Shown here: one piece after another, positions 1-64,000 of the stretch
Layout of the letters: every line of letters starts with the position of its first letter
Position numbering within the stretch: position 1 is the stretch's first letter
Source of the DNA: Pseudoduganella lutea
GTDB lineage: Bacteria; Pseudomonadota; Gammaproteobacteria; Burkholderiales; Burkholderiaceae_D
Direction: 5' to 3'
Assembly: GCF_004209755.1 (NCBI RefSeq)
Contig: NZ_CP035913.1
Span: forward strand, 5,890,001 to 5,954,000
DNA length: 64,000 bases
Translations under genes and position numbers: made by a program
Notes under the pieces: model-generated
The model's database searches: none
Told to the model about the DNA's origin: nothing
The model's input: only the letters and a program-made list of their open reading frames with translations

Positions 1-1
1 C

Positions 2-616
2 GCGAGCGCCTTCGGCGTGGTGGCGCCGGGTGCCATCGCCGCACCCTCGGCCGCGGCGGCCGGCGTGCTGGAGACCATGCCGCCGCTGCTGCAAGCGCTG
101 GTGGCGCGGGGCTTCCGCCGCGTGGTCTACCTGGGCAGCAACGCCTTGCGCGGCCTGGCCCGCGAAGCGTCGCTCAAGCTGCTGGAACTGACCGATGGCC
201 AGGTCGTGGCGCTGTTCGATTCGCCGCTGGGGTTCCGGCACGGCCCCAAGACCATCGTCGACAGCGACACCCTGGTCGTCGTGCTGCTGTCGAACGATGG
301 GCAGGCGCGCCGCTACGACCTGGACCTGCTGCGCGAGCTGCGCAACGATGGCCGCGCCGGCTACGTACTGGCGTTGAGCGGGCGCGCCGAAGCGGAACTG
401 GGCGATGGCTGCGTGGCGCTGCGTGGCGTCGAGGAGGCCGGTGACCTGGCGCTGGCGCTGCCGTACATCGTGTTCTGCCAGGCCTACGCGCTGCTGCAGT
501 CGCTCGCGCTGGGGCTGCGGCCGGACACACCGAGCGTGTCGGGCACCGTCAACCGCGTGGTGCGCGGCGTCACCATCTATCCTCTGACGGGAGACGGCCA
601 TGTTCCTCGGGGTTGA
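2..616 (+). CDS. agaS: AgaS-type SIS-domain sugar isomerase/deaminase (3' part)
   Basis: Only the C-terminal ~204 residues are visible; the gene starts left of the window and is open from base 2. The segments GSNALRGLAREASLKLLELT and DSPLGFRHGPKTIVD are typical of the second SIS domain of AgaS proteins. In proteobacterial N-acetylgalactosamine pathways AgaS acts as a galactosamine-6-phosphate deaminase/isomerase in the cytoplasm. The stop lies 17 bases inside the next gene, a kinase, and an AgaR-like repressor follows, which supports an amino-sugar role. A glucosamine-type substrate (GlmS-like SIS proteins) is not excluded from the fragment alone. Confidence 0.8.
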   Translation, partial: ASAFGVVAPGAIAAPSAAAAGVLETMPPLLQALVARGFRRVVYLGSNALRGLAREASLKLLELTDGQVVALFDSPLGFRHGPKTIVDSDTLVVVLLSNDGQARRYDLDLLRELRNDGRAGYVLALSGRAEAELGDGCVALRGVEEAGDLALALPYIVFCQAYALLQSLALGLRPDTPSVSGTVNRVVRGVTIYPLTGDGHVPRG

Positions 617-1568
617 TGGCGGCGGCACCAAGACCGCGTTCGCGCTGGTCGACCGGCAGGGGCGCGTGCTCGCGCGGCAGGAGGAGGGCAGCGCCTACTA
701 CCTCGAAGTCGGCATGGACGGTGCGGCTGCCGTGCTGGCACGCGGTTGCGCCGCACTGTTCGCGTCGGCCAACGTCATCGCGGGCGATATCGACCATGCG
801 TTCTTCGGCTTGCCGGCGTATGGCGAAGACCGCGACGTGCAACCGCAGCTCGATGCATTGCCGCGCGCCGTGCTGGGCCACGGGCGCTACCTGTGCGGCA
901 ACGACATGGTGTGCAGCTGGGCCGGTTCGCTGGCTTGCGCCGATGGTATCAGCGTCATCGCCGGCACCGGGTCGATGGCCTATGGCGAAGTGAAAGGGCA
1001 ACGTGCGCGCGCGGGCGGATGGGGCGAGCTGTTCAGCGACGAGGGCTCGGCCTACTGGATCGCCCGCGCCGGGCTGGCGCTGTTCTCGCGCATGAGCGAT
1101 GGCCGCACGCGGCGCGGGCCGCTGCACGCGCTGCTGCGCGAGCGGCTGGCGCTGCAGGACGATCTCGATCTGTGCCAGGTCGTCTACGGCGAACTGAAAG
1201 GGGAGCGCAGCAGGGTCGCCGCGCTGTCGCGGCTTGTCTCGGAGGCGGCAGGGCAGGGCGATGCCCAGGCGGCGGCGATCCTCGAGTCGGCTGCCGGCGA
1301 AGTGGCGGCACTGGTCGACGCCGTGCGGGGCCAGCTCGGCGTCGATTCCGGCACGGAAGTGGCGGTGTCGTATTCCGGTGGCCTGTTCGGCGCGGAAGGA
1401 CCGTTGCGCGCACCGTTCGCACGGGTGCTGGCCGCCAGTGAGGCAGGGCCATACAGCCTGGTGGCGCCGCGCCTGCCGCCTGTGCTCGGTGCCGCGCTGT
1501 ATGCGGCGCTCCAGGCCGGCACGCCGCTGGACGCCGCGGCACGCCAACGCCTGGCGGACACACACTGA
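600..1568 (+). CDS. BadF/BadG/BcrA-family kinase, probable N-acetylhexosamine kinase
   Basis: A 322-residue protein of the ASKHA fold. The phosphate-1 loop GVDGGGTKT is at residues 4-12, and the adenosine-side segment SVIAGTGSMAYGE follows near residue 120. The length fits GlcNAc/GalNAc kinases of the BadF family. It phosphorylates an amino sugar in the cytoplasm before the AgaS step. The start overlaps the end of the upstream agaS-like gene by 17 bases, so the two are co-translated. Some proteobacteria use a kinase of this family (AgaK) when no phosphotransferase system is present; that assignment here is inferred from the neighbours. Confidence 0.78.
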   Translation: MFLGVDGGGTKTAFALVDRQGRVLARQEEGSAYYLEVGMDGAAAVLARGCAALFASANVIAGDIDHAFFGLPAYGEDRDVQPQLDALPRAVLGHGRYLCGNDMVCSWAGSLACADGISVIAGTGSMAYGEVKGQRARAGGWGELFSDEGSAYWIARAGLALFSRMSDGRTRRGPLHALLRERLALQDDLDLCQVVYGELKGERSRVAALSRLVSEAAGQGDAQAAAILESAAGEVAALVDAVRGQLGVDSGTEVAVSYSGGLFGAEGPLRAPFARVLAASEAGPYSLVAPRLPPVLGAALYAALQAGTPLDAAARQRLADTH

Positions 1569-1692
1569 CCCGCCACCGATCGCCAGGGAATGCCGCCAAC
1601 GCGCCGGATGGCGGCAAGCAGGGCCCGACTGTACTGCCGGCCCCTGCTGCAATCTGGTAAGCTGCTGTTTTATTAAAATTATTCGTCCGACC

Positions 1693-2460
1693 ATGGGACA
1701 AACCGGTCAGCGCCGCGATGCCATCCTGAAGGCACTTACTGAACACACTTCGGTACAAGTCAGCGAGCTTGTGAAACAGCTGAACGTTTCGGCGGTGACG
1801 ATCCGCAGCGATCTCACCGCGCTCGAGGCGCAGGGCCTTGCCATACGCAGCCACGGCGGCGCCACGCTGGCCCGCATGCCGCCGACCGAACACACGGTTT
1901 CGCAAAAAGACGCGCTCAATCACGAACAGAAAGAACGCATCGGCGCACTGGCCGCGAGCCTGGTGAAGCCGGGCGAGAACATCATCATCGATTCGGGCAC
2001 CACCACGCTCTCGCTGGCCCGCCACCTGCGCGACGCCCAGAACGTGACGGTCATGACCAATGGCCTGAACATCGCGTGGGAACTGGTCAACGCACCCGGC
2101 GTCGACCTGATCCTCACGGGCGGCCTGCTGCGCAAGCAGTCGTTGTCGATCCAGGGCTTGCAGGCCGAGGCCTGCCTGCAGGCCTACAGTTTCGACAAGC
2201 TGTTCCTCGGCGTCGACGGCCTGGACCTGCAGTTCGGCGTAACGACCCACCATGAGGCCGAAGCAAGCCTGAACCACAAGATGGTGGAACGCGCCAGGAA
2301 GGTCATCGTGCTTGCCGACTCCACGAAGTTCGGCTTCATCAGCTTGCACCGGATCGTCCAGCTCGACCGGGTCAATACTGTCATCACCGATGGCGACATC
2401 GGGCCGCAGTATCGCGATGGATTGCGGGATGCGGGTATCGAGCTGCTGGTTGCCGACTGA
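1693..2460 (+). CDS. agaR: DeoR/GlpR-family transcriptional repressor, AgaR-like
   Basis: A 255-residue regulator starting at the ATG in the only sensible N-terminal context (MGQTGQRRDAILKAL). Residues ~5-60 form the DeoR helix-turn-helix, with the typical VSAVTIRSDLTALEAQGL recognition segment. The remainder is the DeoR sensor domain, with DSGTTTLSLARHL for phosphosugar binding and FLGVDGLD near residue 175. Proteins of this type sense a sugar phosphate and repress the catabolic genes. It lies 124 bases after the kinase gene on the same strand and probably controls the agaS-kinase set and perhaps the glycan operon downstream. Confidence 0.85.
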   Translation: MGQTGQRRDAILKALTEHTSVQVSELVKQLNVSAVTIRSDLTALEAQGLAIRSHGGATLARMPPTEHTVSQKDALNHEQKERIGALAASLVKPGENIIIDSGTTTLSLARHLRDAQNVTVMTNGLNIAWELVNAPGVDLILTGGLLRKQSLSIQGLQAEACLQAYSFDKLFLGVDGLDLQFGVTTHHEAEASLNHKMVERARKVIVLADSTKFGFISLHRIVQLDRVNTVITDGDIGPQYRDGLRDAGIELLVAD

Positions 2461-2630
2461 GGGTGCCTAGCAAGACTTCTGCTCGCCCCCGGCAGATGCG
2501 TGAGCAGGCAAGCGCAAGAAGTGCTCGACGGGTGCGGGCTTGCTGCCCGGCTCGGTCGTGACTTCACGATATGACACAGCCCGTCGCCGAATACCTATCG
2601 CCGATTCGATGTAGCCGGGCCACGCTTTGC

Positions 2631-3287
2631 TTATTCCCGCAATGCCTGCCGATTGCGTCGTTGCGATCCTGAGCGCCGACGGCGCATTGCGCCACAAATG
2701 ATGCCGAGGCCGGCAACCAGCGCTGCCCAGGATGCAGGTTCTGGCACCGGCGCCGGGGAGAGAATGACGTTGTCGATTGCAAATTCCGGGAATTCCTGTC
2801 CCCCCACGATCGTCAAGGACGATATGTTTGCAAAGTCTGCAAATTGGAACGTTGAAAAGGTCTCTGCCGCATTGGATTCCAGGAAGATCGTGGACGTCAT
2901 GGCGCCATCGACTCCCATCGCAGTGATCGTCAGCGTCAAGGGCTTGCCGTTTCCGGTAAAGGTCTTGGCAACATCCAGCGCTGTCAGCGAGAACAAGCCT
3001 TTGTTCTCGAGATCGATCGTGACACTGCTCTCATTGAAAGAATAAAAAGCAGTCGTTCCATTGGAAGCGCAGGCGGGATTGCACTGGCCTAAATTGTCGG
3101 CAGGATCGTCGATCAGGTAGAAACCGAATACGCTGATCGGCGAGTAGGTTATCCGGAACCCGTCTTCGATAAAGCTGTACGTCGAATAACCGTAACCACC
3201 TGCCTGGGATTCGAAGTCGATCGTCTCCCCCTGCGCGGAATTCATTAAAACGGCAGCCGCAACGGCCAGCAATACTCTTCGAATCAT
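2631..3287 (-). CDS. PEP-CTERM sorting domain exoprotein
   Basis: A 218-residue secreted protein. It has an N-terminal signal peptide (MIRRVLLAVAAAVLMNSAQG), a beta-rich middle with few charged residues, and a C-terminal PEP-CTERM signal: the motif VPEPAS, a hydrophobic helix (LVAGLGIICGA) and an arginine cluster (MRRRRSG). Proteins with this tail are processed by exosortase (EpsH/XrtA), usually in bacteria that make exopolysaccharide. The function of the body is unknown. It is transcribed towards agaR with 170 bases between the stops, and a clear Shine-Dalgarno AGGGAG precedes the start. The tail past the arginine cluster is about 13 residues, rather long for the family. Confidence 0.85.
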   Translation of the reverse strand: MIRRVLLAVAAAVLMNSAQGETIDFESQAGGYGYSTYSFIEDGFRITYSPISVFGFYLIDDPADNLGQCNPACASNGTTAFYSFNESSVTIDLENKGLFSLTALDVAKTFTGNGKPLTLTITAMGVDGAMTSTIFLESNAAETFSTFQFADFANISSLTIVGGQEFPEFAIDNVILSPAPVPEPASWAALVAGLGIICGAMRRRRSGSQRRNRQALRE

Positions 3288-3544
3288 CGGAAATCTCCCT
3301 GTGGAATGACGAAATGATGAAGTGATAACTTACCGGATTCCGGCGAATTTTGTAAAACGAATAAATGTAATAGACAAAACGCTATACGGGATCTACCTTT
3401 ATCAGCCAAATAATGTTTGAACCTGCACAGCAGTGACCGGATCGGCGATTGGCGTGCACCGTCACTTCCGTCGTCATGCAGTGCAGGCCGGGACCGACGA
3501 TCGGACAGGCGGCTCGATTCTCACGGGCGCCGGAAGACTGTGTC
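3288..3544. other. Gene-free spacer
   Basis: About 260 bases between the start of the PEP-CTERM gene and the stop of the DUF4832 gene. The part next to the PEP-CTERM start is AT-rich and is likely to hold its promoter. I see no convincing ORF, RNA gene or strong terminator hairpin in it. Confidence 0.5.
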
Positions 3545-4939
3545 TTAATGAATCCGCAGCGTTGTCCCGGCATGGAACGCGCCGAGCTTTTCTTCCCACG
3601 CTTGCGACCTGGCGGGATCTTCGGCATTGGCAGGCCGCACGCTGTAGCGGACGTCGCCCGCAAGAGCAGGTGCGCCATCCGGCAATGCCAGCAGCACCTC
3701 GTAGGCGCCCGCCGGTGTACCGCCCGGCACGGTAAAGCGTGCTGTGGCGTTGCTAACAACCCCCGGCAGCCAGTCGCGAGGGTCGATCGATGCCAGGGCA
3801 ATCCGCACGACAGCGCCGGTGTCGCGGTGCTTCAGCAAAAGCAGCACACCGCGCGGATTGAACGCACGTGCCCAGCCGCTGTTCCGCACCGTGAGCGCCA
3901 GCTCGCCCGACCGGCCAGCCGCGACCGTCGCGCTGTGCCGCAGTGTCATCAGCTCGAAGCGGTAGCCCATGCTGCGTTTTACTTCGGCCATGCAGCCTTG
4001 CGCCTCCCAGCGCGTGTGGAAGAGGAAACGGTAATAGGTGTCGTTCAGGTAGGTCAGGCCGAACCGGCGCCCCTCGCGCAGGATGTCGTCGCAGTGCGTG
4101 CGCGGCGTTGGACTGGCCTCGTCCGCAGGGTTGCAGGTCTCCGCGCCGAAGGGGGCGGCGGCCGACAGCGCGGCGACATAGTCGCGCTCGCGCTGGCGGG
4201 TCGCGGCATCGTCGCTGTAGGTGCCGACGTCCGTGCGCGAGGCCATGAAACAGTCGTTGTGCACGCCGATGCGCGAGGCGGCCGAACCGTCGCGCCAGCG
4301 CGGTGCCTGCGGTGCCCACGCCATCAGGTAGGGCGGATAGCGCACTTGCAGGAACCTGTCGGGCGGCAGTGCATCAAGTAGGGCATCGCGAATGCGCGTG
4401 CGCGCCGCCGGCAGGGTAAGGTTGTTCGACGACGTGTGCCATTCGCCCCAGGCCCCCACGAAGCCGGCCTGCAGGTACGCGATGACATCGGCGTTCGCCG
4501 CCAGCACCGGCTTGAGCTGCCCGATGTGGCCGACAACGCGGTCGAGCGGCGCATCCTGTGCCGCCTGGTATCCTGTCTCGCCGGCGGGATAGTTGTACAG
4601 AAAACGCGGAATGAGTTTCAGGCCCGCGCGCCGCGCCGTGGCAAAACCTTCGGACAGCCCGGCAAGAAGGATTTCGGGCAGCGGGCCCCCGGCGTATGCG
4701 TCCAGCCGCACCGGCGCGTAGACGATGCGGTAGCCGGCCCTGAACTGCGCGTCGGCTTGCTGCTGCGTCCATGCGACCAGGTTGTCCGCCGCCCAGACGT
4801 ACATGCCGCGCTCCGGATTGGCGATCTCTTCGGCCGTTGCGCGGAACGTGGTTTCGACCATGCCGGCTGGAAGGGGAAGGGAGGCCTGCGCCGCAAACCC
4901 GAGGAGCAAGGCGAGAGGCAGCAGGCGTTTCATCATCAT
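3545..4939 (-). CDS. Secreted DUF4832/DUF4874 family protein
   Basis: A 464-residue protein with a signal peptide (MMMKRLLPLALLLGFAAQA). The N-terminal ~200 residues match the DUF4874 TIM-barrel-like domain (NPERGMYVW, IVYAPVRLDAY, AYLQAGFVGAWGEWH). The C-terminal half is DUF4832, a beta-sandwich. The GAWGEWH segment recalls catalytic glutamates of glycoside hydrolases, and such proteins occur in polysaccharide-degradation loci, but no activity can be assigned. It is the last gene of a minus-strand operon, 7 bases after the alpha-galactosidase-like gene. No clear Shine-Dalgarno is seen, and three consecutive ATG codons make the exact start uncertain by two residues. Confidence 0.75.
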   Translation of the reverse strand: MMMKRLLPLALLLGFAAQASLPLPAGMVETTFRATAEEIANPERGMYVWAADNLVAWTQQQADAQFRAGYRIVYAPVRLDAYAGGPLPEILLAGLSEGFATARRAGLKLIPRFLYNYPAGETGYQAAQDAPLDRVVGHIGQLKPVLAANADVIAYLQAGFVGAWGEWHTSSNNLTLPAARTRIRDALLDALPPDRFLQVRYPPYLMAWAPQAPRWRDGSAASRIGVHNDCFMASRTDVGTYSDDAATRQRERDYVAALSAAAPFGAETCNPADEASPTPRTHCDDILREGRRFGLTYLNDTYYRFLFHTRWEAQGCMAEVKRSMGYRFELMTLRHSATVAAGRSGELALTVRNSGWARAFNPRGVLLLLKHRDTGAVVRIALASIDPRDWLPGVVSNATARFTVPGGTPAGAYEVLLALPDGAPALAGDVRYSVRPANAEDPARSQAWEEKLGAFHAGTTLRIH

Positions 4940-4946
4940 GCGCCGG

Positions 4947-7646
4947 TCAGGAGGCGGTCAACAAGCGGCCGAAGACGGCGGGAACGTGGAAGTCGGGCTT
5001 GCCGCTGCTGCTGCCCGTACCCGTCGGACTCCACGCGGACAGCACGCGCCCCTTGCCGGAGCCTTCGCGGCCTTCCACGCGGAACAGGTTCAGCCGCCAG
5101 CCATCTTCGGCGGCACCGCGCATCGGCACGGCCAGTTCGGCGGTCCACACCCTGTGCTCCGCATCGACCTGCGCCCGCGCGCGACTCTCGCCAACGATGC
5201 GCTTCTTGCCCGACACTTCGACGGCGATGTCCAGCAGCAGCCCGTTCGGCGACACTTCGACTTCGCGGTAGCTTTTCAGCCCCGCGCGCTCCGGCGCCTG
5301 CAGGAACACTTCGACGACATCACGCTCCCACTGCGGCCAGATGTCGGTCGCCGAGCCGGCGCGTTCGAACGTGTTCAAGGTCTCGTACTTGCAGATGAAG
5401 CGCAGGTAGAGGTGCCCCGCGCCGCGCAGCAATTGCACGCGCGTCGATTGCGGACCGTTGAGCGGCCTGCCTAGCCAGTCGTGGCGGAAGAAGGTCGCGG
5501 GCGCATCGGCCCATTGCGATGCGAGCGGGAAGCCGTCCGCCGCCACGCCCGATACCTTGCCGGCGAATGCGACCGGCAGCGTATCGGGCGTTTCGGGCCG
5601 CGCTTCGATCAGCAGGCTGTGCGTGAAGCGCACGGGGAGGGTGGGTTTGTCGGCCGTCACCTTGCCAAGTGCCGTGCCGGTCAGCGCGTCCCGCACCAGC
5701 CACACGCCGGGGCCGAGGCCACGCAATGCAACGGCGCCGTCCCACTCCCCGGCATAGAACGCGTAGTGCAATGCCCCATCCTGCTCGACGACGTGGGTCT
5801 CCGGCTTGTCGAAGCCCAGGTCGTACAGGTCGCCGCGGTAACGCCCTTCGGCGAGGCGCTGCTTGTTGTAGAGATCCACCCACTGGCGCCAGTGCGCTTC
5901 GCGTTCGGGCGTCAGCAGGAAGGAATCCTTGGGCTTGGGATCGACCGGCCAGGTGAACTTGGTGGCCACTACGGCGCCGATGCCCACGCTGGAGGCGAAG
6001 TCCTGCCCACCGGTGCTCAGTTCCACATGGTCGCCCGCATAGGCGGACCACGGGCCCATCAGCGCCTTCAGTGTCTTGCCCTTGTGGCGCACCTGCCAGC
6101 TCGACAGCGGATCGGACGACGGCGCCTGGTCCATGTACGGCATATTGTGGAAGGCGTAGCTGGTGCCGCAGGGGCACACTTCGACCACCGCGTCGGGATT
6201 GGCCCCATGCGCGGTGTCGAACATGACCTTGTAGAACGCCGACACTGATTCGACCGACTCTTCCGGCCGCCCGTGCTTGTGCGCGGGATTGAAGCACGGC
6301 GCCACGCCGTTGAGGTGCTGGCCGTCGACCTTCAGGCCGTCGAAGCCCCAGTCGCCGATGATCATGCGGATCGTTTCGGCCAGGCGCGCCTGCGTCTTGC
6401 CGTAGGCGGGGCACAGGTAAAAGCAATTCCACCACGAGACGTCCTGCGGCGCGCCGTTCTGGTCGAGCAGCAGCAGGTCGGTGTGGTCGTGCAGCTCGTC
6501 GCTGCCGGGGGCGACGGCCAGCGGCGCGATCCACAGCCGCGCCTTCATGCCGCGCGCGTGAATGTCGGCAACGAGCGCCTTCATGTCGGCGGCACCGCGC
6601 GGGAACTTGGCGAGGTCGGGCGTCCAGTCGCCCGTCTTCACCTGCCAGCCATCGTCCAGCACAGCCCACCTGAAACCCAGCTCCTGTACCTTGGGCAGCG
6701 TGGCGCGCACGTAGCTGAGCGAGAAATCGCGCTCGTAGCCCCACGCGCACCACTGCGCCTCGTAGGCGCTTGGTGGCGGTTCGGGGGCCTTCAGGCCTTG
6801 CGCGGCCATCAGGCGGCGGTAGCGGTCCAGCGGCACGTAGAAGTCGCCGCGGTGCACGGCGATGAAGCTGGGCGGGGTGGCAAGTGCGGCGCCCGGTGCC
6901 AGCGTCTGCGGCGTGTCACCGCGCAGCGAGATGTCGACACGGTCGCCGACCGCCTTCACGGGCAGCGCGACAAGCAGCGGTTGCAGAGCCAGGTGGCCGA
7001 CTGCCAGGCCGACGTCGCGGCGCCAGACATCGACGACCGGCGTGCCGCCGCCGTAGTCCGATGCGTTCATGCCCATGAAGTTGCGCTGCTCGAAGCCGCG
7101 CTTGACGGGCTGCACCCAGTCGCGCCGGTCGGCATGGCTGGCGCCCGAATAGGTCCAGTAGCCGCCCGCGTGGCGTGGCGTTGCGGCCAGCCGATGCGCG
7201 CCGTTCACCCACGCGTCGATGACGAGCGGCTTGCTGCCTGTGTTCACGTAGCTTACATCCAGCAGCGCGACGCCCGGGTGCTCGTCGAGCAGCGTGACGG
7301 TGACACGCTTCTCGATACCTTCCACGGACCGGCCGACGAGCCGCAGTGCCTGCCCGGCCCCGAACGATGTCGTGGCCCGGGCCGGCTCGGCTTTGTGCAG
7401 CGTGAAGCGGCCGAGCGGCTTGCCGCCCACGACCAGGTGTTCGCTCGTGTCGAAGCCGGTCAGCGCGACGGGCTGCCTGCCGGCCAGGCTGACGATGCGG
7501 CAGCGCATCTGCTCGTCGAACTGCAGCGATACCGTGGTGTCCTGCAGGCGCACGTGGCCCTTGCCTTCGGCGGCGCGCGCGAACGGCATCTGCGTGGCAA
7601 GCGGTGCGGCGCCCAGCCACTGGAGGAATGCGCGGCGCGCGGTCAT
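4947..7646 (-). CDS. Tat-exported alpha-galactosidase-like glycoside hydrolase with CBM9-like C-terminus
   Basis: An 899-residue enzyme. The N-terminus TARRAFLQWLGAAPLA matches a twin-arginine signal, so export to the periplasm is likely. After a beta-sandwich N-domain comes a GH36/GH27-like TIM barrel: AVLDDGWQVKTGDW near residue 330, and GLKVDGQ, where Asp441 is the expected nucleophile. The last ~200 residues resemble a family 9 carbohydrate-binding module (YLRFICKYE, ERDVVEVFLQ, YREVEVSPNG). The start codon overlaps the amidohydrolase stop in an ATGA, which fixes the start. Substrate is probably an alpha-galactoside; an alpha-N-acetylgalactosaminide is possible given the amino-sugar genes nearby. 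The C-terminal module is rarer in this family. Confidence 0.82.
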   Translation of the reverse strand: MTARRAFLQWLGAAPLATQMPFARAAEGKGHVRLQDTTVSLQFDEQMRCRIVSLAGRQPVALTGFDTSEHLVVGGKPLGRFTLHKAEPARATTSFGAGQALRLVGRSVEGIEKRVTVTLLDEHPGVALLDVSYVNTGSKPLVIDAWVNGAHRLAATPRHAGGYWTYSGASHADRRDWVQPVKRGFEQRNFMGMNASDYGGGTPVVDVWRRDVGLAVGHLALQPLLVALPVKAVGDRVDISLRGDTPQTLAPGAALATPPSFIAVHRGDFYVPLDRYRRLMAAQGLKAPEPPPSAYEAQWCAWGYERDFSLSYVRATLPKVQELGFRWAVLDDGWQVKTGDWTPDLAKFPRGAADMKALVADIHARGMKARLWIAPLAVAPGSDELHDHTDLLLLDQNGAPQDVSWWNCFYLCPAYGKTQARLAETIRMIIGDWGFDGLKVDGQHLNGVAPCFNPAHKHGRPEESVESVSAFYKVMFDTAHGANPDAVVEVCPCGTSYAFHNMPYMDQAPSSDPLSSWQVRHKGKTLKALMGPWSAYAGDHVELSTGGQDFASSVGIGAVVATKFTWPVDPKPKDSFLLTPEREAHWRQWVDLYNKQRLAEGRYRGDLYDLGFDKPETHVVEQDGALHYAFYAGEWDGAVALRGLGPGVWLVRDALTGTALGKVTADKPTLPVRFTHSLLIEARPETPDTLPVAFAGKVSGVAADGFPLASQWADAPATFFRHDWLGRPLNGPQSTRVQLLRGAGHLYLRFICKYETLNTFERAGSATDIWPQWERDVVEVFLQAPERAGLKSYREVEVSPNGLLLDIAVEVSGKKRIVGESRARAQVDAEHRVWTAELAVPMRGAAEDGWRLNLFRVEGREGSGKGRVLSAWSPTGTGSSSGKPDFHVPAVFGRLLTAS

Positions 7647-8740
7647 TGGCCGGCTCCCCAGGCGCCGCGGAAGGCGCGTTGGGCGTTCACGCGGTAAAGC
7701 TTGTCCACCACCTGGCGCGGCAGCGCAAGGCCCTGGATCGGGGCGTCGAGATCGGCCACCTTGAAGGTCTCGTCGGTGTTGAAGTAGCGCCAGTGCATGC
7801 GCCATACTTCCCCGGCCTCGCGGCCCAGCGCGGCGCCATCCTGGCCGGGGGCCTGCGCCATGTCGCTGCCGTAGAGGATACGGTCCTGGTATTTGACGAA
7901 GAAGCGGCGCACGCGCTCGCGGTCCTTCTGGCTCTGGTACTGCACCTGGCCGATGCGCGCGGCGATGTCCACGACGGCCGTGGGGAATTTGTCGAGGAAG
8001 GCGGCCAGTTCGTCCACGTCGCGCTCCAGCGACGCCAGGTGCACGCCGATGAAGCGCAGCTTCGGGTGCGCCGCGACCATGCGGTCGCGCGCGGCCATCT
8101 GCGCTTCCCAGCTCGGCATCTCGGGGTGCTTGTGCATGTGGTACTGCGGGTGGGCCTTGAAGTACTCGCGGTCGTTGTTGACCGTCATCTTCTCCAGCGG
8201 CAGCCAGCAGTTGTGCGGCTCGCCCTGGTGGCCCAGCAACGGGATGCCCTGGCGGGCGAAATCCTCGAACAGCGGTGCGAAGCGCGCATCGTCGATCATG
8301 ACCAGGTGCTGCTTTTTGTCGCGCAGGCTCATGCCGATGTTCTTCCACACCTTCACGCCCACGGCGCCGGCCGCCATCGAGGCGGCAATGTGCTGGCGCG
8401 TCGCGGGCAGCCATTCGGGCTTGTCCGAGCCATCGACGGTGAAGCTGGCGACCCACGCCACGTCGCGCGGGAACGCCTTCTTCAGCGCGATGGCGACGCG
8501 CTGCTGGTCGTCGAGCGGCGGGAAGTCGGGATAATCGACGTTGATCGTCAATACCTTGAAGTTCTGGCGTTTCGCCGCTTCCATGAAAGCGGGCGCCGGG
8601 TCGTGCAGGTGCAGGTGCGCGTCGATCTTTACGACACGCGTGTAGTCGGCCATCGTGTAGCTGGACTCGCCCGCCGCGTGGGCGGAGAAAGCCGCCGTCC
8701 CGGAGAGCAGGGCGGCAAGGGAAAAAGCAAGAATTCGCAT
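7643..8740 (-). CDS. Exported amidohydrolase-2 family protein
   Basis: A 365-residue TIM-barrel metallohydrolase with a signal peptide ending AFSAHA. Metal-site motifs are visible: KIDAHLHLHD (HxH), a lysine in GVKVWKNIG, the histidine in LLGHQGEPH, the histidine in FIGVHLAS and the aspartate in ILYGSDM. Relatives hydrolyse or decarboxylate small cyclic or lactone substrates; the real substrate is unknown. It lies between a TBDR and an alpha-galactosidase-like gene in one minus-strand operon, so a lactone or ester released from an imported glycan is a reasonable guess. Its stop overlaps the next start by 4 bases. Confidence 0.78.
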   Translation of the reverse strand: MRILAFSLAALLSGTAAFSAHAAGESSYTMADYTRVVKIDAHLHLHDPAPAFMEAAKRQNFKVLTINVDYPDFPPLDDQQRVAIALKKAFPRDVAWVASFTVDGSDKPEWLPATRQHIAASMAAGAVGVKVWKNIGMSLRDKKQHLVMIDDARFAPLFEDFARQGIPLLGHQGEPHNCWLPLEKMTVNNDREYFKAHPQYHMHKHPEMPSWEAQMAARDRMVAAHPKLRFIGVHLASLERDVDELAAFLDKFPTAVVDIAARIGQVQYQSQKDRERVRRFFVKYQDRILYGSDMAQAPGQDGAALGREAGEVWRMHWRYFNTDETFKVADLDAPIQGLALPRQVVDKLYRVNAQRAFRGAWGAGQ

Positions 8741-8805
8741 CGGGTTTCCATTGTTCGGTGGAGCGGTTCGGGCCGGGGCGCGGCCAGGCAGCACCCCGTC
8801 CCGCT

Positions 8806-11652
8806 TCAGAACTTCCAGCTTGCGCCCAGGGTGATGGAGCGGCCGTAGCGGTAATAGCCGTTGGGCAGGCTGATGGTACCGTTGCTGAGCGAGGGCGCCT
8901 GCTCCGCATCGGTCAGGTTGTTGCCTTCGATGCTGATGCGCAGCGACTTGTTCACCTCGTAGGCCATCTGGGCTGTCAGCCACGTCATCGATTTGGCCGT
9001 CTCGTTCCAGCCGGCGCCGATCACGTTGGTGGCGGTGACGAAGGAATCGGTGTAGTCGGCCGTGGTGCTCATGCTCCATGGTCCCCGCTCGTACAGCAGG
9101 CCCAACGACGCGGTCGCCGGCGCAATGCCTTCGAGCGGGCGCTCGACGCCGTTGACCCAGCTGCTCGACAGGTTGCGCGTGTATTGCGCGCGCACGCCGA
9201 AGCCGTTGTCGAACAGGTGCTGCAGGCCGATCTCCATGCCGCGCGCCTTGGCGCTGTCGCCGTTGATGGGGCGCTGCACGTTGAACAGCCGGCCGCCGGG
9301 CGCGCCGATGTCCTGGCCTGTCAGCCATTCGTTGGTAATCTGGTTCCTGATGTTCTTCTGGTAGACGGCGAAGGTCAGCGCGGAATTCTTCGCGTAATAC
9401 CACTCGAGCGACACGTCGGCCTGGCGCGCGGTGTACGGCTTGAGGTTGGCGTTGCCGCCGTAGATCTGCGTGAAGTCGCCCCACGAGATGCTGGCGGTGG
9501 TGCTGGACGGCGCGAGCCTGTCCACCGACGGGCGCGCCATCGTCTTGGCGGCACCGAGGCGCAGCTGCAGGGTGTCCGTGAACGAGTAGGTGAAGTTGAA
9601 CGATGGCAGCGCGTAGGTGTAGCTGGCATCCTGCTTCACGACGGACGGATCGGCATAGACGGCCGTGAAGTTGAACGCGCCATTCTCGACGATGTCGTTG
9701 ATCTTCGCGTCCCACGCCTGGGCCGAGGTCTTGGTGTGCACGAGGCGCACGCCGACGTCCGCGCTCCAGTTGTCGCCGGCCAGGTCGGCCTGCACGAAGC
9801 CGGCCGTGGTCTTCTCGCTCACGCGGTAGCTTTCCAGCGGGTTGAACGCCGGCGCCGACAGGGTGGAGCTGTAGACGCCGCCGCCCGGCCGCGGCTGGCC
9901 GTCGAAGGCCTTCAATGCCTGCGCGTAGCTGTTGACATCGAAGCCGAGGAAGCTGCGCGGGAAGTTGCCGCTCACGCCGGACAGGAACTTGCCCGGGCTG
10001 AGCGTCTGGTTGATCACGTTGCCGCCCAGGCTCCCCACGTTGATCGCGCTCGCGCCCGAGTAATGGTCCTGGCCCGCGTTGAACGCGTTGTTGATCATGT
10101 CGCGCGATTTCTTGCGGTTGGTCTGGCTCAGGCCGAACCTCAGCCGCTCGACGTTGAAGCGGTCCAGCTTCCATTCGCCATCCACCGTCGCGCCGCGGAT
10201 GTTGTCGTCGATGTTGTCGCCCGTGCGGCTGTAGAAGTGGGTGTTGAAGTCGCTGCCGCTGAACAGACCCTGGGCCAGCCCGCTTTGCAGGTCGCGGCCG
10301 TCGGCGAACGTGGTCGTCACGTCGGGCACGGCGGCGCCGGTGAGCCGGATGCGCGTCACGTTGGGCTGGTTCATGCGCAGCACGACGTACGTGTCGTTGC
10401 CGCCGGAGTTGCGCTTCGATGTGGACTCGTAGATGTCGCCGGTCAGTTTCAACGTTGGCGAAATCTTCCATTCCGCGTTGGCGCCATACATCGCGGTATC
10501 CACCACGCGGTACTCGGTCTTGTTCAGGACTTCGGGATTGAGCCGCAGCTCGGGGTCGGTGCTGGACAAGGTCAGGTCGGTCACGACGCCGTTGGTGACC
10601 TGCATGTTCGACCAGCGGCCCGGCGCGTAGAGTGGGTAGAACGACAGCTGGTAGCCGACCTGCGGCGAGTCCAGCCGGGTCTTGAAACCGTCGACGACGA
10701 CTTTCAGGTCGCGGTTGGGCCGCCACTCCACCTTGCCCGAAACGGCCAGGCGTTCCTTCTTTTCCATGATGGAGCCGAAGCGGAACTGGCCCGGCCCGAC
10801 CAGGCCTTCTTCATTGGCGTCGAGGATGCCGTTGCCGTTGGGATCGATGGCACCGCCCCACGTGTTGCCGAACTCCCAGAACTGCGATGGGTCGCTCGGC
10901 ACCGCATTGCGCGACCAGCCGCCATCGTTGCCGGCCGTGTCGGTGCGCACGTCGCGCTTGGCATAGACGACACCGAGCAGCACGCCGATGGTGTCGCCGA
11001 AGGTGTTGCTGTACGTGCCCGACAGCTTCTTGCCATTCAGGTCGCTCATCTGGTTGCGGTCGGCCTCCACGCGCAGCAGGCCGCGCTGGCCCTTCTGCTC
11101 GAACGGGCTGGCCGAGCGCAGGTTCACAAGCCCGCCGATGGCGCCTTCGATCAACTGCGCCTGGGTCGACTTGACGACGTCGGCGCCGTTGATGACGTCC
11201 GCCGGCAGCACGTCGTAGGCGAAGTAGCGGCCGGCGCTGTCGGTGCCGAGCAGGCGGCCATTGAAGGTGGTGATCGTGTAGTCGGGACCCAGGCCGCGGA
11301 TGCTGACCCGCTGGCCTTCGCCGCCGGCCGTGCGGGAGATCGAAACCCCGGTGATGTGGCTGAGCGAATCGGCCACGTTGTTGTCGGGGAAGCGGCCGAG
11401 TTCGGTCGCACTGATGCTGTCCTGCACGACAGCGGAATTTCGCTTGAGCATCAGCGACTGCTGGAGGCTGGCGCGGGTGCCGGTCACGATCACCTGTTCG
11501 AGCTTTTCGGCTTCGGGCGCGTCGGTCGCTTCCTGCGCGCTGGACGGCGTCGCGATCGTCGCCAGCGCGAGCAGGCAGGCGGAAGTCAATGGTTTCAGCA
11601 CGAAGCAGGTGTCACTGTCGACGTGCGGGCGGCGTTGCAGGTGAGAACTCAT
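8806..11652 (-). CDS. TonB-dependent receptor of the TonB-Xanth-Caul type, probable glycan importer
   Basis: A 948-residue outer-membrane receptor. The chosen start (MSSHLQRRPH) has a good Shine-Dalgarno (AGAAGGAAG), while the longer reading frame upstream has none. A signal peptide ends near TPSSAQEA. The plug carries VIVTGTRASLQQSL and the segment ELGRFPDNNVADSLSHITGV, characteristic of the large carbohydrate-type TBDR family. The barrel ends in the typical aromatic residue (LGASWKF). It heads the operon with the amidohydrolase and alpha-galactosidase-like genes, so an oligosaccharide substrate is likely. No N-terminal FecR-signalling extension is seen. Confidence 0.88.
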   Translation of the reverse strand: MSSHLQRRPHVDSDTCFVLKPLTSACLLALATIATPSSAQEATDAPEAEKLEQVIVTGTRASLQQSLMLKRNSAVVQDSISATELGRFPDNNVADSLSHITGVSISRTAGGEGQRVSIRGLGPDYTITTFNGRLLGTDSAGRYFAYDVLPADVINGADVVKSTQAQLIEGAIGGLVNLRSASPFEQKGQRGLLRVEADRNQMSDLNGKKLSGTYSNTFGDTIGVLLGVVYAKRDVRTDTAGNDGGWSRNAVPSDPSQFWEFGNTWGGAIDPNGNGILDANEEGLVGPGQFRFGSIMEKKERLAVSGKVEWRPNRDLKVVVDGFKTRLDSPQVGYQLSFYPLYAPGRWSNMQVTNGVVTDLTLSSTDPELRLNPEVLNKTEYRVVDTAMYGANAEWKISPTLKLTGDIYESTSKRNSGGNDTYVVLRMNQPNVTRIRLTGAAVPDVTTTFADGRDLQSGLAQGLFSGSDFNTHFYSRTGDNIDDNIRGATVDGEWKLDRFNVERLRFGLSQTNRKKSRDMINNAFNAGQDHYSGASAINVGSLGGNVINQTLSPGKFLSGVSGNFPRSFLGFDVNSYAQALKAFDGQPRPGGGVYSSTLSAPAFNPLESYRVSEKTTAGFVQADLAGDNWSADVGVRLVHTKTSAQAWDAKINDIVENGAFNFTAVYADPSVVKQDASYTYALPSFNFTYSFTDTLQLRLGAAKTMARPSVDRLAPSSTTASISWGDFTQIYGGNANLKPYTARQADVSLEWYYAKNSALTFAVYQKNIRNQITNEWLTGQDIGAPGGRLFNVQRPINGDSAKARGMEIGLQHLFDNGFGVRAQYTRNLSSSWVNGVERPLEGIAPATASLGLLYERGPWSMSTTADYTDSFVTATNVIGAGWNETAKSMTWLTAQMAYEVNKSLRISIEGNNLTDAEQAPSLSNGTISLPNGYYRYGRSITLGASWKF

Positions 11653-12441
11653 TAAACGCTTCCTTCTAGAGGTTGTTGGAGCGGCGCAGGGCAATACCGG
11701 TGAACGGAAGAGACGCCCGGTCGTGATCACCAGCTTGCCAGCCAGGCTCGGACTGGCGGGCACCCGATCGGCGGCGCTTTCGTTTGATTTCGTATCGTGT
11801 CACTTTGCCTTGCATCACTTTCGATGCCGATATATCGAAAACCGCTGGAAAACGCCTCGGAAAACAGTGATTTTGAGTCTATAGCGAATTGCGATATGAG
11901 ACAAAGCTTCTTACGTTTTTTCGAATTGACTGTTGTATTCTTGCGATTTGTATCATTTACTTTCGTTCGAAAGTGCTTCGTCGTGGCGAGCACGGTCTGG
12001 AGTGCTGCGCGAGCCGCACCTGGTTGCACGGTCGACGCTGGCTTCGCGAGGGGCAGGCTGAATGGGCAAGGAGGGACGATCCTTGACGCGTGCGGTGTCG
12101 CAACTCGTCTGCATCGGGATCTGGCAGTGAGCATGCGTGCCGTCTCGCCGGTGCGGGCCGGCGGTAGCGGCGGCCGTCGGGTGGCGCATATCCTGACCTG
12201 TACAGAGGGTGGTGCTGGGGCGGTGATCCGCCCGGGAAAGCTGGCTGGAACGCGCGGCTATTGCCGCAGATAACGTCGCGATGCCCCGACGAAGCGATAC
12301 AAATCTGCGAAACATCCGCTCAGTTTGTCCAACATTCGTTCTATACCATGCATTGCGTTGGTTGTGATTTCACGACCGAGCCGGGACGGAGGCCTGTTCG
12401 TCCACTTCTCTCCAGCGACATCTTGCACATCAGGGAACGAC
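11653..12441. promoter_or_regulatory. Long divergent intergenic region with dyads
   Basis: Nearly 790 bases between two divergent genes, clearly richer in A+T than its surroundings around 11.8-12.0 kb. It must hold the promoters of the TBDR operon and of the hemolysin-like cassette. Two dyads stand out: CGATATATCG at 11828-11837 and ACTTTCG-TT-CGAAAGT at 11959-11974, a perfect 7-bp inverted repeat. The second half (12.0-12.4 kb) has high GC and no reading frame with good coding character. The operator assignment is inference. Confidence 0.45.
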
Positions 12442-13215
12442 ATGAATACACCAGCAGCCAGCGACAACGTAGTGCACATCCAATCCGCAAGCGCTTCGGC
12501 TTCCGCCGCGGCACCCACGACAGCCGGAGGCCTCGCGTTCCAGCTTGACCTCGACGGTCGTTCCCTCGTCTTCAAGCTGGTCGGTCCAGACGACCATCAT
12601 TACGGCGCCGCCGTCGAGCTGGCGCGGGCCGTCTACCTGCGCGCCTATGGCGCCACCACCGCGCCCAGCCCGCACCGCTTCATCGTCTGCATCGACCTGG
12701 CGACCGGCGCCGCCATCGCCTGCGCGGGCCTGTCGTTTGCCGGCAGGGCGCCGCTGTTCTCGGAGCACTACATGGATGCGCCGGTGGAACAGGCGCTGGC
12801 CGGCCTGTTCCAGCGCAACGTGGCGCGGCGCGATGTCGCGGAGGTGTCGACGCTGGCCACGATCGAGCCCACGATCGGCACGGAACTGATGCGCGTGATG
12901 CCGCTGGTCTGCTGGTACATGGGGCTGCGCGGCGTGGTATGCACCGTCACCACGAAGCTGCGGCGCTGCTTCGAAGCCATGAAACTCCAGTTCCATCCGC
13001 TCGCGGAGGCCGATCCCGACAGGCTGCCGTTCGTGCGCGGCGTGAACTGGGGAACGTATTACGACACCCGGCCAATGACGGGCGTGATCCGCGTCGACAC
13101 GCTGGGCGAATATTTCGATACCGTCAGCTGCCGCTACAACCAGCATCTGCTGGCTGGCGAAAGTGCGAACGATGGCGCCGCCTCGGCGAAGCCGGCGATG
13201 GAGGTGGCGGCATGA
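12442..13215 (+). CDS. Thermostable-hemolysin family protein (acyl-homoserine-lactone-synthase-like fold)
   Basis: A 257-residue protein matching the T_hemolysin family from about residue 45. Conserved-looking stretches include ARAVYLRAYGA, FSEHYMDAPVEQAL, RRDVAEVSTLATIEP and VVCTVTTKLRRCFEAM. The family is named after a Vibrio hemolysin, but its sequence resembles GNAT/autoinducer-synthase acyltransferases and no signal peptide is present here, so a cytoplasmic enzyme is more likely than a pore-forming toxin. It is the first gene of a three-gene cassette, and its stop overlaps the ligase start by 4 bases. It may join an activated acyl group to an amino compound; that is inference. Confidence 0.75.
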   Translation: MNTPAASDNVVHIQSASASASAAAPTTAGGLAFQLDLDGRSLVFKLVGPDDHHYGAAVELARAVYLRAYGATTAPSPHRFIVCIDLATGAAIACAGLSFAGRAPLFSEHYMDAPVEQALAGLFQRNVARRDVAEVSTLATIEPTIGTELMRVMPLVCWYMGLRGVVCTVTTKLRRCFEAMKLQFHPLAEADPDRLPFVRGVNWGTYYDTRPMTGVIRVDTLGEYFDTVSCRYNQHLLAGESANDGAASAKPAMEVAA

Positions 13216-14789
13216 AGCATTTCATCGACAGCATCCGCGCCATGATGCGCGAACGCGCCGCCGACGTGGCGATCGTGCAGCTGGATGGTACCGTGTCGCA
13301 AGGCCGTGTCGTCGATTACGGCACGCTGGGGCAGGAGTGCAATGCGCTGGCGGCGGCGCTTGCCGCCCGGTGCGCGCCAGGCAGCACCGTTGGCCTGGTG
13401 GCTGCCAACTCCATCGCATGGATCGAGGCCGACCTCGCGTTGCTGATGGGCGGCCATGTCGAGGTGCCGGTGCCGCTGGCGTTCAGCGCGGAGCAGGCCG
13501 CCCACCTGCTGGCGCCGTGCAGCGTGGTGCTCACCGACGATGAAGGCCAGCGCCGCTTCGAGGCATGGCGCGCCGATGCGCCGCAGGCGTTCGGATCGGT
13601 GCCGTGCCTGTCCATCGGCCGGCTGATCGACGCCGGCGCTGTCGCAACGACCCGGGCGCTGTCCGTCGGCACGCTGGCGGACCGCGTCTGCAAGGTAATC
13701 CACACGTCCGGCACGACGAGCGCGCCCAAGGGTGTGCGCATCCGTGCCAACGGCCTGGATGCGCTGCTCGCATCGCTGTGGCGGCATGCCACGCGGGACG
13801 ACTACACGCGCTACCTGAACCTGGTGCCGTTCAGCCTCCTGATCGAACAGGTGACGGCGCTGTACATGCCGTTCGCGGCCGGCGGCACCGTCGTGCTGCC
13901 GCCGGTCGGCGAAGCGCCGCTGGGCGATCCGGGGGCCGTGGCCGCCGACAAGCTCTCGTTGTTGCGGCGCGCACGACCCAGCGCCGTGACGCTGCCACCA
14001 TCGCTCGTGGAGGCGCTGGCCAATGCCGCGGATCGCCTGCCGGACTTGGATGCCGAATCGCTGTGCGAGGCGCTGTTCGGCCGCTCGACCGCGCCCCTGA
14101 TCGCGGCGGGCGGCGCTCCTGTCGCCGCCGCCACGATCGGGCGGCTGGCGCAACGCGGCATCACGGTGCTGCAAGGGTATGGCCTGTCCGAGAACAGTTC
14201 CGTCGTGTCGTGGAACACGCGGGCCGAGAACCGCATCGGCAGCGTCGGCAAGCCGCTGGCGCACGTGGCGGTCAAGCTGGGCCCGGACAGTGAACTGGGC
14301 GTGCGCAGCGCTTCGCTGTTTGCCGGCTACAGCGGCAGCGATCCCAGCGCCTGCCATACCGATGCCGACGGCTGGCTGTGGACGGGCGACCTGGCCGAGA
14401 TCGATGCCGATGGCTTCATCACGATCATCGGCCGCAAGAAGAACCTCATCATCACGGCGCACGGCCGCAACGTGTCGCCGGAACCGGCCGAGGCGTCGTA
14501 CCGCAGCGTGGCGGGTGTCCGCGACATCGTGCTGCTGGGCGAAGGGCAGGAAACACTGTCGGCCTATGTGCTGACGGAGGCCGGCGCCGACCAGGAAGCA
14601 CTGCGCCGCGAACTGGAACGCCATGGCCAGCGCTGGCTCTCCGGGGTCGAGCGCGCCGCCACTTTCGTGTTCGACACCGATTCGCCGGCGCTGCGCGCCA
14701 GCCTGTTCACCGTCACGGGCCGGCCGCGCCGCCAGGATGTCGAGCGGCACGTCCGCGAGCGCCGTGCGGCCACCCCGATGGCAGCGTGA
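13212..14789 (+). CDS. AMP-dependent acyl/fatty-acid ligase of the hemolysin-linked cassette
   Basis: A 525-residue adenylate-forming enzyme. The phosphate loop HTSGTTSAPKG is at residues 164-174, A5 is LQGYGLSENSS, and A7-A8 is LWTGDLAEIDADGFITIIGR. It should activate a carboxylic acid as acyl-AMP and pass it to CoA, a carrier or directly to an acceptor. The usual catalytic lysine of motif A10 is replaced: the C-terminus reads FTVTGRPRRQD, with Arg504 where lysine is expected. The start is fixed by the ATGA overlap with the hemolysin-like gene. It is the middle gene of the cassette, and the oxygenase gene follows 46 bases later. Confidence 0.85.
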   Translation: MKHFIDSIRAMMRERAADVAIVQLDGTVSQGRVVDYGTLGQECNALAAALAARCAPGSTVGLVAANSIAWIEADLALLMGGHVEVPVPLAFSAEQAAHLLAPCSVVLTDDEGQRRFEAWRADAPQAFGSVPCLSIGRLIDAGAVATTRALSVGTLADRVCKVIHTSGTTSAPKGVRIRANGLDALLASLWRHATRDDYTRYLNLVPFSLLIEQVTALYMPFAAGGTVVLPPVGEAPLGDPGAVAADKLSLLRRARPSAVTLPPSLVEALANAADRLPDLDAESLCEALFGRSTAPLIAAGGAPVAAATIGRLAQRGITVLQGYGLSENSSVVSWNTRAENRIGSVGKPLAHVAVKLGPDSELGVRSASLFAGYSGSDPSACHTDADGWLWTGDLAEIDADGFITIIGRKKNLIITAHGRNVSPEPAEASYRSVAGVRDIVLLGEGQETLSAYVLTEAGADQEALRRELERHGQRWLSGVERAATFVFDTDSPALRASLFTVTGRPRRQDVERHVRERRAATPMAA

Positions 14790-14835
14790 TCGCCGCCTTA
14801 CCAATTCTCATCAATCTGGATTTCTGGAGAAACAC

Positions 14836-15741
14836 GTGCAAACTGCAGTTCATACCCGCGAAGCGGGACTGGTGGTACAAGGCGAGGCCGGCGAGGCCCT
14901 GGCGTCGATCGACAAGGCGCAACTGGCCGAGTGGCTGGGCCGCTACGGTTATGTGGTGCTGCGCGGCTTCCCGTGCGATGTGCAGGGCTTCTCGGATCTG
15001 GTGCGCGCCCACAGCAGCCGCATCAGCCTCGATCCGGCCCGCCAGTTCCACGACAAGGATGGCAAGGTGCTGGCGCAGAAGGTCGACGCTGGCAGCGATG
15101 CGATCGGCCTGCACTGCGAAAACGGCAACAGCCCGTTCTGGCCCGACCTGTGCTGGTTCTTCTGCACGCAGGCGCCTGCCGTGGGATCGCAAACCACCGT
15201 CTGCGATGGTGCCGCTGTGTACCGCGACCTGTCGCCGCAAATGCGCGCGGCGCTGCGGGCGCAGGATATCGTCTACACGCGCAGCGTCGGCGAGGCATTG
15301 TGGAAGAACTACGTGCGGCACGCTTCCGATGCGGGCCAGGAAGCAGTCGACACGCAGACCTGCTTCGAGCGCATGCTGGCGCTCGTCGACGGCAACGTGA
15401 ACACGCAGGTCGAGCTGAACGAGGACCACTCGGTCACGTACAGCTTCCGCACGCCGTCGATCCTGGAACGTTCGCCGTTTAGCCCCGGCCTGCCGGCGTT
15501 CGCCAACAGCATCTTCGGGCCGTCGTTCAACTACGAGCGCCCCAGGATCACGTTCGCCGACGGCACGCCGCTGCCCGAAGCGATGCGCGCGGCGCTGGAC
15601 GAAGTCTGCCAGCGCCACACCGTCGACGTGGGGTGGCGCGACAACGACATCGTCGTCATCGACAACGCCCGCGTCATGCACGGCCGCCGCCGCATCGAAG
15701 ACACCCGCCGCACCATCTACAACGCGCTGAGCTACTGCTAA
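14836..15741 (+). CDS. TauD/TfdA-family Fe(II)/2-oxoglutarate dioxygenase
   Basis: A 301-residue protein starting at a GTG; the site TGGAGA 5 bases upstream decides this start, and no better ATG is in frame. The iron ligands are visible as His93-x-Glu95 (GLHCENG) and distal His282 (RVMHGRRR), with the 2-oxoglutarate arginine in DTRRTIYN. These enzymes hydroxylate, halogenate or desaturate small molecules; the HGRR segment resembles those working on amino-acid or peptide-like substrates. As third gene of the cassette it probably tailors the product of the ligase and hemolysin-like proteins. The substrate is unknown. Confidence 0.85.
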   Translation: MQTAVHTREAGLVVQGEAGEALASIDKAQLAEWLGRYGYVVLRGFPCDVQGFSDLVRAHSSRISLDPARQFHDKDGKVLAQKVDAGSDAIGLHCENGNSPFWPDLCWFFCTQAPAVGSQTTVCDGAAVYRDLSPQMRAALRAQDIVYTRSVGEALWKNYVRHASDAGQEAVDTQTCFERMLALVDGNVNTQVELNEDHSVTYSFRTPSILERSPFSPGLPAFANSIFGPSFNYERPRITFADGTPLPEAMRAALDEVCQRHTVDVGWRDNDIVVIDNARVMHGRRRIEDTRRTIYNALSYC

Positions 15742-15745
15742 GCCC

Positions 15746-15862
15746 GAGCCCGTGTCCACCCTGGGGTCAACCCCATTTTCGGACACGGGCTCGACCTTAC
15801 GGTCGCCAGATAGAGCTGAGCCCGTGTCCACTTTTGGGGTTGACCCCACGGCGGACACGGGC
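15746..15862. repeat. Pair of mirrored palindromic repeats
   Basis: Two copies of an imperfect palindrome. Copy 1 (15746-15792) has outer arms GAGCCCGTGTCC / GGACACGGGCTC around an inner GGGGTCAACCCC. Copy 2 (15818-15862) has the same outer arms around GGGGTTGACCCC, which is the reverse complement of the first core. The copies therefore face each other. They lie just after the cassette stop and could terminate transcription. I infer an interspersed-repeat family rather than a coding remnant. Confidence 0.7.
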
Positions 15863-15989
15863 CGGGCCTTAGTGGTGGAGCTGCGCCTGCCGGTGACAAA
15901 TTGATATCGCATTCGAAAAAATCGTGATTGGTCGTGCCAGTTGGTTTCGCCTAGACTCGGCGAACAACAAAAAACTGGAGACCCGTCAC

Positions 15990-17687
15990 ATGAAAAGCTT
16001 CTTCGCCGGCGCCTGCCTGGCCGCCGGCCTGCTTCCACTCGCCGCCGCCGCCGCGCCACCCACGCCGGCACCCGCTGCGGGCACCGTCCGGCTGACCGTC
16101 GACACGCGCACCGAGACCGGCCCCATGACGCCGTTCTGGGCCTGGTTCGGCTACGACGAGCCAAACTACAGTACGACCCCCAACGGCAAGAAGCTGCTGT
16201 CCGACCTTGCCGCCCTGAGCCCGGTGCCGGTGTATGTGCGTGCCCACAACCTGATGACCTCCGGCGATGGCAGCCATGCGCTCAAATGGGGTTCGACCGG
16301 CATGTACAGCGAGGATGCGAACGGCAATCCCGTCTACGACTGGAAGATCGTCGATGCCATTTTCGACGCCTATGTCGAGCGTGGCATGAAGCCGCTGGCG
16401 CAGATCGGCTTCATGCCGCAAGCGCTGTCGCCCAAGCCCGAACCCTACCAGCACCAGTGGAAACCGGGCGTGCGCTACGAGGAGATCATGACCGGATGGG
16501 CGTACCCGCCCAAGGATTACGCCAAGTGGTCCGAGCTGATCTACCAGTGGGTGCGCCACTGCGTCGAACGTTATGGCCAGGCCGAAGTCGAGAGCTGGTA
16601 CTGGGAAGTGTGGAACGAGCCGGATGGCCACTACCTGATCGCCCCGGACCGGCGCCAGGCCTACTTCAAGATGTACGACCATGCGGCCGATGCGGTCAAG
16701 CGCGCGTTGCCGACCGCGCGGTTCGGCGGCCCGCACACGGCCGTGGCCGGGGACTTCATGGAAGAATTCCTCAAGCACGCCCTCCATGGCACAAACCACG
16801 CCACCGGCAAGAAGGGCTCGCCCCTCGATTTCGTGGCGTGGCATGCGAAGGGCGCACCGAAGGTCGTCGACAACGTCGTGCAGATGGGCATGGACACGCA
16901 CTTCCGCAATCTCGACCGGGGCTTCGCAATGGTGGCGAAGTACCCCGAGCTGAAGGGGATCCCCGTCATCATCGGCGAATCCGACCCGGAAGGCTGCGCC
17001 GCCTGCGGCATGCAGACGAACCCCGAGAACGCCTACCGCAACGGCACCCTGTACGCCAGCTACACGGCCGCCTCGGTGGCGCGCCTGTACGACCTGGCCG
17101 ACCGCCGCGGCACCAACCTGATCGGCGCGGTCAACTGGTCGTTCCTGTTCGAGGACCAGCCGTGGTTCGCCGGATACCGCGACCTGGCCACCAATGGCGT
17201 GGACAAGCCCGTGCTGAACGTGTTCCGCATGCTGGGCATGATGCGCGGTGCGCGGCTGAAGGTCGGCGGCGACGGGGCCCATGACGCGGACAGCATCCAG
17301 CGCGAAGGCGTGCGCGGTGCCCGCACCGATGTGAACGCGCTGGCCAGCAGGGAAGGGCGCCAGGTGGCCGTCATGGTCTGGAACTACCACGACAACGACA
17401 TCATCGACGCCGGCTCGCCGGTCGAGGTGAAGCTGACCGGCATCCCGGCGAAGCGCGCCACCGTGCGCCACTACCGCATCGACCAGGAGCACAGCAATTC
17501 GTACACGGCATGGAAGCGCATGGGCTCACCGGCCAGCCCGACGGCGGCGCAAATCGCCGCCCTGCAGAAGGCGGGCGGCCTGGCGCAACTGGCCAAGCCG
17601 TCCACCGTGACGGTACGCGACGGTGCCGCCACGCTGCGCATGCAGCTGCCGCGCCAGGCGGTATCGCTGCTGGTGCTGTCCTACTGA
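15990..17687 (+). CDS. Secreted GH39-like glycoside hydrolase (beta-xylosidase type)
   Basis: A 565-residue protein with a signal peptide (MKSFFAGACLAAGLLPLAAA) and Shine-Dalgarno CTGGAG. The TIM barrel shows the acid/base motif WEVWNEPDG (Glu210) and a nucleophile-like segment VIIGESDPEG (Glu330), the pattern of clan GH-A family 39. The C-terminal ~130 residues form the usual beta-sandwich. Relatives release xylose or other sugars from plant or microbial glycosides. It stands alone between palindromic repeats and a hairpin, just before the glycoside catabolic island, so it may feed that pathway. Another clan GH-A family is possible. Confidence 0.68.
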   Translation: MKSFFAGACLAAGLLPLAAAAAPPTPAPAAGTVRLTVDTRTETGPMTPFWAWFGYDEPNYSTTPNGKKLLSDLAALSPVPVYVRAHNLMTSGDGSHALKWGSTGMYSEDANGNPVYDWKIVDAIFDAYVERGMKPLAQIGFMPQALSPKPEPYQHQWKPGVRYEEIMTGWAYPPKDYAKWSELIYQWVRHCVERYGQAEVESWYWEVWNEPDGHYLIAPDRRQAYFKMYDHAADAVKRALPTARFGGPHTAVAGDFMEEFLKHALHGTNHATGKKGSPLDFVAWHAKGAPKVVDNVVQMGMDTHFRNLDRGFAMVAKYPELKGIPVIIGESDPEGCAACGMQTNPENAYRNGTLYASYTAASVARLYDLADRRGTNLIGAVNWSFLFEDQPWFAGYRDLATNGVDKPVLNVFRMLGMMRGARLKVGGDGAHDADSIQREGVRGARTDVNALASREGRQVAVMVWNYHDNDIIDAGSPVEVKLTGIPAKRATVRHYRIDQEHSNSYTAWKRMGSPASPTAAQIAALQKAGGLAQLAKPSTVTVRDGAATLRMQLPRQAVSLLVLSY

Positions 17688-17696
17688 CGGTAAGCG

Positions 17697-17730
17697 GCGG
17701 GCGTGGCCGGGCCGCCGGTCCCACGCCCGC
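17697..17730 (+). terminator. Stem-loop after the GH39-like gene
   Basis: A 10-bp perfect stem (GCGGGCGTGG / CCACGCCCGC) with a 14-base loop, 10 bases after the stop codon. There is no long T tract, so it is at best a weak intrinsic terminator or a processing signal. Confidence 0.45.
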
Positions 17731-17905
17731 AGCTGTATTCCCTTCATTCGCCAGCGATGCGCCAGGCCGTCGCCCGGTCCCGCAAGATACCTGCCCGCTG
17801 ACTCACCAGTCCGCTGCCTCACCGGTCCGCTGAATTCCAGGTATCCATCCAATCCATACCTCCGCGCGCAATCTTTGGTTGACCTGGCCAAGCCGCGGCC
17901 ATAAC

Positions 17906-17925
17906 ATAATCAGAATTACTATTCT
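17906..17925. promoter_or_regulatory. Candidate TetR operator, copy A
   Basis: The 20-mer ATAATCAGAATTACTATTCT lies 35 bases before the luciferase-like monooxygenase gene. In reverse orientation its second half, TTCTGATTAT, matches the copies at 30190, 30956 and 34741. The TATTCT at its right edge could be the -10 element, so binding would block transcription of the operon. Found by eye; no motif search was run. Confidence 0.55.
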
Positions 17926-17960
17926 AAATAACGCGGCCCACCAACCTGTAAGGAATCACC

Positions 17961-19055
17961 ATGCGCTTCTCCGTCTTCCTCAATGCGCGCACCATGAGCG
18001 CCGACGCCGACAAACAGCTGATCATCGACCTGGAGCGGCATGCCTTGCTGGCCGGGGAGCTGGGCTTCGACGCGATCTTCCTGCCGGACCACCATTTCAA
18101 CGGCTACATGCCGGTGGCCAGCGACAGCTACATGTTCGCCGCCTACCTGGCCGCGAAGCTGCCGGCCATGCATTTCGGCTTTTCCGTCACCTCCGTGCCG
18201 CTGCACCACCCGGTGCGTTTCGTCGAGCGCATCAATATCCTCGACCACCTCACGAAGGGCAAGCTGCTGGTCGGCATCGGTTCGGGCACCACGCCGGAAG
18301 AGATGATCGGCTTCGGCGTGAATTACAAGGACGCCGGCCGCATCGCGGAAGAGAACCTGCAGGCAGCCGAAGCACTGTGGACGAAGACCGTCGACGACGC
18401 ACCGGTCGAACTCGACGGGTTCCACAAGGGTCGCGTGCTGCAGCGCATCGCGCCGGCGCCGTATGGCCAGAAGCATGCGCGGCTGATGCCGGTGGCGATG
18501 AAGGAAAGCAGCACCACGCGCGCCGCCGTCAATGGCTGGCCCGCCTTCATCCCCGCCTTCACGCCGCCGAAGATCGGCGGCACCGAGCCCCTCAGCCATG
18601 TGAAGAAGTATTTCAGCAGCTATCACGAGCAGCTGCTTGCCGCCGGCCATGCGGCAGAAACCGTGGCCGACGCGCTGTCGTGGACCACGCACAGCTACCA
18701 GTGCGTGCACCTGGCGCCGACCGACGAGCAGGCGCACCGCGAAGTCATGGAAATCCTGACCGCGTACCAGGAAGCCATCGAACGCGAAGCGGCCTTCAAT
18801 GCCAAGGCCGAGGCGGACGACGCGAACAAGAAGACCGATCGGACGAACAGTGCGCTGACCGAAGAATGGATGGCCACCTGGTGCCTGTACGGCAGCCCGG
18901 AAACCGTGATCCGCAAGCTGCGCGATTACGAGGAAGTCGGTATCGGCAACATCCTGTGCGGCACCGTGACCGGGCCGCTGACGGCGCAGCGGCTGGCCTA
19001 TGCGGACCAGACCTTGCGCCTGCTGGCCGAGCAAGTACTGCCGGCATTCAAATAA
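17961..19055 (+). CDS. LLM-class flavin-dependent monooxygenase (luciferase-like)
   Basis: A 364-residue bacterial-luciferase-family protein with RBS AAGGAA before the ATG. Typical segments are AGELGFDAIFLPDHHF near residue 30, GKLLVGIGSGTTPEEM near 95, and GSPETVIRKLRDYEEVGI near 310. These enzymes use reduced FMN supplied by a separate reductase, with oxygen, for monooxygenation or oxidative cleavage. An FMN reductase gene (21481) lies in the same operon, so the pair may form a two-component system, perhaps acting on the aromatic aglycone. First gene of the operon that runs through the TetR gene. Some family members act as F420 enzymes instead. Confidence 0.82.
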   Translation: MRFSVFLNARTMSADADKQLIIDLERHALLAGELGFDAIFLPDHHFNGYMPVASDSYMFAAYLAAKLPAMHFGFSVTSVPLHHPVRFVERINILDHLTKGKLLVGIGSGTTPEEMIGFGVNYKDAGRIAEENLQAAEALWTKTVDDAPVELDGFHKGRVLQRIAPAPYGQKHARLMPVAMKESSTTRAAVNGWPAFIPAFTPPKIGGTEPLSHVKKYFSSYHEQLLAAGHAAETVADALSWTTHSYQCVHLAPTDEQAHREVMEILTAYQEAIEREAAFNAKAEADDANKKTDRTNSALTEEWMATWCLYGSPETVIRKLRDYEEVGIGNILCGTVTGPLTAQRLAYADQTLRLLAEQVLPAFK

Positions 19056-19091
19056 TCCATAGACATAAAAAAGTAGCGCGAGGAGACAGGC

Positions 19092-21484
19092 ATGACGAGA
19101 GAGCTGAGCGTCGCGGAGATGGCGACATTGACCGCCGGCGCGACGATGTGGACCACGCCGGCCATTCCCGACGCCGGCATCCCGTCGCTGTCGATGGCGG
19201 ACGGGCCGATGGGCGTGGCTGGCGCCCGCATCGACGAACGCGACATTTCCCTGCTGACGCCGGCGCCCATCGCGCTGGGCGCCAGCTGGGATCCGGAACT
19301 GGTGCGCAGGGTGGGGCGCCTGGTGGGCGGGGAAGCCATCCGCCGCGGCGTGGATCTGATGCTGGCGCCGAACCTGAACATGGCGCGCAGCCCGCTGGCC
19401 GGCCGCGCCTTCGAATACTTTTCCGAAGATCCGGTGCTGACCGGCACGCTGGGCGCGGCCTGGGTGCAGGGCTGCCAGTCGGTCGGCACCGGCGCGGTGG
19501 CCAAGCACCTGGTCTGCAACGACAGCGAGACGGCGCGCGACGTCATGAACGCCGTGGTCGACGAGCGCACGCTGCGCGAAGTGTACCTGCTGCCGTTCGA
19601 GATGGCGGCGCAGGCCGGTTGCGCCGGCATGCTCACCGCCTACAACCGGATCAACGGGCAATGGTGCGCGGAGGCGGGGCCCGTGATCCGCGACATCGTC
19701 AAGGAGGAATGGCGGTTCCCCGGCGTGTTCATGAGCGACTGGTTCGGCACGCATTCCACGGTAGGCTCGCTGAACGGCGGCCTGGACCTGGAAATGCCGG
19801 GGCCGGCGCGCTTCCTGGGCGCGCGCAGCGCCGGCGCCGTGGCCGAAGGGCAGGTGCCGCTGGCGCGCCTGCAGGACGCGGCGCAGCGCGTTGCGACCGC
19901 CGCGCAGCGCTTCGGCGCAGGCAAGGGGCAGCCTGTCGACGATGCAGCGGCCACGGACCTGCTGGTCGAGGCGGCCGCCGCCGGCTTCACGCTGGTGCGC
20001 AACGAAGGCGGCTTGCTGCCGCTCGACCCGGCGCGCCAGCAGCGCATCGCCGTGATCGGCCCGAACGCCAGCGCGCCCTGCTTCCAGGGGGCACCTTCGC
20101 CAGGATCGCCGTCAAGGAAGACGCGGTCTTGCCCATCGATGCATTGCGGGCGCGCTTCGGCGACGCCATTGCCGGCTATGCGCCGGGCGTCGATCCGCAA
20201 CCCAGGCTGCCGCGCATGCCCGTGCGGCCCGCGCGCCCGCTGGACGACGGCTGCACGCGCGGCATGACGATCGACTATTTCGACAATGCCGATTTCGCCG
20301 GCCTTCCGGTGCTGAGCGAAACGCGCGATACCAATTCGCTGACCTGGTTCCACGGCGTGCATGAAGCGGGCGCCTTCCAGGCCGCCGCGGGAACGCGTGC
20401 CAGCGGCCTGTTCACCGTCACCGAAGCGGGCGAGCACCGTTTCCATGTGGGCGGCACCGGTGCGCTGCGCCTGCTGGTCGACGGCCGTGAAGTCTTCCGC
20501 CGCGACGAACAGCTGGCGCCGGGCGACGTGATGGGGCGCCTGAAAAGCGGCGATGCCGACAGCGTCGCCATCCACCTGGAGGCGGGCCGCACGGTCGAAG
20601 TGGTGGTGGAACTGCGCTATACGCCGGCCCGCTGCCAGGGCCTGTGGTACGGCGTGCGTGCCCCGGGAACGGCCGAAGCGATGTTGACCGCCGCGGTGCA
20701 GGCGGCCCGCGATGCCGACGTCGTCATCCTCGTGGTCGGCGAAACGTCCGATGCCAGCGTGGAGAGCAAGGACCGCGCCGATACGTGCCTGCCGGCCGAG
20801 CAGGTCGCCCTGATCGAAGCAGTATGCGCCGCGAATCCGCACACGGTCGTCGTCACCAATGTCGGCCATGCGTTCGACACACGCTGGGAAACCCGCGCGA
20901 GGGCGGTGCTGCACTGCTGGTACCCGGGACAGGAATTCGGCACGGCGCTGGCCCAGGTGCTGGCCGGCGACCGCGAGCCGGGCGGCCGCATGCCCGTCAC
21001 GATCGCGCGCGAGGACGGCGATTACCCGGCCCTGTCGCTGCAGCCGGACGCGCAGGGCGACCTGCCCTACAGCGACGGCGTGCGTTTCGGCTACCGGGGC
21101 CTGGCGGCGCGCGGCACCGCACCGCGGCAGCCGTTCGGCGGCGGGCGCGGCTATGCCGAGTTCCACCTGCGCGATGCCGGCGTGCGGCTGGCCGGCGACG
21201 GCTGCGAAGTGACTGTCACGCTGCGCAACACCAGTGCGCGGGCCGGCGCGGAAGTCGTGCAGGTCTATCGCACCGAACCCGAGCTGACGCTGGTCGGCTA
21301 CGCCAAGGCCTGGCTGGAGCCGGGTGTGGCCACGAATGTCGTCATCGCCATTCCGTTGCGCCGCATGCAAGTGTGGCGCGGCGCCTGGCAAACGCTGGAA
21401 GGCCCGGTCCACCTGCTGGTGGGTCATTCCAGCGCCGACCTGCCGCTGTCGGTATCCATCACATTACAGGGAGACACACCATGA
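19092..21484 (+). pseudogene. GH3 beta-glucosidase with PA14 insert, disrupted by a one-base frameshift
   Basis: Two adjacent frames together encode a full GH3 enzyme of ~797 residues. Frame one (from the ATG at 19092, RBS GAGGAGA) covers the catalytic barrel with KHLVCND and the nucleophile aspartate in VFMSDWFGT. Near 20087-20091 a run of five Gs sits where six are needed to continue from FQG into GTFARIAVKED. The second frame holds the PA14 insert (TIDYFDNADFAG), the second GH3 domain (VVGETSDASVESKDR) and the Fn3-like end, and stops at 21484. The remainder is intact, so the lesion is recent, a sequencing error, or phase-variable. As written, translation gives a 391-residue product. Confidence 0.85.
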
Positions 21485-22086
21485 ACCAGTACACGAACCA
21501 GGCCCGCGCCAGCGGCAGGGCACCCTTCATCGTCGGCGTCGGCGGCACCACCCGCCCCGGTTCCAGCACGGAAAGCGCGTTGCGCTCGACCTTGCGCCAT
21601 GCCGAGGAGCTGGGCGCCGAGACCATGCTGTTCGGCGGCGAGGCGCTGGCGTCGCTGGCCGGCTATGCGCCCGAACTGAGCGATCGCACGGAAGGCCAGC
21701 GCGCGCTGGTCGAAGCGGTGCGCCGCGCCGATGCGGTGATCTTCGCCTCGCCCGGTTACCACGGCGGCGTGTCCGGCCTCGTGAAGAATGCCATCGACCT
21801 GCTGGAAGACCTGCGCGCCGACGAACGCGTGTACCTGGACGGCATGCCCGTCGGCTGCATCGTCACCGCGGCGGGCTGGCAGGGCTGCAACACCACGCTG
21901 GCGGCCATGCGCTCGATCGTGCACGCGCTGCGCGGCTGGCCCACGCCGCTGGGCGTCACGCTCAATACGGCCGGCGTGAAACTGTTCGATGGCGATGGCC
22001 AGTGCACCGATGCGCAAGTGAGCGCCAGCCTGCGCACGCTGGCCGAGCAGGTGGTCGGCGTTCGCAAGCCGGCCTTTGCAGCGTGA
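21481..22086 (+). CDS. NAD(P)H-dependent FMN reductase
   Basis: A 201-residue flavodoxin-fold protein. The phosphate-binding loop GGTTRPGSST is near residue 21, and SPGYHGGVSGLVKNAIDLL near residue 90 is the signature of the NADPH_FMN_red family. It should deliver reduced FMN in the cytoplasm, most plausibly to the luciferase-like monooxygenase at the head of the operon. Its start overlaps the GH3 stop in an ATGA, so its translation could be weakened if ribosomes leave the GH3 message early at the frameshift. The start choice follows from that overlap. Confidence 0.85.
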   Translation: MNQYTNQARASGRAPFIVGVGGTTRPGSSTESALRSTLRHAEELGAETMLFGGEALASLAGYAPELSDRTEGQRALVEAVRRADAVIFASPGYHGGVSGLVKNAIDLLEDLRADERVYLDGMPVGCIVTAAGWQGCNTTLAAMRSIVHALRGWPTPLGVTLNTAGVKLFDGDGQCTDAQVSASLRTLAEQVVGVRKPAFAA

Positions 22087-22096
22087 GGGGCGCGCC

Positions 22097-22744
22097 ATGA
22101 CGATCAACAGAATACGGTTCGACCGGCAACGCCCAGCCGCCGCGAAAGAAGGCGTGTCGCGCCGCGACGTGCTTGCCGCGCTGCTGGCCGGGGCCACGCT
22201 GGCCACCACCTGGACCGGTGCCGCGGCCGCCGCGGCGCTGAAGGCGGCCGGCGCAGCGGCGACCGTGCGGCCCGGCCTGAGCGCGGGCGAAGCCGCCATC
22301 CTGTCGGCCGCGGCGCAGGTGATCATCCCCACGACCGACACGCCCGGCGCAAGAGAGGCCGGTGTACCGCAGTTCATCGGCGCGCTCGTGTCGAACTGGA
22401 TGACCGACGACGAGGCGACCCTGTTCCGCGCCGGCCTGGCAGGCCTGGACGACAGTGCCCGCCAGCGCTGGCAGCGCGGCTTCGCCGAATGCACGGCGGA
22501 GCAGGGCGCCGAACTGCTGCAGGCGCTGCGCGCGGCCAGCCCCTATGGCGGGCGCACGTTCTCGCTGGCCGACCGCATCCTCGATCCGAAGGCGCCGTTC
22601 TACCTGCGCCTGCGCGACCTGGTCGTGCTGGGCTATTTCACGTCCGAGGCGGGCAGCAACCAGGAACTACGTTACCTGCCGGTGCCAGGCAAGTTCGAAT
22701 CGAATGTCGACATCAAGACCTGGCCTTACCAGGTCGTCATCTGA
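22097..22744 (+). CDS. Gluconate 2-dehydrogenase subunit 3-like protein, Tat-exported small subunit
   Basis: A 215-residue protein with a twin-arginine signal (SRRDVLAALLAGATLA) after a 20-residue leader, then the gluconate 2-dehydrogenase subunit 3 domain (SAAAQVIIPTTDTPGA, AEQGAELLQAL, FYLRLRDLVVLGYFTSE). In glucoside 3-dehydrogenases and related enzymes this subunit carries the signal that exports the flavin subunit as a folded complex. It lies 8 bases before the GMC oxidoreductase gene, the expected partner. RBS GAGGGG supports the ATG chosen. Confidence 0.82.
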   Translation: MTINRIRFDRQRPAAAKEGVSRRDVLAALLAGATLATTWTGAAAAAALKAAGAAATVRPGLSAGEAAILSAAAQVIIPTTDTPGAREAGVPQFIGALVSNWMTDDEATLFRAGLAGLDDSARQRWQRGFAECTAEQGAELLQALRAASPYGGRTFSLADRILDPKAPFYLRLRDLVVLGYFTSEAGSNQELRYLPVPGKFESNVDIKTWPYQVVI

Positions 22745-22752
22745 GGACCGCC

Positions 22753-24465
22753 ATGAGCAAGGACAAGGACAAGGACAAGGGCGCGCAATTCGACGCCATC
22801 GTGATCGGCTCGGGCATCACCGGCGGCTGGGCCGCGAAGGAACTGACCGAGAAGGGGCTGAAGGTGCTGGTGCTGGAACGGGGCGCGAAGATCGAGCATC
22901 AGACCGGCTACATCCACGAGTTCACGCCGCCATGGCAGGCGCCCAACGGCGGCCTGCCGGAACGCGAGCTGCATGCGCGCGATTACGAGATCCAGAGCAA
23001 GATCGAGCGGGGCGCGTTCAGCTGGGCCAACCGCCATTACTGGATCAACGACCGGGAGAATCCCTATGAGCAGGTCAAGCCGTTCCGCTGGCACCGCGCC
23101 AATGTGCTGGGCGGGCGATCGCTGACGTGGGGCCGGCAATCCTACCGCTGGGGCAACGACGACTTCCTCGCCAATGCCCGCGACGGGCATGGCAACGACT
23201 GGCCAATCCGCTATGCCGACCTGGCGCCGTGGTACAGCCACGTCGAACGGTTCATCGGCGTCAGCGGCCAGCCGGAAGGGCTGGAACATTTCCCCGATGG
23301 CGAGTACCTGCCGCCGATGGAGATGACGGCGCTGGAGCGCGCGCTCAAGGAGCGCATCGAAGCACGCTGGAAGGAGCGCCGCGTCACGATCGGCCGCGTC
23401 GCCAATCTCACCGTGGAACACAATGGCCGCGGGGCGTGCCAGAACCGCAATATCTGCAACCGCGGCTGCTCGTTCGGCGCGTATTTCAGCTCGCTCAGCT
23501 CGACCTTGCCGGCCGCGCAGAAGACTGGCCGGCTGACGGTCCGTACCGACAGCGTGGTGGAAGCGATCGATGTCGACCCGAAAACGAAGCGCGCCACCGG
23601 CGTGCGCGTGATCGATGCGAAGAGCGGCGAGAAGATGACGTTCAAGGCGCGGGTGATCTTCCTGTGCGCCTCCACCTACGGCACGCTGCAGGTGCTGCTG
23701 CAATCGCGCAGCGAGGCGAACCCGAACGGCATCGGCAACCACAGCGACAAGCTGGGGCGCTACCTGGTCGACCACCATGGCGTGGCCGCGTTCGGCGAAA
23801 TCAAGGGCTTCGAGGACCGCAACTACAAGGGCCGCCGTGCCACCGGCATCCTGATCCCGCGCTTTCGCAATCTCGGCCGGCAGGACGAGGACGCCGACTT
23901 CACTCGCGGCTATGGTTTCCAGGGTGGCGCCATGCGCGACGACTGGACCAACACGGCCGCGTTGACGGACGACTTCGGCGCCGGCATGAAGCACAACATC
24001 GCCCGTCCCGGCAAGTGGGTCGCCTTCCTGGGCGCCTTCGGCGAGCAGCTGCCGCAGGTGAACAACCGCGTGACGCTGAACGACAAGAAGCCCGGCAATT
24101 ACGGCTTGCCGCAACTGTGCTTCGACGTGGCCTACGGCGAGAACGAGCGCAAGATGGCTGTCGATGCCGGTAAACAGGCCGAGCAGATGCTGAAAGCGGC
24201 CGGCGCCGAGCGCGTGCAGCTGATTCCCGTGCGGACCATGCCGGGCGTGTCGATCCACGAGATGGGCGGCGCGCGCATGGGGCACGACCCGGCGGAGTCG
24301 GTGCTCAATGCCCACAACCAGGTGCATGGCGTGGACAACCTGTTCGTCACCGATGGCGCGGCCATGGCCTCGGCCGGCACCGTCAATCCGTCGCTGACCT
24401 ACATGGCGCTGACGGCACGCGCGGTCGATTACGCGGTGGCGCAGATCAAGGCCGGGCGCATCTGA
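22753..24465 (+). CDS. GMC-family FAD sugar oxidoreductase (probable glycoside 3-dehydrogenase/oxidase)
   Basis: A 570-residue flavoprotein. The FAD loop VIGSGITGG is at residues 17-25, and the active-site pair is His502 (GVSIHEMGG) and Asn545 (GTVNPSLT). A cysteine cluster C229-x5-C235-x3-C239 (CQNRNICNRGC) resembles the iron-sulphur site of dehydrogenase-type GMC enzymes. It has no signal of its own, so it probably rides to the periplasm with the upstream Tat subunit. Relatives oxidise C3 of glycosides, the step that prepares C-glycosides for beta-elimination. No cytochrome c subunit follows, so the electron acceptor is unclear. Substrate specificity is inferred from the locus. Confidence 0.82.
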   Translation: MSKDKDKDKGAQFDAIVIGSGITGGWAAKELTEKGLKVLVLERGAKIEHQTGYIHEFTPPWQAPNGGLPERELHARDYEIQSKIERGAFSWANRHYWINDRENPYEQVKPFRWHRANVLGGRSLTWGRQSYRWGNDDFLANARDGHGNDWPIRYADLAPWYSHVERFIGVSGQPEGLEHFPDGEYLPPMEMTALERALKERIEARWKERRVTIGRVANLTVEHNGRGACQNRNICNRGCSFGAYFSSLSSTLPAAQKTGRLTVRTDSVVEAIDVDPKTKRATGVRVIDAKSGEKMTFKARVIFLCASTYGTLQVLLQSRSEANPNGIGNHSDKLGRYLVDHHGVAAFGEIKGFEDRNYKGRRATGILIPRFRNLGRQDEDADFTRGYGFQGGAMRDDWTNTAALTDDFGAGMKHNIARPGKWVAFLGAFGEQLPQVNNRVTLNDKKPGNYGLPQLCFDVAYGENERKMAVDAGKQAEQMLKAAGAERVQLIPVRTMPGVSIHEMGGARMGHDPAESVLNAHNQVHGVDNLFVTDGAAMASAGTVNPSLTYMALTARAVDYAVAQIKAGRI

Positions 24466-24481
24466 CGCACGGGAAAATTCC

Positions 24482-25168
24482 ATGCATGCCATCGACCCCC
24501 ACGTGCGTCCGACAAAACAGGACCGCAGCCAGCGTTCGTTCGAGCGCATCGTCGAAGCCACCATCGGGCTGCTGCGCGAGCGGTCCTATGAAGACATCAG
24601 GCTGGCGGAAATCTGCGAGCGGTCCGGCGTGTCCACCGGCGCGCTGTATGGGCGGGTCGGCGGCAAGGACGACCTGCTGCGTGCCGTGCAGGTGCGCTTC
24701 CTCGCGGAGCTGGCGTTGCGCTTCGAGGCCCACGCCGTGCGCATTGCACGCGGCTCGCATGGCCTGGCCGATACCGTGCCGGCCGTGGTGGGTGCGCTGG
24801 GCAACCTGCTCGACGAGAACGCCGGCGTGCTGCGTGCGTTCATGCGCGCCAGCGCGACGGATCCGGCGATCGAGGAAGTGGGCAAGCGGTCGGCGCAGCA
24901 GAATCATGCGCGTTTTTCCGCGCTGCTGATGCGGCACGTGGACGAGATCCGCCACCCGCAGCCCGAACGCGCCGTCGCCAGCGGCATGCTGCTGGTGTAT
25001 TCCGCGCAGGCGCGCTCGCTGGGGCTGGACAACGTCAGCGGCCAGCTCGGCGCAGCGGAGTGGCAGGCGCTGTTGCGGGACCTGAGCGACATGATGCTGG
25101 CCTACCTGACGTTCGGCCAGGCTTCGACACACCAGATTTATAACCAACATTCCAATTCCAATGATTGA
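24482..25168 (+). CDS. TetR/AcrR-family transcriptional regulator, paralogue 1
   Basis: A 228-residue regulator whose N-terminal helix-turn-helix reads EICERSGVSTGALYGRVGGKDDL. Its ligand domain is similar along its whole length to the second TetR at 30259 (for example GLGNLL versus ALGNLL, and the ending LSDMMLA). It is the last gene of the monooxygenase-oxidoreductase operon, 16 bases after the GMC gene. It likely represses its own operon through the palindrome at 17906; the ligand could be a glycoside or aglycone. Confidence 0.85.
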   Translation: MHAIDPHVRPTKQDRSQRSFERIVEATIGLLRERSYEDIRLAEICERSGVSTGALYGRVGGKDDLLRAVQVRFLAELALRFEAHAVRIARGSHGLADTVPAVVGALGNLLDENAGVLRAFMRASATDPAIEEVGKRSAQQNHARFSALLMRHVDEIRHPQPERAVASGMLLVYSAQARSLGLDNVSGQLGAAEWQALLRDLSDMMLAYLTFGQASTHQIYNQHSNSND

Positions 25169-25178
25169 AAGGCGGGAG

Positions 25179-26126
25179 ATGACGACCGATAAAAAACTGC
25201 GCTGGGCCTACATGGACCACTGGCGCATCGATACACCGCAGGGCCAGCTGTCGCAATACACGTCCGTGAAGCGCTTCGACGCCTTCCTGAAGCAGATCTC
25301 GGCGATCGGCTTCGAAGCGATCGAAACGTTCGATTTCCACCTGGGTCCGCTGCGCGAGCTGTTCGGCTCGCTGGAGGAGGCCCGCGCCTTCATGCAGGAG
25401 CGTGGCATCGACCGCGTACTGAGCCTGTTCCATGCGGTGATGTACGACGAGCGCCAGAGCGCGCCGCACGTGCGCGCCACGCACGACCACATCTTCAATT
25501 ACGCGCAGCACATCATGCGTTCCTCGCAGGGCCTGGGCGTCGAGAACTTCATCGTGATGCCGGCCGGCCTGTACTACGACGTGGAACCGGTCACCGACGA
25601 CAAGCTGCGTGCCTGCGCCGAGCTGTGGAACCGGGTCGGCAAGATGACGCTGGAGTATGGCGTCAAGACGTGCTGCCACCACGAGTTCTTCTGCGGCATC
25701 CGCTCCGCCGAGCAGCTGCGCAAGTTCTACGAATGGACCGATCCCCGCTACGTGTTCCTGTGCCTGGACACGGCGCAGCACGTGATCGCCGGCGTCGACC
25801 CCATCGACCTGTACCTGAAGCTCCACGACCGCTGCGGCGGCTTCCACATGAAGGACACGAAGCATGTGGACCTGGCGGGCGACTACCGCCGCAAGCCCGA
25901 TGCCGAAGTGATGGCGCCGACCACGCCGCGCTGGTTCCACGAGATGGGCACGCCGGGCGGCCTGGTGGACTTCCCTGCGCTGATGGCGGCGATGAAGGAA
26001 TGCGGCTACGAGGGCTGGGTCGGCGTCGAGCACGACAAGGCCGATGTCGGCGGCGGCAACTACCCCGAAAGCACGGCACTGTCGGCCTGGTATATCCAGC
26101 ACGTGCTGAAGAAAATCTACGCGTGA
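25179..26126 (+). CDS. Sugar phosphate isomerase/epimerase-like TIM barrel (AP endonuclease 2 fold)
   Basis: A 315-residue cytoplasmic protein. I chose the ATG at 25179 because GAAAGG lies 6 bases upstream; the ATG at 25161 overlaps the TetR gene and has no ribosome site. Metal-site segments include CCHHEFFCG, LCLDTAQH, GGFHMKDTKH and VGVEHDKAD, a divalent-metal site of the IolE/xylose-isomerase-like kind. It probably isomerises, epimerises or eliminates from a keto-sugar or keto-glycoside. It begins a four-gene run with a second TIM barrel, an MFS transporter and a third TIM barrel. Confidence 0.8.
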   Translation: MTTDKKLRWAYMDHWRIDTPQGQLSQYTSVKRFDAFLKQISAIGFEAIETFDFHLGPLRELFGSLEEARAFMQERGIDRVLSLFHAVMYDERQSAPHVRATHDHIFNYAQHIMRSSQGLGVENFIVMPAGLYYDVEPVTDDKLRACAELWNRVGKMTLEYGVKTCCHHEFFCGIRSAEQLRKFYEWTDPRYVFLCLDTAQHVIAGVDPIDLYLKLHDRCGGFHMKDTKHVDLAGDYRRKPDAEVMAPTTPRWFHEMGTPGGLVDFPALMAAMKECGYEGWVGVEHDKADVGGGNYPESTALSAWYIQHVLKKIYA

Positions 26127-26135
26127 GGTGACGGC

Positions 26136-27131
26136 ATGAACGACAAAGGCATGAATCAGCGGATCAAATGGGCATATGGCGTCAACCAGTGGAAGGCCGG
26201 CTTCACCAGCTTCGCGCGGCTCGAGGAAATCGAACGGGCTCTGAAGGTGACTGCCGCCTGCGGCTTCGATGCGGTGGAACTGAACGCCGGCAGCGGGCGC
26301 TGGGATCCCATCGGGCGACCGGAAAACGTCGCCATCAACTACGGCTCCGCGGCGCACTTCCGCCTGAAGCTGGCGGAACTGGGGATCCACCGCGTGGCCA
26401 GCACGTTCTTCGATCCCACCGTGATGAGCTTTGAAGAACTGCACTTCGGCCTGATGAGCACCGTGCCCGCCGACCGTGCCCGCATCGTGGCGCAGGCGCG
26501 CATCCATGCGGCGATGCTGGCCGAGCTGGGCGGCGAAGTGCTGGTGGTACGGCCATTCCCGTCGTTCTGGAAGGAGGGCGGGCTCGATGACGAACGCATG
26601 GCCGCCGCCGCGGCGTGCTGGAACGAGGTCGGCGCCATGGCCGCGTCGCTTGGCCTGAAGACGGCGCTGCACGTGGATGCGCTGTCCGCGCTGCGCACGG
26701 TGGGTGAATTCGAACGCCTGCTGCAGCTGTGCGACAGCGACCATGTCGGCCTGGCGATCGACACCGCGGAGCTGACCATCGCCGGGCACGACGTGGTGGC
26801 GCTGTACCGCCGCTTCCACCAGCGCGTGGTGCACTTCCATTTCAAGGATGCGCTGGCGGTCGACACGCTGGGCGAGTATCGCCTGGCGAACGCCGAGCGG
26901 GCGATGATCGCGGCGGGCGGCGAGCGCGAGGTGCCGCGCTGGTTCGGCGAGATGGGCACGGGCCTGGTCGACTTCCCCGCGCTGCTGGCGGCGATGCGTG
27001 AACTGGGCTACGCCGGCTGGGTCGTCGTCGAAAGCGACAAGGGACCGGAGCCGATCGCGTCCGGCATGATGCTCAACGCCTGGTACCGGCAGAACGTGCT
27101 GGAGCCGGTGCCCGCCCACGCGCAGCGCTGA
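26136..27131 (+). CDS. Sugar phosphate isomerase/epimerase-like TIM barrel
   Basis: A 331-residue AP-endonuclease-2-fold protein starting 9 bases after the previous stop. Metal-site candidates are FDAVELNAG, the histidine in ALHVDAL, the aspartate in LAIDTAELT, HFHFKDA and the glutamate in VVVESDKG. It is related to its upstream neighbour (shared PRWFGEMG/PRWFHEMG and the ending AWY) and likely arose by duplication. A role in processing 3-keto sugars is inferred from the locus; no substrate can be read from the sequence. Confidence 0.8.
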   Translation: MNDKGMNQRIKWAYGVNQWKAGFTSFARLEEIERALKVTAACGFDAVELNAGSGRWDPIGRPENVAINYGSAAHFRLKLAELGIHRVASTFFDPTVMSFEELHFGLMSTVPADRARIVAQARIHAAMLAELGGEVLVVRPFPSFWKEGGLDDERMAAAAACWNEVGAMAASLGLKTALHVDALSALRTVGEFERLLQLCDSDHVGLAIDTAELTIAGHDVVALYRRFHQRVVHFHFKDALAVDTLGEYRLANAERAMIAAGGEREVPRWFGEMGTGLVDFPALLAAMRELGYAGWVVVESDKGPEPIASGMMLNAWYRQNVLEPVPAHAQR

Positions 27132-27143
27132 CCCGGAGCCGCC

Positions 27144-28355
27144 ATGCACCCGCACCAGACCACCCACGCGGCCGGCGCCGCCGCCGGCAGTGCAGCGTCG
27201 TCGCGCCAGGCCGGCACGGCGCAGGGCATCGCGCTGATGGCGATCATGGCCATGCCGACATTGGCGCTGGCCGCGCTCGTGCCGGGCCTGCCGCAGCTGT
27301 TCCAGCAGTTTTCCGCGGTGCCGAACGTCCAGTTGCTGGTGCCGATGATCATCACGGTCCCGTCGCTGTGCGTGGCCCTGTTCTCGGGGTTCATGGGCGC
27401 CATCGCCGACCGCTGGGGGCGGCGCCGGCTGCTGCTGGTGTCGCTGTTCGCCTTTGCGTTGCTGGGCCTTGCGCCGATGCTGTTCGACAGCCTGCTGCTG
27501 ATCGTCGCCAGCCGGGTCATCGTGGGCCTGGCCGAAGCGGCCATCCTCACGGTGGGCAACGCGCTGATGGGCGACTACTTCGAAGGCGAGCAGCGGCAGA
27601 AGTGGCTGGGCTACCAGAACATGTTCGCGCCGCTGATCGGCTCGGCCATCCTGCTGTCCGGGGGCTTCCTGGCCGGCATGCACTGGCGCTACCCGTTCCT
27701 GCTGTACCTGAGCGGCTTCGCCGTGTTCGCGCTGGCGTTCTTCGTGTGCGCCGAGCCCCGCAGGGCGGCGCCCGGTGCGGCGCGTCCGGCCGCAACGCCG
27801 TTTCCCTGGCGCGTGTCGCTGCTGGTGTGCGGTGTGACGATCCTGTTCGCGCTGGTGTTCTTCGTGCAGGCCGTGCAGCACGGGCGCATCTTCGCCGACA
27901 TGGGCGTGGCATCACCGGAACGTATCAGCGTGCTGGCGACCGTCGCCAGCCTCGGCACCGTGCTGGGCGGCTACCTGTTCAAGCGCTTCGCCGGCATGTC
28001 GGTCACGATGTGGATGGCCGTCGTGCTGGTGTTCTATGCCGTCAGCTACCTCGGCGTGGCGTGGGCGCCAAACCTGTTCACCGGCCTGCCGCTCGATGCG
28101 CTGGGCCAGGTGGGCGGTGGGCTCATGCTGCCCGTGCTCGTCACGTGGGCGCTGCATCACTACGGTTTCGAACACCGCGGCCGCGGCATGGGGCTGTGGG
28201 GCGGGGCGTTCTTCCTGGGCCAGTTCCTCAGCCCGCCGTTGCTGACGCTGATCGGCGGCTTCGGCTTCACTTTCCTCGGCAGCGTGGCCGTGGTGGGCGC
28301 GCTCTGCGCCGCCGCCGCGCTGGCCATCACTGTCACTCACCTGAAAGCAAAATGA
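27144..28355 (+). CDS. Major facilitator superfamily transporter
   Basis: A 403-residue inner-membrane protein with about 12 hydrophobic segments. The MFS loop motif after helix 2 is ADRWGRRRLL, and the helix-8/9 area reads GLPLDALGQVGGG. It is clearly related to the transporter at 34810 (NVQLLVPMIITVPSLCVALF against NAKLMVPLLITAPSACIALF). The pair flank different halves of the glycoside island, so each may import a sugar or glycoside and export is less likely. Its stop overlaps the next start in an ATGA. Confidence 0.85.
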   Translation: MHPHQTTHAAGAAAGSAASSRQAGTAQGIALMAIMAMPTLALAALVPGLPQLFQQFSAVPNVQLLVPMIITVPSLCVALFSGFMGAIADRWGRRRLLLVSLFAFALLGLAPMLFDSLLLIVASRVIVGLAEAAILTVGNALMGDYFEGEQRQKWLGYQNMFAPLIGSAILLSGGFLAGMHWRYPFLLYLSGFAVFALAFFVCAEPRRAAPGAARPAATPFPWRVSLLVCGVTILFALVFFVQAVQHGRIFADMGVASPERISVLATVASLGTVLGGYLFKRFAGMSVTMWMAVVLVFYAVSYLGVAWAPNLFTGLPLDALGQVGGGLMLPVLVTWALHHYGFEHRGRGMGLWGGAFFLGQFLSPPLLTLIGGFGFTFLGSVAVVGALCAAAALAITVTHLKAK

Positions 28356-29131
28356 CCATGCAACTTGCAGCCTGTATCGAATGGATGTTTGCCGACGCCG
28401 GCACCGACCTGGCGGCGCGCATCCGCGCCGCCGGCGCGGCGGGCGTGAAGTCCGTGGAATGCCACCTGTGGCGCGACAAGCCGCTTGATGCGATCGAGGC
28501 GGCCCTGCGCGAGTCCGGCGTCCGCCTGCGCAGTTTCTGCGTCGACCCGCGCCGCAGCCTGGCCGATCCGGCCGACCACGACGCCGTGCTGGCGGCCATA
28601 GCGGACGCCATTCCCATCGCCCGGCGCTTCGATGGCGCGGCGATGATCGTCGCCTCCGGCTTTACGCGCGCCGGTGTGCCGGAACAGGACCAGTTCGACG
28701 CGGTGGTCGCGGTACTCAAGCGCGCCGCGGCACTGGCCGAACAGTCGGGCACGATGCTGTGGCTCGAACCCGTGTACATGGTCGTCGGCGGACAGCGCAT
28801 GTTCGTCGACACGATCGGCCGCGGCCTCGATATCGTCGCGGCCGTCGACAGCCCGGCACTGCGCCTGCTGGCCGACGTCTACCACTCCGCGCAGACGGAC
28901 GAGGCGCTCGGTCCCGCGATCAAGGGTCGCATCGCATTGGTGGGCCACGTGCAGGTCGCCGATACGGACGGCCGCCACGAGCCGGGAACGGGATCGATCG
29001 ACTGGACGCAGGTGATGTCGGCCCTGCGCGAGGAAGGCTATCGCGGCGAGATCGGGCTGGAGTATTTTCCCACGCTGCCCGATGCCGCTTCGCTCGACGC
29101 GGCGCGCAAGGCGCTGGGGCTGGCCGGCTGA
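28352..29131 (+). CDS. Hydroxypyruvate-isomerase-like TIM barrel
   Basis: A 259-residue protein of the Hyi/OtnI branch of the AP-endonuclease-2 fold. Candidate metal ligands are in MLWLEPVYM, LLADVYHSAQ, VGHVQVADTDGRHEPG and GEIGLEYFP. The length is typical of hydroxypyruvate or 2-oxo-tetronate isomerases. The start is fixed by the ATGA overlap with the MFS gene. Last gene of its operon. Within the island it may convert a released keto-sugar to a form that enters central metabolism; this is inference. Confidence 0.78.
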   Translation: MTMQLAACIEWMFADAGTDLAARIRAAGAAGVKSVECHLWRDKPLDAIEAALRESGVRLRSFCVDPRRSLADPADHDAVLAAIADAIPIARRFDGAAMIVASGFTRAGVPEQDQFDAVVAVLKRAAALAEQSGTMLWLEPVYMVVGGQRMFVDTIGRGLDIVAAVDSPALRLLADVYHSAQTDEALGPAIKGRIALVGHVQVADTDGRHEPGTGSIDWTQVMSALREEGYRGEIGLEYFPTLPDAASLDAARKALGLAG

Positions 29132-29301
29132 CGCATGGGGTCAGGCAATCAAAACCGGTGACAGGCGCCGCGCAGGGCTGCCCCATATTCCCGCAACGTT
29201 GCCTGCATAGTGGAGCCTGCTATTGTTTCTGCCTGACATACGACCACCCGAAGTCTGCTTTCGCCCCGAAGCAGGCTTCCATCCAGGACGTGTGCGAAGT
29301 G

Positions 29302-29751
29302 CTATGGCAAGCCCAGCCGGGCGATCATCAACGTAGCTGAAGCAGGGCAAGCGCCCTGGAGTTGGTGGGATGCGTGCAGCGCGGCAGGTGCACAACAGCG
29401 TTCTACTGAGGAGAAACCATGCTGCGAAAAGAAGTCCGCGGCCGCTGTAGTGAGCAGGTACAGACGATCGATGCCGTGGCTGCGTGCTCGCGCTTTGATG
29501 GCATCCAGCAGCTGCTTGCCTAAGCCCTGTCCGCGCATTCGTTCAGTCACCGCCAAAGACCGTAACAACGCTACGTCGCCGTAACGTTCGTACCTACCCA
29601 CGCAACACGTCGCGCCTCCGGTTTCGCCGACAAGAAAGTCCTCAAGGTGATCGCGGGCGCCGTCAAGTGGCAGACTGGATGCCAGCAGCAGCGACTCGAT
29701 CACCGGCCAGTCTTCCGTGACGGCGGATCGATACGTCAACAGATACTCCAC
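29302..29751 (-). CDS. arsN2: ArsN2-like GNAT acetyltransferase
   Basis: A 149-residue N-acetyltransferase. The acetyl-CoA loop RSLAVTERMRGQGLGKQLL is at residues ~63-81, and the C-terminal LYLLTTAAADFFSQHGF is typical of ArsN2 proteins, which acetylate reduced organo-arsenic antibiotics or related compounds. No other arsenic gene is close by, so the name rests on similarity to that family alone. It is the only minus-strand gene within the plus-strand island, and its base composition is less GC-rich than that of its neighbours, hinting at separate acquisition. Confidence 0.7.
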   Translation of the reverse strand: MEYLLTYRSAVTEDWPVIESLLLASSLPLDGARDHLEDFLVGETGGATCCVGRYERYGDVALLRSLAVTERMRGQGLGKQLLDAIKARARSHGIDRLYLLTTAAADFFSQHGFSSVERCCAPAALHASHQLQGACPASATLMIARLGLP

Positions 29752-30189
29752 TTTACCCCGCTGTTATTCGTTGAATTGGGCTTCAGGCGCATTGACAGAC
29801 ACTTCCTGCGACGGATGCGAGAACCAATCACCGCTTCAATCCACAGCACAAAGCGGCCGGTCGTAATAGTTCAGTGTATAAGCTTTGCTGCTGTCCGGGC
29901 AAGCCCAGTCTGTCAGATCGAACGCCGCTCTGTAGCTGACTCTATGGTTTGTATCCAACCTGGTCGTTTTGTGGCCGACTTATTGCTCGTCCACGATTGC
30001 CGTTGACTTGGCGGCGTTTGATGCGATCGACGGCGGCAGCGCCCAGGTGTCCGACACCAGCGGCGCGGCCGTCATCAGTATGTCGAGTTAACAGAACGCC
30101 ATCGGGGCCAATTACCGGCCCTGGCCCCGTTGCCGATTGCCGCCGTTTCGATTGCCTGCCCGGCACACCGCAGGTCAGGGCGCTACTTC
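29752..30189. other. Gene-free region
   Basis: About 440 bases with lower GC than the flanks. Short frames run through it on both strands, but none has the codon bias of the neighbouring genes, a ribosome site or a recognisable domain. I see no tRNA, insertion-sequence ends or strong terminator. It may be decayed DNA together with the promoter region of the acetyltransferase gene. Confidence 0.5.
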
Positions 30190-30209
30190 ATAACCGGAGT
30201 TCTGGTTAT
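30190..30209. promoter_or_regulatory. Candidate TetR operator, copy B
   Basis: The 20-mer ATAACCGGAGTTCTGGTTAT is symmetric in 8 of its 10 base pairs and sits 49 bases before the second TetR gene. A TATAAT -10 element begins at 30207 and overlaps the right arm, so binding would repress. It is the natural autoregulatory site of that TetR. Confidence 0.65.
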
Positions 30210-30258
30210 AATCCCTCTCTGCTTCGCTTCCTCTCAACATTCATCTCCCGCGAGTCCC

Positions 30259-30906
30259 ATGCCGCCCATCAGTGCCCATGCCCGCGTGCCCAAGCAGGGC
30301 CGCAGCCGCGAATCCTTCGAGCGTATCATCGTCGCCACCATTGAACTGCTGGGCGAGCGCGCGTACGACCAGATCACGCTGGCCGAGATCTGCCAGCGTT
30401 CCGGCGTGTCGACCGGGTCGCTGTATGGCCGGGTCGACGGCAAGGACGAACTGCTGCGCGTGGTGCAGGTGCGTTTCCTGGAAAACCTCGCCGAACAGTT
30501 CACCGCCGAAGCGGACCGCATCGCCGCCGAGGCGAGCGGACTCGCGCAGGTCGTGCCGGCCGTGGTGGCGGGTCTCGGCAACCTGCTGAAGGAACACGCC
30601 AGCGTGCTGCGTTCGTTCATGCTGCGCGGCTCGACCGATCCCGTGATCGGCGCGGCGGGCAAGAGAGCGGCGCTGGACAACCATGCGAAGTTCATCCGCC
30701 TGATCCAGGCGTGCCGCGACGAGATCCGCCATCCCCACCCGGACCGCGCCGTCGATACCGGCATGCTGCTCATCTACGCGACGCAGGCCCGCTTCCTGGG
30801 CCTGGACAGCATTGGCCGACTGGACGAGGCGGGCAGCTGGAACCAGCTGCTCGACGACCTGTCCGACATGATGCTGGCATTCTTGTTGTTCAAGCCGAAG
30901 CGGTAA
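30259..30906 (+). CDS. TetR/AcrR-family transcriptional regulator, paralogue 2
   Basis: A 215-residue regulator with the helix-turn-helix EICQRSGVSTGSLYGRVDGKDEL, nearly the same recognition helix as the TetR at 24482. The two proteins are alike along their full length. It is a single gene with its own palindromic site just upstream. A similar palindrome lies just after it, before the Tat-exported TIM-barrel gene, so it may control its neighbours on both sides. The ATG has only a weak ribosome site. Confidence 0.85.
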   Translation: MPPISAHARVPKQGRSRESFERIIVATIELLGERAYDQITLAEICQRSGVSTGSLYGRVDGKDELLRVVQVRFLENLAEQFTAEADRIAAEASGLAQVVPAVVAGLGNLLKEHASVLRSFMLRGSTDPVIGAAGKRAALDNHAKFIRLIQACRDEIRHPHPDRAVDTGMLLIYATQARFLGLDSIGRLDEAGSWNQLLDDLSDMMLAFLLFKPKR

Positions 30907-30955
30907 AAACGTTCACCCGCTAGCCGCCTGGCTTTCGCAGATTTGTCAGCGAAAT

Positions 30956-30975
30956 ATAAGTAGAATTCTAATTAT
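30956..30975. promoter_or_regulatory. Candidate TetR operator, copy C (best dyad)
   Basis: The 20-mer ATAAGTAGAATTCTAATTAT is symmetric in 9 of its 10 base pairs, the most perfect copy of the shared motif. TATAAT at 30973-30978 overlaps its right edge. It lies about 110 bases before the Tat-exported TIM-barrel gene and 50 bases after the TetR stop. Confidence 0.68.
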
Positions 30976-31085
30976 AATCAGTGTGCGAAACCGCAATCGC
31001 GTGCCGCATCGACCGGAGAGCATCGCGTTCGCTGTGGGACCGCGATGGCGGTTCCGAATGTTCAGCAACCTGGAGAAGTCGTCAC

Positions 31086-32018
31086 ATGAAATCCGTCAGT
31101 TCCCACCGCAGGCAATTCTTGGCGCTACTGGCGGCGTCCAGTGCGGCCACGCTCCTTCCGACAGGACCGGCCCACGCTTACCCGTCCTTTCCGCCACTGC
31201 GCGGCAGGCTGCGCCAGGGCCTGACACCGCACCTGTTCAATGCCGATCTCGAAGACACGTGCAGGATGGCCGTCGCGCTCGGGATCAAAGGCCTGGATTT
31301 CGTCAGTAATCCCGCCGACTGGCCACTGCTGAAGAAGCATGGACTGACAATGACGATGCTGCGGGTGGATCATGGCGGCGGACTGTCCCGTCTCGGGAGA
31401 GCGCCCGCAGGCCCTCCCGGCTGGAATGCGATCGGCACGCCGGACCAGGGCGGGGTATTCGAGGCGGCGCTGCGCGACCGGATCGATGCCGCTGCCATGC
31501 ACGGCATCCCGAACATCATCCTGACCTGCGGCGAGCGTGGCGCCATCGGTCATGAAGAAGGCAAGCGCAATGCGCTGGCCTTCCTTCGCCGGGTCAGCGC
31601 ACACGCGGAACAACGTGGCGTCACGTTGGCGATCGAGAATATCAATTCGGGCCACAGCGGCGGCCCGCCTGTCTCACCCGGCAGCATGTTCGACCACTTG
31701 TCCTGGGGACTGGATGTGGTCAGCAAGGTCAATTCGCGAAGCGTGAAGTTGCTGGTCGACCTCTACCATGCCCAGCTCATGGACGGCAACATCACGAACT
31801 TCCTGCGTGCCAACATGCAGTGGATCGGCCATTTCCATACGGGCGGCGTGCCCGGGCGAAACGAGATCGACGAGACACAGGAACTGAATTATCGACACGT
31901 CGCGCGTGTCATCGCCGAGCAGGGTTTCACCGGTTTCGTCAGCCACGAATGGATGCCTTCGGCAAGCGCGGACAAATTGACGGTCCTGCGGAAAAGCATC
32001 GAGATCATCGACGTCTGA
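31086..32018 (+). CDS. Tat-exported sugar isomerase/epimerase-like TIM barrel
   Basis: A 310-residue protein with a twin-arginine signal (SHRRQFLALLAASSAATL) and RBS GGAGAAG. The mature part is an AP-endonuclease-2-type barrel: MAVALGIKGLDFV, LAIENINSGHSGG (a likely metal glutamate), LLVDLYHAQL (aspartate/histidine), WIGHFHTGGV and VSHEWMP. Export separates it from the cytoplasmic isomerases here and puts it where the Tat-dependent GMC oxidoreductase would act. It may work on 3-keto-glycosides in the periplasm; that is inference. A palindromic site precedes it. Confidence 0.8.
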   Translation: MKSVSSHRRQFLALLAASSAATLLPTGPAHAYPSFPPLRGRLRQGLTPHLFNADLEDTCRMAVALGIKGLDFVSNPADWPLLKKHGLTMTMLRVDHGGGLSRLGRAPAGPPGWNAIGTPDQGGVFEAALRDRIDAAAMHGIPNIILTCGERGAIGHEEGKRNALAFLRRVSAHAEQRGVTLAIENINSGHSGGPPVSPGSMFDHLSWGLDVVSKVNSRSVKLLVDLYHAQLMDGNITNFLRANMQWIGHFHTGGVPGRNEIDETQELNYRHVARVIAEQGFTGFVSHEWMPSASADKLTVLRKSIEIIDV

Positions 32019-32139
32019 GCTTCTTCGATCCGCCGGGCATGTCGATGCAGGGCGGGGCTGCCGGTCGATCGCATGTCCCCGGCGATGCGGCCATTGTCGT
32101 CCACAGGCACCTGAGGCTGACACTTGCCTCGCAAGAAGC

Positions 32140-33621
32140 TCAATGCCCGCGTGATGCCGGCCGCTGTCCCGTGGCCGGCATCACGCGGGCAAGACGCACC
32201 GTGAAATACAGCGCGGCCGCCAGCAGCGCCCACAGCAACGGCGCGGCGTACAGGTAGGCATCGGCATACCCTGCAGCCTTGCCGCCCGCGGTGGCTGCGT
32301 GGAAGAATACCCATCCCGTCAGCGCCACGCCCACCGCGCCGGCGATCTGCTGCACGGCGGTGAACAGGCCGGCGGCCACGCCGGCGTCGGCGATCGGCAC
32401 ATCCTGCAAGGTCGCGTTCGACAGCTGCGGCCCACACAGGCCCATGCCCAGCCCCATGCCGAACTGCGCCAGCAGCAGCGCCGGATAGACCAGCTGCCCA
32501 CCATGCACCGACCACGCCGCCAGCAGCAGGCTCGCACACGACACGCCGATCCCGATCATCATCACCCGCACGCCGAGGCGGCGGAACAGCCACGGGCCAA
32601 GCAGCACGATGGCCCCCATCGCGCCGGCGGCGATCGGCGCGCACGCATAGGCCATCTCGGCGGCACCCAGTCCCAGGCCGGACTGCAGCACGAACGTCAT
32701 GGCCAGCAGGTGGCCGGGCAGGATCGGGTTGATGCACAAGGTGCACAGCAAGCCCAGTGCCACCTTGCGGCGCTTCAGCAGGGCCGGGTCGACGAGGGCA
32801 TTGCCGCGCGTGGCCTGGCGCCAGCGCAGGTAGCGTACCGTGCCCCAGGCCAGCGGCACGGTGGCGACCAGCAGCGCGACCAGGCCAACCGGCCAGCCGC
32901 GCGCGGGGCCTTCGATCAGCGGTGCCAGCAGGGCGAACAGCACGAGCACGGACAATGCGGCGCCAGCCGCGTCGATGCGGCTGGCGTTCACGCCGCGACC
33001 GGGCGGTAGCAACAGCCAGCCGGCGGCGAGGCTGAACAGGCCGATCGGCAGGTTGATGAGGAAGGTGAGCCGCCAGCCCAGGCCGAACCAGTTCGCATCG
33101 ATCAGCAGGCCACCGACGATCGGGCCCAGCGCGGCGGAAAAGCCGCCGAGAAAGCCGAACACCGTATACACCTTGTAGCGCTGTTCGGGCGGGTACATGA
33201 CCTGCACTAGCGCCATCACCTGCGGCACCATCAGCGCCGCGCTGGCGCCCTGCAGCAGCCGGGCAACCTGCAGGGCCAGCGCATCGGGCGCCAGGCCGCA
33301 GGCCACCGACGTCAAGGTAAACAGTGCGATCCCGGCCAGGAACATGCGCCGGTAGCCAAGGCTGTCGCCGAGCCGCCCGCCGACGATCAGCAACACCGCG
33401 AACGCCATCGCATAACCGGCGATGATCCATTCCAGCGCCGCCTTGCTGGCGCCCATGCCCGACTCGATCGACGGGATGGCGACATTGATGATGGTGGTGT
33501 CGAGCAGGTCCATCACGAAGGCAAGGGCCACGGCCACGAGGGCCAGCGTGCGGCGGCGCGGGGTAAAGGAGGCTGCCGCGGCAAAAGCGCTGCCCTCCGC
33601 GGCGATAACGGTATCGGTCAT
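32140..33621 (-). CDS. DHA2-family MFS drug efflux transporter (EmrB/QacA type)
   Basis: A 493-residue membrane protein with about 14 hydrophobic segments, the hallmark of DHA2 exporters. FVMDLLDTTIINVAIPSIE at helix 1 is the family motif D1, and GGRLGDSLGYRR follows helix 2. It probably exports lipophilic or aromatic compounds with proton antiport. It lies 46 bases after the NodD-like LysR gene on the same strand, so that regulator and pump probably form one unit. The last codons form a very strong hairpin (see 32145-32190). Confidence 0.85.
   Translation of the reverse strand: MTDTVIAAEGSAFAAAASFTPRRRTLALVAVALAFVMDLLDTTIINVAIPSIESGMGASKAALEWIIAGYAMAFAVLLIVGGRLGDSLGYRRMFLAGIALFTLTSVACGLAPDALALQVARLLQGASAALMVPQVMALVQVMYPPEQRYKVYTVFGFLGGFSAALGPIVGGLLIDANWFGLGWRLTFLINLPIGLFSLAAGWLLLPPGRGVNASRIDAAGAALSVLVLFALLAPLIEGPARGWPVGLVALLVATVPLAWGTVRYLRWRQATRGNALVDPALLKRRKVALGLLCTLCINPILPGHLLAMTFVLQSGLGLGAAEMAYACAPIAAGAMGAIVLLGPWLFRRLGVRVMMIGIGVSCASLLLAAWSVHGGQLVYPALLLAQFGMGLGMGLCGPQLSNATLQDVPIADAGVAAGLFTAVQQIAGAVGVALTGWVFFHAATAGGKAAGYADAYLYAAPLLWALLAAALYFTVRLARVMPATGQRPASRGH
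32145..32190. repeat. 18-bp perfect hairpin inside the 3' end of the DHA2 gene
   Basis: Perfect 18-bp arms (32145-32162 and 32173-32190) separated by 10 bases lie within the last 17 codons of the transporter. The stop follows at once. It could end or protect the transcript from the minus strand, but no T tract follows. Confidence 0.6.
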
Positions 33622-33667
33622 TGCAGGTTTCCAGGTTGTCGGCGCCCACCGGGCGCCGCGGGTTTTT

Positions 33668-34576
33668 CTAGACGGTCGCGGCGACCTCGATGATCCGTTC
33701 ACGGATCCAGCGGATCGCCGGGTCGTTGTTGCGGTGCTTGTGCCATTGCAGCATCTGCACCAGGCGCGGGATGCGCGGTGGCGGTTCCCACACGCGGATC
33801 GGCAGCGTTTGCTGCGCCTGCAGCGCGATGCGCCGGTGCACGGTGGCGATGCGGTCCGTGCCGACCACCAGCGAGGGCAGGGCGGTCAGCGTCGGCGCGG
33901 TGACTTCGACGCGGCGTTTCACATCGAAGCTTTCCATGAACCAGCCATCGAAGCTGGCCAGCGGCTTGCCGGTCGTGAAGGCGGCCGCCACGTGGCCGCA
34001 GGCCAGGTAATCGTCGAAGGTCAGGCGTTCGCGCACCCGGCTGTTGCCTTCCCACGTCACGCACAGGTAGTCGTCCTCGAACAGTGCGGCCGATGGATGT
34101 TCCTTCGACAGGTATTGCGACGGGATCACGAGGAAATCGGCGTCGCCCTTCTCCAGAAGGTCGGCCGGCTTGTCGTGCTGGTGGCGCAGGTGCAGCCGCA
34201 GGCCCGGCGCCTCGCGGTACAGGGCGGCCAGTAGCGGCGGCACCAGCACGGCCGTGGTGTAGTCGGACACGAGCAGGATCACGTCGCGCGCTTCGCTGGC
34301 CGGGTCGAACCGGGGCTGCGCGGCGATCGTGGTATCGATGCGCATCAGCACCTCGCGCACCGGCTCGACCAGGTCGCGCGCCCGCGGTGTCAGCATCATC
34401 TGGCGGCCGGCCGCGACCAGCAGTTCGTCGTTGAAATAGGCGCGCAGCCGGGCCAGCGCGCTGCTGGTGGCGGACTGGCTGAGAAAGACCTTCTCGGCCG
34501 CGTGCGTGATGTTGCGCTCGGTGAGCAGGGCATTGAGGATCACCAGCAGGTTCAGGTCGAGCTTGTTGAAACGCAT
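33668..34576 (-). CDS. LysR-family regulator, NodD-like
   Basis: A 302-residue LysR protein. Its N-terminus MRFNKLDLNLLVILNALLTE and the segment ITHAAEKVFLSQSATSSALA have the layout of the NodD branch, whose rhizobial members respond to plant flavonoids. The C-terminal two thirds are the effector domain (LLVSDYTTAVLVPPLLA). It is divergent from the MFS gene at 34810 and co-directional with the DHA2 pump. A flavonoid-like inducer would fit a C-glycoside locus, but NodD-like proteins also sense other aromatics. Confidence 0.8.
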   Translation of the reverse strand: MRFNKLDLNLLVILNALLTERNITHAAEKVFLSQSATSSALARLRAYFNDELLVAAGRQMMLTPRARDLVEPVREVLMRIDTTIAAQPRFDPASEARDVILLVSDYTTAVLVPPLLAALYREAPGLRLHLRHQHDKPADLLEKGDADFLVIPSQYLSKEHPSAALFEDDYLCVTWEGNSRVRERLTFDDYLACGHVAAAFTTGKPLASFDGWFMESFDVKRRVEVTAPTLTALPSLVVGTDRIATVHRRIALQAQQTLPIRVWEPPPRIPRLVQMLQWHKHRNNDPAIRWIRERIIEVAATV

Positions 34577-34666
34577 TGCATCTCCAGTGCGCGAACGGGT
34601 GGAAAAAGTGCTCCGAATATAGCGACAAACGGGCCGGTGGCCCGGCCGGGTGGCTATTCAAGTTTT

Positions 34667-34681
34667 GGATATCTGCTATCC
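34667..34681. promoter_or_regulatory. Candidate LysR binding dyad
   Basis: GGATA-N5-TATCC, a 15-bp interrupted dyad carrying a T-N11-A type core, in the divergent region between the NodD-like gene and the MFS gene. The position, about 90 bases from the regulator's start, is what LysR autoregulatory sites show. Assigned by eye. Confidence 0.45.
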
Positions 34682-34740
34682 ATACAATCCGGTAGCGTGG
34701 ATAAACTTTTTGATGGGAAAAGCCAGGATTAAGCGATATC

Positions 34741-34760
34741 ATAATTCGAATTCTGATTTT
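34741..34760. promoter_or_regulatory. Candidate TetR operator, copy D
   Basis: The 20-mer ATAATTCGAATTCTGATTTT keeps the outer ATAA and central GAATTC of the other copies and is symmetric in 7 of 10 base pairs. It lies about 50 bases before the MFS gene that leads into the C-glycoside deglycosidase genes. Confidence 0.55.
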
Positions 34761-34809
34761 TAACCAGTTCGAACGGCCGCAGAGCCGTACACCAACGATG
34801 GAGACGAAG

Positions 34810-36024
34810 ATGCAGAACAACGGTCCTCAAGCAGTCCGCCAGGCCGACTGGCGCCAGGGATGGATCCTGGTGTTTTCGGGCTTCCTGCCCGTGATGGCGA
34901 TCATCGCCCTGGCGCCCACGCTGCCCACGCTGCTGGCCCATTTCCACGATGTGCCGAACGCAAAGCTGATGGTGCCGCTGCTGATCACGGCCCCCAGCGC
35001 CTGCATCGCGCTGTTCGCGCCGGCGGCCGGCATGATTGCCGACCGGTTCGGGCGCCGCAAGCTGCTGTTGTGGGCCATGGCCTTCTACGGCTGCGGCGGC
35101 CTGATGCCCTTCTTCATCGATAACTTCTGGGCGGTGGTGGCGGGGCGCTTCGTGATCGGCATCGGCGAAGCCGGCGTGCTCACCGTCGTCAACACGCTGC
35201 TCGCCGACTACTTCGATGAACAGGCGCGGCACCGCTGGCTGATGATCCAGGGCGTGGTCGGCTCCATGCTCGGCACGCTGACGATCGCCTCTTCCGGCTT
35301 CCTTGCCGCGCAGGGCTGGCAGTTCCCGTTCCTCGTGTATGGCGTGGCGATCCCGATCTTCCTGGCCAGCCTCGCTTACCTGTACGAGCCAGCGCCGCGC
35401 GCGAAAAGCGCAGGCCGGGCGGCGGGCAGCCCGCCCGCCACGCCCTTCCCGTACATGGTCGCCTTGCTGGTGTGCGGCGTCACGGTGGTGCTGTCGACGA
35501 TCTACTACGTGCAGGTCATCAATTTCTCGCTGCTGCTCAAGGAAATGGGCATCGGCGATCCGAAGTCGATCGGCTTGTGGATGGCCATTCCCAGCATCGG
35601 CGTGCCGATCGGCGCCGTGGTGTTCAAGCTGACGACGCGCTTTGGCGCCGGCGCGCAGATCTTCCTGGTCTTCCTGTGCTATGCGATCGGGCTGGGCGGC
35701 ATCGGCCTCGCGCCCGACTACAAGGTGGCACTGGCCTTCGCCTTCGTGCAGCAGCTGGCCAACGGCATCATCGTGCCGGCGCTGATCGCCTGGACGCAGG
35801 GCAAATTCTCGTTCGAGCACCGCGGCCAGGGCATGGGCCTGTGGGCCAGTTCGTTCTTCGTCGCCCAGTTCCTGTCGCCGGCGGCTGTCAACGCGATGCG
35901 CGGCATGGTCGGCGACCTGCAGGCGGCATTCCTCGCCTTCGGCATCATCGCCGGGATCTGCGCGATCGGCGCCTGCCTGCTGCGGCTGCGGCGCCCGCCG
36001 GCGGTGTCCGGCGCGTTCTCCTAG
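34810..36024 (+). CDS. Major facilitator superfamily transporter, paralogue of the one at 27144
   Basis: A 404-residue inner-membrane protein with about 12 hydrophobic segments and the loop motif ADRFGRRKLLL. I chose the ATG at 34810 since GGAG lies 6 bases upstream, while the ATG at 34798 has no ribosome site. It heads a run with the two deglycosidase subunits, so uptake of a glycoside, possibly a C-glycoside, is the likely role. A palindromic TetR-type site and a LysR-type dyad lie in its upstream region, so two regulators may act here. Confidence 0.85.
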   Translation: MQNNGPQAVRQADWRQGWILVFSGFLPVMAIIALAPTLPTLLAHFHDVPNAKLMVPLLITAPSACIALFAPAAGMIADRFGRRKLLLWAMAFYGCGGLMPFFIDNFWAVVAGRFVIGIGEAGVLTVVNTLLADYFDEQARHRWLMIQGVVGSMLGTLTIASSGFLAAQGWQFPFLVYGVAIPIFLASLAYLYEPAPRAKSAGRAAGSPPATPFPYMVALLVCGVTVVLSTIYYVQVINFSLLLKEMGIGDPKSIGLWMAIPSIGVPIGAVVFKLTTRFGAGAQIFLVFLCYAIGLGGIGLAPDYKVALAFAFVQQLANGIIVPALIAWTQGKFSFEHRGQGMGLWASSFFVAQFLSPAAVNAMRGMVGDLQAAFLAFGIIAGICAIGACLLRLRRPPAVSGAFS

Positions 36025-36159
36025 CGCGACCCTCTACGGGCGTCCGGCACCCGCTGCATGGTGCCGCGCCGCGGCGGCGGAACGCCCGGTTTTCCACACG
36101 AATCACATGGCCCGACCCGGCCAGGGACTCCTGCAACCCAAATTCTGAAAAGGACCACC

Positions 36160-37149
36160 ATGACCACACCCCACGACATCAAGCGCGGCGTCTCGCTGTA
36201 CAGCTACCAGTACGAAACCTTCCTGCGCAGGATGACGCTGGACGATTGCATCGCCCATGCCGCCAGCCTGGGCGCGCGCGGCATCGAAGTCGTCAGCGAA
36301 CAGTCGTTCACCGGCTTCCCCGACGTGCCCCAGGCGCAGATCGACGGCTGGTTCGACTCGCTCGAACGCCACGGCGCCTATGCGCAATGCCACGACATGT
36401 TCCTGGACGTGAAGCTCTACAAGGACCGCAAGCTGAACTTCGAAGAAATGGTCACGTCGCTCAAGCGCGACCTGCGTTTCGCGAAGCGGCTCGGCTGCCG
36501 CAACGTGCGCGTGATCGTCAACACGCCGCCGGAAGTGGTAGTGGCCTGCGTGCCGCTGGCGGAGGAACTCGACGTGCGCATGGGCATCGAGGTGCATTCG
36601 CCGTTCCACTTCGACCACCCGTGGATCCTGCGCTACACGGAACTGACGCGCGCCACGGGGTCGGACCATGTGGGCTACGTGCCCGACATGGGCATGTACA
36701 CGAAGAACTACCCGCCCGTCTTCCGCGACCGCTTCCTGCGCCTGGGCGCCACGCCGAAGATCGTCGAGTACATCCTCGAGGCACATGCCGCGCGCGTGCT
36801 GGCCGACTACGTGCTGATGGACGTGCGCAAGCTGGGCGGCAATGCCGTGGACCTGCAGATGGCCGAGACGCTGCGCCACAACATCTGGAGCAATCCGCGC
36901 CGCATGCTCGAATTCATGCCGTGGATCTTCAACATCCACGCCAAGTTCTACGAGATCGACGACAGCGGCCGCGAGCCGGCCATCCCCTACGAGGAAATCA
37001 TTCCCGTGCTGATCGAGGGCGGCTACCAGGGCCACCTGTCGAGCGAGTACGAAGGCCAGCGCCACATCGAGGATGCGTTCGAGGTGGATGGCCGGGAGCA
37101 GGTGCGGCGGCAACAGGACATGTTCAAGCGCCTGCTCGGCGAAGCCTGA
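36160..37149 (+). CDS. C-glycoside deglycosidase alpha subunit (TIM barrel)
   Basis: A 329-residue TIM-barrel protein of the AP-endonuclease-2 fold with RBS AAAGGA. The opening GVSLYSYQYETFLRRMTLDD and the segment GIEVVSEQSFTGFP fit the deglycosidase alpha family (DgpC/CarC-like). The expected metal and catalytic residues can be placed as Glu144 and His146 (GIEVHSPFHF), Asp176 (PDMGMY), His260 (FNIHAKFYE) and Glu296 (SSEYEG). Such enzymes cleave the carbon-carbon bond of 3-keto-C-glycosides with a divalent metal, together with a small beta subunit, and that gene follows 30 bases downstream. Substrate range cannot be read from sequence. Confidence 0.82.
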   Translation: MTTPHDIKRGVSLYSYQYETFLRRMTLDDCIAHAASLGARGIEVVSEQSFTGFPDVPQAQIDGWFDSLERHGAYAQCHDMFLDVKLYKDRKLNFEEMVTSLKRDLRFAKRLGCRNVRVIVNTPPEVVVACVPLAEELDVRMGIEVHSPFHFDHPWILRYTELTRATGSDHVGYVPDMGMYTKNYPPVFRDRFLRLGATPKIVEYILEAHAARVLADYVLMDVRKLGGNAVDLQMAETLRHNIWSNPRRMLEFMPWIFNIHAKFYEIDDSGREPAIPYEEIIPVLIEGGYQGHLSSEYEGQRHIEDAFEVDGREQVRRQQDMFKRLLGEA

Positions 37150-37179
37150 CCATCACAGAAAGCATTCAAGGAGAATCCC

Positions 37180-37572
37180 ATGTACGACCAGCACATCATC
37201 TATCCCGGCAGCGTGCGCAATACCGACGACGGCGCCGGCTGGCAGTTCGGCGCGCGCCTGCCGTATTACCGCGGCCAGATCCTCTCGGCCGTCGAGGACA
37301 TCGCCATCACCGTCGACGGCGAAAAGATCGCGCGCGAGCAGGTGCGCTTCACGGTTCGCGGCCGCACCTTCACGCTCGACGAACTGGAAACGGAATACGT
37401 GGAACGCTGGGAATTCGGCGAAGTGGCCCAGGTATCGGTGCTGCGGCCGGGCGGGCTGCCGGCCGGCGAGCACCAGGTGACGGCGGCGGTCCAGCTGCGC
37501 ATCTCGTACCTGCCGTGGAGCCCGGTCACCAGCTGCACTACCGGCGCCACGATCGCGCCCGCGCACGCCTGA
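37180..37572 (+). CDS. C-glycoside deglycosidase beta subunit (DUF6379/CGDB)
   Basis: A 130-residue all-beta protein. The stretches RLPYYRGQILSAVEDI, ITVDGEKIAREQVRFTVRG, ERWEFGEVAQV and LQLRISYLPW-like VQLRISYLPWS fit the DUF6379 family, now known as the beta subunit of C-glycoside deglycosidases. It completes the active site with the alpha subunit encoded just upstream. RBS AAGGAG precedes the start. This pair is the most diagnostic evidence for what the surrounding island does. Confidence 0.82.
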   Translation: MYDQHIIYPGSVRNTDDGAGWQFGARLPYYRGQILSAVEDIAITVDGEKIAREQVRFTVRGRTFTLDELETEYVERWEFGEVAQVSVLRPGGLPAGEHQVTAAVQLRISYLPWSPVTSCTTGATIAPAHA

Positions 37573-37586
37573 TCGCCACGATCCGC

Positions 37587-37606
37587 CAGGCGGCTATTGC
37601 CGCCTG
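37587..37606 (+). terminator. Stem-loop after the beta-subunit gene
   Basis: Perfect 8-bp arms CAGGCGGC / GCCGCCTG around a TATT loop, 15 bases after the stop. No T tract follows, so termination strength is uncertain. Confidence 0.5.
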
Positions 37607-37904
37607 ATCGAACGTCGGGGCGGCCCGGATGGCGCCGTGATCGGCGGCCCTGGCAGCGCATCACTTTCAGATCCAGACACGTTTGACGCGCCTTCGCGCG
37701 GACGTGGAAACCCCTGCCTGGCACGTGGCCATGCGGGGCTTCGCACGCCCGTGCCGGCGGCGCCGGTATTCACCGGATCGATGCCAGTCATCCAAACAAT
37801 CAGGCCGGATGGGGCATCGAAACGGGCAGTCCAGCAACTATCATTTTTCGCACAACACAACACCCGACAGCGGGTCACGACCCGCCGATGACCAGGAGAC
37901 GAAA
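37607..37904. promoter_or_regulatory. Gene-free region before the TBDR gene
   Basis: About 300 bases with no coding signal. The last ~100 bases before the TBDR gene are less GC-rich and are likely to hold its promoter. I found no copy of the TetR-type palindrome and no Fur box here. Confidence 0.45.
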
Positions 37905-40133
37905 ATGAAACACCCCAAGCTCAGCTCGATCACCCATGCGCTTTGCGCCGCGGGTTGCCTGTCCTTCGCGACAGGCGCCGCCGCCCAGGCCGGTGACGCC
38001 AGCCAGGAAGCAAAGCCGGACCGTGGCGGCATCGCCGAAGTGATCATCACGGCGCAGAAGGTGGCACAGCCGGCGAGCAAGACGCCGCTGGCGCTGTCCG
38101 TCATATCGGGCGACGACTTGAAGAACGCCGGCACGAACGACCCGCGCGCGCTGGCCGAAGCGCTGCCGAACGTGGAAATCGCCCAGGAGAGCGGCATGCT
38201 GCAGGTATCGATCCGCGGCGTGACGAGCCTGGACATGACGGAGAAGGGCGACCCGTCGGCGGCATTCCATGTCGACGGCGCCTACATCCCCCGCTACGAG
38301 GCGCAGGCCGCGGCCTTCTTCGACCTGGACCGCATCGAAGTGCTGCGCGGCCCGCAAGGCACGCTGTACGGCCGCAACGCCACCGCCGGCGCGATCAACC
38401 TGATCACGAACAAGCCCACGCGCAAGCTGGAAGGCAAGGTCGGCGTCGAGCTGGGCAACTACCGCACGCGGCGCGTCGATGCGATGCTGAACGTGCCGAT
38501 CGGCGACAACTGGGCGATGCGCGCGGCGATCAACACCAACAAGCACGAAACGTACTACAACGCGGGCCCGAACACGATCGAGCTGGAAAGCCAGGACGAC
38601 AAGTCCGCGCGCCTGCACCTGCTGGGCACTTTCGGCAAGGACACCAGTCTGCTGCTGACGGCGGAACAGAACAGGATCGGCGGCGGCGCCTCGTCGCCGG
38701 TGCCGATCACGAACTTCTTCGACGGTGAACTGATCGGCAAGCTGGGCTTCACGCCGGCCGGCCGCGGCAACCATATCAAGGATCCCGTCTACGTCGACCG
38801 CGGCAAGGGCGTGCAGCGCACGGCGTTCTGGGAATTCAAGCAGGATGCCGGTTCCCACCGCGACAACGAGGCCACGTCGCTGCGCGGCGAGTTCAAGACA
38901 CGCGTGGCCGACATCGACGTCACGTACCAGCTGGCGAAGATGCGGCTGACGCTGGACCAGCTGAACAACGGGGTCTACTTCGGCTTCCCGTTCACCACGC
39001 TGAACGTGGGCGACAGCGACGCGGTCTCGCACGAGTTCCGCCTCAATTCCACGGGCACCGGGCCGCTGCGCTGGGTGGCCGGCGTGTACAAGTTCGACGA
39101 GGACATCTTCCGCCGCGCCGCCTACACGACCTACGTCACGGCACCCTTCGGCCAGTTCAACATCGTGCTGCCGTTCCTGGCCACGCTGAACAACAAGTCG
39201 ACGGCGGCGTTCGGGCAAGCCACCTATGCGGTGCGCGACGATACCCGGCTGATCGTCGGCGTGCGCCGCACCCGTGACCGCAAGTCCGGTTACGATCCGC
39301 TCAGTGGCGAAGCCGCGGTGCCGCCGGCAACGGAGAGTTCGAAGGCGTATTCGGAAGACGTACGCTTCAACAACACCAGCTGGAAGCTCGGCATCGATCA
39401 CGACCTGCGGCCGAACGTGATGGTGTATGGCAGCATCTCGACAGGCTACAAGGCGGGCGGCTTCAACGCCGAACGGGACACGGGCGTGTACCGGCCGGAG
39501 ACCCTGAAGGCCTACGAGGCCGGCATCAAGGGCCGCTTCCTGGACAACCGCCTGCAACTGTCCGCCAACGTCTTTCATTACGCCTATGAAGACCAGCAGC
39601 TGACGACGACGACCTGCCGTACCAACGATCCCGCATCGTGTCATTCGTTCACGGCGAACGCGGCCAACTCGGAAGTCGACGGCGCCGAGTTCGAAGGCAA
39701 GCTGCGCGTGTTCGAGGACGGCACGCTGAGCACGAGCGTGGCGTTCACCGATGCAAAGTACAAGAGCTACCATCCGACCGCCACGATCGATTTCTCCGGG
39801 CAGAAGCTGGACCGCGCTCCCACGTCGACGATCAGCCTGGGCTACACGCATCATTTCACGCTGGGCAATGGCGGCGAGATCACGGCCACCGCCAACACGC
39901 GGCACTCGACGTCGTATTACATCAGCGACCCGGTCGAAGGCATCCGCTACCGCCAGCCGTCGTACTGGAAATCCGATGCCTCGATCGGCTATGCCGACCC
40001 GGACGGCAAGTGGAACGTGCAATTGTTCGTCAAGAACATCGAGGATACGGTGAAGATCGAAAGCCGCGTGCCGGGTTCGTTCTTCCTGAACGATCCGCGC
40101 ACGTACGGGGTGCGGGCGGCGTATAACTTCTAA
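37905..40133 (+). CDS. TonB-dependent receptor of the glycoside island
   Basis: A 742-residue outer-membrane receptor with RBS AGGAG, a signal peptide ending ATGAAAQ, and the TonB-box region AEVIITAQK. The plug reads PNVEIAQESGMLQVSIRGVT and RIEVLRGPQGTLYGRNATAG, and the barrel ends GVRAAYNF. The overall type (TAQK TonB box, GRNATAGAIN) is common among receptors for plant aromatics, glycosides and some iron complexes. With no Fur box and its place next to the deglycosidase genes, uptake of a glycoside through the outer membrane is the best guess. Confidence 0.85.
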   Translation: MKHPKLSSITHALCAAGCLSFATGAAAQAGDASQEAKPDRGGIAEVIITAQKVAQPASKTPLALSVISGDDLKNAGTNDPRALAEALPNVEIAQESGMLQVSIRGVTSLDMTEKGDPSAAFHVDGAYIPRYEAQAAAFFDLDRIEVLRGPQGTLYGRNATAGAINLITNKPTRKLEGKVGVELGNYRTRRVDAMLNVPIGDNWAMRAAINTNKHETYYNAGPNTIELESQDDKSARLHLLGTFGKDTSLLLTAEQNRIGGGASSPVPITNFFDGELIGKLGFTPAGRGNHIKDPVYVDRGKGVQRTAFWEFKQDAGSHRDNEATSLRGEFKTRVADIDVTYQLAKMRLTLDQLNNGVYFGFPFTTLNVGDSDAVSHEFRLNSTGTGPLRWVAGVYKFDEDIFRRAAYTTYVTAPFGQFNIVLPFLATLNNKSTAAFGQATYAVRDDTRLIVGVRRTRDRKSGYDPLSGEAAVPPATESSKAYSEDVRFNNTSWKLGIDHDLRPNVMVYGSISTGYKAGGFNAERDTGVYRPETLKAYEAGIKGRFLDNRLQLSANVFHYAYEDQQLTTTTCRTNDPASCHSFTANAANSEVDGAEFEGKLRVFEDGTLSTSVAFTDAKYKSYHPTATIDFSGQKLDRAPTSTISLGYTHHFTLGNGGEITATANTRHSTSYYISDPVEGIRYRQPSYWKSDASIGYADPDGKWNVQLFVKNIEDTVKIESRVPGSFFLNDPRTYGVRAAYNF

Positions 40134-40157
40134 GGGTCGGTACTGCTCGACATCGTG

Positions 40158-40176
40158 CCTGCCGGCTCACGGCAGG
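40158..40176 (+). terminator. Stem-loop after the TBDR gene
   Basis: Perfect 7-bp arms CCTGCCG / CGGCAGG around a 5-base loop, 24 bases after the stop; no T tract. It marks the likely right end of the glycoside island. Confidence 0.45.
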
Positions 40177-40459
40177 ATTCGTTCGACATCGGTTCGGGCA
40201 TCCGGCGAGGCGCGGGAATGGGGGGAAGCCTGAGGGACTTCGGGCATGGCATGAAGGGTGGCAGCGCCGTCTGGCGCCAAGTCACTCCTGTTCGAGGACC
40301 AGCCCTGACCAGGAGCGCAGCAATTCGTACACGGCGTGAAAGCTCATGTGCTCACCAGGCTGCCCGGCAATCCGGTGCGGGTCGCCGGTCACGATCTGCA
40401 GCGGCGCATGTCGCTCAGAGTCCGAAGCAGAATGGTGCTGCACCAAAATGACCACCGTG
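40177..40459. other. Gene-free spacer
   Basis: About 280 bases between the TBDR hairpin and the stop of a convergent lipoprotein gene. No frame has coding character, and I see no RNA gene or repeat. Confidence 0.5.
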
Positions 40460-40978
40460 TCACTTGCTGTCAACTTGTTTTCGCTTGGCCAGTATTTCCT
40501 CACCCCTTGCCGTCCGCTCCGGTACACCCTCCGAGAACGTGACTTCCGCCGTGTCATCCGGATAGAGATGGATGCCAACATAGCGGATGTGTGGCGGGAT
40601 CTGTCCGGGTGCGATGACCAATGCATTCTTCATGTTCACCGTTTCACCGTTGCGGGGCATGCCTCTCGGACCGTCGAGCCGCCAGCTCAGGGTCTGGGCG
40701 CCGAAGGGGATGCGGACGCCAACAATTGTCCCGGTAGCGCCGTAATTATTCATGACCCCGAGGTCCTCGCCGTTGAAGAAGATGTCAAAGACAGGGCGGT
40801 CGATGTACGAAAACATTTCCGCATTCAATACGATATGCTCGCGCGGCTTTCCTTCTCCCTGGTTGCAAGCCGCCAGCGGCATCAGGAACCCCAAACCGAG
40901 AAACTTGAGCATGCCGCGCCTGTCTTGCAGGCCCGATCCGTTTTTTTCACTACCTGTTACGTGATTCCAGTTCTTCAC
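40460..40978 (-). CDS. Putative lipoprotein of unknown function
   Basis: A 172-residue protein if it begins at the GTG at 40978, which has GAAGG 7 bases upstream. A twin-arginine-like DRRGMLKFLGLGFL then leads to a lipobox PLAAC. The alternative ATG at 40912 gives 150 residues with an ordinary lipoprotein signal. The mature part is small and beta-rich (IDRPVFDIFFNGEDLG, GIHLYPDDTAEVTF). I do not recognise a family. It stands alone and converges on the glycoside island TBDR gene. Confidence 0.55.
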   Translation of the reverse strand: MKNWNHVTGSEKNGSGLQDRRGMLKFLGLGFLMPLAACNQGEGKPREHIVLNAEMFSYIDRPVFDIFFNGEDLGVMNNYGATGTIVGVRIPFGAQTLSWRLDGPRGMPRNGETVNMKNALVIAPGQIPPHIRYVGIHLYPDDTAEVTFSEGVPERTARGEEILAKRKQVDSK

Positions 40979-41132
40979 CTGTACACCTTCATTTGATCGG
41001 CTATCGCATGCCACATGTCACAGGGGATGTTATCGCAACGCGCCTGCGCGAAAGCCGGAAATGATACCAAATTTGTTACGCCAGTCGTGATCACCGTCGG
41101 GTGCCAGCCGAGCAGGCCGAAGGTTGAGGCTA

Positions 41133-41178
41133 TTGACAGTTATGCATCAGAAAAAATAGAATGAGAATTATTCTCATT
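41133..41178 (+). promoter_or_regulatory. Promoter with perfect Fur box
   Basis: TTGACA (41133-41138), an 18-base spacer and TAGAAT (41157-41162). A perfect 19-bp palindrome AATGAGAAT-T-ATTCTCATT (41160-41178) overlaps the -10 element. Fur with iron bound there would block the siderophore-receptor gene, which starts 30 bases later. Confidence 0.85.
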
Positions 41179-41207
41179 TAAAATGCATCGCCATCTAACC
41201 GCCGACA

Positions 41208-43358
41208 ATGACAACCACACTCCATCGCACGCACATCGCCCAGTCCATCTTCCTTTTCCTGGCCGCCGCGAGCGCCGCTCGGGCATCGGGCCAGGATGCA
41301 ACGACGTCCCAGGACGCCACCATGCCGGTGGTGACCGTGACGGGCGCGGCGGCCGATGACACGGGCTACCTGGCGAAGCGCTCCAGCACCGCCACGAAGA
41401 TGGACATCCCGCTGCTGGAAACGCCACAGTCGGTCACCATCGTCACGGCCGACCAGATCCGCGACCAGGCCTCGCCGAACCTGCAGGAAGTGCTGCGCTA
41501 CGCCGCCGGCGTGCGCAACGAGCTGTATGGCGTGGACAACCGCGGCGATTATGTCTCGCTGCGCGGCAGTTCGGATCTGACGACGCTGCTCGACGGCCTG
41601 CGCCTGCCGTTATCGGGCAGCTGGGGCATCGTGCGCACGGAGCCCTACGCCTACGACCGCATCGAAGTGCTGCGCGGGCCATCGTCGATCATCGCCGGCG
41701 AAAACGACCCGGGTGGCGTCGTCAATCTCGTTTCCAAGCGCCCGCAGGCGGAGCGGGCGCATGAAGCGGGCATCCGGCTCGGCAACGACAACCTGCGGGA
41801 ACTGCATGGCGACTTCACCGGGCCGCTGACCGCGGACGGATCGCTGCTGTATCGCCTTGTCGTCGTCGGCAAGGACAGCGACACGCAGATCCGCCATGCG
41901 GATGAAAAGCGCGAGCTGTTCGCGCCATCGCTGACCTGGAAGCCCAATGCCACCGACAGCGTCACGGTGTATGCCGAGTACCAGCATGACCGCAGCAAGA
42001 ACACCAATGCCTTCCTCGGCCTGGAAGGCACGCTGTATGCCGCGCCGAATGGCCCGATTCCCACCGACCTGTTCATCGGTGAACCGGCCTGGGACCGTTA
42101 TGGCGGCACGCGAAAGCGCGCCGGCTACGCGCTGGACGTCGCGCTCGGGCCGGACTGGCAACTGCGGCACAACCTGCGCCACGACCGGGTGACGGGCCTG
42201 ATGAAATCGATGTATGCGGCGTGGTGGGACGGTTTCGTCGACGCCACGGGCGCCAGCGACCCGACCGGCCAATACATGAACCGCATCGCCTACGTCAATC
42301 GCGACAGCACGCGCACGACGTCCGGCGACCTGACGCTGCAGGGCAAGGTGCGCACGGGCGCCGTGCGCCACACGCTGATGGTCGGGATCGACGGCACGGC
42401 CCACGATGCCGCCGGCCAGTCGTCCGAACTGGCGGCCTCACCGCTCAACGTCTATGCGCCGGTGTATGGCGTGGACCCCGATCCGGGCGAGATCGACGCG
42501 CCGTGGAGCGAAACGCGCATCCGCCGCATCGGCGTGCTGGCGCAGGACCAGATGAAGTTCAACGATGCGCTCAGCGTGCGCGTGGGCGCGCGGCGCGATC
42601 GGGTGCGCAACAGCACCGTCGGCGGCGATGTCAAGAAGGATGCCGCCACCAGCATCAACGTCGGTGTCGTCTACCAGGCCAGGCCGGGTCTCGCGCCTTA
42701 CGCGAGCTATTCCGAATCGTTCGTGCCCGTATCCGGCACCGATGCGGCGGGGCGGTCGTTCAAGCCGAAACGCGGCGAGCAATATGAGGCCGGCGTGAAA
42801 TGGGAACCGGTGGGCCTGCCGGTGCAGGCCACGGCATCGGTGTACACGCTGAAGGAAAAAAACCGGCTGGCGAACGATCCGGCCAACCCGAACTTCAGCA
42901 TCCAGCTCGGCGAAGCCCGCGTGAAGGGGATCGAGGCGGAAGTGAAGGCCGATGTCGCCGCGTGGAACCTGCTGGCCAGCTATTCGTACACGCGTGCCCG
43001 CGCCAGCGCCGGTTCGTATGGCGGCGACCTCGATGCCAGCTGGCAGATCGAGGGCATTCCCGAACATGGCGGTTCCGTGTGGGCCATCCATGATTTCGGC
43101 CGCATGGGCATCGCCGGGCTGAAAGCGGGTGGCGGCCTGCGCTATGTGGGCCGCAACGGCGACGGCACCGGCAAGGTGACTGTGCCGTCGGTCACGCTGG
43201 GCGACTTGATGGTGTCGTACGACATGCGGGCATGGCGTTTTGCCCTGAACGTGAACAACCTCGCGGACAAGGACTACATCGCCACGTGCCTGTCCCGCGG
43301 CGACTGCTGGTTCGGGCAGCGCCGCAAGGTCGTGCTGTCGGCCGACTATCGCTGGTAA
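41208..43358 (+). CDS. TonB-dependent siderophore receptor, FhuA/FoxA-like
   Basis: A 716-residue outer-membrane protein of the siderophore-receptor type. The plug segments LLETPQSVTIVTADQIRDQA, LQEVLRYAAGV and IEVLRGPSSIIAGENDPGG are typical of hydroxamate-type receptors (TIGR01783 group). The barrel ends VVLSADYRW. A perfect Fur box overlaps its promoter, so iron-repressed siderophore uptake is well supported; the exact siderophore is unknown. The ribosome site is weak, but the signal-peptide-like start (IAQSIFLFLAAASAARA) supports this ATG. Confidence 0.9.
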   Translation: MTTTLHRTHIAQSIFLFLAAASAARASGQDATTSQDATMPVVTVTGAAADDTGYLAKRSSTATKMDIPLLETPQSVTIVTADQIRDQASPNLQEVLRYAAGVRNELYGVDNRGDYVSLRGSSDLTTLLDGLRLPLSGSWGIVRTEPYAYDRIEVLRGPSSIIAGENDPGGVVNLVSKRPQAERAHEAGIRLGNDNLRELHGDFTGPLTADGSLLYRLVVVGKDSDTQIRHADEKRELFAPSLTWKPNATDSVTVYAEYQHDRSKNTNAFLGLEGTLYAAPNGPIPTDLFIGEPAWDRYGGTRKRAGYALDVALGPDWQLRHNLRHDRVTGLMKSMYAAWWDGFVDATGASDPTGQYMNRIAYVNRDSTRTTSGDLTLQGKVRTGAVRHTLMVGIDGTAHDAAGQSSELAASPLNVYAPVYGVDPDPGEIDAPWSETRIRRIGVLAQDQMKFNDALSVRVGARRDRVRNSTVGGDVKKDAATSINVGVVYQARPGLAPYASYSESFVPVSGTDAAGRSFKPKRGEQYEAGVKWEPVGLPVQATASVYTLKEKNRLANDPANPNFSIQLGEARVKGIEAEVKADVAAWNLLASYSYTRARASAGSYGGDLDASWQIEGIPEHGGSVWAIHDFGRMGIAGLKAGGGLRYVGRNGDGTGKVTVPSVTLGDLMVSYDMRAWRFALNVNNLADKDYIATCLSRGDCWFGQRRKVVLSADYRW

Positions 43359-43364
43359 TCACTG

Positions 43365-43401
43365 GCGGGACCGCGGCGTCGGCGTGACGCCGCGGTCCCG
43401 C
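43365..43401. terminator. Bidirectional stem-loop between convergent genes
   Basis: A perfect 16-bp stem (43365-43380 and 43386-43401) with a 5-base loop, placed between the convergent siderophore-receptor and NADH dehydrogenase genes. It can serve both strands. Confidence 0.7.
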
Positions 43402-43432
43402 TGTTCGCTCTCAGCGCCCGCCGGTCCGACGT

Positions 43433-44761
43433 TCAGTGCCACTTGACCGGCATCAGCCACTTCGACCGCACCCAGCGCACCACCATCTGGGCGCACATCC
43501 GCACGGGGCCGAGATTGGCCATCACATAGCGCTCGTAGGCCACCAGGTACAGCGCCTTGGCGACCATGCCCTGCACGTTCACGTGGCGGTCGCCAATGAC
43601 CTGGCGCAGCATGCCCACGGCGCCATAGCGCCCGAGCGACACGAGTGTGCCATGGTCGCGGTAGCGGAATGCCGGCGCCGATCGCTGCGGGCGCGCCAGC
43701 AGGTGGTACAGGAAGTCCGCCTGCTGCCTTGCCGCCTGCGCGCTTGGCGGCACCATCGCCGTGGCGCTGGCCACCTGCATCGCGGAGCAGTCGCCCATCG
43801 CATGGATGTGCGGGTCGTCGATGGCGCGCAACTGCGCGTCCACGAGCACCTGCTTGCTGCGGTTCAGGGCGATGCCGAGCCGCGTGTTGATGGACGGACC
43901 CTGCACGCCGGCGGCCCAGACCGCGATGGCGGCCGGATACACTTCGCCGTCGGCTGTGATCACATGTTCGGCGGTGACTTCGGCCACCGCCGTGTCGGTG
44001 CGGATATCGATGCCCAGGCCGCGCAGCTTGGCGGCGGCAATGTCGGACAGCGCCGGCGCGAGCGAGGGCAGCAGCCGCGGCCCGCGCTCGATGATCGTGA
44101 TGCGCACCTGGCATGCCGAATCCAGTTCGTTGAGCCGGTAGCGCACCAGCGTATCGACCGTGTGGCGCAGGTCCGCCGCCAGTTCCACCCCCGTGGGGCC
44201 GGCGCCGACGATGACGATGTTGACCAATGGGGCGGCAGGCGCGGCAGGTGCCGCGGACGGCAGCGTCGCGCCGTTGCTGTTCAGGCGCTGGCGCGCCCCG
44301 GCGGCGGCGCACAGGCGCAGGAAGCGCCGGCGGAACGCTTCGGCCTGTTCCACGCCATCCAGCGACAGGCAGTGGTCGGCGGCGCCGGGAACGCCGAAGA
44401 AATTGGTGACGGACCCGAACGAGAGCACCAGCCGGTCGTAGCGCAGCGTGGTTTCCTGGCCCATGGCGTGGGGCAGGCGGGCGCGGATCGTCAGCGCGCG
44501 CGCCGCGCGGTCGACGTCGACCACCTCGCCGCACATGAATTCGAAATGATTGTCGATCGCCTGGCGGGCATGGTCGACATGGTAGTGGTCGGGATCGATG
44601 GTGCCGGCTGCAACGGAGTGCAGCAGGGGCTTCCAGAAGTGTGTTGGTGCGCTGTCCACGAGGACGATGCGCGCCTTGTTGCGGCGGCCGAGTTCACGGC
44701 CAAGGCGGGTCGCCAGTTCCAGACCCGCCACGCCGCCGCCGGCAATGACGATGGTTTGCAT
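43433..44761 (-). CDS. ndh: Type II NADH:quinone oxidoreductase
   Basis: A 442-residue FAD enzyme. The FAD loop IVIAGGGVAGLELATRLG is at residues 4-21, the NAD loop IVIVGAGPTGVELA lies near residue 185, and the FAD-end segment IHAMGDCSAM is near residue 318. The C-terminal region is positively charged and amphipathic (RWVRSKWLMPVKWH), which fits membrane attachment. It passes electrons from NADH to quinone without proton pumping. RBS GGAGAA supports the start. It lies 34 bases after a HAD-like gene on the same strand, and a LysR gene is divergent from that pair. Confidence 0.85.
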   Translation of the reverse strand: MQTIVIAGGGVAGLELATRLGRELGRRNKARIVLVDSAPTHFWKPLLHSVAAGTIDPDHYHVDHARQAIDNHFEFMCGEVVDVDRAARALTIRARLPHAMGQETTLRYDRLVLSFGSVTNFFGVPGAADHCLSLDGVEQAEAFRRRFLRLCAAAGARQRLNSNGATLPSAAPAAPAAPLVNIVIVGAGPTGVELAADLRHTVDTLVRYRLNELDSACQVRITIIERGPRLLPSLAPALSDIAAAKLRGLGIDIRTDTAVAEVTAEHVITADGEVYPAAIAVWAAGVQGPSINTRLGIALNRSKQVLVDAQLRAIDDPHIHAMGDCSAMQVASATAMVPPSAQAARQQADFLYHLLARPQRSAPAFRYRDHGTLVSLGRYGAVGMLRQVIGDRHVNVQGMVAKALYLVAYERYVMANLGPVRMCAQMVVRWVRSKWLMPVKWH

Positions 44762-44795
44762 TCGATTTCTCCATGATGTTGAAAAGCGCTGCTGG

Positions 44796-45188
44796 TCAGA
44801 ACCGGGCGTTGCCACCCTCCGTGACGCGGATGTTCTCGCGACGTGCCGCGTTCGTGGCCGGCTGCGAGGTCGACACGACGAGCGCGTCGCCGGCATTCAC
44901 GCCGAGCACCTGGAGCACGGTGGAATAGGGCGACTTGTGGCCGCGGGCCGCGAAGTCCGCATCCGTCAGCACCACGGAAAACAGGTGGTGGGCCGCATCG
45001 CCGAAGCGTTCGCGCAGGCGCATGTCCGCCTGGCTGTGGGGCAGGTCGCTCACCACCGCGCAATGGCAGCCGCCATCGATCGCCTTGTCGAGCAGCCGTT
45101 GCGCCTCGATGTCCGAGCGCATCGGGAACATGCCCCGGCTGGGTACCTTGAACGTGGATAGATCGAAAATCACCGCTTGTGCCGTCAT
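44796..45188 (-). CDS. Small degenerate HAD-like protein
   Basis: A 130-residue protein with an excellent ribosome site (AGGAGG). The N-terminus AVIFDLSTFK resembles HAD motif I, but the second aspartate is replaced by serine. CAVVSDLP fits motif II and GHKSPYSTVLQVLGV motif III, while the acidic motif IV is lost (ALVVSTSQPA). It is therefore probably not a working phosphatase and may have a regulatory or binding role. It is the first gene of the unit that ends with the type II NADH dehydrogenase. Confidence 0.62.
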   Translation of the reverse strand: MTAQAVIFDLSTFKVPSRGMFPMRSDIEAQRLLDKAIDGGCHCAVVSDLPHSQADMRLRERFGDAAHHLFSVVLTDADFAARGHKSPYSTVLQVLGVNAGDALVVSTSQPATNAARRENIRVTEGGNARF

Positions 45189-45286
45189 GCGTCCTCCTGG
45201 ATGGATGTGTTGCGAAGGTTTCACTATACGGGCGGGTCGGATAAAATAAAAATAAGATATTTCCGGATTGTTATAAGGGATTGCTG

Positions 45287-46291
45287 ATGTATCCAGCCAG
45301 TTTCAAGCAGTTGCAGGCCCTCGTGCAGGTGGCCCGCCACCAGAGCGTGTCGCGCGCGGCCGAAGCGATGCACGTCACGCAGCCCGCCGTCTCCATGCAC
45401 CTGCGGATGCTCGAGGAATCGGCGGGCCTGCCGCTCACGCGCAAGCAGGGGCGCAATATCCAGATGACGGCAGCGGGCGAACTGCTGGTCGGCTATGCGC
45501 AGAAGATCCTGGCCGTGTGGGAAGAGGCGGGGAACGAGATCGCCGCGCTGAAGGGCGTCACCAGCGGCACGCTGCGCATCGGCGCCGTGATGACGGCCGA
45601 ACACCTGCTGCCGGCGATGCTGGTGCGCTTCACGGGTGGCCACCCCGGCGTGCACATCAAGCTGCGCGTCGGCTCGCGCCCCGAGGTGATCGGCATGCTG
45701 AGCCGCGACGAGATCGACCTGGCGATCATGGGCACGCCGCCGCGCGAATTCCCCACCAGCGCAAGCCGGTTCGCCCGCCACCCCATGGCATTCTTCGTGG
45801 CGCCCACGCATGCGCTGGCCGGCAAGGCCGTGGCGCCGGCGGACCTGATCGGCCACAACCTGCTGGTGCGCGAGCCCGGCTCCGGCACCCGGTCGGCGAT
45901 CGAGCACCTGTACCGCGAAGCCAATGCGCCGCTGTCGATCGGTTCGGAATTGTCCAGCAACGAGGCGATCAAGCGCATGACGGCCGCGGGCCTGGGCGTG
46001 GCCTTCCTGTCGGTGCATGCCTGCACGCTGGAAGTGCGCAACCGCCTGCTCGAAGTCCTGCCCGTGCCGGGCACGCCCGTGCTGGCCGACTGGCACGTGA
46101 TGCACAAGGCCGACCACCCGATCCCCACCGTGGCCGCCTCGTTCCAGGAATTCATGGTCGAACATGGCCAGCAGGTCATCACCGGCGAACTCGAAGGCGG
46201 CCCCGCGCCGCGTGATCACGGAGACGGCGAGGCGGGGGAGGGCGAGCCGGCTCCTGGCCGGGCGCCATCACGCCGTGGGGGGCGACCGTAA
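45287..46291 (+). CDS. LysR-family regulator, CbbR-like
   Basis: A 334-residue LysR protein starting at the ATG 45287 (AAGGGA 6 bases upstream). The helix-turn-helix SRAAEAMHVTQPAVSMHLRML is typical of the CbbR/CysB-like branch. The effector domain shows SGTLRIGAVMTAEHLLPAML. It is divergent from the HAD-like/NADH dehydrogenase unit with 98 bases between starts, so it likely controls that unit; redox or NAD(P)H state would be a fitting signal, as for CbbR. The last ~35 residues are low-complexity and charged, an unusual tail. Confidence 0.85.
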   Translation: MYPASFKQLQALVQVARHQSVSRAAEAMHVTQPAVSMHLRMLEESAGLPLTRKQGRNIQMTAAGELLVGYAQKILAVWEEAGNEIAALKGVTSGTLRIGAVMTAEHLLPAMLVRFTGGHPGVHIKLRVGSRPEVIGMLSRDEIDLAIMGTPPREFPTSASRFARHPMAFFVAPTHALAGKAVAPADLIGHNLLVREPGSGTRSAIEHLYREANAPLSIGSELSSNEAIKRMTAAGLGVAFLSVHACTLEVRNRLLEVLPVPGTPVLADWHVMHKADHPIPTVAASFQEFMVEHGQQVITGELEGGPAPRDHGDGEAGEGEPAPGRAPSRRGGRP

Positions 46292-46335
46292 GCGCGGCGA
46301 CCGCGTCGTTGCCTTGCTCGAGCCCGCACGCCGCG

Positions 46336-47229
46336 TCAGCGGCCTGTTTCGCGGTAAGCGGCGAACACCTGACCCATGAAGTCGACCACCGCCCTGATGC
46401 GCGCGCTGGTGCGCAGGGAGGCGTGCATCGACAGCCAGATTTCCTGGTCCAGTTCGGGGATGTGGGGAATCGCGGCCACCAGGTCTTGCTGGTCGCCGGC
46501 AAGGAACGTGGCGAGCACGCCCAGGCCGGCGCCATGGGACACGCCATCGAGGATGCCGAGCCCGTAGCTGCACCGCATCCATGGGGCCGGCGCGCCGGGC
46601 AGTGCCCGCAGCCACCGGTCGGACTGGAACTCCGCGCGGGGTTCGTCGAAGCCCACGAACGGCACGCGCGCCCAATCCCCGCTGGACAGCGCGGCCGCAT
46701 GGCGCTCTGCCACGTCCCGGCTGCAGTACAGCCCGAAGGACAGGGTGCCGAGGCAGCGCGTGACGAGGTCGAGCTGTTCCGGACGGTAAGGCCGGAGTGC
46801 GATATCGGCTTCGCGCCGCGCCAGGCTGTAGGGCCGGTGCGATGTCACGATTTCCACTTCGACGTTCGGATAGGCGTCGTGGAAGCGCGCGAACCGGGTG
46901 GTGAGAAAGTAGGAAAGCCACTCGTCGGTGTTGATCCGCACCACGCCGGACGCGGCATGGGCATCCTGGCGATCGCGCGTGCGCTCGACTTCCAGGGCGA
47001 TCTCGCCCATCTGGCTGGCCAGGGCAACCATGTCGGCGCCGAACGCCGTCGGCAGGCAGCCGGCCTGGAAACGTTCGACGAGTTTTTGCCCGACCGCTTC
47101 CTCCAGGTCGTCGAGCCGGCGCGACAGCGTTGCCGGGCTCATGCCTGCTTTCTTGCTGGCCCTGCGCAGCGTGCCTTCCTGCACGATGAGCAGCAGCAGC
47201 CGCAGGTCATCCCAGTTCAGGTGTTTCAT
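46336..47229 (-). CDS. LysR-family regulator
   Basis: A 297-residue LysR protein with helix-turn-helix RRASKKAGMSPATLSRRLDDLE and an effector domain containing GVVRINTDEWLSYFLTTRF. It belongs to the group that usually controls a divergent neighbour, here the PACE efflux gene 91 bases away. The ligand is unknown. It converges with the CbbR-like gene upstream, 44 bases between stops. Confidence 0.85.
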   Translation of the reverse strand: MKHLNWDDLRLLLLIVQEGTLRRASKKAGMSPATLSRRLDDLEEAVGQKLVERFQAGCLPTAFGADMVALASQMGEIALEVERTRDRQDAHAASGVVRINTDEWLSYFLTTRFARFHDAYPNVEVEIVTSHRPYSLARREADIALRPYRPEQLDLVTRCLGTLSFGLYCSRDVAERHAAALSSGDWARVPFVGFDEPRAEFQSDRWLRALPGAPAPWMRCSYGLGILDGVSHGAGLGVLATFLAGDQQDLVAAIPHIPELDQEIWLSMHASLRTSARIRAVVDFMGQVFAAYRETGR

Positions 47230-47320
47230 ATTTGAAGCGTGATGCCCCGTATTCGTCTATATGCATACATTTTATTCCTATGCGATCATACTTTGTTCAG
47301 TCTGCAAGGAGAAAAATCAA

Positions 47321-47752
47321 ATGCGTACATTCGGCGACCGCGTACGGCACGCGCTCCTGTTCGAGGCCGTGGCCCTGGCCATCTTCATCCCGGGATCGGC
47401 GGCGGTGTTCGACAAGCCGGTCGAGAGCATGGGCGTGATCGGCGTCGCGTCGGCAACCATCGCCACGCTGTGGAATTTCATCTTCAACATGGGGTTCGAC
47501 CGTTCCCTGCGCGCGCTGCGGGGCACCGTCCACAAGACCATGGCGATCCGCGTCGTGCACACGCTCCTGTTCGAGGCGGGGCTCGTGATCATGCTCATCC
47601 CGATGATCGCCTGGTACCTGGGCATCGGCATTTGGGCGGCGCTGGTGATGGACCTGGCGATCGTGATCTTCTACCTGGTGTACGGCTTCCTGTTCAATCT
47701 CGCCTACGACCGGATCTTTCCCATTGCGGCCACGGCGGCACGTCCGGCATGA
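47321..47752 (+). CDS. PACE-family multidrug/biocide efflux protein
   Basis: A 143-residue protein made of two bacterial transmembrane pair (BTP) repeats. RVRHALLFEA at residue 7 is echoed by RVVHTLLFEA at residue 77, and NFIFNMGFD by FLFNLAYD, giving four membrane helices. Family members export biocides such as chlorhexidine, or polyamines, by proton antiport. The ATG at 47321 follows AAGGAG at 9 bases; the longer frame upstream has no ribosome site. The divergent LysR gene is the likely regulator. Confidence 0.88.
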   Translation: MRTFGDRVRHALLFEAVALAIFIPGSAAVFDKPVESMGVIGVASATIATLWNFIFNMGFDRSLRALRGTVHKTMAIRVVHTLLFEAGLVIMLIPMIAWYLGIGIWAALVMDLAIVIFYLVYGFLFNLAYDRIFPIAATAARPA

Positions 47753-47829
47753 CGCCTGGCCTGCAGCGGCAGCCACCGCCGGCTGCCCGGTCTGGTGCGG
47801 ATTACTAGCACATCCAATCCGGCAGCGCC

Positions 47830-47858
47830 TGGACTTTTGACTGCTGTTGCGTTATAAT
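47830..47858 (+). promoter_or_regulatory. Promoter of proVWX
   Basis: TGGACT (47830-47835), a 17-base spacer and a perfect TATAAT (47853-47858) on the plus strand. It would give a leader of about 400 bases before proV. Confidence 0.6.
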
Positions 47859-47864
47859 GACGCA

Positions 47865-48267
47865 AATTCACAACAGATCGACGCCGCAGCAACCTCGCAT
47901 CACCCGTGCCGCCAACGGCGGTACCGCAAGGATTGCACGCTTTTTCGTGCAACACGTGCGAGACATTCATCGGGCCTCGCGCCCATCTCCGTAAATCGTC
48001 TGGCGCATGGTGCGTCCGATACCTGTGCCATGCAATGACATGGCGCCCGCGTGGCTGAACGTCCTGAACCCCAGCTTCCTTCAGCACGCACACGACACCC
48101 CAGGATCCAGGCGGTAACGCCTGCGCCCACGCGTGTCCCGCCCCGTTCCGTCGCCTGCCCGCGTTCTGCGCCGTGGCATCGCCGCCGGCCCGGGGTTCGC
48201 CGATTCCCGTTCGCGGCCCATGGCCGCGGGGTGTCGTTCATTCGCGAAATCGAAGGAGAACCACAAC
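47865..48267 (+). other. Long 5' leader of proV with stem-loops
   Basis: About 400 bases from the predicted transcription start to the GTG start of proV, without a convincing gene. A perfect hairpin TTGCACG-N6-CGTGCAA lies at 47933-47952, and CCGCC-N3-GGCGG comes before it. I do not recognise a known riboswitch class. Osmotic or temperature control through RNA structure is possible but unproven. Confidence 0.5.
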
Positions 48268-49518
48268 GTGGCAAAACAGATCGTCATCGACCATGTATTC
48301 AAAGTATTCGGCGACCAGCCCGACGCCGCCCTGGCGCTCGTTCGCGAGGGCGCAAGCAAGCAGGACATCCTCGCCCGCACCGGTTGCACGATCGGCGTGT
48401 TCGACGCCAGCTTCACCATCGAGGCGGGCGAGATTTTCGTCATCATGGGGCTGTCCGGTTCGGGCAAGTCGACACTGGTGCGCATGCTCAACCGCCTGAT
48501 CGAGCCGACCGACGGCCGCATCCTCGTCGACGGCGGCGATATCAATACCTTGCCGGACGCGCAGCTGCGCGCGTTGCGCCGCAAGGACATCAGCATGGTG
48601 TTCCAGTCCTTTGCGCTGCTGCCGCAACTCTCCGTGCTCGACAACACGGCGTTCGGCCTTGAACTGGCCGGCATGGCCCGGGCCGAGCGCCATGCGCTGG
48701 CCCTGCAGGCGCTGGAGCAGGTGGGCCTTGCCGGGTATGCCGGCAGCTATCCCGATGAACTGTCCGGCGGCATGCAGCAGCGGGTCGGCCTGGCCCGCGC
48801 GCTGGCGTGCGACCCGTCGATCCTGCTGATGGACGAGGCGTTTTCCGCGCTCGACCCGATCATGCGCACGGAAATGCAGTCGGAGCTGCTGCGTCTGCAG
48901 CAGATCAAGCGCCGCACCATCGTCTTCATCTCGCACGACCTCGATGAAGCCATGCGCATCGGCGACCGGATCGCCCTCATGAAGGATGGGCACGTGGTGC
49001 AGGTGGGCACGCCGGAAGAGATCCTGCGCAGGCCCGCCAACGACTGGGTGCGCAGCTTCGTGCGCGGCGTGGATGCGGCGGCCGTCTTCAAGGCCGGCGA
49101 TATCGCCCGCAAGAGCCAGATCGTGGTGTCGGAATCGCCCACCCGGGGCGCCCGCGCGGCGCTGTCGATGCTGGAAGAGCAGGACCGGGCATTTGCCTAT
49201 GTCGTCGACCCGAAACGTGCGTTCCTCGGCCTCGTGTCGGCCGATTCGCTGCGCGGCGCGCTCGACGGCCATACCGGACCGCTGGGCCTGCAGCATGCCT
49301 ACCTGGATGACGTGCAGTGCATCGATGCGGACGAACCTGTTGCCGGCCTGGTGGGCCAGGTGGCGCAACTGCCGTATGCGGTGCCGGTGGTGGCCAGCGA
49401 CGGCAGCTTTCGCGGCGCCATCAGCAAGACCACCTTGCTGAAGTTCCTCGACCGCGACACGCCACCGATCGCCGATCCACGCGGCGCCGATAAACAAACA
49501 CAGGAAGGACAAGCATGA
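48268..49518 (+). CDS. proV: Glycine betaine/proline ABC transporter ATP-binding protein
   Basis: A 416-residue ATPase beginning at a GTG with AAGGAG 9 bases upstream. Walker [10 protein letters not shown] is at residues 61-69, the signature [15 protein letters not shown] near 171, and Walker [14 protein letters not shown] follows. The C-terminal ~130 residues hold a CBS pair ([37 protein letters not shown]) used for osmotic gating in ProV/OpuAA. It drives import of osmoprotectants. Its stop overlaps the permease start in an ATGA. Confidence 0.92.
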
Positions 49519-50618
49519 TTGCCAATACCATTGCCTCGCTGGAGCCAGGCGTGGCGCCATCCACCCCGTCGAACCCATGGTTGCCCGCGCCGCCGGGTGA
49601 TACTTCCTGGCTCGACGCCGCAGGAACGGCCCCCACGCCGGAGCACGCCGATGGTTCGCTGCTGGCGCAACTGCTCGACGGCTCGCTGCCGCTGCAATCG
49701 TGGATCAACGATGGCCTGGGCTGGGTCGTCGCGCATTGCCGCCCGTTCTTCCAGGCCGTGCGCGCGCCGATCGACGCCACGCTGGCCGGCGCGGCTGACG
49801 TGCTGCTGGCCGCGCCATCGTCCGTGGTGATCGCCATCATCGGCCTGCTGGCCTGGCAGTTCACCAGCCGCACACTGGCCATCGGCACCGTGCTGGCGCT
49901 GCTGGTCGTGTCGATGCTCGGCGTCTGGCCGGAGGCGATGGTCACTCTGTCGCTGGTGCTCACGTCGCTCGCGTTCTGCCTGGCGATCGGTCTGCCGCTG
50001 GGGATCTTCCTGGCCAGCAGCGACCGCGCGCAGAACATCCTGCGCCCGCTGCTGGACGCCATGCAGACCACGCCGGCCTTCGTGTACCTGGTGCCGGTCG
50101 TCATGCTGTTCGGTATCGGCAATGCGCCCGGCGTGATCGTGACCATCATCTTTGCGCTGCCGCCGCTGGTGCGCCTGACCAATCTCGGCATCCGCCAGGT
50201 GCGCCCCGACCTGGTCGAAGCGGCGCGCGCCTACGGTGCGTCACCGTGGCAGTTGCTGACCCGCGTGCAGATGCCGCTGGCGATGCCGTCCATCATGGCC
50301 GGCATCAACCAGTCGCTGATGCTGTCGCTGTCGATGGTGGTGATCGCCTCGATGATCGCCGTCGGCGGCCTGGGCCAGATGGTATTGCGCGGCATCGGCC
50401 GCCTGGACATGGGCCTGGCCACCGTCGGCGGCCTCGGCATCGTGCTGCTGGCCATCACGCTGGACCGGCTTACGCAGGCGATGGGGCAACCGCGCCGCGG
50501 CGTGCGCCACTGGTACGAAACGGGGCCGCTCGGCAGCCTGCTGCGCCTGGCGGGCCGCACCCGGTCGCCGGGTGACGCGGCACGCGACGCCACCGCGCCG
50601 GCCACGCCCGCACGGTAA
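49515..50618 (+). CDS. proW: Glycine betaine/proline ABC transporter permease
   Basis: A 367-residue inner-membrane protein. A hydrophilic N-terminal extension of ~100 residues precedes the membrane segments, as in ProW. The ABC permease loop [22 protein letters not shown] fits the EAA motif that contacts ProV. Second gene of proVWX, translationally coupled to proV. The C-terminus is a proline- and alanine-rich tail without known function. Confidence 0.92.
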
Positions 50619-50659
50619 GCACGGACAAGTACATCAGACGCATATGACAAAGGATCTTC

Positions 50660-51709
50660 ATGCAACAACTCGAACACTTCAAGGACACGTATAAAACGCA
50701 GCGCAGGTTCCAGTGGTTCTCGGCCCTGGCGCTTGCCGCGCTCACGCTGACCACGGGCCTGGCCATGGCGCAAACGCCGGACGCCGGCCTGCCGGGCAAG
50801 GGTATCAAGGTGCAGGCGCTGCAAAGCCCGATCGCCGAGGAAACGTTCCAGACCATGCTGGTCGACCGCGCCCTCGAACGGCTCGGCTACGAGCCGCAGC
50901 CGATCAGGGAAGTCGATTATCCAACCGCGCACATCGCCGTCGCCAATGGCGACGCGACCTATCTCGCGGTGCACTGGGACCCCTTGCAACGCGATTACTA
51001 CGACAATGCCGGCGGCGACGCAAAGCTGCTGCGCACGGGCCAGTATGCCGGCCCGGCTGCCCAGGGCTACCTGATCGACAAGGCAACGGCCGACAAGTAC
51101 CACATCACCAGCGTCGACCAGCTGCGCGATCCGGACGTGGCCAGGCTGTTCGACCAGGACGGCGACGGCAAGGCCGACCTGGCCGGCTGCAATCCGGGCT
51201 GGGGCTGCGAGGCGATGATCGAACACCACCTGGACGCGTACAAGCTGCGCCCGACGGTCACGCACGTGCAGGGCAGCTATGCGGCGCTGATCGCCGACAC
51301 GATCGGCCGCTACCAGCGCGGCCAGCCGGTCCTGTACTACACGTGGACGCCGTACTGGGTGAGCAGCGTGCTGGTGCCGGGCAAGGATGTCGTGTGGCTG
51401 CAGGTGCCGTTCTCGGCGACGCCGCAGAAGACCGACACGCGCCTCGACGATGGCAGCAACTATGGCTTTTCCGTGAGCATCACACGCATCGTCGCGAACC
51501 GTGCCTGGGCCGAGAAGAACCCGGCGGCGGTGAAACTGTTTGAAGTGATGCGCCTGCCGATCGCCGACATCAGCGCGCAGAATGAGCGCATGCGCAGCGG
51601 CGAGAACACGCAGGCCGACATCGCGCGCCACACGGCTGGCTGGATCAAGTACCACCAGCAGTTGTTCGACAGCTGGATCGCCGAGGCGCTGGCGGCGGCG
51701 AAATCGTGA
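50660..51709 (+). CDS. proX: Glycine betaine/proline-binding periplasmic protein
   Basis: A 349-residue substrate-binding protein. A signal peptide follows a longish leader ([18 protein letters not shown]), then the OpuAC-type domain with [29 protein letters not shown] and the aromatic-rich region expected to cage a trimethylammonium group. A cysteine pair (GCNPGWGCE) matches ProX proteins. It lies 41 bases after proW and completes the importer. Confidence 0.9.
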
Positions 51710-51764
51710 AGGAAAGGCGCCATGGCGACCCGGCGCAATGCCACGGTCGCCCCGACACGCGCCA

Positions 51765-53057
51765 TTAGCGGCTGCGGGTCACCCGCCACACCGTATTGGA
51801 CAGGTCATCCGCGACGATCAGCGCGCCGCGCGGGTCCACCGTCACGCCGACCGGCCGGCCGCGCGTCGTGCCGTCGTCATCGCGGAAGCCGGTCACGAAA
51901 TCGACCGGCTGGCCAGCGGGCCGCCCTTTGTCGAACGGCACGAAGATGACCTTGTAGCCCACGGGCTGTGCGCGGTTCCAGCTGCCGTGTTCGCCCACGA
52001 AGGCGCCGTTCGCGAACGATTCACCCATCGCCGGCACGGAAAAGCCCACGCCCAGCGCGGCCACATGGGAACCGAGCGCGTAATCGGGCTTGACGGCGGC
52101 CGCCACCTTGTCCGGATCCTGCGGCTTGACGCGGGGATCGACGTTCTGCCCCCAATAGCTGTAGGGCCAGCCATAGAAGGCGCCTTCGCGCACCGACGTC
52201 AGGTAGTCGGGCACCAGGTCCGGCCCCAGCTCATCGCGTTCGTTGACGACCGCCCACAACTGCTGCGTTTCCGGGTGGATCGCCAACGCCGTCGGATTGC
52301 GCAAGCCCGTCGCGTAGGGCTTGTAGGCGCCTGTTTCGGCATCGACCCGCCAGACCATGGCGCGGTCGCGTTCCGCTTCCATGCCGCGTTCCGTGATATT
52401 GCTGTTCGAGCCGATACCCACGTACAGGAAGCGCCCGTCGGGGCTGATGGCCAGTGCCTTGGTCCAGTGGTGGTTGATCTCGTCGGGCAGTCTGGCGATG
52501 CTGGCCGGTGCGCCGCCCGCCTTCGTCTGTCCCTCCGTGTAGTCGAAGCGGACCAGTTCATCCTGGTTGGCCACATAGAGCTTGCCCTCGTGGAAAGCCA
52601 GGCCGTAAGGCGCATTCAGTTTATCCGCGAACACGGTCTTGAGCTCGTAGCGGCCATCGCCATCGGCGTCGCGCAGCAAGGTCAGGCGATCGCCGCTTTC
52701 GACCTTGGACGTGCCCTTGGCCTTGATATAGCCGGCGATCACGTCCTTGGGTTTGAGCTTCGGGGCGCTGCCGCCGCGGCCCTCGGCAACGAGGATGTCG
52801 CCGTTCGGCAGCACGAGCGTCTGCCGCGGAATCTTCAGGTCGGTCGCGATGGCCGTGATGGTGTAACCCTTCGGCACGACGGGTTTGCGGTCGCCCCAAG
52901 CGGCCGGCTCCGCGATCTTCATGCTGGGCAGCAGGCCCCGTTGCGGCTCGGGCATCTTCGGATCGGCACCGAGCGCCTGGGCACTGCCGCCATCGTCGCC
53001 GCACCCCGCCAGCAACAGCGCCGCGCACGAGACGGTCATCAGCATCGGGCGGTTCAT
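51765..53057 (-). CDS. PQQ-type sugar (sorbosone-like) dehydrogenase lipoprotein
   Basis: A 430-residue protein with a lipobox (AALLLAGC) and a six-bladed beta-propeller of the glucose/sorbosone dehydrogenase family: LPNGDILVAEGRGG, LNAPYGLAFHEGKLYVANQ, GLRNPTALAIHPETQ, FVGEHGSWNR and RPVGVTVDPRGALIVADD. It should oxidise a sugar or aldose with PQQ at the membrane face. The start is fixed by the ATGA overlap with the upstream DUF2231 gene and the site GGAGGT. Substrate and redox partner are unknown. Confidence 0.82.
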   Translation of the reverse strand: MNRPMLMTVSCAALLLAGCGDDGGSAQALGADPKMPEPQRGLLPSMKIAEPAAWGDRKPVVPKGYTITAIATDLKIPRQTLVLPNGDILVAEGRGGSAPKLKPKDVIAGYIKAKGTSKVESGDRLTLLRDADGDGRYELKTVFADKLNAPYGLAFHEGKLYVANQDELVRFDYTEGQTKAGGAPASIARLPDEINHHWTKALAISPDGRFLYVGIGSNSNITERGMEAERDRAMVWRVDAETGAYKPYATGLRNPTALAIHPETQQLWAVVNERDELGPDLVPDYLTSVREGAFYGWPYSYWGQNVDPRVKPQDPDKVAAAVKPDYALGSHVAALGVGFSVPAMGESFANGAFVGEHGSWNRAQPVGYKVIFVPFDKGRPAGQPVDFVTGFRDDDGTTRGRPVGVTVDPRGALIVADDLSNTVWRVTRSR

Positions 53058-53485
53058 CGCGCACCTCCAGCCCGTGTCGCCAGCGCCCGCCATGCGGTGA
53101 TGCAGGCCAGCACGGTGACGGCGATCGACAAATACAGGCCGGACGGCATGGCGGCCCAGGCATCCTTTGCGTGCACGAAGGCATCGATAAGGCCGATCAC
53201 CCAGGTGGCCAGCAATAGCAAAAAATGCACCAGTGCAGGGCCTTTGCTGCCCTTCGACCGGAGTAGCGCGACCAGCGCGAAGAGCAGGGCAAAGCCGCCC
53301 AGCACCAGGGCGCCGGCGATCAGCCAGGATGCAAAATTGCTCCATTGGATCTGGTAGCTGTTGTAGTAGGCCAGGTCGCTCAAGAGCGCACCCAGGAACA
53401 GGGGAACGGTTCCCGCAAGCAGCATCGCGTGCAGCGGGCCGGGGGGCTGCCGGAAGGCAGGGGCGTCGATTGTCGGGGAGGGCAT
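53054..53485 (-). CDS. DUF2231-like membrane protein
   Basis: A 143-residue membrane protein with four hydrophobic segments (LHAMLLAGTVPLFLGALLSDL, SWLIAGALVLGGFALLFALV and two more), matching the DUF2231 layout. The stop overlaps the sugar dehydrogenase start by 4 bases, so the two are coupled and may form a membrane redox unit. The ribosome site is weak. A start further upstream is possible but would add a non-hydrophobic, arginine-rich leader. Confidence 0.72.
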   Translation of the reverse strand: MPSPTIDAPAFRQPPGPLHAMLLAGTVPLFLGALLSDLAYYNSYQIQWSNFASWLIAGALVLGGFALLFALVALLRSKGSKGPALVHFLLLLATWVIGLIDAFVHAKDAWAAMPSGLYLSIAVTVLACITAWRALATRAGGAR

Positions 53486-53665
53486 GGCAAGGTCCAGGTT
53501 GTGTCGCTTGGCCCGATCGTAGCGATTAATAGAACGCGTTGTCGCATGGTTGAGCCCGGTCGAATGGGCCGGCAAGCGGACCTGCTGGCCCGCTGCCCCT
53601 TGTTGTTCGGATCGCTGCACCATCCGCCGGCGCTCAGGGTGCCGGTGTACGGGCATTGCCACACT

Positions 53666-53706
53666 TTGACAAACTTTTCCGTTAGTAAATGAGTATCATT
53701 CTCATT
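53666..53706 (+). promoter_or_regulatory. Promoter region with Fur box
   Basis: A TTGACA -35 element (53666-53671) and a 19-bp Fur-type palindrome AATGAGTATCATTCTCATT (53688-53706). The -10 element is not clear by eye but must overlap the box. The receptor gene starts 62 bases further on. Confidence 0.75.
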
Positions 53707-53768
53707 TGCTGCTGTCGAGCAGCCATCGAGAACACCCAGTCCTTCGCCAACAAGAAAAGTTTGGATCC

Positions 53769-55829
53769 ATGCGTCTTCCAGAAAAATACAAAAAAACCTT
53801 CAGCCGTACCCCCGTCGCCATCGCCATTCCCCTGCTGTTCGCCAGTGCGGGCGCCCTCGCACAGCGGGCCACCGAAGAGCAGCTGGCCACCGTCGTCGTC
53901 ACCGCTTCCGGCTACGAGCAGAACATCCGGGATGCCGCAGCTTCGATTACCGTCATCACCGGCAGCGAAATCGCCAAGCGCTCGTACACCGACCTGGCCG
54001 ACGTGCTGAAATTCGTGCCCGGCGTTTCCGTGCAGGGCACCGGCACCGAGCAGTCGATCTCGATTCGCGGCATGGGCAACGCCTACACGCTGTTCCTGGT
54101 CGATGGCCGCCCGGCGCAGGGCGGCGACACGTTCGAATTCAATGGCGGCGGCCGTGGCCAGCAGATCTCGTTCATGCCGCCGCTGGACATGATCGAACGG
54201 ATCGAAGTGATCCGCGGCCCGGCGTCGGGCCTGTACGGCTCCGACGCGATGGGCGGCGTGATCAACATCATCACGAAGAAGGTCTCGAACACGTGGAAGG
54301 GCGCCGTCACGGCCGAATACGTGCATCCCGACGGCGGCAACGACGTCAACGGCGAGGCCTACAACACGAGCTTCATCGTGAACGGGCCGCTTGTCGACGA
54401 CGTGCTGGGTATCCAGCTGTCGGGCGGTTTTCGCGGGACCAACGAGGGAGGCGTCATCCAGTTCGGCGACGCCACCACGGGCGACGCGGACTATAAGCAG
54501 CGCAACATCGGCGCCAAGGTCACGTGGAAGGCCGACGGCCGCAACACGCTCACGGCCGGCGGCAGCCGCACCGACACCGACCGCTGGCGAAACCCGGGCC
54601 GCTCGCTGGCCGCCACGGCGGCCGCCAGCTACCAGGGATCGACGAAGGACAACCTGTTCCTCGCGCACGATGGCCGCTACGGCAAGGTCAGTGCAAGCAC
54701 CTACCTGAACTACGACGCCGCCAGCAATCCGACCACCCGCACCAGCGCGCCCAGCGGCGTGGCGCGCGGCATCGACTTCGACACGCTGACCTTGAACAGC
54801 CAGGGCACCTGGCAGGCCGGCGATGCGCACACGCTGACGGCCGGCTTCACCTACAAGAAGGAGAAGCTGGAGGACGGTGCCACGAGTGCCGTGAACGTCC
54901 ATAACGCCGACACGGACGCATTCGTCACCATGGAGCGCTACCAGCTTTCCGCGTTCGCGGAAGACGAGTGGCGGCTGCGCGACGGCCTGGCGCTGACCAC
55001 GAGCGCCCGCTACGACTACAACGAGCAATATGCCGGCCACTGGAGCCCGAAGGCCTACCTGGTCTACCGCGCCAGCGACGCGCTGACCGTCAAGGGCGGC
55101 GCCATCACGGGTTACAAGGCCCCGTCGCTGCGCAACGCGGCGCCCGATTTCTCCGCCACCTCCCGCGGTGGCGTGAGCATCGGCAACCCGGACCTGAAGC
55201 CGGAAACAAGCGTCAGCTATGAATTCGGCGTGGACTACGAACGCACCGACCTGGGACTCAAGGCCAGCGCCGTGGTATACCGCACCGATTTCGACGACAA
55301 GATCACGCGCTCGGCGGACTTCCTGTGCCGGCCGAACGTGCCGTGCTTCCATGGCGGGCTGGAATATCCCGCACATCAATACGGCTACAAGCAGACGATC
55401 AACGTGGACAAGGCGCGTATCCACGGAACGGAGCTCGCGCTGGACTACCGGTTCACGAACAACCTGTCGGCACGTGCGAACTACACGCTGACCGATTCCG
55501 AGCAGCTGACGGGGGCCAGCAAGGGCAGCCCGTTGAGCGACCAGCCGAAGCATGCCGCGAACCTGGGCCTGAACTACGACCCTTCGCGTGGCACGAGCCT
55601 GTGGGGCCAGGCGGCTTATACCGGCAAGTTCATCAGCACCGACCTGGCAACGGGCGCGGCCACGTCACAAAGTTATACCCTCGTCGACATGGGGATCGTG
55701 CACCGCCTGAAGCGGAACCTGACGCTGAAGTTCGGCATCTACAACGTGGCCGACAAGGAAGTCGCCAACAGCTCGAACGGCTATGTGGACGGGCGCCGTT
55801 ACGCCACTGCCGTGAACTACACGTTCTGA
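53769..55829 (+). CDS. TonB-dependent receptor, FepA/CirA-type catecholate siderophore receptor
   Basis: A 686-residue outer-membrane receptor. I chose the ATG 53769 because a signal peptide (IAIPLLFASAGALAQ) follows it and the Fur box would otherwise be inside the gene. The plug shows ATVVVTASGYEQNIRDAAAS, IEVIRGPASGLYGSDAMGG and GVINIITKK, typical of the FepA/CirA/BtuB branch. The barrel ends ATAVNYTF. Control by Fur points to ferric siderophore uptake, probably of catecholate type. Confidence 0.88.
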   Translation: MRLPEKYKKTFSRTPVAIAIPLLFASAGALAQRATEEQLATVVVTASGYEQNIRDAAASITVITGSEIAKRSYTDLADVLKFVPGVSVQGTGTEQSISIRGMGNAYTLFLVDGRPAQGGDTFEFNGGGRGQQISFMPPLDMIERIEVIRGPASGLYGSDAMGGVINIITKKVSNTWKGAVTAEYVHPDGGNDVNGEAYNTSFIVNGPLVDDVLGIQLSGGFRGTNEGGVIQFGDATTGDADYKQRNIGAKVTWKADGRNTLTAGGSRTDTDRWRNPGRSLAATAAASYQGSTKDNLFLAHDGRYGKVSASTYLNYDAASNPTTRTSAPSGVARGIDFDTLTLNSQGTWQAGDAHTLTAGFTYKKEKLEDGATSAVNVHNADTDAFVTMERYQLSAFAEDEWRLRDGLALTTSARYDYNEQYAGHWSPKAYLVYRASDALTVKGGAITGYKAPSLRNAAPDFSATSRGGVSIGNPDLKPETSVSYEFGVDYERTDLGLKASAVVYRTDFDDKITRSADFLCRPNVPCFHGGLEYPAHQYGYKQTINVDKARIHGTELALDYRFTNNLSARANYTLTDSEQLTGASKGSPLSDQPKHAANLGLNYDPSRGTSLWGQAAYTGKFISTDLATGAATSQSYTLVDMGIVHRLKRNLTLKFGIYNVADKEVANSSNGYVDGRRYATAVNYTF

Positions 55830-55937
55830 ACAGCCTCCAGCGCAGCGGGGCGCCCAGCCTCGCGTTCCAGTGACTTGCGCGAACAGCGCTTCCGGAAGGC
55901 GCTGACAAGCACCCATCCTTGCCTGTAGAATCCGCCC

Positions 55938-56145
55938 CCGAGTGAACGGTGTCCCGCCATCGACCGGTGGCGGGGTGAAACGGGAAGCCGGTGACGCGCG
56001 GGATCGCCATCCCGCCAGTCCGGCGCAGCCCCCGCTGCTGTAAGCCTGACGACCCGCCCCGACGCCACTGCGCTGCTCACACAGCGCGGGAAGGCAGGGC
56101 CGGGGAGGACGACGGCAAGCCAGAAGACCGGCCGGTCACGAAAAG
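55938..56145 (+). ncRNA. Cobalamin riboswitch
   Basis: The segment carries the sequence signs of the AdoCbl/cobalamin riboswitch. They are GGTGAAACGGGAAGCCGGTG around 55975, CAGCCCCCGCTGCTGTAAG near 56026, the CACTGCG...CGGGAAGGC region after 56066, and a B12 box AAGCCAGAAGACCGG at 56117. It precedes a TBDR gene. With cobalamin bound it should shut off translation or transcription of that gene. Ends are approximate. Confidence 0.92.
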
Positions 56146-56265
56146 AAGGCAGGGCACGGGGTGTGGCCTTGCCGTCGATCGTTTGTTTTCCCGTGCTGGC
56201 AAGCCATCGCGTGGCTGATGCCGCGTGCGGCGCACCTGCACGGCATATGCTTGCCGACCCAGTTC

Positions 56266-58314
56266 ATGAAAATTCATCCGCTTCACACCAGGCTCCTGCC
56301 TGCCGCCCTTGCCGTCATGTCGTTTGCCGCCCATGCGGACGATCCGCCATTCCAGCGCGTGCTGGTCGAAGGTTCCCGTATCAGCCAGCTTGGCGAGGCC
56401 GACTCCGCCGCCGCCGGCACGGTCACCCAGAGCCAGCTGCAAGCCCGCACCACGTACCGGCCCGGCGAACTGCTGGAAGCCACGCCGGGCCTGGTGGTGA
56501 GCCAGCACAGCGGGGAGGGCAAGGCCAACCAGTTCTACCTGCGCGGCTTCAATCTCGACCACGGTACCGACCTGCGCACGGCCGTCGACGGCATGCCCGT
56601 CAACCAGCGCAGCCATGCGCACGGGCAGGGCTGGACCGACCTGAATTTCGTGATCCCCGAACTGGCCGGCCGGCTCGACTACCGGAAAGGCCCGTACTCG
56701 GCGACGGCGGGCGACTTCGCTTCCGCGGGCGCCACCGAGCTCACTTACGTCAACCGGCTCACGTCCGGCATTGCCAACATCACGGCCGGCCAGAACGGCT
56801 ACGGCCGCGCGCTGATTGCCGCGTCGCCGGAACTCGGCAACGGCACCGTACTGGTCGGCCTGGAGGCGATGCACAACGATGGTCCGTTCACCCGCGGCGA
56901 CAACTACCGCAAGGTCAACGGCGTGCTGCGCTACAGCGAAGGTTTCGAGAACAACGGCTACTCCATCACCGCCATGGCCTACCGCGCCAAGTGGCACGCC
57001 ACCGACCAGATCCCGCAGCGGGCCGTCGATGCCGGCACGCTGGGCCGCTTCGATGCGATCGACCCCACCGACGGCGGCAGTGCGCACCGCTACAGCCTGT
57101 CGGGCAAGTGGCAGCGCAGCGACGACGACAACAGTGCCAGGGTATCGGCCTATGTGATCGCGAACCGGTTGGCACTGTTCTCGAACTTCACCTATTTCCT
57201 CGACGATCCCGTCAACGGCGACCAGTTCGCCCAGCCGGACCGCCGCGTGACATCCGGCTTCGACGCCAGCTATTCCTGGCACCATCACCGGGCCGACGTC
57301 GCATCGACGACCACCGTGGGCATCACCGCGCAGAACGACAACATCCACAACGGCCTGTATCGCACGCGGGCGCGCCAGGTGACCGGCACCACGCGCGAAG
57401 ACCACATCGTCGAGACCAGCGGCGCCCTGTTCGTTGAAAACCAGACCCGCTGGAACGCCACGTTCCGCACGGTGGCGGGTCTGCGGGCGGACCGCTACCG
57501 CTTCGACGTCCACGGCGACAACGCCGCCAATGCCGGCACCGCCAGCGACGGCATCCTCTCGCCCAGCGTCAGCCTGGTCTTCGGGCCCTGGGCGCGCACC
57601 GAGTTCTATGTCAACGCCGGTACGGGCTTCCACAGCAACGACGCGCGTGGCACCGTGATCGCGGTCGATCCGAAGACCGGCGAACCGGCCGACAGGGTCA
57701 CGCCGCTGGCCCGCACGCGCGGATTGGACCTGGGCGTGCGCAGCGAGTGGGTGCCGGGGCTCCAGTCGTCGCTGTCGCTGTACCGCCTCGACATGGATTC
57801 GGAGCTGCTGTTCGTCGGCGACGCCGGCACCACCGAGGCGGGGCGGCCGAGCCGCCGCCACGGCATCGAGTTTTCCAACTACTACAAGCCGGTAAAGTGG
57901 CTGTCGCTGGATGCGGATCTCGCCTACGCGCGGGCGCGCTTCCGCAACGCGGACCCGGCGGGCGACCGTATCCCGGGCGCGGTCGAAGGGGTCGCGCAGT
58001 TCGCCGCGACGGTCACGCCGACCGGGCCCTGGTCCGGCGCGCTGCGCCTGCGCTGGTTCGGCCCGCGCCCGCTGGTCGAGGACAACAGCGTGCGCTCAAA
58101 GGCCACGACAACGCTGAACGGCCGCATCGGCTACCGCATCGGCAAGGCCACCCACGTGGAACTGGAAGCGTTCAACCTGGCCAACCGGCGCGCGTCGGCG
58201 ATCGATTATTTCTACGAATCGCGGCTTGCCGGCGAAGCGGAGGCAGTGGAAGACGTGCATTTCCACCCGGTCGAGTCGCGTTCGTTCCGGGTATCGCTGA
58301 CGCACCGGTTCTGA
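56266..58314 (+). CDS. Cobalamin-riboswitch-controlled TonB-dependent receptor
   Basis: A 682-residue receptor with a signal peptide ending SFAAHA. The start is chosen for this signal; no clear ribosome site is present, and upstream in-frame ATGs give non-signal N-termini. The plug shows RPGELLEATPGLVVSQHSGE, FYLRGFNLDHGTD and NQRSHAHGQGWTDLN, a histidine-containing pattern that differs from the classic 600-residue BtuB. The barrel ends RVSLTHRF. Riboswitch control points to a corrinoid or a related cobalt compound as substrate; calling it BtuB would be too strong. Confidence 0.82.
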   Translation: MKIHPLHTRLLPAALAVMSFAAHADDPPFQRVLVEGSRISQLGEADSAAAGTVTQSQLQARTTYRPGELLEATPGLVVSQHSGEGKANQFYLRGFNLDHGTDLRTAVDGMPVNQRSHAHGQGWTDLNFVIPELAGRLDYRKGPYSATAGDFASAGATELTYVNRLTSGIANITAGQNGYGRALIAASPELGNGTVLVGLEAMHNDGPFTRGDNYRKVNGVLRYSEGFENNGYSITAMAYRAKWHATDQIPQRAVDAGTLGRFDAIDPTDGGSAHRYSLSGKWQRSDDDNSARVSAYVIANRLALFSNFTYFLDDPVNGDQFAQPDRRVTSGFDASYSWHHHRADVASTTTVGITAQNDNIHNGLYRTRARQVTGTTREDHIVETSGALFVENQTRWNATFRTVAGLRADRYRFDVHGDNAANAGTASDGILSPSVSLVFGPWARTEFYVNAGTGFHSNDARGTVIAVDPKTGEPADRVTPLARTRGLDLGVRSEWVPGLQSSLSLYRLDMDSELLFVGDAGTTEAGRPSRRHGIEFSNYYKPVKWLSLDADLAYARARFRNADPAGDRIPGAVEGVAQFAATVTPTGPWSGALRLRWFGPRPLVEDNSVRSKATTTLNGRIGYRIGKATHVELEAFNLANRRASAIDYFYESRLAGEAEAVEDVHFHPVESRSFRVSLTHRF

Positions 58315-58348
58315 CACCCCGGATCTTGCAGGCTGCGCTCGAGCCACT

Positions 58349-58431
58349 GGTGTCGGACACCTTCAGGTGTCGGACACCGGTTTTCCGCGCAGAATCCCGG
58401 AAGAATCTCGCGAAAACCGGTGTCTGACACC
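58349..58431. repeat. Triple GGTGTCNGACACC palindrome repeat
   Basis: GGTGTCGGACACC occurs at 58349-58361 and 58366-58378, and GGTGTCTGACACC at 58419-58431. The last two flank an inverted repeat (ACCGGTTTTC / GAAAACCGGT), so the block folds into a long hairpin. It lies between the TBDR and porin stops and can end transcription from both sides. It looks like a dispersed repeat unit. Confidence 0.7.
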
Positions 58432-58484
58432 AGACCGCAGCGGCTACTGACGCATCACATACGACAAACCAAGTCGCAGTAGCG

Positions 58485-59552
58485 TCAGAACCGCGTCCGC
58501 AACCCCAGCGCCAGCGTGTCGCCACGGCGGTAGCCCCTGATCCGGTCGCGCATGCCGACAACGTACACGTCGCTGCGTTTCGACAGAGAGTGGTCGTAGC
58601 CCAGTGACAGCGTGCCGCGCTGCCTGCCGTCCTGCGGGCCGCGTTGCCACGTGGTGTCGGCAAACGCGGCAAGCAGCTTGCCCGCACCAAAGGCCACGTC
58701 GGCGCTGGCGCTCCAGGTCGTGCTGGTGCCGTTCGAGGTGGCGCCGTCCGCCGCACCCGCATGCGCGCTGTTGCGCGCGTGCTCGTAGTTCGCGTAGAGC
58801 GTCACGGGACCGACACCGGTCTTTCCGCTCACCATCCAGGCATCCTGCCGGCCGTAGCCCGCCTTGACATTGCCGGGCGTGCCCGGCAGCGGGTTGTCCA
58901 CGTGCACCCGCTGCAGGAAGCCGCCCACGCCGTGGCGCCCCTTGAAATACAGGAAGCTGGCCCCCGCGTTGTGCCGGCCGCGGGCACCCGCAATTTCACC
59001 GAACTGGTAATGCAGCTTGGCCGTCAGCCCACCCAGGTTCGGCGAGGTATAGCGGACCTGGTTGCTCCAGCCGGTATCGCCCGCATTCACCGACTCCCAT
59101 CCGGTGCCGTTATACAGCGGCACGTTGGCGTGCGCGACGATTGGCGAAAACGTGAACGAATCGCCGAACGCATTGAACAGCGCCGCCGGCAGGAAGTTCG
59201 GTGCGCCGTCGCGCCCGATGCGCAGCGTGCCGAACTTGCCCGATATGCCGACGTAGGCATTGCGGCTGAACAGCGTTTCGTTGCCGTTGAAGCGGCCGGG
59301 GGCACCGGTGTCGTTGCGCAGATAGCCGGCAAGCTTGAACTCCACCCTGAGCCCGTCGCCGAGATCTTCCGTGCCGTCGATGCCCCACCACGAGGTGCTC
59401 ATGCCGCCGGCATTCACGGCGGCGACACGCTTGCTGCCCGGCGGCTGCGCCATGCCGATCCAGGCGTCGAGCAATCCCGAAAGCCGTATTTCCTGCGCCC
59501 CCGCGCCGGTGGACAGGGCGATCGCCAGGGCGCCAGCGAGGAGCCGGTTCAT
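58485..59552 (-). CDS. Gram-negative trimeric porin
   Basis: A 355-residue outer-membrane porin of the Burkholderiales (Omp32/OpcP) type: signal peptide ending STGAGA, LSGLLDAWIGM, SWWGIDGTEDLGDGLRVEFKL, LFSRNAYVGISGKFGTLRIGR, and C-terminal LALGLRTRF. It forms a diffusion channel. The start overlaps the upstream YczE-like stop in an ATGA with the site AGGAGG, so it is expressed with the purine-related genes and may admit their substrate. Confidence 0.88.
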   Translation of the reverse strand: MNRLLAGALAIALSTGAGAQEIRLSGLLDAWIGMAQPPGSKRVAAVNAGGMSTSWWGIDGTEDLGDGLRVEFKLAGYLRNDTGAPGRFNGNETLFSRNAYVGISGKFGTLRIGRDGAPNFLPAALFNAFGDSFTFSPIVAHANVPLYNGTGWESVNAGDTGWSNQVRYTSPNLGGLTAKLHYQFGEIAGARGRHNAGASFLYFKGRHGVGGFLQRVHVDNPLPGTPGNVKAGYGRQDAWMVSGKTGVGPVTLYANYEHARNSAHAGAADGATSNGTSTTWSASADVAFGAGKLLAAFADTTWQRGPQDGRQRGTLSLGYDHSLSKRSDVYVVGMRDRIRGYRRGDTLALGLRTRF

Positions 59553-60244
59553 GATGGCACCTCCTGCCGCGCCACCCTGGCCGGCCGGAACCGCCTGAAC
59601 AGGAAGAAGTACAGCTTGATGTACTGGCCGATCAGGATGGCATTCAGGATGGTGCCTTCGCGGATGAACTTGGGCTCGCCCAGGAACAGGTAGCCGATGG
59701 ACGCGGAAATCAGCAGCAGCGTGCAGTCGAACGTGGACTTGATGTTGCCCCACTTGTAGCCCAGTCGCCGGCACAGGGTGTCGACGAACATGTCGATCGG
59801 CATGAGCACGAGGTTGGCCCGTATCATCAGGAACAGGCCAAGGGCGATCAGGGCATCGGCAAAGGCCAGCAGGCACAGTTTCACGGAATAGTCGTGCAGC
59901 ACCAGGCCCTTGGTGACAAGCAGGTTCAGGTCCAGGAAGGCGGCCAGTACGAAGGCCGGGACCAGCGAGGCAAAGCTCTTCAGCCCGAAGTCCTTCGGCA
60001 GGGCGAGATACGTCAGCAGCAGCATGAACAGCTCGAGGATGAAGTTGTAGGTTCCCTGGCTGAGCGGCGGGTGCACCAGGGTCATGGTGCGGGTCAGGCT
60101 GCTTTGCGGCGAGATGCCGATGCCTGCGCGGATGGCCAGGCTGACGCCGAGCGTCAGGATGTAGATGCCCAGGATATAGATGGTCCAGCGCCGTGGCAGG
60201 CTGCCGGTATCGACGATGTCCGCTTCCTTCGGGTGGTGTGCCAA
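59549..60244 (-). CDS. YczE/DUF6198-like integral membrane protein
   Basis: A 231-residue inner-membrane protein with five to six hydrophobic segments. ILTLGVSLAIRAGIGISPQS and RANLVLMPIDMFVDTLCRR fit the YczE/YitT-like group of unknown function. It lies between the adenine-deaminase-like gene (71 bases upstream) and the porin gene (4-base overlap), so a transport-related role in the same pathway is likely but unproven. Confidence 0.68.
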   Translation of the reverse strand: MAHHPKEADIVDTGSLPRRWTIYILGIYILTLGVSLAIRAGIGISPQSSLTRTMTLVHPPLSQGTYNFILELFMLLLTYLALPKDFGLKSFASLVPAFVLAAFLDLNLLVTKGLVLHDYSVKLCLLAFADALIALGLFLMIRANLVLMPIDMFVDTLCRRLGYKWGNIKSTFDCTLLLISASIGYLFLGEPKFIREGTILNAILIGQYIKLYFFLFRRFRPARVARQEVPS

Positions 60245-60315
60245 TTCGATCTCCTCGTGGTTGTCGTGCGGCCGGCACTTCGGCGCCGGCCGGTCTTTCC
60301 GTCAGCCTGGCGGCA

Positions 60316-62085
60316 TCACACCATGAAACCGAAGCGGTCCAGGGAAATGAACAGGGTCAGGAGCTTGTTGACGACGGGTTCTCCTTCATTGCGGTTGCCC
60401 ATGTCCGCCAGCGCTGCATCGATCGCGCGGGTCTTGGCCACCAGCTCGGCGAGCGGCATGTTGGCGATCACGCCGTAGATGTCCAGCGGCAGTGCCGCCT
60501 TTACCTCCCGGCGATCGGTCACGATGCAGCCGCCCACCTGGGCGTCGACCTGCCGCAGGCAATGGCACATCTCCGCGCTGTCCTGTCCCACGGCGACGAA
60601 ATACGCCTTCGGCGCCGGCCAGAACGTGGCCACGGCGCCGCGCTCGATGGCGACACCCTTGAACAGGCCGTTGACCACATGGCGCGTGCCCTTGGCATAG
60701 CGCTGCACGACCGAGATGCGGTTGAGCGGCACGCCATCGACCTCCGGCACGACCTTCCCATCCCGCAGCGGCACCCAGACTTCGTCGTAGAACTTCAGGT
60801 GGCCGCGGCCATACACGTCGAACAGGTAGACCTTGGCCTGCCGGCCATCCGCAGAAATTTCCAGGGGCACGATATCCAGGTGCTCCGGCGCCAGGTCGTG
60901 CAGGCCCGGCACCGGTGTCTTGACCATGCCGGAATAATCGACATCGGCCTGCCGCAGCAGCTTGCGGTCCCTGGCTACGAGTTCGCCATCCTTGAAGACA
61001 TAGCGGGGATTGATCTTCGCCAGGCTGTCCGTCAGCACGATATCGGCGAAGCGGCCCGGCGTCAGCGAACCGAACTTGTTGTCCATCCGGAAGGCGCGCG
61101 CGGTGTAGAGCGTGGCCATCTTGATCGCCTGGATGGGATCGATCCCCATCTCCGCGCACAGCGAGATCACCCAGTCCATGTGGCCCTGCGTCTGCAGGCG
61201 GTCGACCGAGATATTGTCCGCGCACAGCTGGAAATTCTCGGCGGGCCATTTGCGCTTGACGATGGCGCGCAACATGATCTTGATGACTTCACTGCTGCCC
61301 ACGCCGAACTTGATCTGGGTTTGCAAGCCATAGCGCACGCTTTTCTCGATGTCGTCTTCCTTCCACACGTCGTGGTTGGCAAACGCGCCGATGGCCGGCA
61401 TGTAGTTGAGCATCATGTCGGACAGCGCGGTCACGCCCCAGTGCGTGTTCATGAAACCGCCTTTCACACGACCCAGCGCGGATTTGCGGAAATCGTCGTC
61501 GTTGCCCACGCTGTAGGTCAGGTGCGCCAGCTCGCCCAGGCCGATCACCGGATCGAGTTTCAGCAGCGCGTCGGTGACTTCCACCGTGGTCTTCTTCCCG
61601 GGCGCAAAGGCAAACACGCGATAGGGCAGGCGGTCGTGGTGGCGAAACAGCGCTTCGGTGGCTTGCACCGCCTCGTCGCCGGCCGCGCTGACGAAGTCCA
61701 GGCATTCGGAGAAGATGGTGGTCGTCCCGCAGGGCACGATCGCTTCGCCGAACGCGGCGGGATGCGCCAGTTGGGCATCGAAGTGGATGTGCGCGTCGAT
61801 CAGGCCGGGAATCGCATACAGGCCCTCGCCATCGAACACCTCGCGCACCTTGACGATCGCTTCGTCCGGGTTCAGGGCGACGATGCGCTTGTTGTACACC
61901 AGGATCGAACCCTGGTACACGGTTTCGGCATGCACATCGAGGATGTGCAGGTTTTTCAGCAGCAGGTCGGCTTCCTTCTTTCCGTTGAGGATGTCGAAGA
62001 TGGCCCGGACCTCGTTGTAGTGCGCGTGGACCTGGTCGGTCTGTCCGGCAGGGGTATTGGTACGTTCGTTGACTTCCTGGTACAT
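60316..62085 (-). CDS. Divergent adenine-deaminase-family amidohydrolase
   Basis: A 589-residue metal-dependent hydrolase of the same length and layout as adenine deaminase. The HxH motif GLIDAHIHFDAQLAHPA is near residue 95, and the C-terminal domain (GCIVTDRREVKAALPL) matches the family. Canonical active-site segments differ: DPHE-like is SECL, GHCPG-like is THWGV and TDD-like is ADN. It may therefore act on another purine or heterocycle, like the uncharacterised YerA branch. It is divergent from a LysR gene, with membrane protein and porin genes downstream. Confidence 0.75.
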   Translation of the reverse strand: MYQEVNERTNTPAGQTDQVHAHYNEVRAIFDILNGKKEADLLLKNLHILDVHAETVYQGSILVYNKRIVALNPDEAIVKVREVFDGEGLYAIPGLIDAHIHFDAQLAHPAAFGEAIVPCGTTTIFSECLDFVSAAGDEAVQATEALFRHHDRLPYRVFAFAPGKKTTVEVTDALLKLDPVIGLGELAHLTYSVGNDDDFRKSALGRVKGGFMNTHWGVTALSDMMLNYMPAIGAFANHDVWKEDDIEKSVRYGLQTQIKFGVGSSEVIKIMLRAIVKRKWPAENFQLCADNISVDRLQTQGHMDWVISLCAEMGIDPIQAIKMATLYTARAFRMDNKFGSLTPGRFADIVLTDSLAKINPRYVFKDGELVARDRKLLRQADVDYSGMVKTPVPGLHDLAPEHLDIVPLEISADGRQAKVYLFDVYGRGHLKFYDEVWVPLRDGKVVPEVDGVPLNRISVVQRYAKGTRHVVNGLFKGVAIERGAVATFWPAPKAYFVAVGQDSAEMCHCLRQVDAQVGGCIVTDRREVKAALPLDIYGVIANMPLAELVAKTRAIDAALADMGNRNEGEPVVNKLLTLFISLDRFGFMV

Positions 62086-62239
62086 GGCGGTCTCGCTTTC
62101 ATGGAGGTGGCGTGAAGGGGAATGGTGTTGCTGGTGCCATGAAAACCGATTTGGACCGTGCGGAAAAGCAGCGATTTTTGCGCGGACCGTGCGTTTTTCG
62201 AGTACGCTATTTTTTACACGAAGGGGAGAGGGGACCCGC

Positions 62240-63157
62240 ATGCTGCATTCGCGCCTGCTGCGCTATATCGACGAAGTGGCCCGCTGCGGTTCGATCCGCG
62301 CGGCCGGCGAAAAGCTGCACATCGCGCCGTCGGCCATCAACAAGCACGTGCTGCTGCTGGAGGAGGAAATCGGCGAGCCGCTGTTCGAGCGTTTGCCGCG
62401 CGGCCTGCGGCCAACGCCCGCGGGCGAGATCCTGCTGGCGCATGTGCGCCGCACCATGCTGGAATACCGCCAGGTGGAAGCGGAGATCCGCGAGCTGCAA
62501 ACGCTGCAGAGCGGAGAGATCATCGTCGCCACGGCGACCGGGCTGGCCAGCGGCGTCGTGGCGGCCGCCGCGTTGAACTTCTATGCGCGCCATCCGCAGA
62601 TGACGATATCGATCCGCACCATGTCCGTGCGCGAGATCCAGGCATCCGTCGCCAGCGGCGAAGCCGACCTGGGCCTGGGCTTCAACCTGGCCGCCTCCCC
62701 GCAACTCGAATGCCTGTGGGAGCGGGACACGCGCCTCGGCGCGGTCATGTCGTCCGGGCACCCGCTGGCGCACATGGAATCCATCCCGCTGGCGCACTGT
62801 ACGTCGTATCCGCTGATCTTCGCGGACCGCTCGATGCTCATCCACGGCAACATTGCCGACACGTTTGCCGGGGCCGGCCTGGACGTGGCGCCCACCTTCC
62901 GCACCAATTCGATCGAAACCATGAAACGCCTTGCCGCGGCGGGCGACGGCATCGCCTTTCTCAGCAAGTTCGATATCACGGAAGAGTACCGCCGGGACGT
63001 GCTGGTCTACCGGCCGATCCGGGACCGCGTCTTCAGCCGGAACGTGCTGTCCCTCGTGCGACGCGACAAGCATGGCCGCGGCATCGCCAGCCTGCTGTTC
63101 GCGGACGAAGTCATGAATCTGCTGGCGGGTCAACTGGGCGGGACGGACGCCGTCTAG
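62240..63157 (+). CDS. LysR-family regulator of the purine-related module
   Basis: A 305-residue LysR protein with ribosome site AAGGGGAG. The helix-turn-helix SIRAAGEKLHIAPSAINKHVL and the effector domain SGEIIVATATGLASGVV are standard. It is divergent from the amidohydrolase operon with 154 bases between starts, and convergent with the permease gene. It probably activates the amidohydrolase operon when the substrate is present. Confidence 0.86.
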   Translation: MLHSRLLRYIDEVARCGSIRAAGEKLHIAPSAINKHVLLLEEEIGEPLFERLPRGLRPTPAGEILLAHVRRTMLEYRQVEAEIRELQTLQSGEIIVATATGLASGVVAAAALNFYARHPQMTISIRTMSVREIQASVASGEADLGLGFNLAASPQLECLWERDTRLGAVMSSGHPLAHMESIPLAHCTSYPLIFADRSMLIHGNIADTFAGAGLDVAPTFRTNSIETMKRLAAAGDGIAFLSKFDITEEYRRDVLVYRPIRDRVFSRNVLSLVRRDKHGRGIASLLFADEVMNLLAGQLGGTDAV

Positions 63158-63202
63158 AAGTGCGCCGCCCGGTCGCAGGCGGCGCGGCCGGTCGCGCGGT
63201 GA

Positions 63203-64000
63203 CTACACGGCCCGGGCTTTCTTCTCCAGCACAGGGTGCGGTGTCGCCGCCTGCACGGCTTCCCCGTCGTTCGATTCGTCCTCGAGCGCTTCCTTCTCGC
63301 GGCCCGGCAGCATGAGGTTCAGCACCGATGCCACGATGGCGCCGGTGCTGATGCCCGAGCCGAAGATTTCATGCACGATGGCCGGCATCCTCGCCAGCAG
63401 TTCGGGGCGGGCGCTGACGGCCAGGCCGCAGCCCAGCGACACGGCGATGATCAGGCCATTGCGCTTGCTGTGCTCCACGCTGGCCAGCATCTGCGCGCCG
63501 GCGGCCAGGATCATGGCGAACATCATCAGGCAGGCGCCGCCCAGCACCACTTGCGGAATCGTGACGACGATCGCGCCCAGCACCGGGAAGAGGCCGGCCA
63601 GCAGCAGGAAGGCGCCGGTCAGCGCCACCACGTGGCGGCTGGCCACGCCGGTGAGCGAGACCAGGCCGACATTTTGCGCGAAGGTGGAAACGGGCGGGCC
63701 GCCCAGCATGGCCACGCACGCCGAGCCCACGCCGTCGCCCAGTACGCCGCGGCACAACTGCCGGCCGCCCACTTTCGTGTTGGTCGCGGAACCCAGCGCC
63801 ATCAGGGTGCCGGTGGTTTCGACGATCGCGACCATGTACGCGACGCCCATCGCAAAAATGCCGCTGGGCGGGAACGTCATGCCGTATTGCAGCGGTTGCG
63901 GCAGCGCGAACGTGGCCGCCTTTTGCACGGGACCGAAGTCGACCAGGCCCATGGCCAGGCAGACGAGATAGCCGGCGGCCACGCCGATCACGACGGCGGC
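63203..64000 (-). CDS. NCS2-family purine/pyrimidine permease (3' part)
   Basis: The C-terminal 265 residues of a nucleobase:cation symporter; the gene runs past the right edge. The NAT signature appears as QNVGLVSLTG (STFAQNVGLVSLTGVASRH), with several membrane helices after it and a hydrophilic acidic tail. It likely imports a purine such as xanthine, urate or adenine and would supply the amidohydrolase encoded nearby. A uracil-type substrate is not ruled out. Confidence 0.88.
   Translation of the reverse strand, partial: AAVVIGVAAGYLVCLAMGLVDFGPVQKAATFALPQPLQYGMTFPPSGIFAMGVAYMVAIVETTGTLMALGSATNTKVGGRQLCRGVLGDGVGSACVAMLGGPPVSTFAQNVGLVSLTGVASRHVVALTGAFLLLAGLFPVLGAIVVTIPQVVLGGACLMMFAMILAAGAQMLASVEHSKRNGLIIAVSLGCGLAVSARPELLARMPAIVHEIFGSGISTGAIVASVLNLMLPGREKEALEDESNDGEAVQAATPHPVLEKKARAV

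What the first reader, a model, noticed from the sequence alone, without database searches (positions are those of the whole stretch)
17906..40133. Candidate C-glycoside / 3-keto-glycoside catabolic island in a betaproteobacterium
Sequence shows, within 22 kb, a deglycosidase alpha/beta pair, a GMC sugar oxidoreductase with Tat subunit, four other AP-endonuclease-2-fold barrels (one exported), two related MFS transporters, GH3, a luciferase-like monooxygenase with FMN reductase, a TBDR, two TetR proteins and a NodD-like LysR with an efflux pump. Known C-glycoside pathways combine an FAD-dependent C3 oxidation with a metal-dependent two-subunit deglycosidase. The inference is a full route: outer-membrane uptake, periplasmic O-glycoside trimming and 3-oxidation, import, C-C cleavage, aglycone oxidation and efflux. 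This arrangement, with periplasmic oxidation and a LysR/TetR double control, is not one I can match to a described system.
Basis: partly seen in the sequence, partly recalled or inferred. Interest (0 to 1): 0.88.

Follow-up and report, generated by a model that had tools for sequence, protein, structure and literature searches.

The report
Glycoside-dismantling gene island in soil bacteria
A soil bacterium carries a conserved gene island that probably oxidises sugar-bearing plant compounds outside the inner membrane, imports them and snaps off the sugar, including the very stable carbon-linked kind, by a route known in parts but here assembled differently and joined to an unexplained enzyme set.

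Summary
The alpha/beta pair (36160-37149, 37180-37572) passes each sequence test run for a C-glycoside deglycosidase: beta Pfam profile, metal-binding and catalytic residues, and the beta tyrosine that C-C cleavage needs. The flavin oxidase with its Tat-exported partner lies near the deglycosidase in 12 of 12 Burkholderiales genomes searched, and in 7 of 12 sphingomonad plasmids, so the pairing is conserved. Corrections: the GH3 gene is frameshifted in this assembly and lacks a signal peptide (by eye), so periplasmic trimming by it is not supported; hydratase and 3-keto-sugar reductase homologs, which relatives keep beside the deglycosidase, lie in a second locus about 220 kb away; NodD kinship was not established. 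The chemistry (oxidation, elimination, hydration, reduction) is known from Agrobacterium and gut bacteria; the combination of exported dehydrogenase, two-subunit deglycosidase, TonB receptor and MFS importer did not appear in the paper listings searched. Most interesting extra: the luciferase-like monooxygenase and GH3, mostly with an FMN reductase, form a module that recurs in Deinococcus, Streptomyces, Pseudomonas and sphingomonads, in 6 of 10 plasmid records near a deglycosidase, with unknown function. Verdict: real, new variant of a known kind.

The parts
17961..19055 (+). LLM: luciferase-like, presumably FMNH2-dependent monooxygenase, first gene of a tightly spaced run 17961-29131
   Evidence: PF00296 E 1.4e-38; predicted fold nearest RslO1 and luciferase, type II Baeyer-Villiger enzymes lower
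19092..21484 (+). GH3 glycosidase with PA14 and Fn3-like domains, no signal peptide by eye, interrupted by a frameshift near 20085
   Evidence: Pfam on the two pieces apart; frame open in 9 of 9 relatives read, one in part; site
21481..22086 (+). NAD(P)H-dependent FMN reductase, likely partner of the LLM
   Evidence: PF03358 E 3.8e-22
22097..22744 (+). Gluconate_2-dh3 small subunit with twin-arginine signal
   Evidence: PF13618 E 3.7e-32; SRRDVL and hydrophobic stretch read by eye
22753..24465 (+). GMC flavoprotein, candidate glycoside 3-dehydrogenase, no signal of its own
   Evidence: PF05199/PF00732; best solved match fructose dehydrogenase large subunit, E 3.9e-45
24482..25168 (+). TetR-type regulator 1
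   Evidence: PF00440
25179..26126 (+). TIM1: IolE-like barrel (ATG also at 25161)
   Evidence: PF01261; IolE model 68 bits, cut-off 290; fold nearest IolE, with AtHYD and 3-keto-glucopyranoside lyases among the matches
26136..27131 (+). TIM2: IolE-like barrel, 32% identical to TIM1
   Evidence: PF01261; IolE model 83 bits, cut-off 290
27144..28355 (+). MFS transporter 1
   Evidence: PF07690
28358..29131 (+). TIM3: hydroxypyruvate or 2-oxo-tetronate isomerase-like barrel
   Evidence: PF01261 E 3.3e-34; NCBIfam matches below cut-off
30259..30906 (+). TetR-type regulator 2, 61% identical to regulator 1
31086..32018 (+). TIM4: isomerase-like barrel with twin-arginine signal
   Evidence: PF01261; SHRRQFL read by eye
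32140..33621 (-). MFS transporter, possible efflux pump (start codon chosen by eye; efflux not tested)
   Evidence: PF07690 E 4.3e-41
33668..34576 (-). LysR-type regulator
   Evidence: PF00126/PF03466; best NCBIfam BsrA, below cut-off
34798..36024 (+). MFS transporter 2, candidate importer of the 3-keto-glycoside
   Evidence: homolog directly before CGDa in 11 of the 12 loci L001-L012, about 4.7 kb upstream in L010
36160..37149 (+). C-glycoside deglycosidase alpha subunit
   Evidence: 8qvc E 2.1e-124; metal and catalytic residues
37180..37572 (+). C-glycoside deglycosidase beta subunit
   Evidence: PF19906 E 6.6e-37; Tyr30 matches PuCGE Tyr39beta
37905..40133 (+). TonB-dependent receptor, candidate outer-membrane uptake
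   Evidence: NCBIfam TonB receptor models, below cut-off; a homolog lies downstream of CGDb in 8 of 12 loci L001-L012 and upstream in 2

Best explanation
The island encodes uptake and non-hydrolytic deglycosylation of plant aryl glycosides, very probably including C-glycosides. Model: a TonB-dependent receptor brings the glycoside through the outer membrane (inferred); a GMC flavoprotein, carried through the Tat system by its Gluconate_2-dh3 partner, oxidises the sugar at C3 in the periplasm and passes electrons to a respiratory acceptor (location inferred from the Tat signal, regiochemistry from context); MFS transporter 2 imports the 3-keto-glycoside (inferred from adjacency); the cytoplasmic Mn-dependent CGD alpha/beta complex eliminates the aglycone, leaving 2-hydroxy-3-keto-glucal (active site intact by sequence); an AtHYD-type hydratase and a Gfo/Idh/MocA reductase, here in a second locus at about 6.148-6.150 Mb although the hydratase stands beside the deglycosidase in 11 of 12 relatives, return the sugar to glucose (inferred); the aglycone is oxidised by separate enzymes (LLM/FMN reductase in the island, a monooxygenase/VOC/hydrolase cluster at about 7.23-7.24 Mb) or exported (inferred). 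TIM1-TIM3 and MFS1 may be a parallel arm for other 3-keto-sugars or 3-keto-O-glycosides (guess).
For: CGDb reaches PF19906 at 126 bits, cut-off 27.6; CGDa matches 8 distinct solved chains at E <= 3.4e-35, whose entries also match CGDb. AgCGD2 E147, D179, H269, K271, E305, H149, E307 align with E144, D176, H260, K262, E296, H146, E298; six of the seven are identical in 27 of 27 alphas aligned, H260 in 23 of 27. The PuCGE Tyr39beta equivalent, needed for C- but much less for O-cleavage (PMC10628242, passages), is Tyr30, present in 27 of 27 betas. The best GMC match lies within about 23 kb of CGDa in 12 of 12 genomes searched: in 8 upstream in the LLM block, in 4 next to the hydratase near CGDab. 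In sphingomonad plasmids a 50-52% GMC relative lies within 16 kb of CGDa in 7 of 12 records. The hydratase homolog in the own genome matches AtHYD at E 1.1e-188, and the reductase is 53% identical to the one in the relatives' operon.
Against: No activity, expression or growth data. A characterised CGD also cleaves 3-keto-O-glycosides, so C-glycosides need not be the natural substrate. No signal-peptide program was run. None of the 20 island proteins scanned with Pfam is a cytochrome c. Three further loci with a 56-59% CGDa (L013-L015, metagenome-assembled, short contigs) show no GMC match in what was fetched and were not searched whole. Five of 12 sphingomonad records lack this type of GMC near CGDa, so deglycosidases also occur with other oxidases. 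Hydratase and reductase are not in the island of this genome. GH3 is frameshifted. H260 is Q in 4 of 27 alphas.
Confidence: 0.72

Rival explanations
1. Same oxidation-elimination logic, but the physiological substrates are 3-keto-O-glucosides (flavonoid, phenolic or oligosaccharide O-glycosides); C-glycoside cleavage is incidental. (Not exclusive of the other readings.)
For: PuCGE cleaves both kinds (PMC10628242), and its authors argue that O-glycosides are far commoner; TIM1 is distantly related to 3-keto-beta-glucopyranoside-1,2-lyases; GH3 and GH39 genes are nearby.
Against: The two-subunit form with Tyr30beta and the full metal site is what C-C cleavage needs; the O-specific eliminase AtOGE has a single subunit (PMC10628242).
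Confidence: 0.35
2. Two separate systems have become neighbours: LLM-GH3-FMN reductase (an aryl-glycoside module of its own) and the CGD operon; the GMC belongs functionally to only one.
For: LLM-GH3 occurs on plasmids without a CGDa match in 4 of 10 records; 3 of 12 Burkholderiales genomes have CGD but no LLM at E <= 1e-40.
Against: CGDa lies within 32 kb of an LLM in 6 of 10 plasmid records, Deinococcus included, and LLM is in 9 of 12 CGD genomes; LLM, GH3, FMN reductase, Gluconate_2-dh3 and GMC stand together in 9 of 9 genomes whose upstream stretch was read (8 chosen because their GMC lay upstream, and G263); the GMC is either in the LLM block or next to the hydratase near CGDab, as if one gene serves both.
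Confidence: 0.3
3. A cyclitol or sugar-acid catabolic island (IolE-like TIM1/TIM2, OtnI-like TIM3) with CGD-like genes of another function.
For: TIM1/TIM2 hit the IolE model (68 and 83 bits), TIM3 hydroxypyruvate isomerase and 2-oxo-tetronate isomerase models.
Against: All are far below their curated cut-offs (290, 353, 325); no other iol gene was recognised among the 20 island proteins scanned; the CGD active site is intact.
Confidence: 0.06
4. The island is decaying: frameshifted GH3 and missing hydratase/reductase mean a non-functional remnant.
For: Frameshift near 20085; hydratase and reductase absent from the locus.
Against: The other reading frames are open; P. umbonata lacks the same two genes at the locus but has a hydratase, 95% identical to this genome's, elsewhere; a one-base difference in a G run may be a sequencing error.
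Confidence: 0.08

Closest known systems
Agrobacterium tumefaciens GlycDH-AtOGE-AtHYD-Gfo operon (PMC10628242)
   Same: Flavoprotein glycoside 3-dehydrogenase (its Rhizobium homolog GlycDH was expressed with a TAT-pathway protein), Mn beta-eliminase, hydratase and Gfo reductase; the AtHYD homolog in this genome matches at E 1.1e-188.
   Different: The eliminase here is the two-subunit CGD, not single-subunit AtOGE; hydratase and reductase are in another locus; a TonB receptor, MFS transporters and the LLM-GH3 genes are added. GMC to GlycDH sequence identity was not measured.
dgp/dfg clusters of gut bacteria (DgpA with DgpBC, DfgAB; PMC8563793)
   Same: CGD alpha/beta complex, homologous subunits, same metal ligands and catalytic His.
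   Different: Oxidation in the dgp case is by the NAD-dependent Gfo/Idh/MocA enzyme DgpA; here by a flavoprotein with a Tat partner.
Soil actinobacterial clusters: Microbacterium car, Paenarthrobacter pur, P. siccitolerans PsG3Ox (PMC8563793, PMC12724307, PMC10646112)
   Same: FAD-dependent C3 oxidation followed by a CGD.
   Different: CarA and PsG3Ox are placed in the pyranose oxidase family and PurA is called an FAD-dependent oxidase; here a dehydrogenase-like GMC with a Tat small subunit, in a Gram-negative with TonB-type uptake genes.
3-keto-beta-glucopyranoside-1,2-lyases AL1/BT1 (8tcd, 8tcr, 8tct)

Membership tests
C-glycoside deglycosidase (CGD/CGE) | beta subunit of the CGDB family (PF19906) beside an AP_endonuc_2-type alpha | tested here: met
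   PF19906 126 bits over cut-off 27.6; 30 bases between alpha and beta
C-glycoside deglycosidase (CGD/CGE) | Mn ligands 1His/2Glu/1Asp/1Lys, catalytic His149 and Glu307 (AgCGD2 numbering) | tested here: met
   all seven present in the window; conservation
C-glycoside deglycosidase (CGD/CGE) | Tyr39beta required for C-C cleavage | tested here: met
   Tyr30, by equal offsets to DgpB (7bvr_B) and by printed alignments to other solved betas, which have Tyr there
C-glycoside deglycosidase (CGD/CGE) | four-helix lid domain of alpha (present in PuCGD and AgCGD2, absent from EuCGD) | not tested
   full-length alignment to AgCGD2, but no structure of alpha was predicted
C-glycoside deglycosidase (CGD/CGE) | cleavage of 3-keto-C-glycosides | not testable with these tools
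   needs enzyme assay
GlycDH-type glycoside 3-dehydrogenase with TAT partner | GMC flavoprotein without signal, paired with a Tat small subunit | tested here: met
   (signals read by eye)
GlycDH-type glycoside 3-dehydrogenase with TAT partner | sequence homology to GlycDH (AEX01166.1) | not tested
GlycDH-type glycoside 3-dehydrogenase with TAT partner | oxidation at C3 | not testable with these tools
   needs product analysis
oxidation-elimination-hydration-reduction operon | hydratase and Gfo reductase in the same operon | tested here: not met
   absent from the CGD locus of the window; homologs at G000:C1 6.148-6.150 Mb
IolE (myo-inosose-2 dehydratase), for TIM1 and TIM2 | NCBIfam TIGR04379 cut-off 290 bits | tested here: not met
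   68.3 and 83.1 bits
Type II Baeyer-Villiger monooxygenase, for LLM | fold and chemistry of 3,6-diketocamphane monooxygenase | tested here: inconclusive
NodD-like flavonoid-sensing LysR | closest kin NodD or FdeR | tested here: inconclusive
   best NCBIfam models BsrA and LeuO, below cut-off; no direct comparison with NodD or FdeR made

The most novel reading that the evidence does not exclude
The luciferase-like monooxygenase, FMN reductase and GH3 glycosidase are one functional unit, an oxygen-dependent glycoside-opening module that did not appear in the papers searched: the monooxygenase oxidises an aryl glycoside (ring hydroxylation at or next to the sugar-bearing carbon, or a Baeyer-Villiger-type oxygen insertion) so that a bond a hydrolase cannot touch becomes one GH3 can hydrolyse, complementing the C3-oxidation/CGD route in the same island.
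Probability: 0.12. Interest if true: 0.85.

Novelty: new variant of a known kind. Interest (0 to 1): 0.58.

Why it matters
C-glycosides resist hydrolases, and how Gram-negative soil bacteria use them is little known; the soil strains named in the passages I read are actinobacterial. This island and its relatives give a testable set: an exported dehydrogenase and a cytoplasmic deglycosidase on opposite sides of the inner membrane, so the 3-keto-glycoside must be imported, which predicts an unusual substrate for an MFS transporter. The recurring LLM-GH3 pair is an open biochemical question with ready genes in several genera.

Tried and rejected
Periplasmic GH3 trimming: rejected (no signal peptide by eye). 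A GH39 with a secretion-like N-terminus lies just upstream (15990-17687), but gave no match that was kept in the upstream stretches L023-L032, so it was not counted as part.

TIM1/TIM2 as replacements for the missing hydratase: weakened, because L004-L007 and L009 carry TIM1 and TIM2 and their genomes also have the hydratase beside CGDb.

GlycDH kinship of the GMC: sought through hydratase loci of two Rhizobium and one Phyllobacterium plasmid; 3 of 3 had hydratase and Gfo but no annotated GMC, so left untested.

Fold of LLM and TIM1: gave families, not substrates. A paper behind 8qvc/8umc was not found. Paper searches that could have shown a CGD with an exported GMC dehydrogenase or with a luciferase-like enzyme; seen as listings and abstract starts (at most 25 rows each; searches had more papers than were listed). 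(FdeR/NodD) was seen as a listing only. Read further: PMC10628242 (text parts 1-2 of 11, and passages), PMC12724307 (part 1 of 5; one term search without hits), PMC8563793 (passages) and PMC10646112 (passages). Supplementary figures S18 (PMC10628242) and 2 (PMC8563793), which show gene contexts, were not seen and may show similar clusters.

Distribution: CGDB found in 2 of 294 family, 1 of 369 class and 4 of 398 phylum genomes, the own genome included each time, one of the 4 below the curated cut-off.

Rows left out of counts: one search gave 15 loci; the genome searches and the residue counts used L001-L012 only, so L013-L015 are not in them. Of 23 plasmid records with a CGDa match, 15 were read (H26-H38, H40, H42); the residue counts leave out H40, H42 (about 30% identical) and the second alpha copies. 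One search used a faulty frame choice for the alphas; its alpha counts are replaced, its beta counts stand.

Full report
Setting. The window is bases 5890001-5954000 of a 7.5 Mb single-contig genome. Its closest relatives at the deglycosidase gene are in Duganella, Pseudoduganella, Massilia and Telluria; the organism itself was not named by any search.

Observation. LLM to TIM3 (17961-29131) is one plus-strand run with gaps of at most 36 bases, a likely operon. The rest is a GNAT gene, TetR2, TIM4, a minus-strand LysR/MFS pair, MFS2, CGDa, CGDb and a TonB receptor. GH3 is interrupted near 20085, where the window is one base shorter than the 6 relatives whose DNA was printed; 9 of 9 relatives read have an open frame, one of them read in part. 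Whether this is decay or a sequencing error cannot be told.

Deglycosidase. CGDb matches PF19906 at E 6.6e-37 and CGDa matches a solved complex, 8qvc, at E 2.1e-124, and DgpC- and AgCGD2-type chains at E 3.5e-36 to 7.5e-36. Mapping onto AgCGD2, whose metal ligands and catalytic His/Glu are given in PMC8563793 (passages), all seven residues are kept in the window; over 27 sequences (window, L001-L012, one unnamed family member, 13 plasmid records) six are invariant and H260 is Q in four. PMC10628242 (passages) reports that changing Tyr39 of the beta subunit abolishes C-glycoside cleavage but costs only 2.4-fold on the O-glycoside; its equivalent, Tyr30, is present in 27 of 27. So the pair has the sequence marks of a C-glycoside-competent enzyme. 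The same paper shows such an enzyme also cleaves 3-keto-O-glucosides, so the natural substrate remains open.

Coupling to an exported oxidase. The GMC has no signal; its upstream partner carries a twin-arginine one. Of the 15 loci, the 12 Burkholderiales ones were searched further. In 12 of 12 the best GMC match of the genome lies near CGDa: about 22 kb away in L001, about 13 kb or less in the other 11, by coordinates. In eight it stands in the LLM-GH3-FMN reductase block; in four (L008, L010-L012) it stands next to the hydratase near CGDab. The three other loci (L013-L015, short metagenome-assembled contigs) show no GMC match in what was fetched. In Duganella guangzhouensis (L008) the order is a LacI-like gene (by eye), TonB receptor, MFS2, CGDa, CGDb, hydratase, Gluconate_2-dh3, GMC, a Gfo-like gene, second CGDb, second CGDa, a compact and apparently complete pathway. 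In plasmids, 23 records match CGDa; 15 were read. Of the 12 sphingomonad records with CGDa identity of 49-52%, 7 have a GMC of this type (50-52% identical) within 16 kb, one of them across the record's start; of the other 5, three carry a different annotated GMC, one a 'choline dehydrogenase', and one unannotated stretch gave none.

Missing steps found elsewhere. In relatives a further barrel and a Gfo/Idh/MocA gene follow CGDb (read in L001 and L007; the unnamed G263); the barrel lies beside CGDab in 11 of 12 genomes. The window lacks both there, as does P. umbonata (L002). In the own genome a second locus about 220 kb away (6.148-6.157 Mb) holds a Gfo reductase (53% to the relatives'), a barrel 68% to theirs, a second GMC (50%) with its small subunit, and ABC transporter genes. 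The barrel matches AtHYD, the 2-hydroxy-3-keto-glucal hydratase of A. tumefaciens, at E 1.1e-188 (title). Thus candidates for all four chemical steps are encoded in the genome, in two loci.

Aglycone. Three sphingomonad loci and the Deinococcus locus carry several of VOC, hydrolase, cyclase and FAH-type genes near CGD. The own genome has a homolog of the Croceicoccus hydrolase (55%) at 7.24 Mb, in a stretch with a VOC-type protein, an FAD monooxygenase and an FAA hydrolase. That this resembles flavonoid ring degradation (fde genes) is recalled and inferred.

Shown, inferred, unknown. Shown by computation: gene identities, intact CGD active site, linkage of the GMC/Tat pair with CGD, location of the hydratase and reductase homologs, recurrence of LLM with GH3. 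Inferred: periplasmic C3 oxidation, import by MFS2, TonB uptake, substrates, regulation. Unknown: functions of LLM, TIM1-TIM4 and GH3.

Rating. The chemistry is known and the layout overlaps published systems, so this is a new variant of a known kind. The membrane-split arrangement and the LLM-GH3 module make it worth experiments.

Noticed in passing
window 20085: GH3 reading frame broken by a one-base difference in a G run; relatives read have it open.
   Followed up: partly
G000:C1 6148000-6157200 (L018): Second 3-keto-glycoside-type cluster: Gfo reductase, AtHYD-like hydratase, ABC transporter genes, a further barrel, GMC with Gluconate_2-dh3 subunit, AraC-type regulator.
   Followed up: yes
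G000:C1 about 7232000-7244000 (L050): Cluster with FAD monooxygenase, VOC-type protein, S9-type hydrolase, FAA hydrolase, DUF1302 and LysR, possibly for aromatic aglycones.
   Followed up: partly
window 12939-15741: An AMP-ligase-like and a TauD-like reading frame upstream of the island, by eye only.
   Followed up: no
window 15990-17687: GH39 glycosidase with a secretion-like N-terminus just upstream of the island; no match kept upstream in relatives.
   Followed up: partly
L008 15905-17285; also L012, L014, L037, L044-L047: Second, divergent CGD alpha genes (about 30% identical to the window's), with a beta beside it in L008, L014 and L037, near the first pair.
   Followed up: no
L058-L060 (Rhizobium and Phyllobacterium plasmids, incl. 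pTi6.2): AtHYD-like hydratase next to a Gfo oxidoreductase and sugar ABC transporter genes, without a GMC annotated nearby.
   Followed up: no
window 31086-32018: Isomerase-like barrel with a Tat signal; no match kept in the Massilia/Telluria loci L006, L007, L009, and inverted in L002.
   Followed up: no
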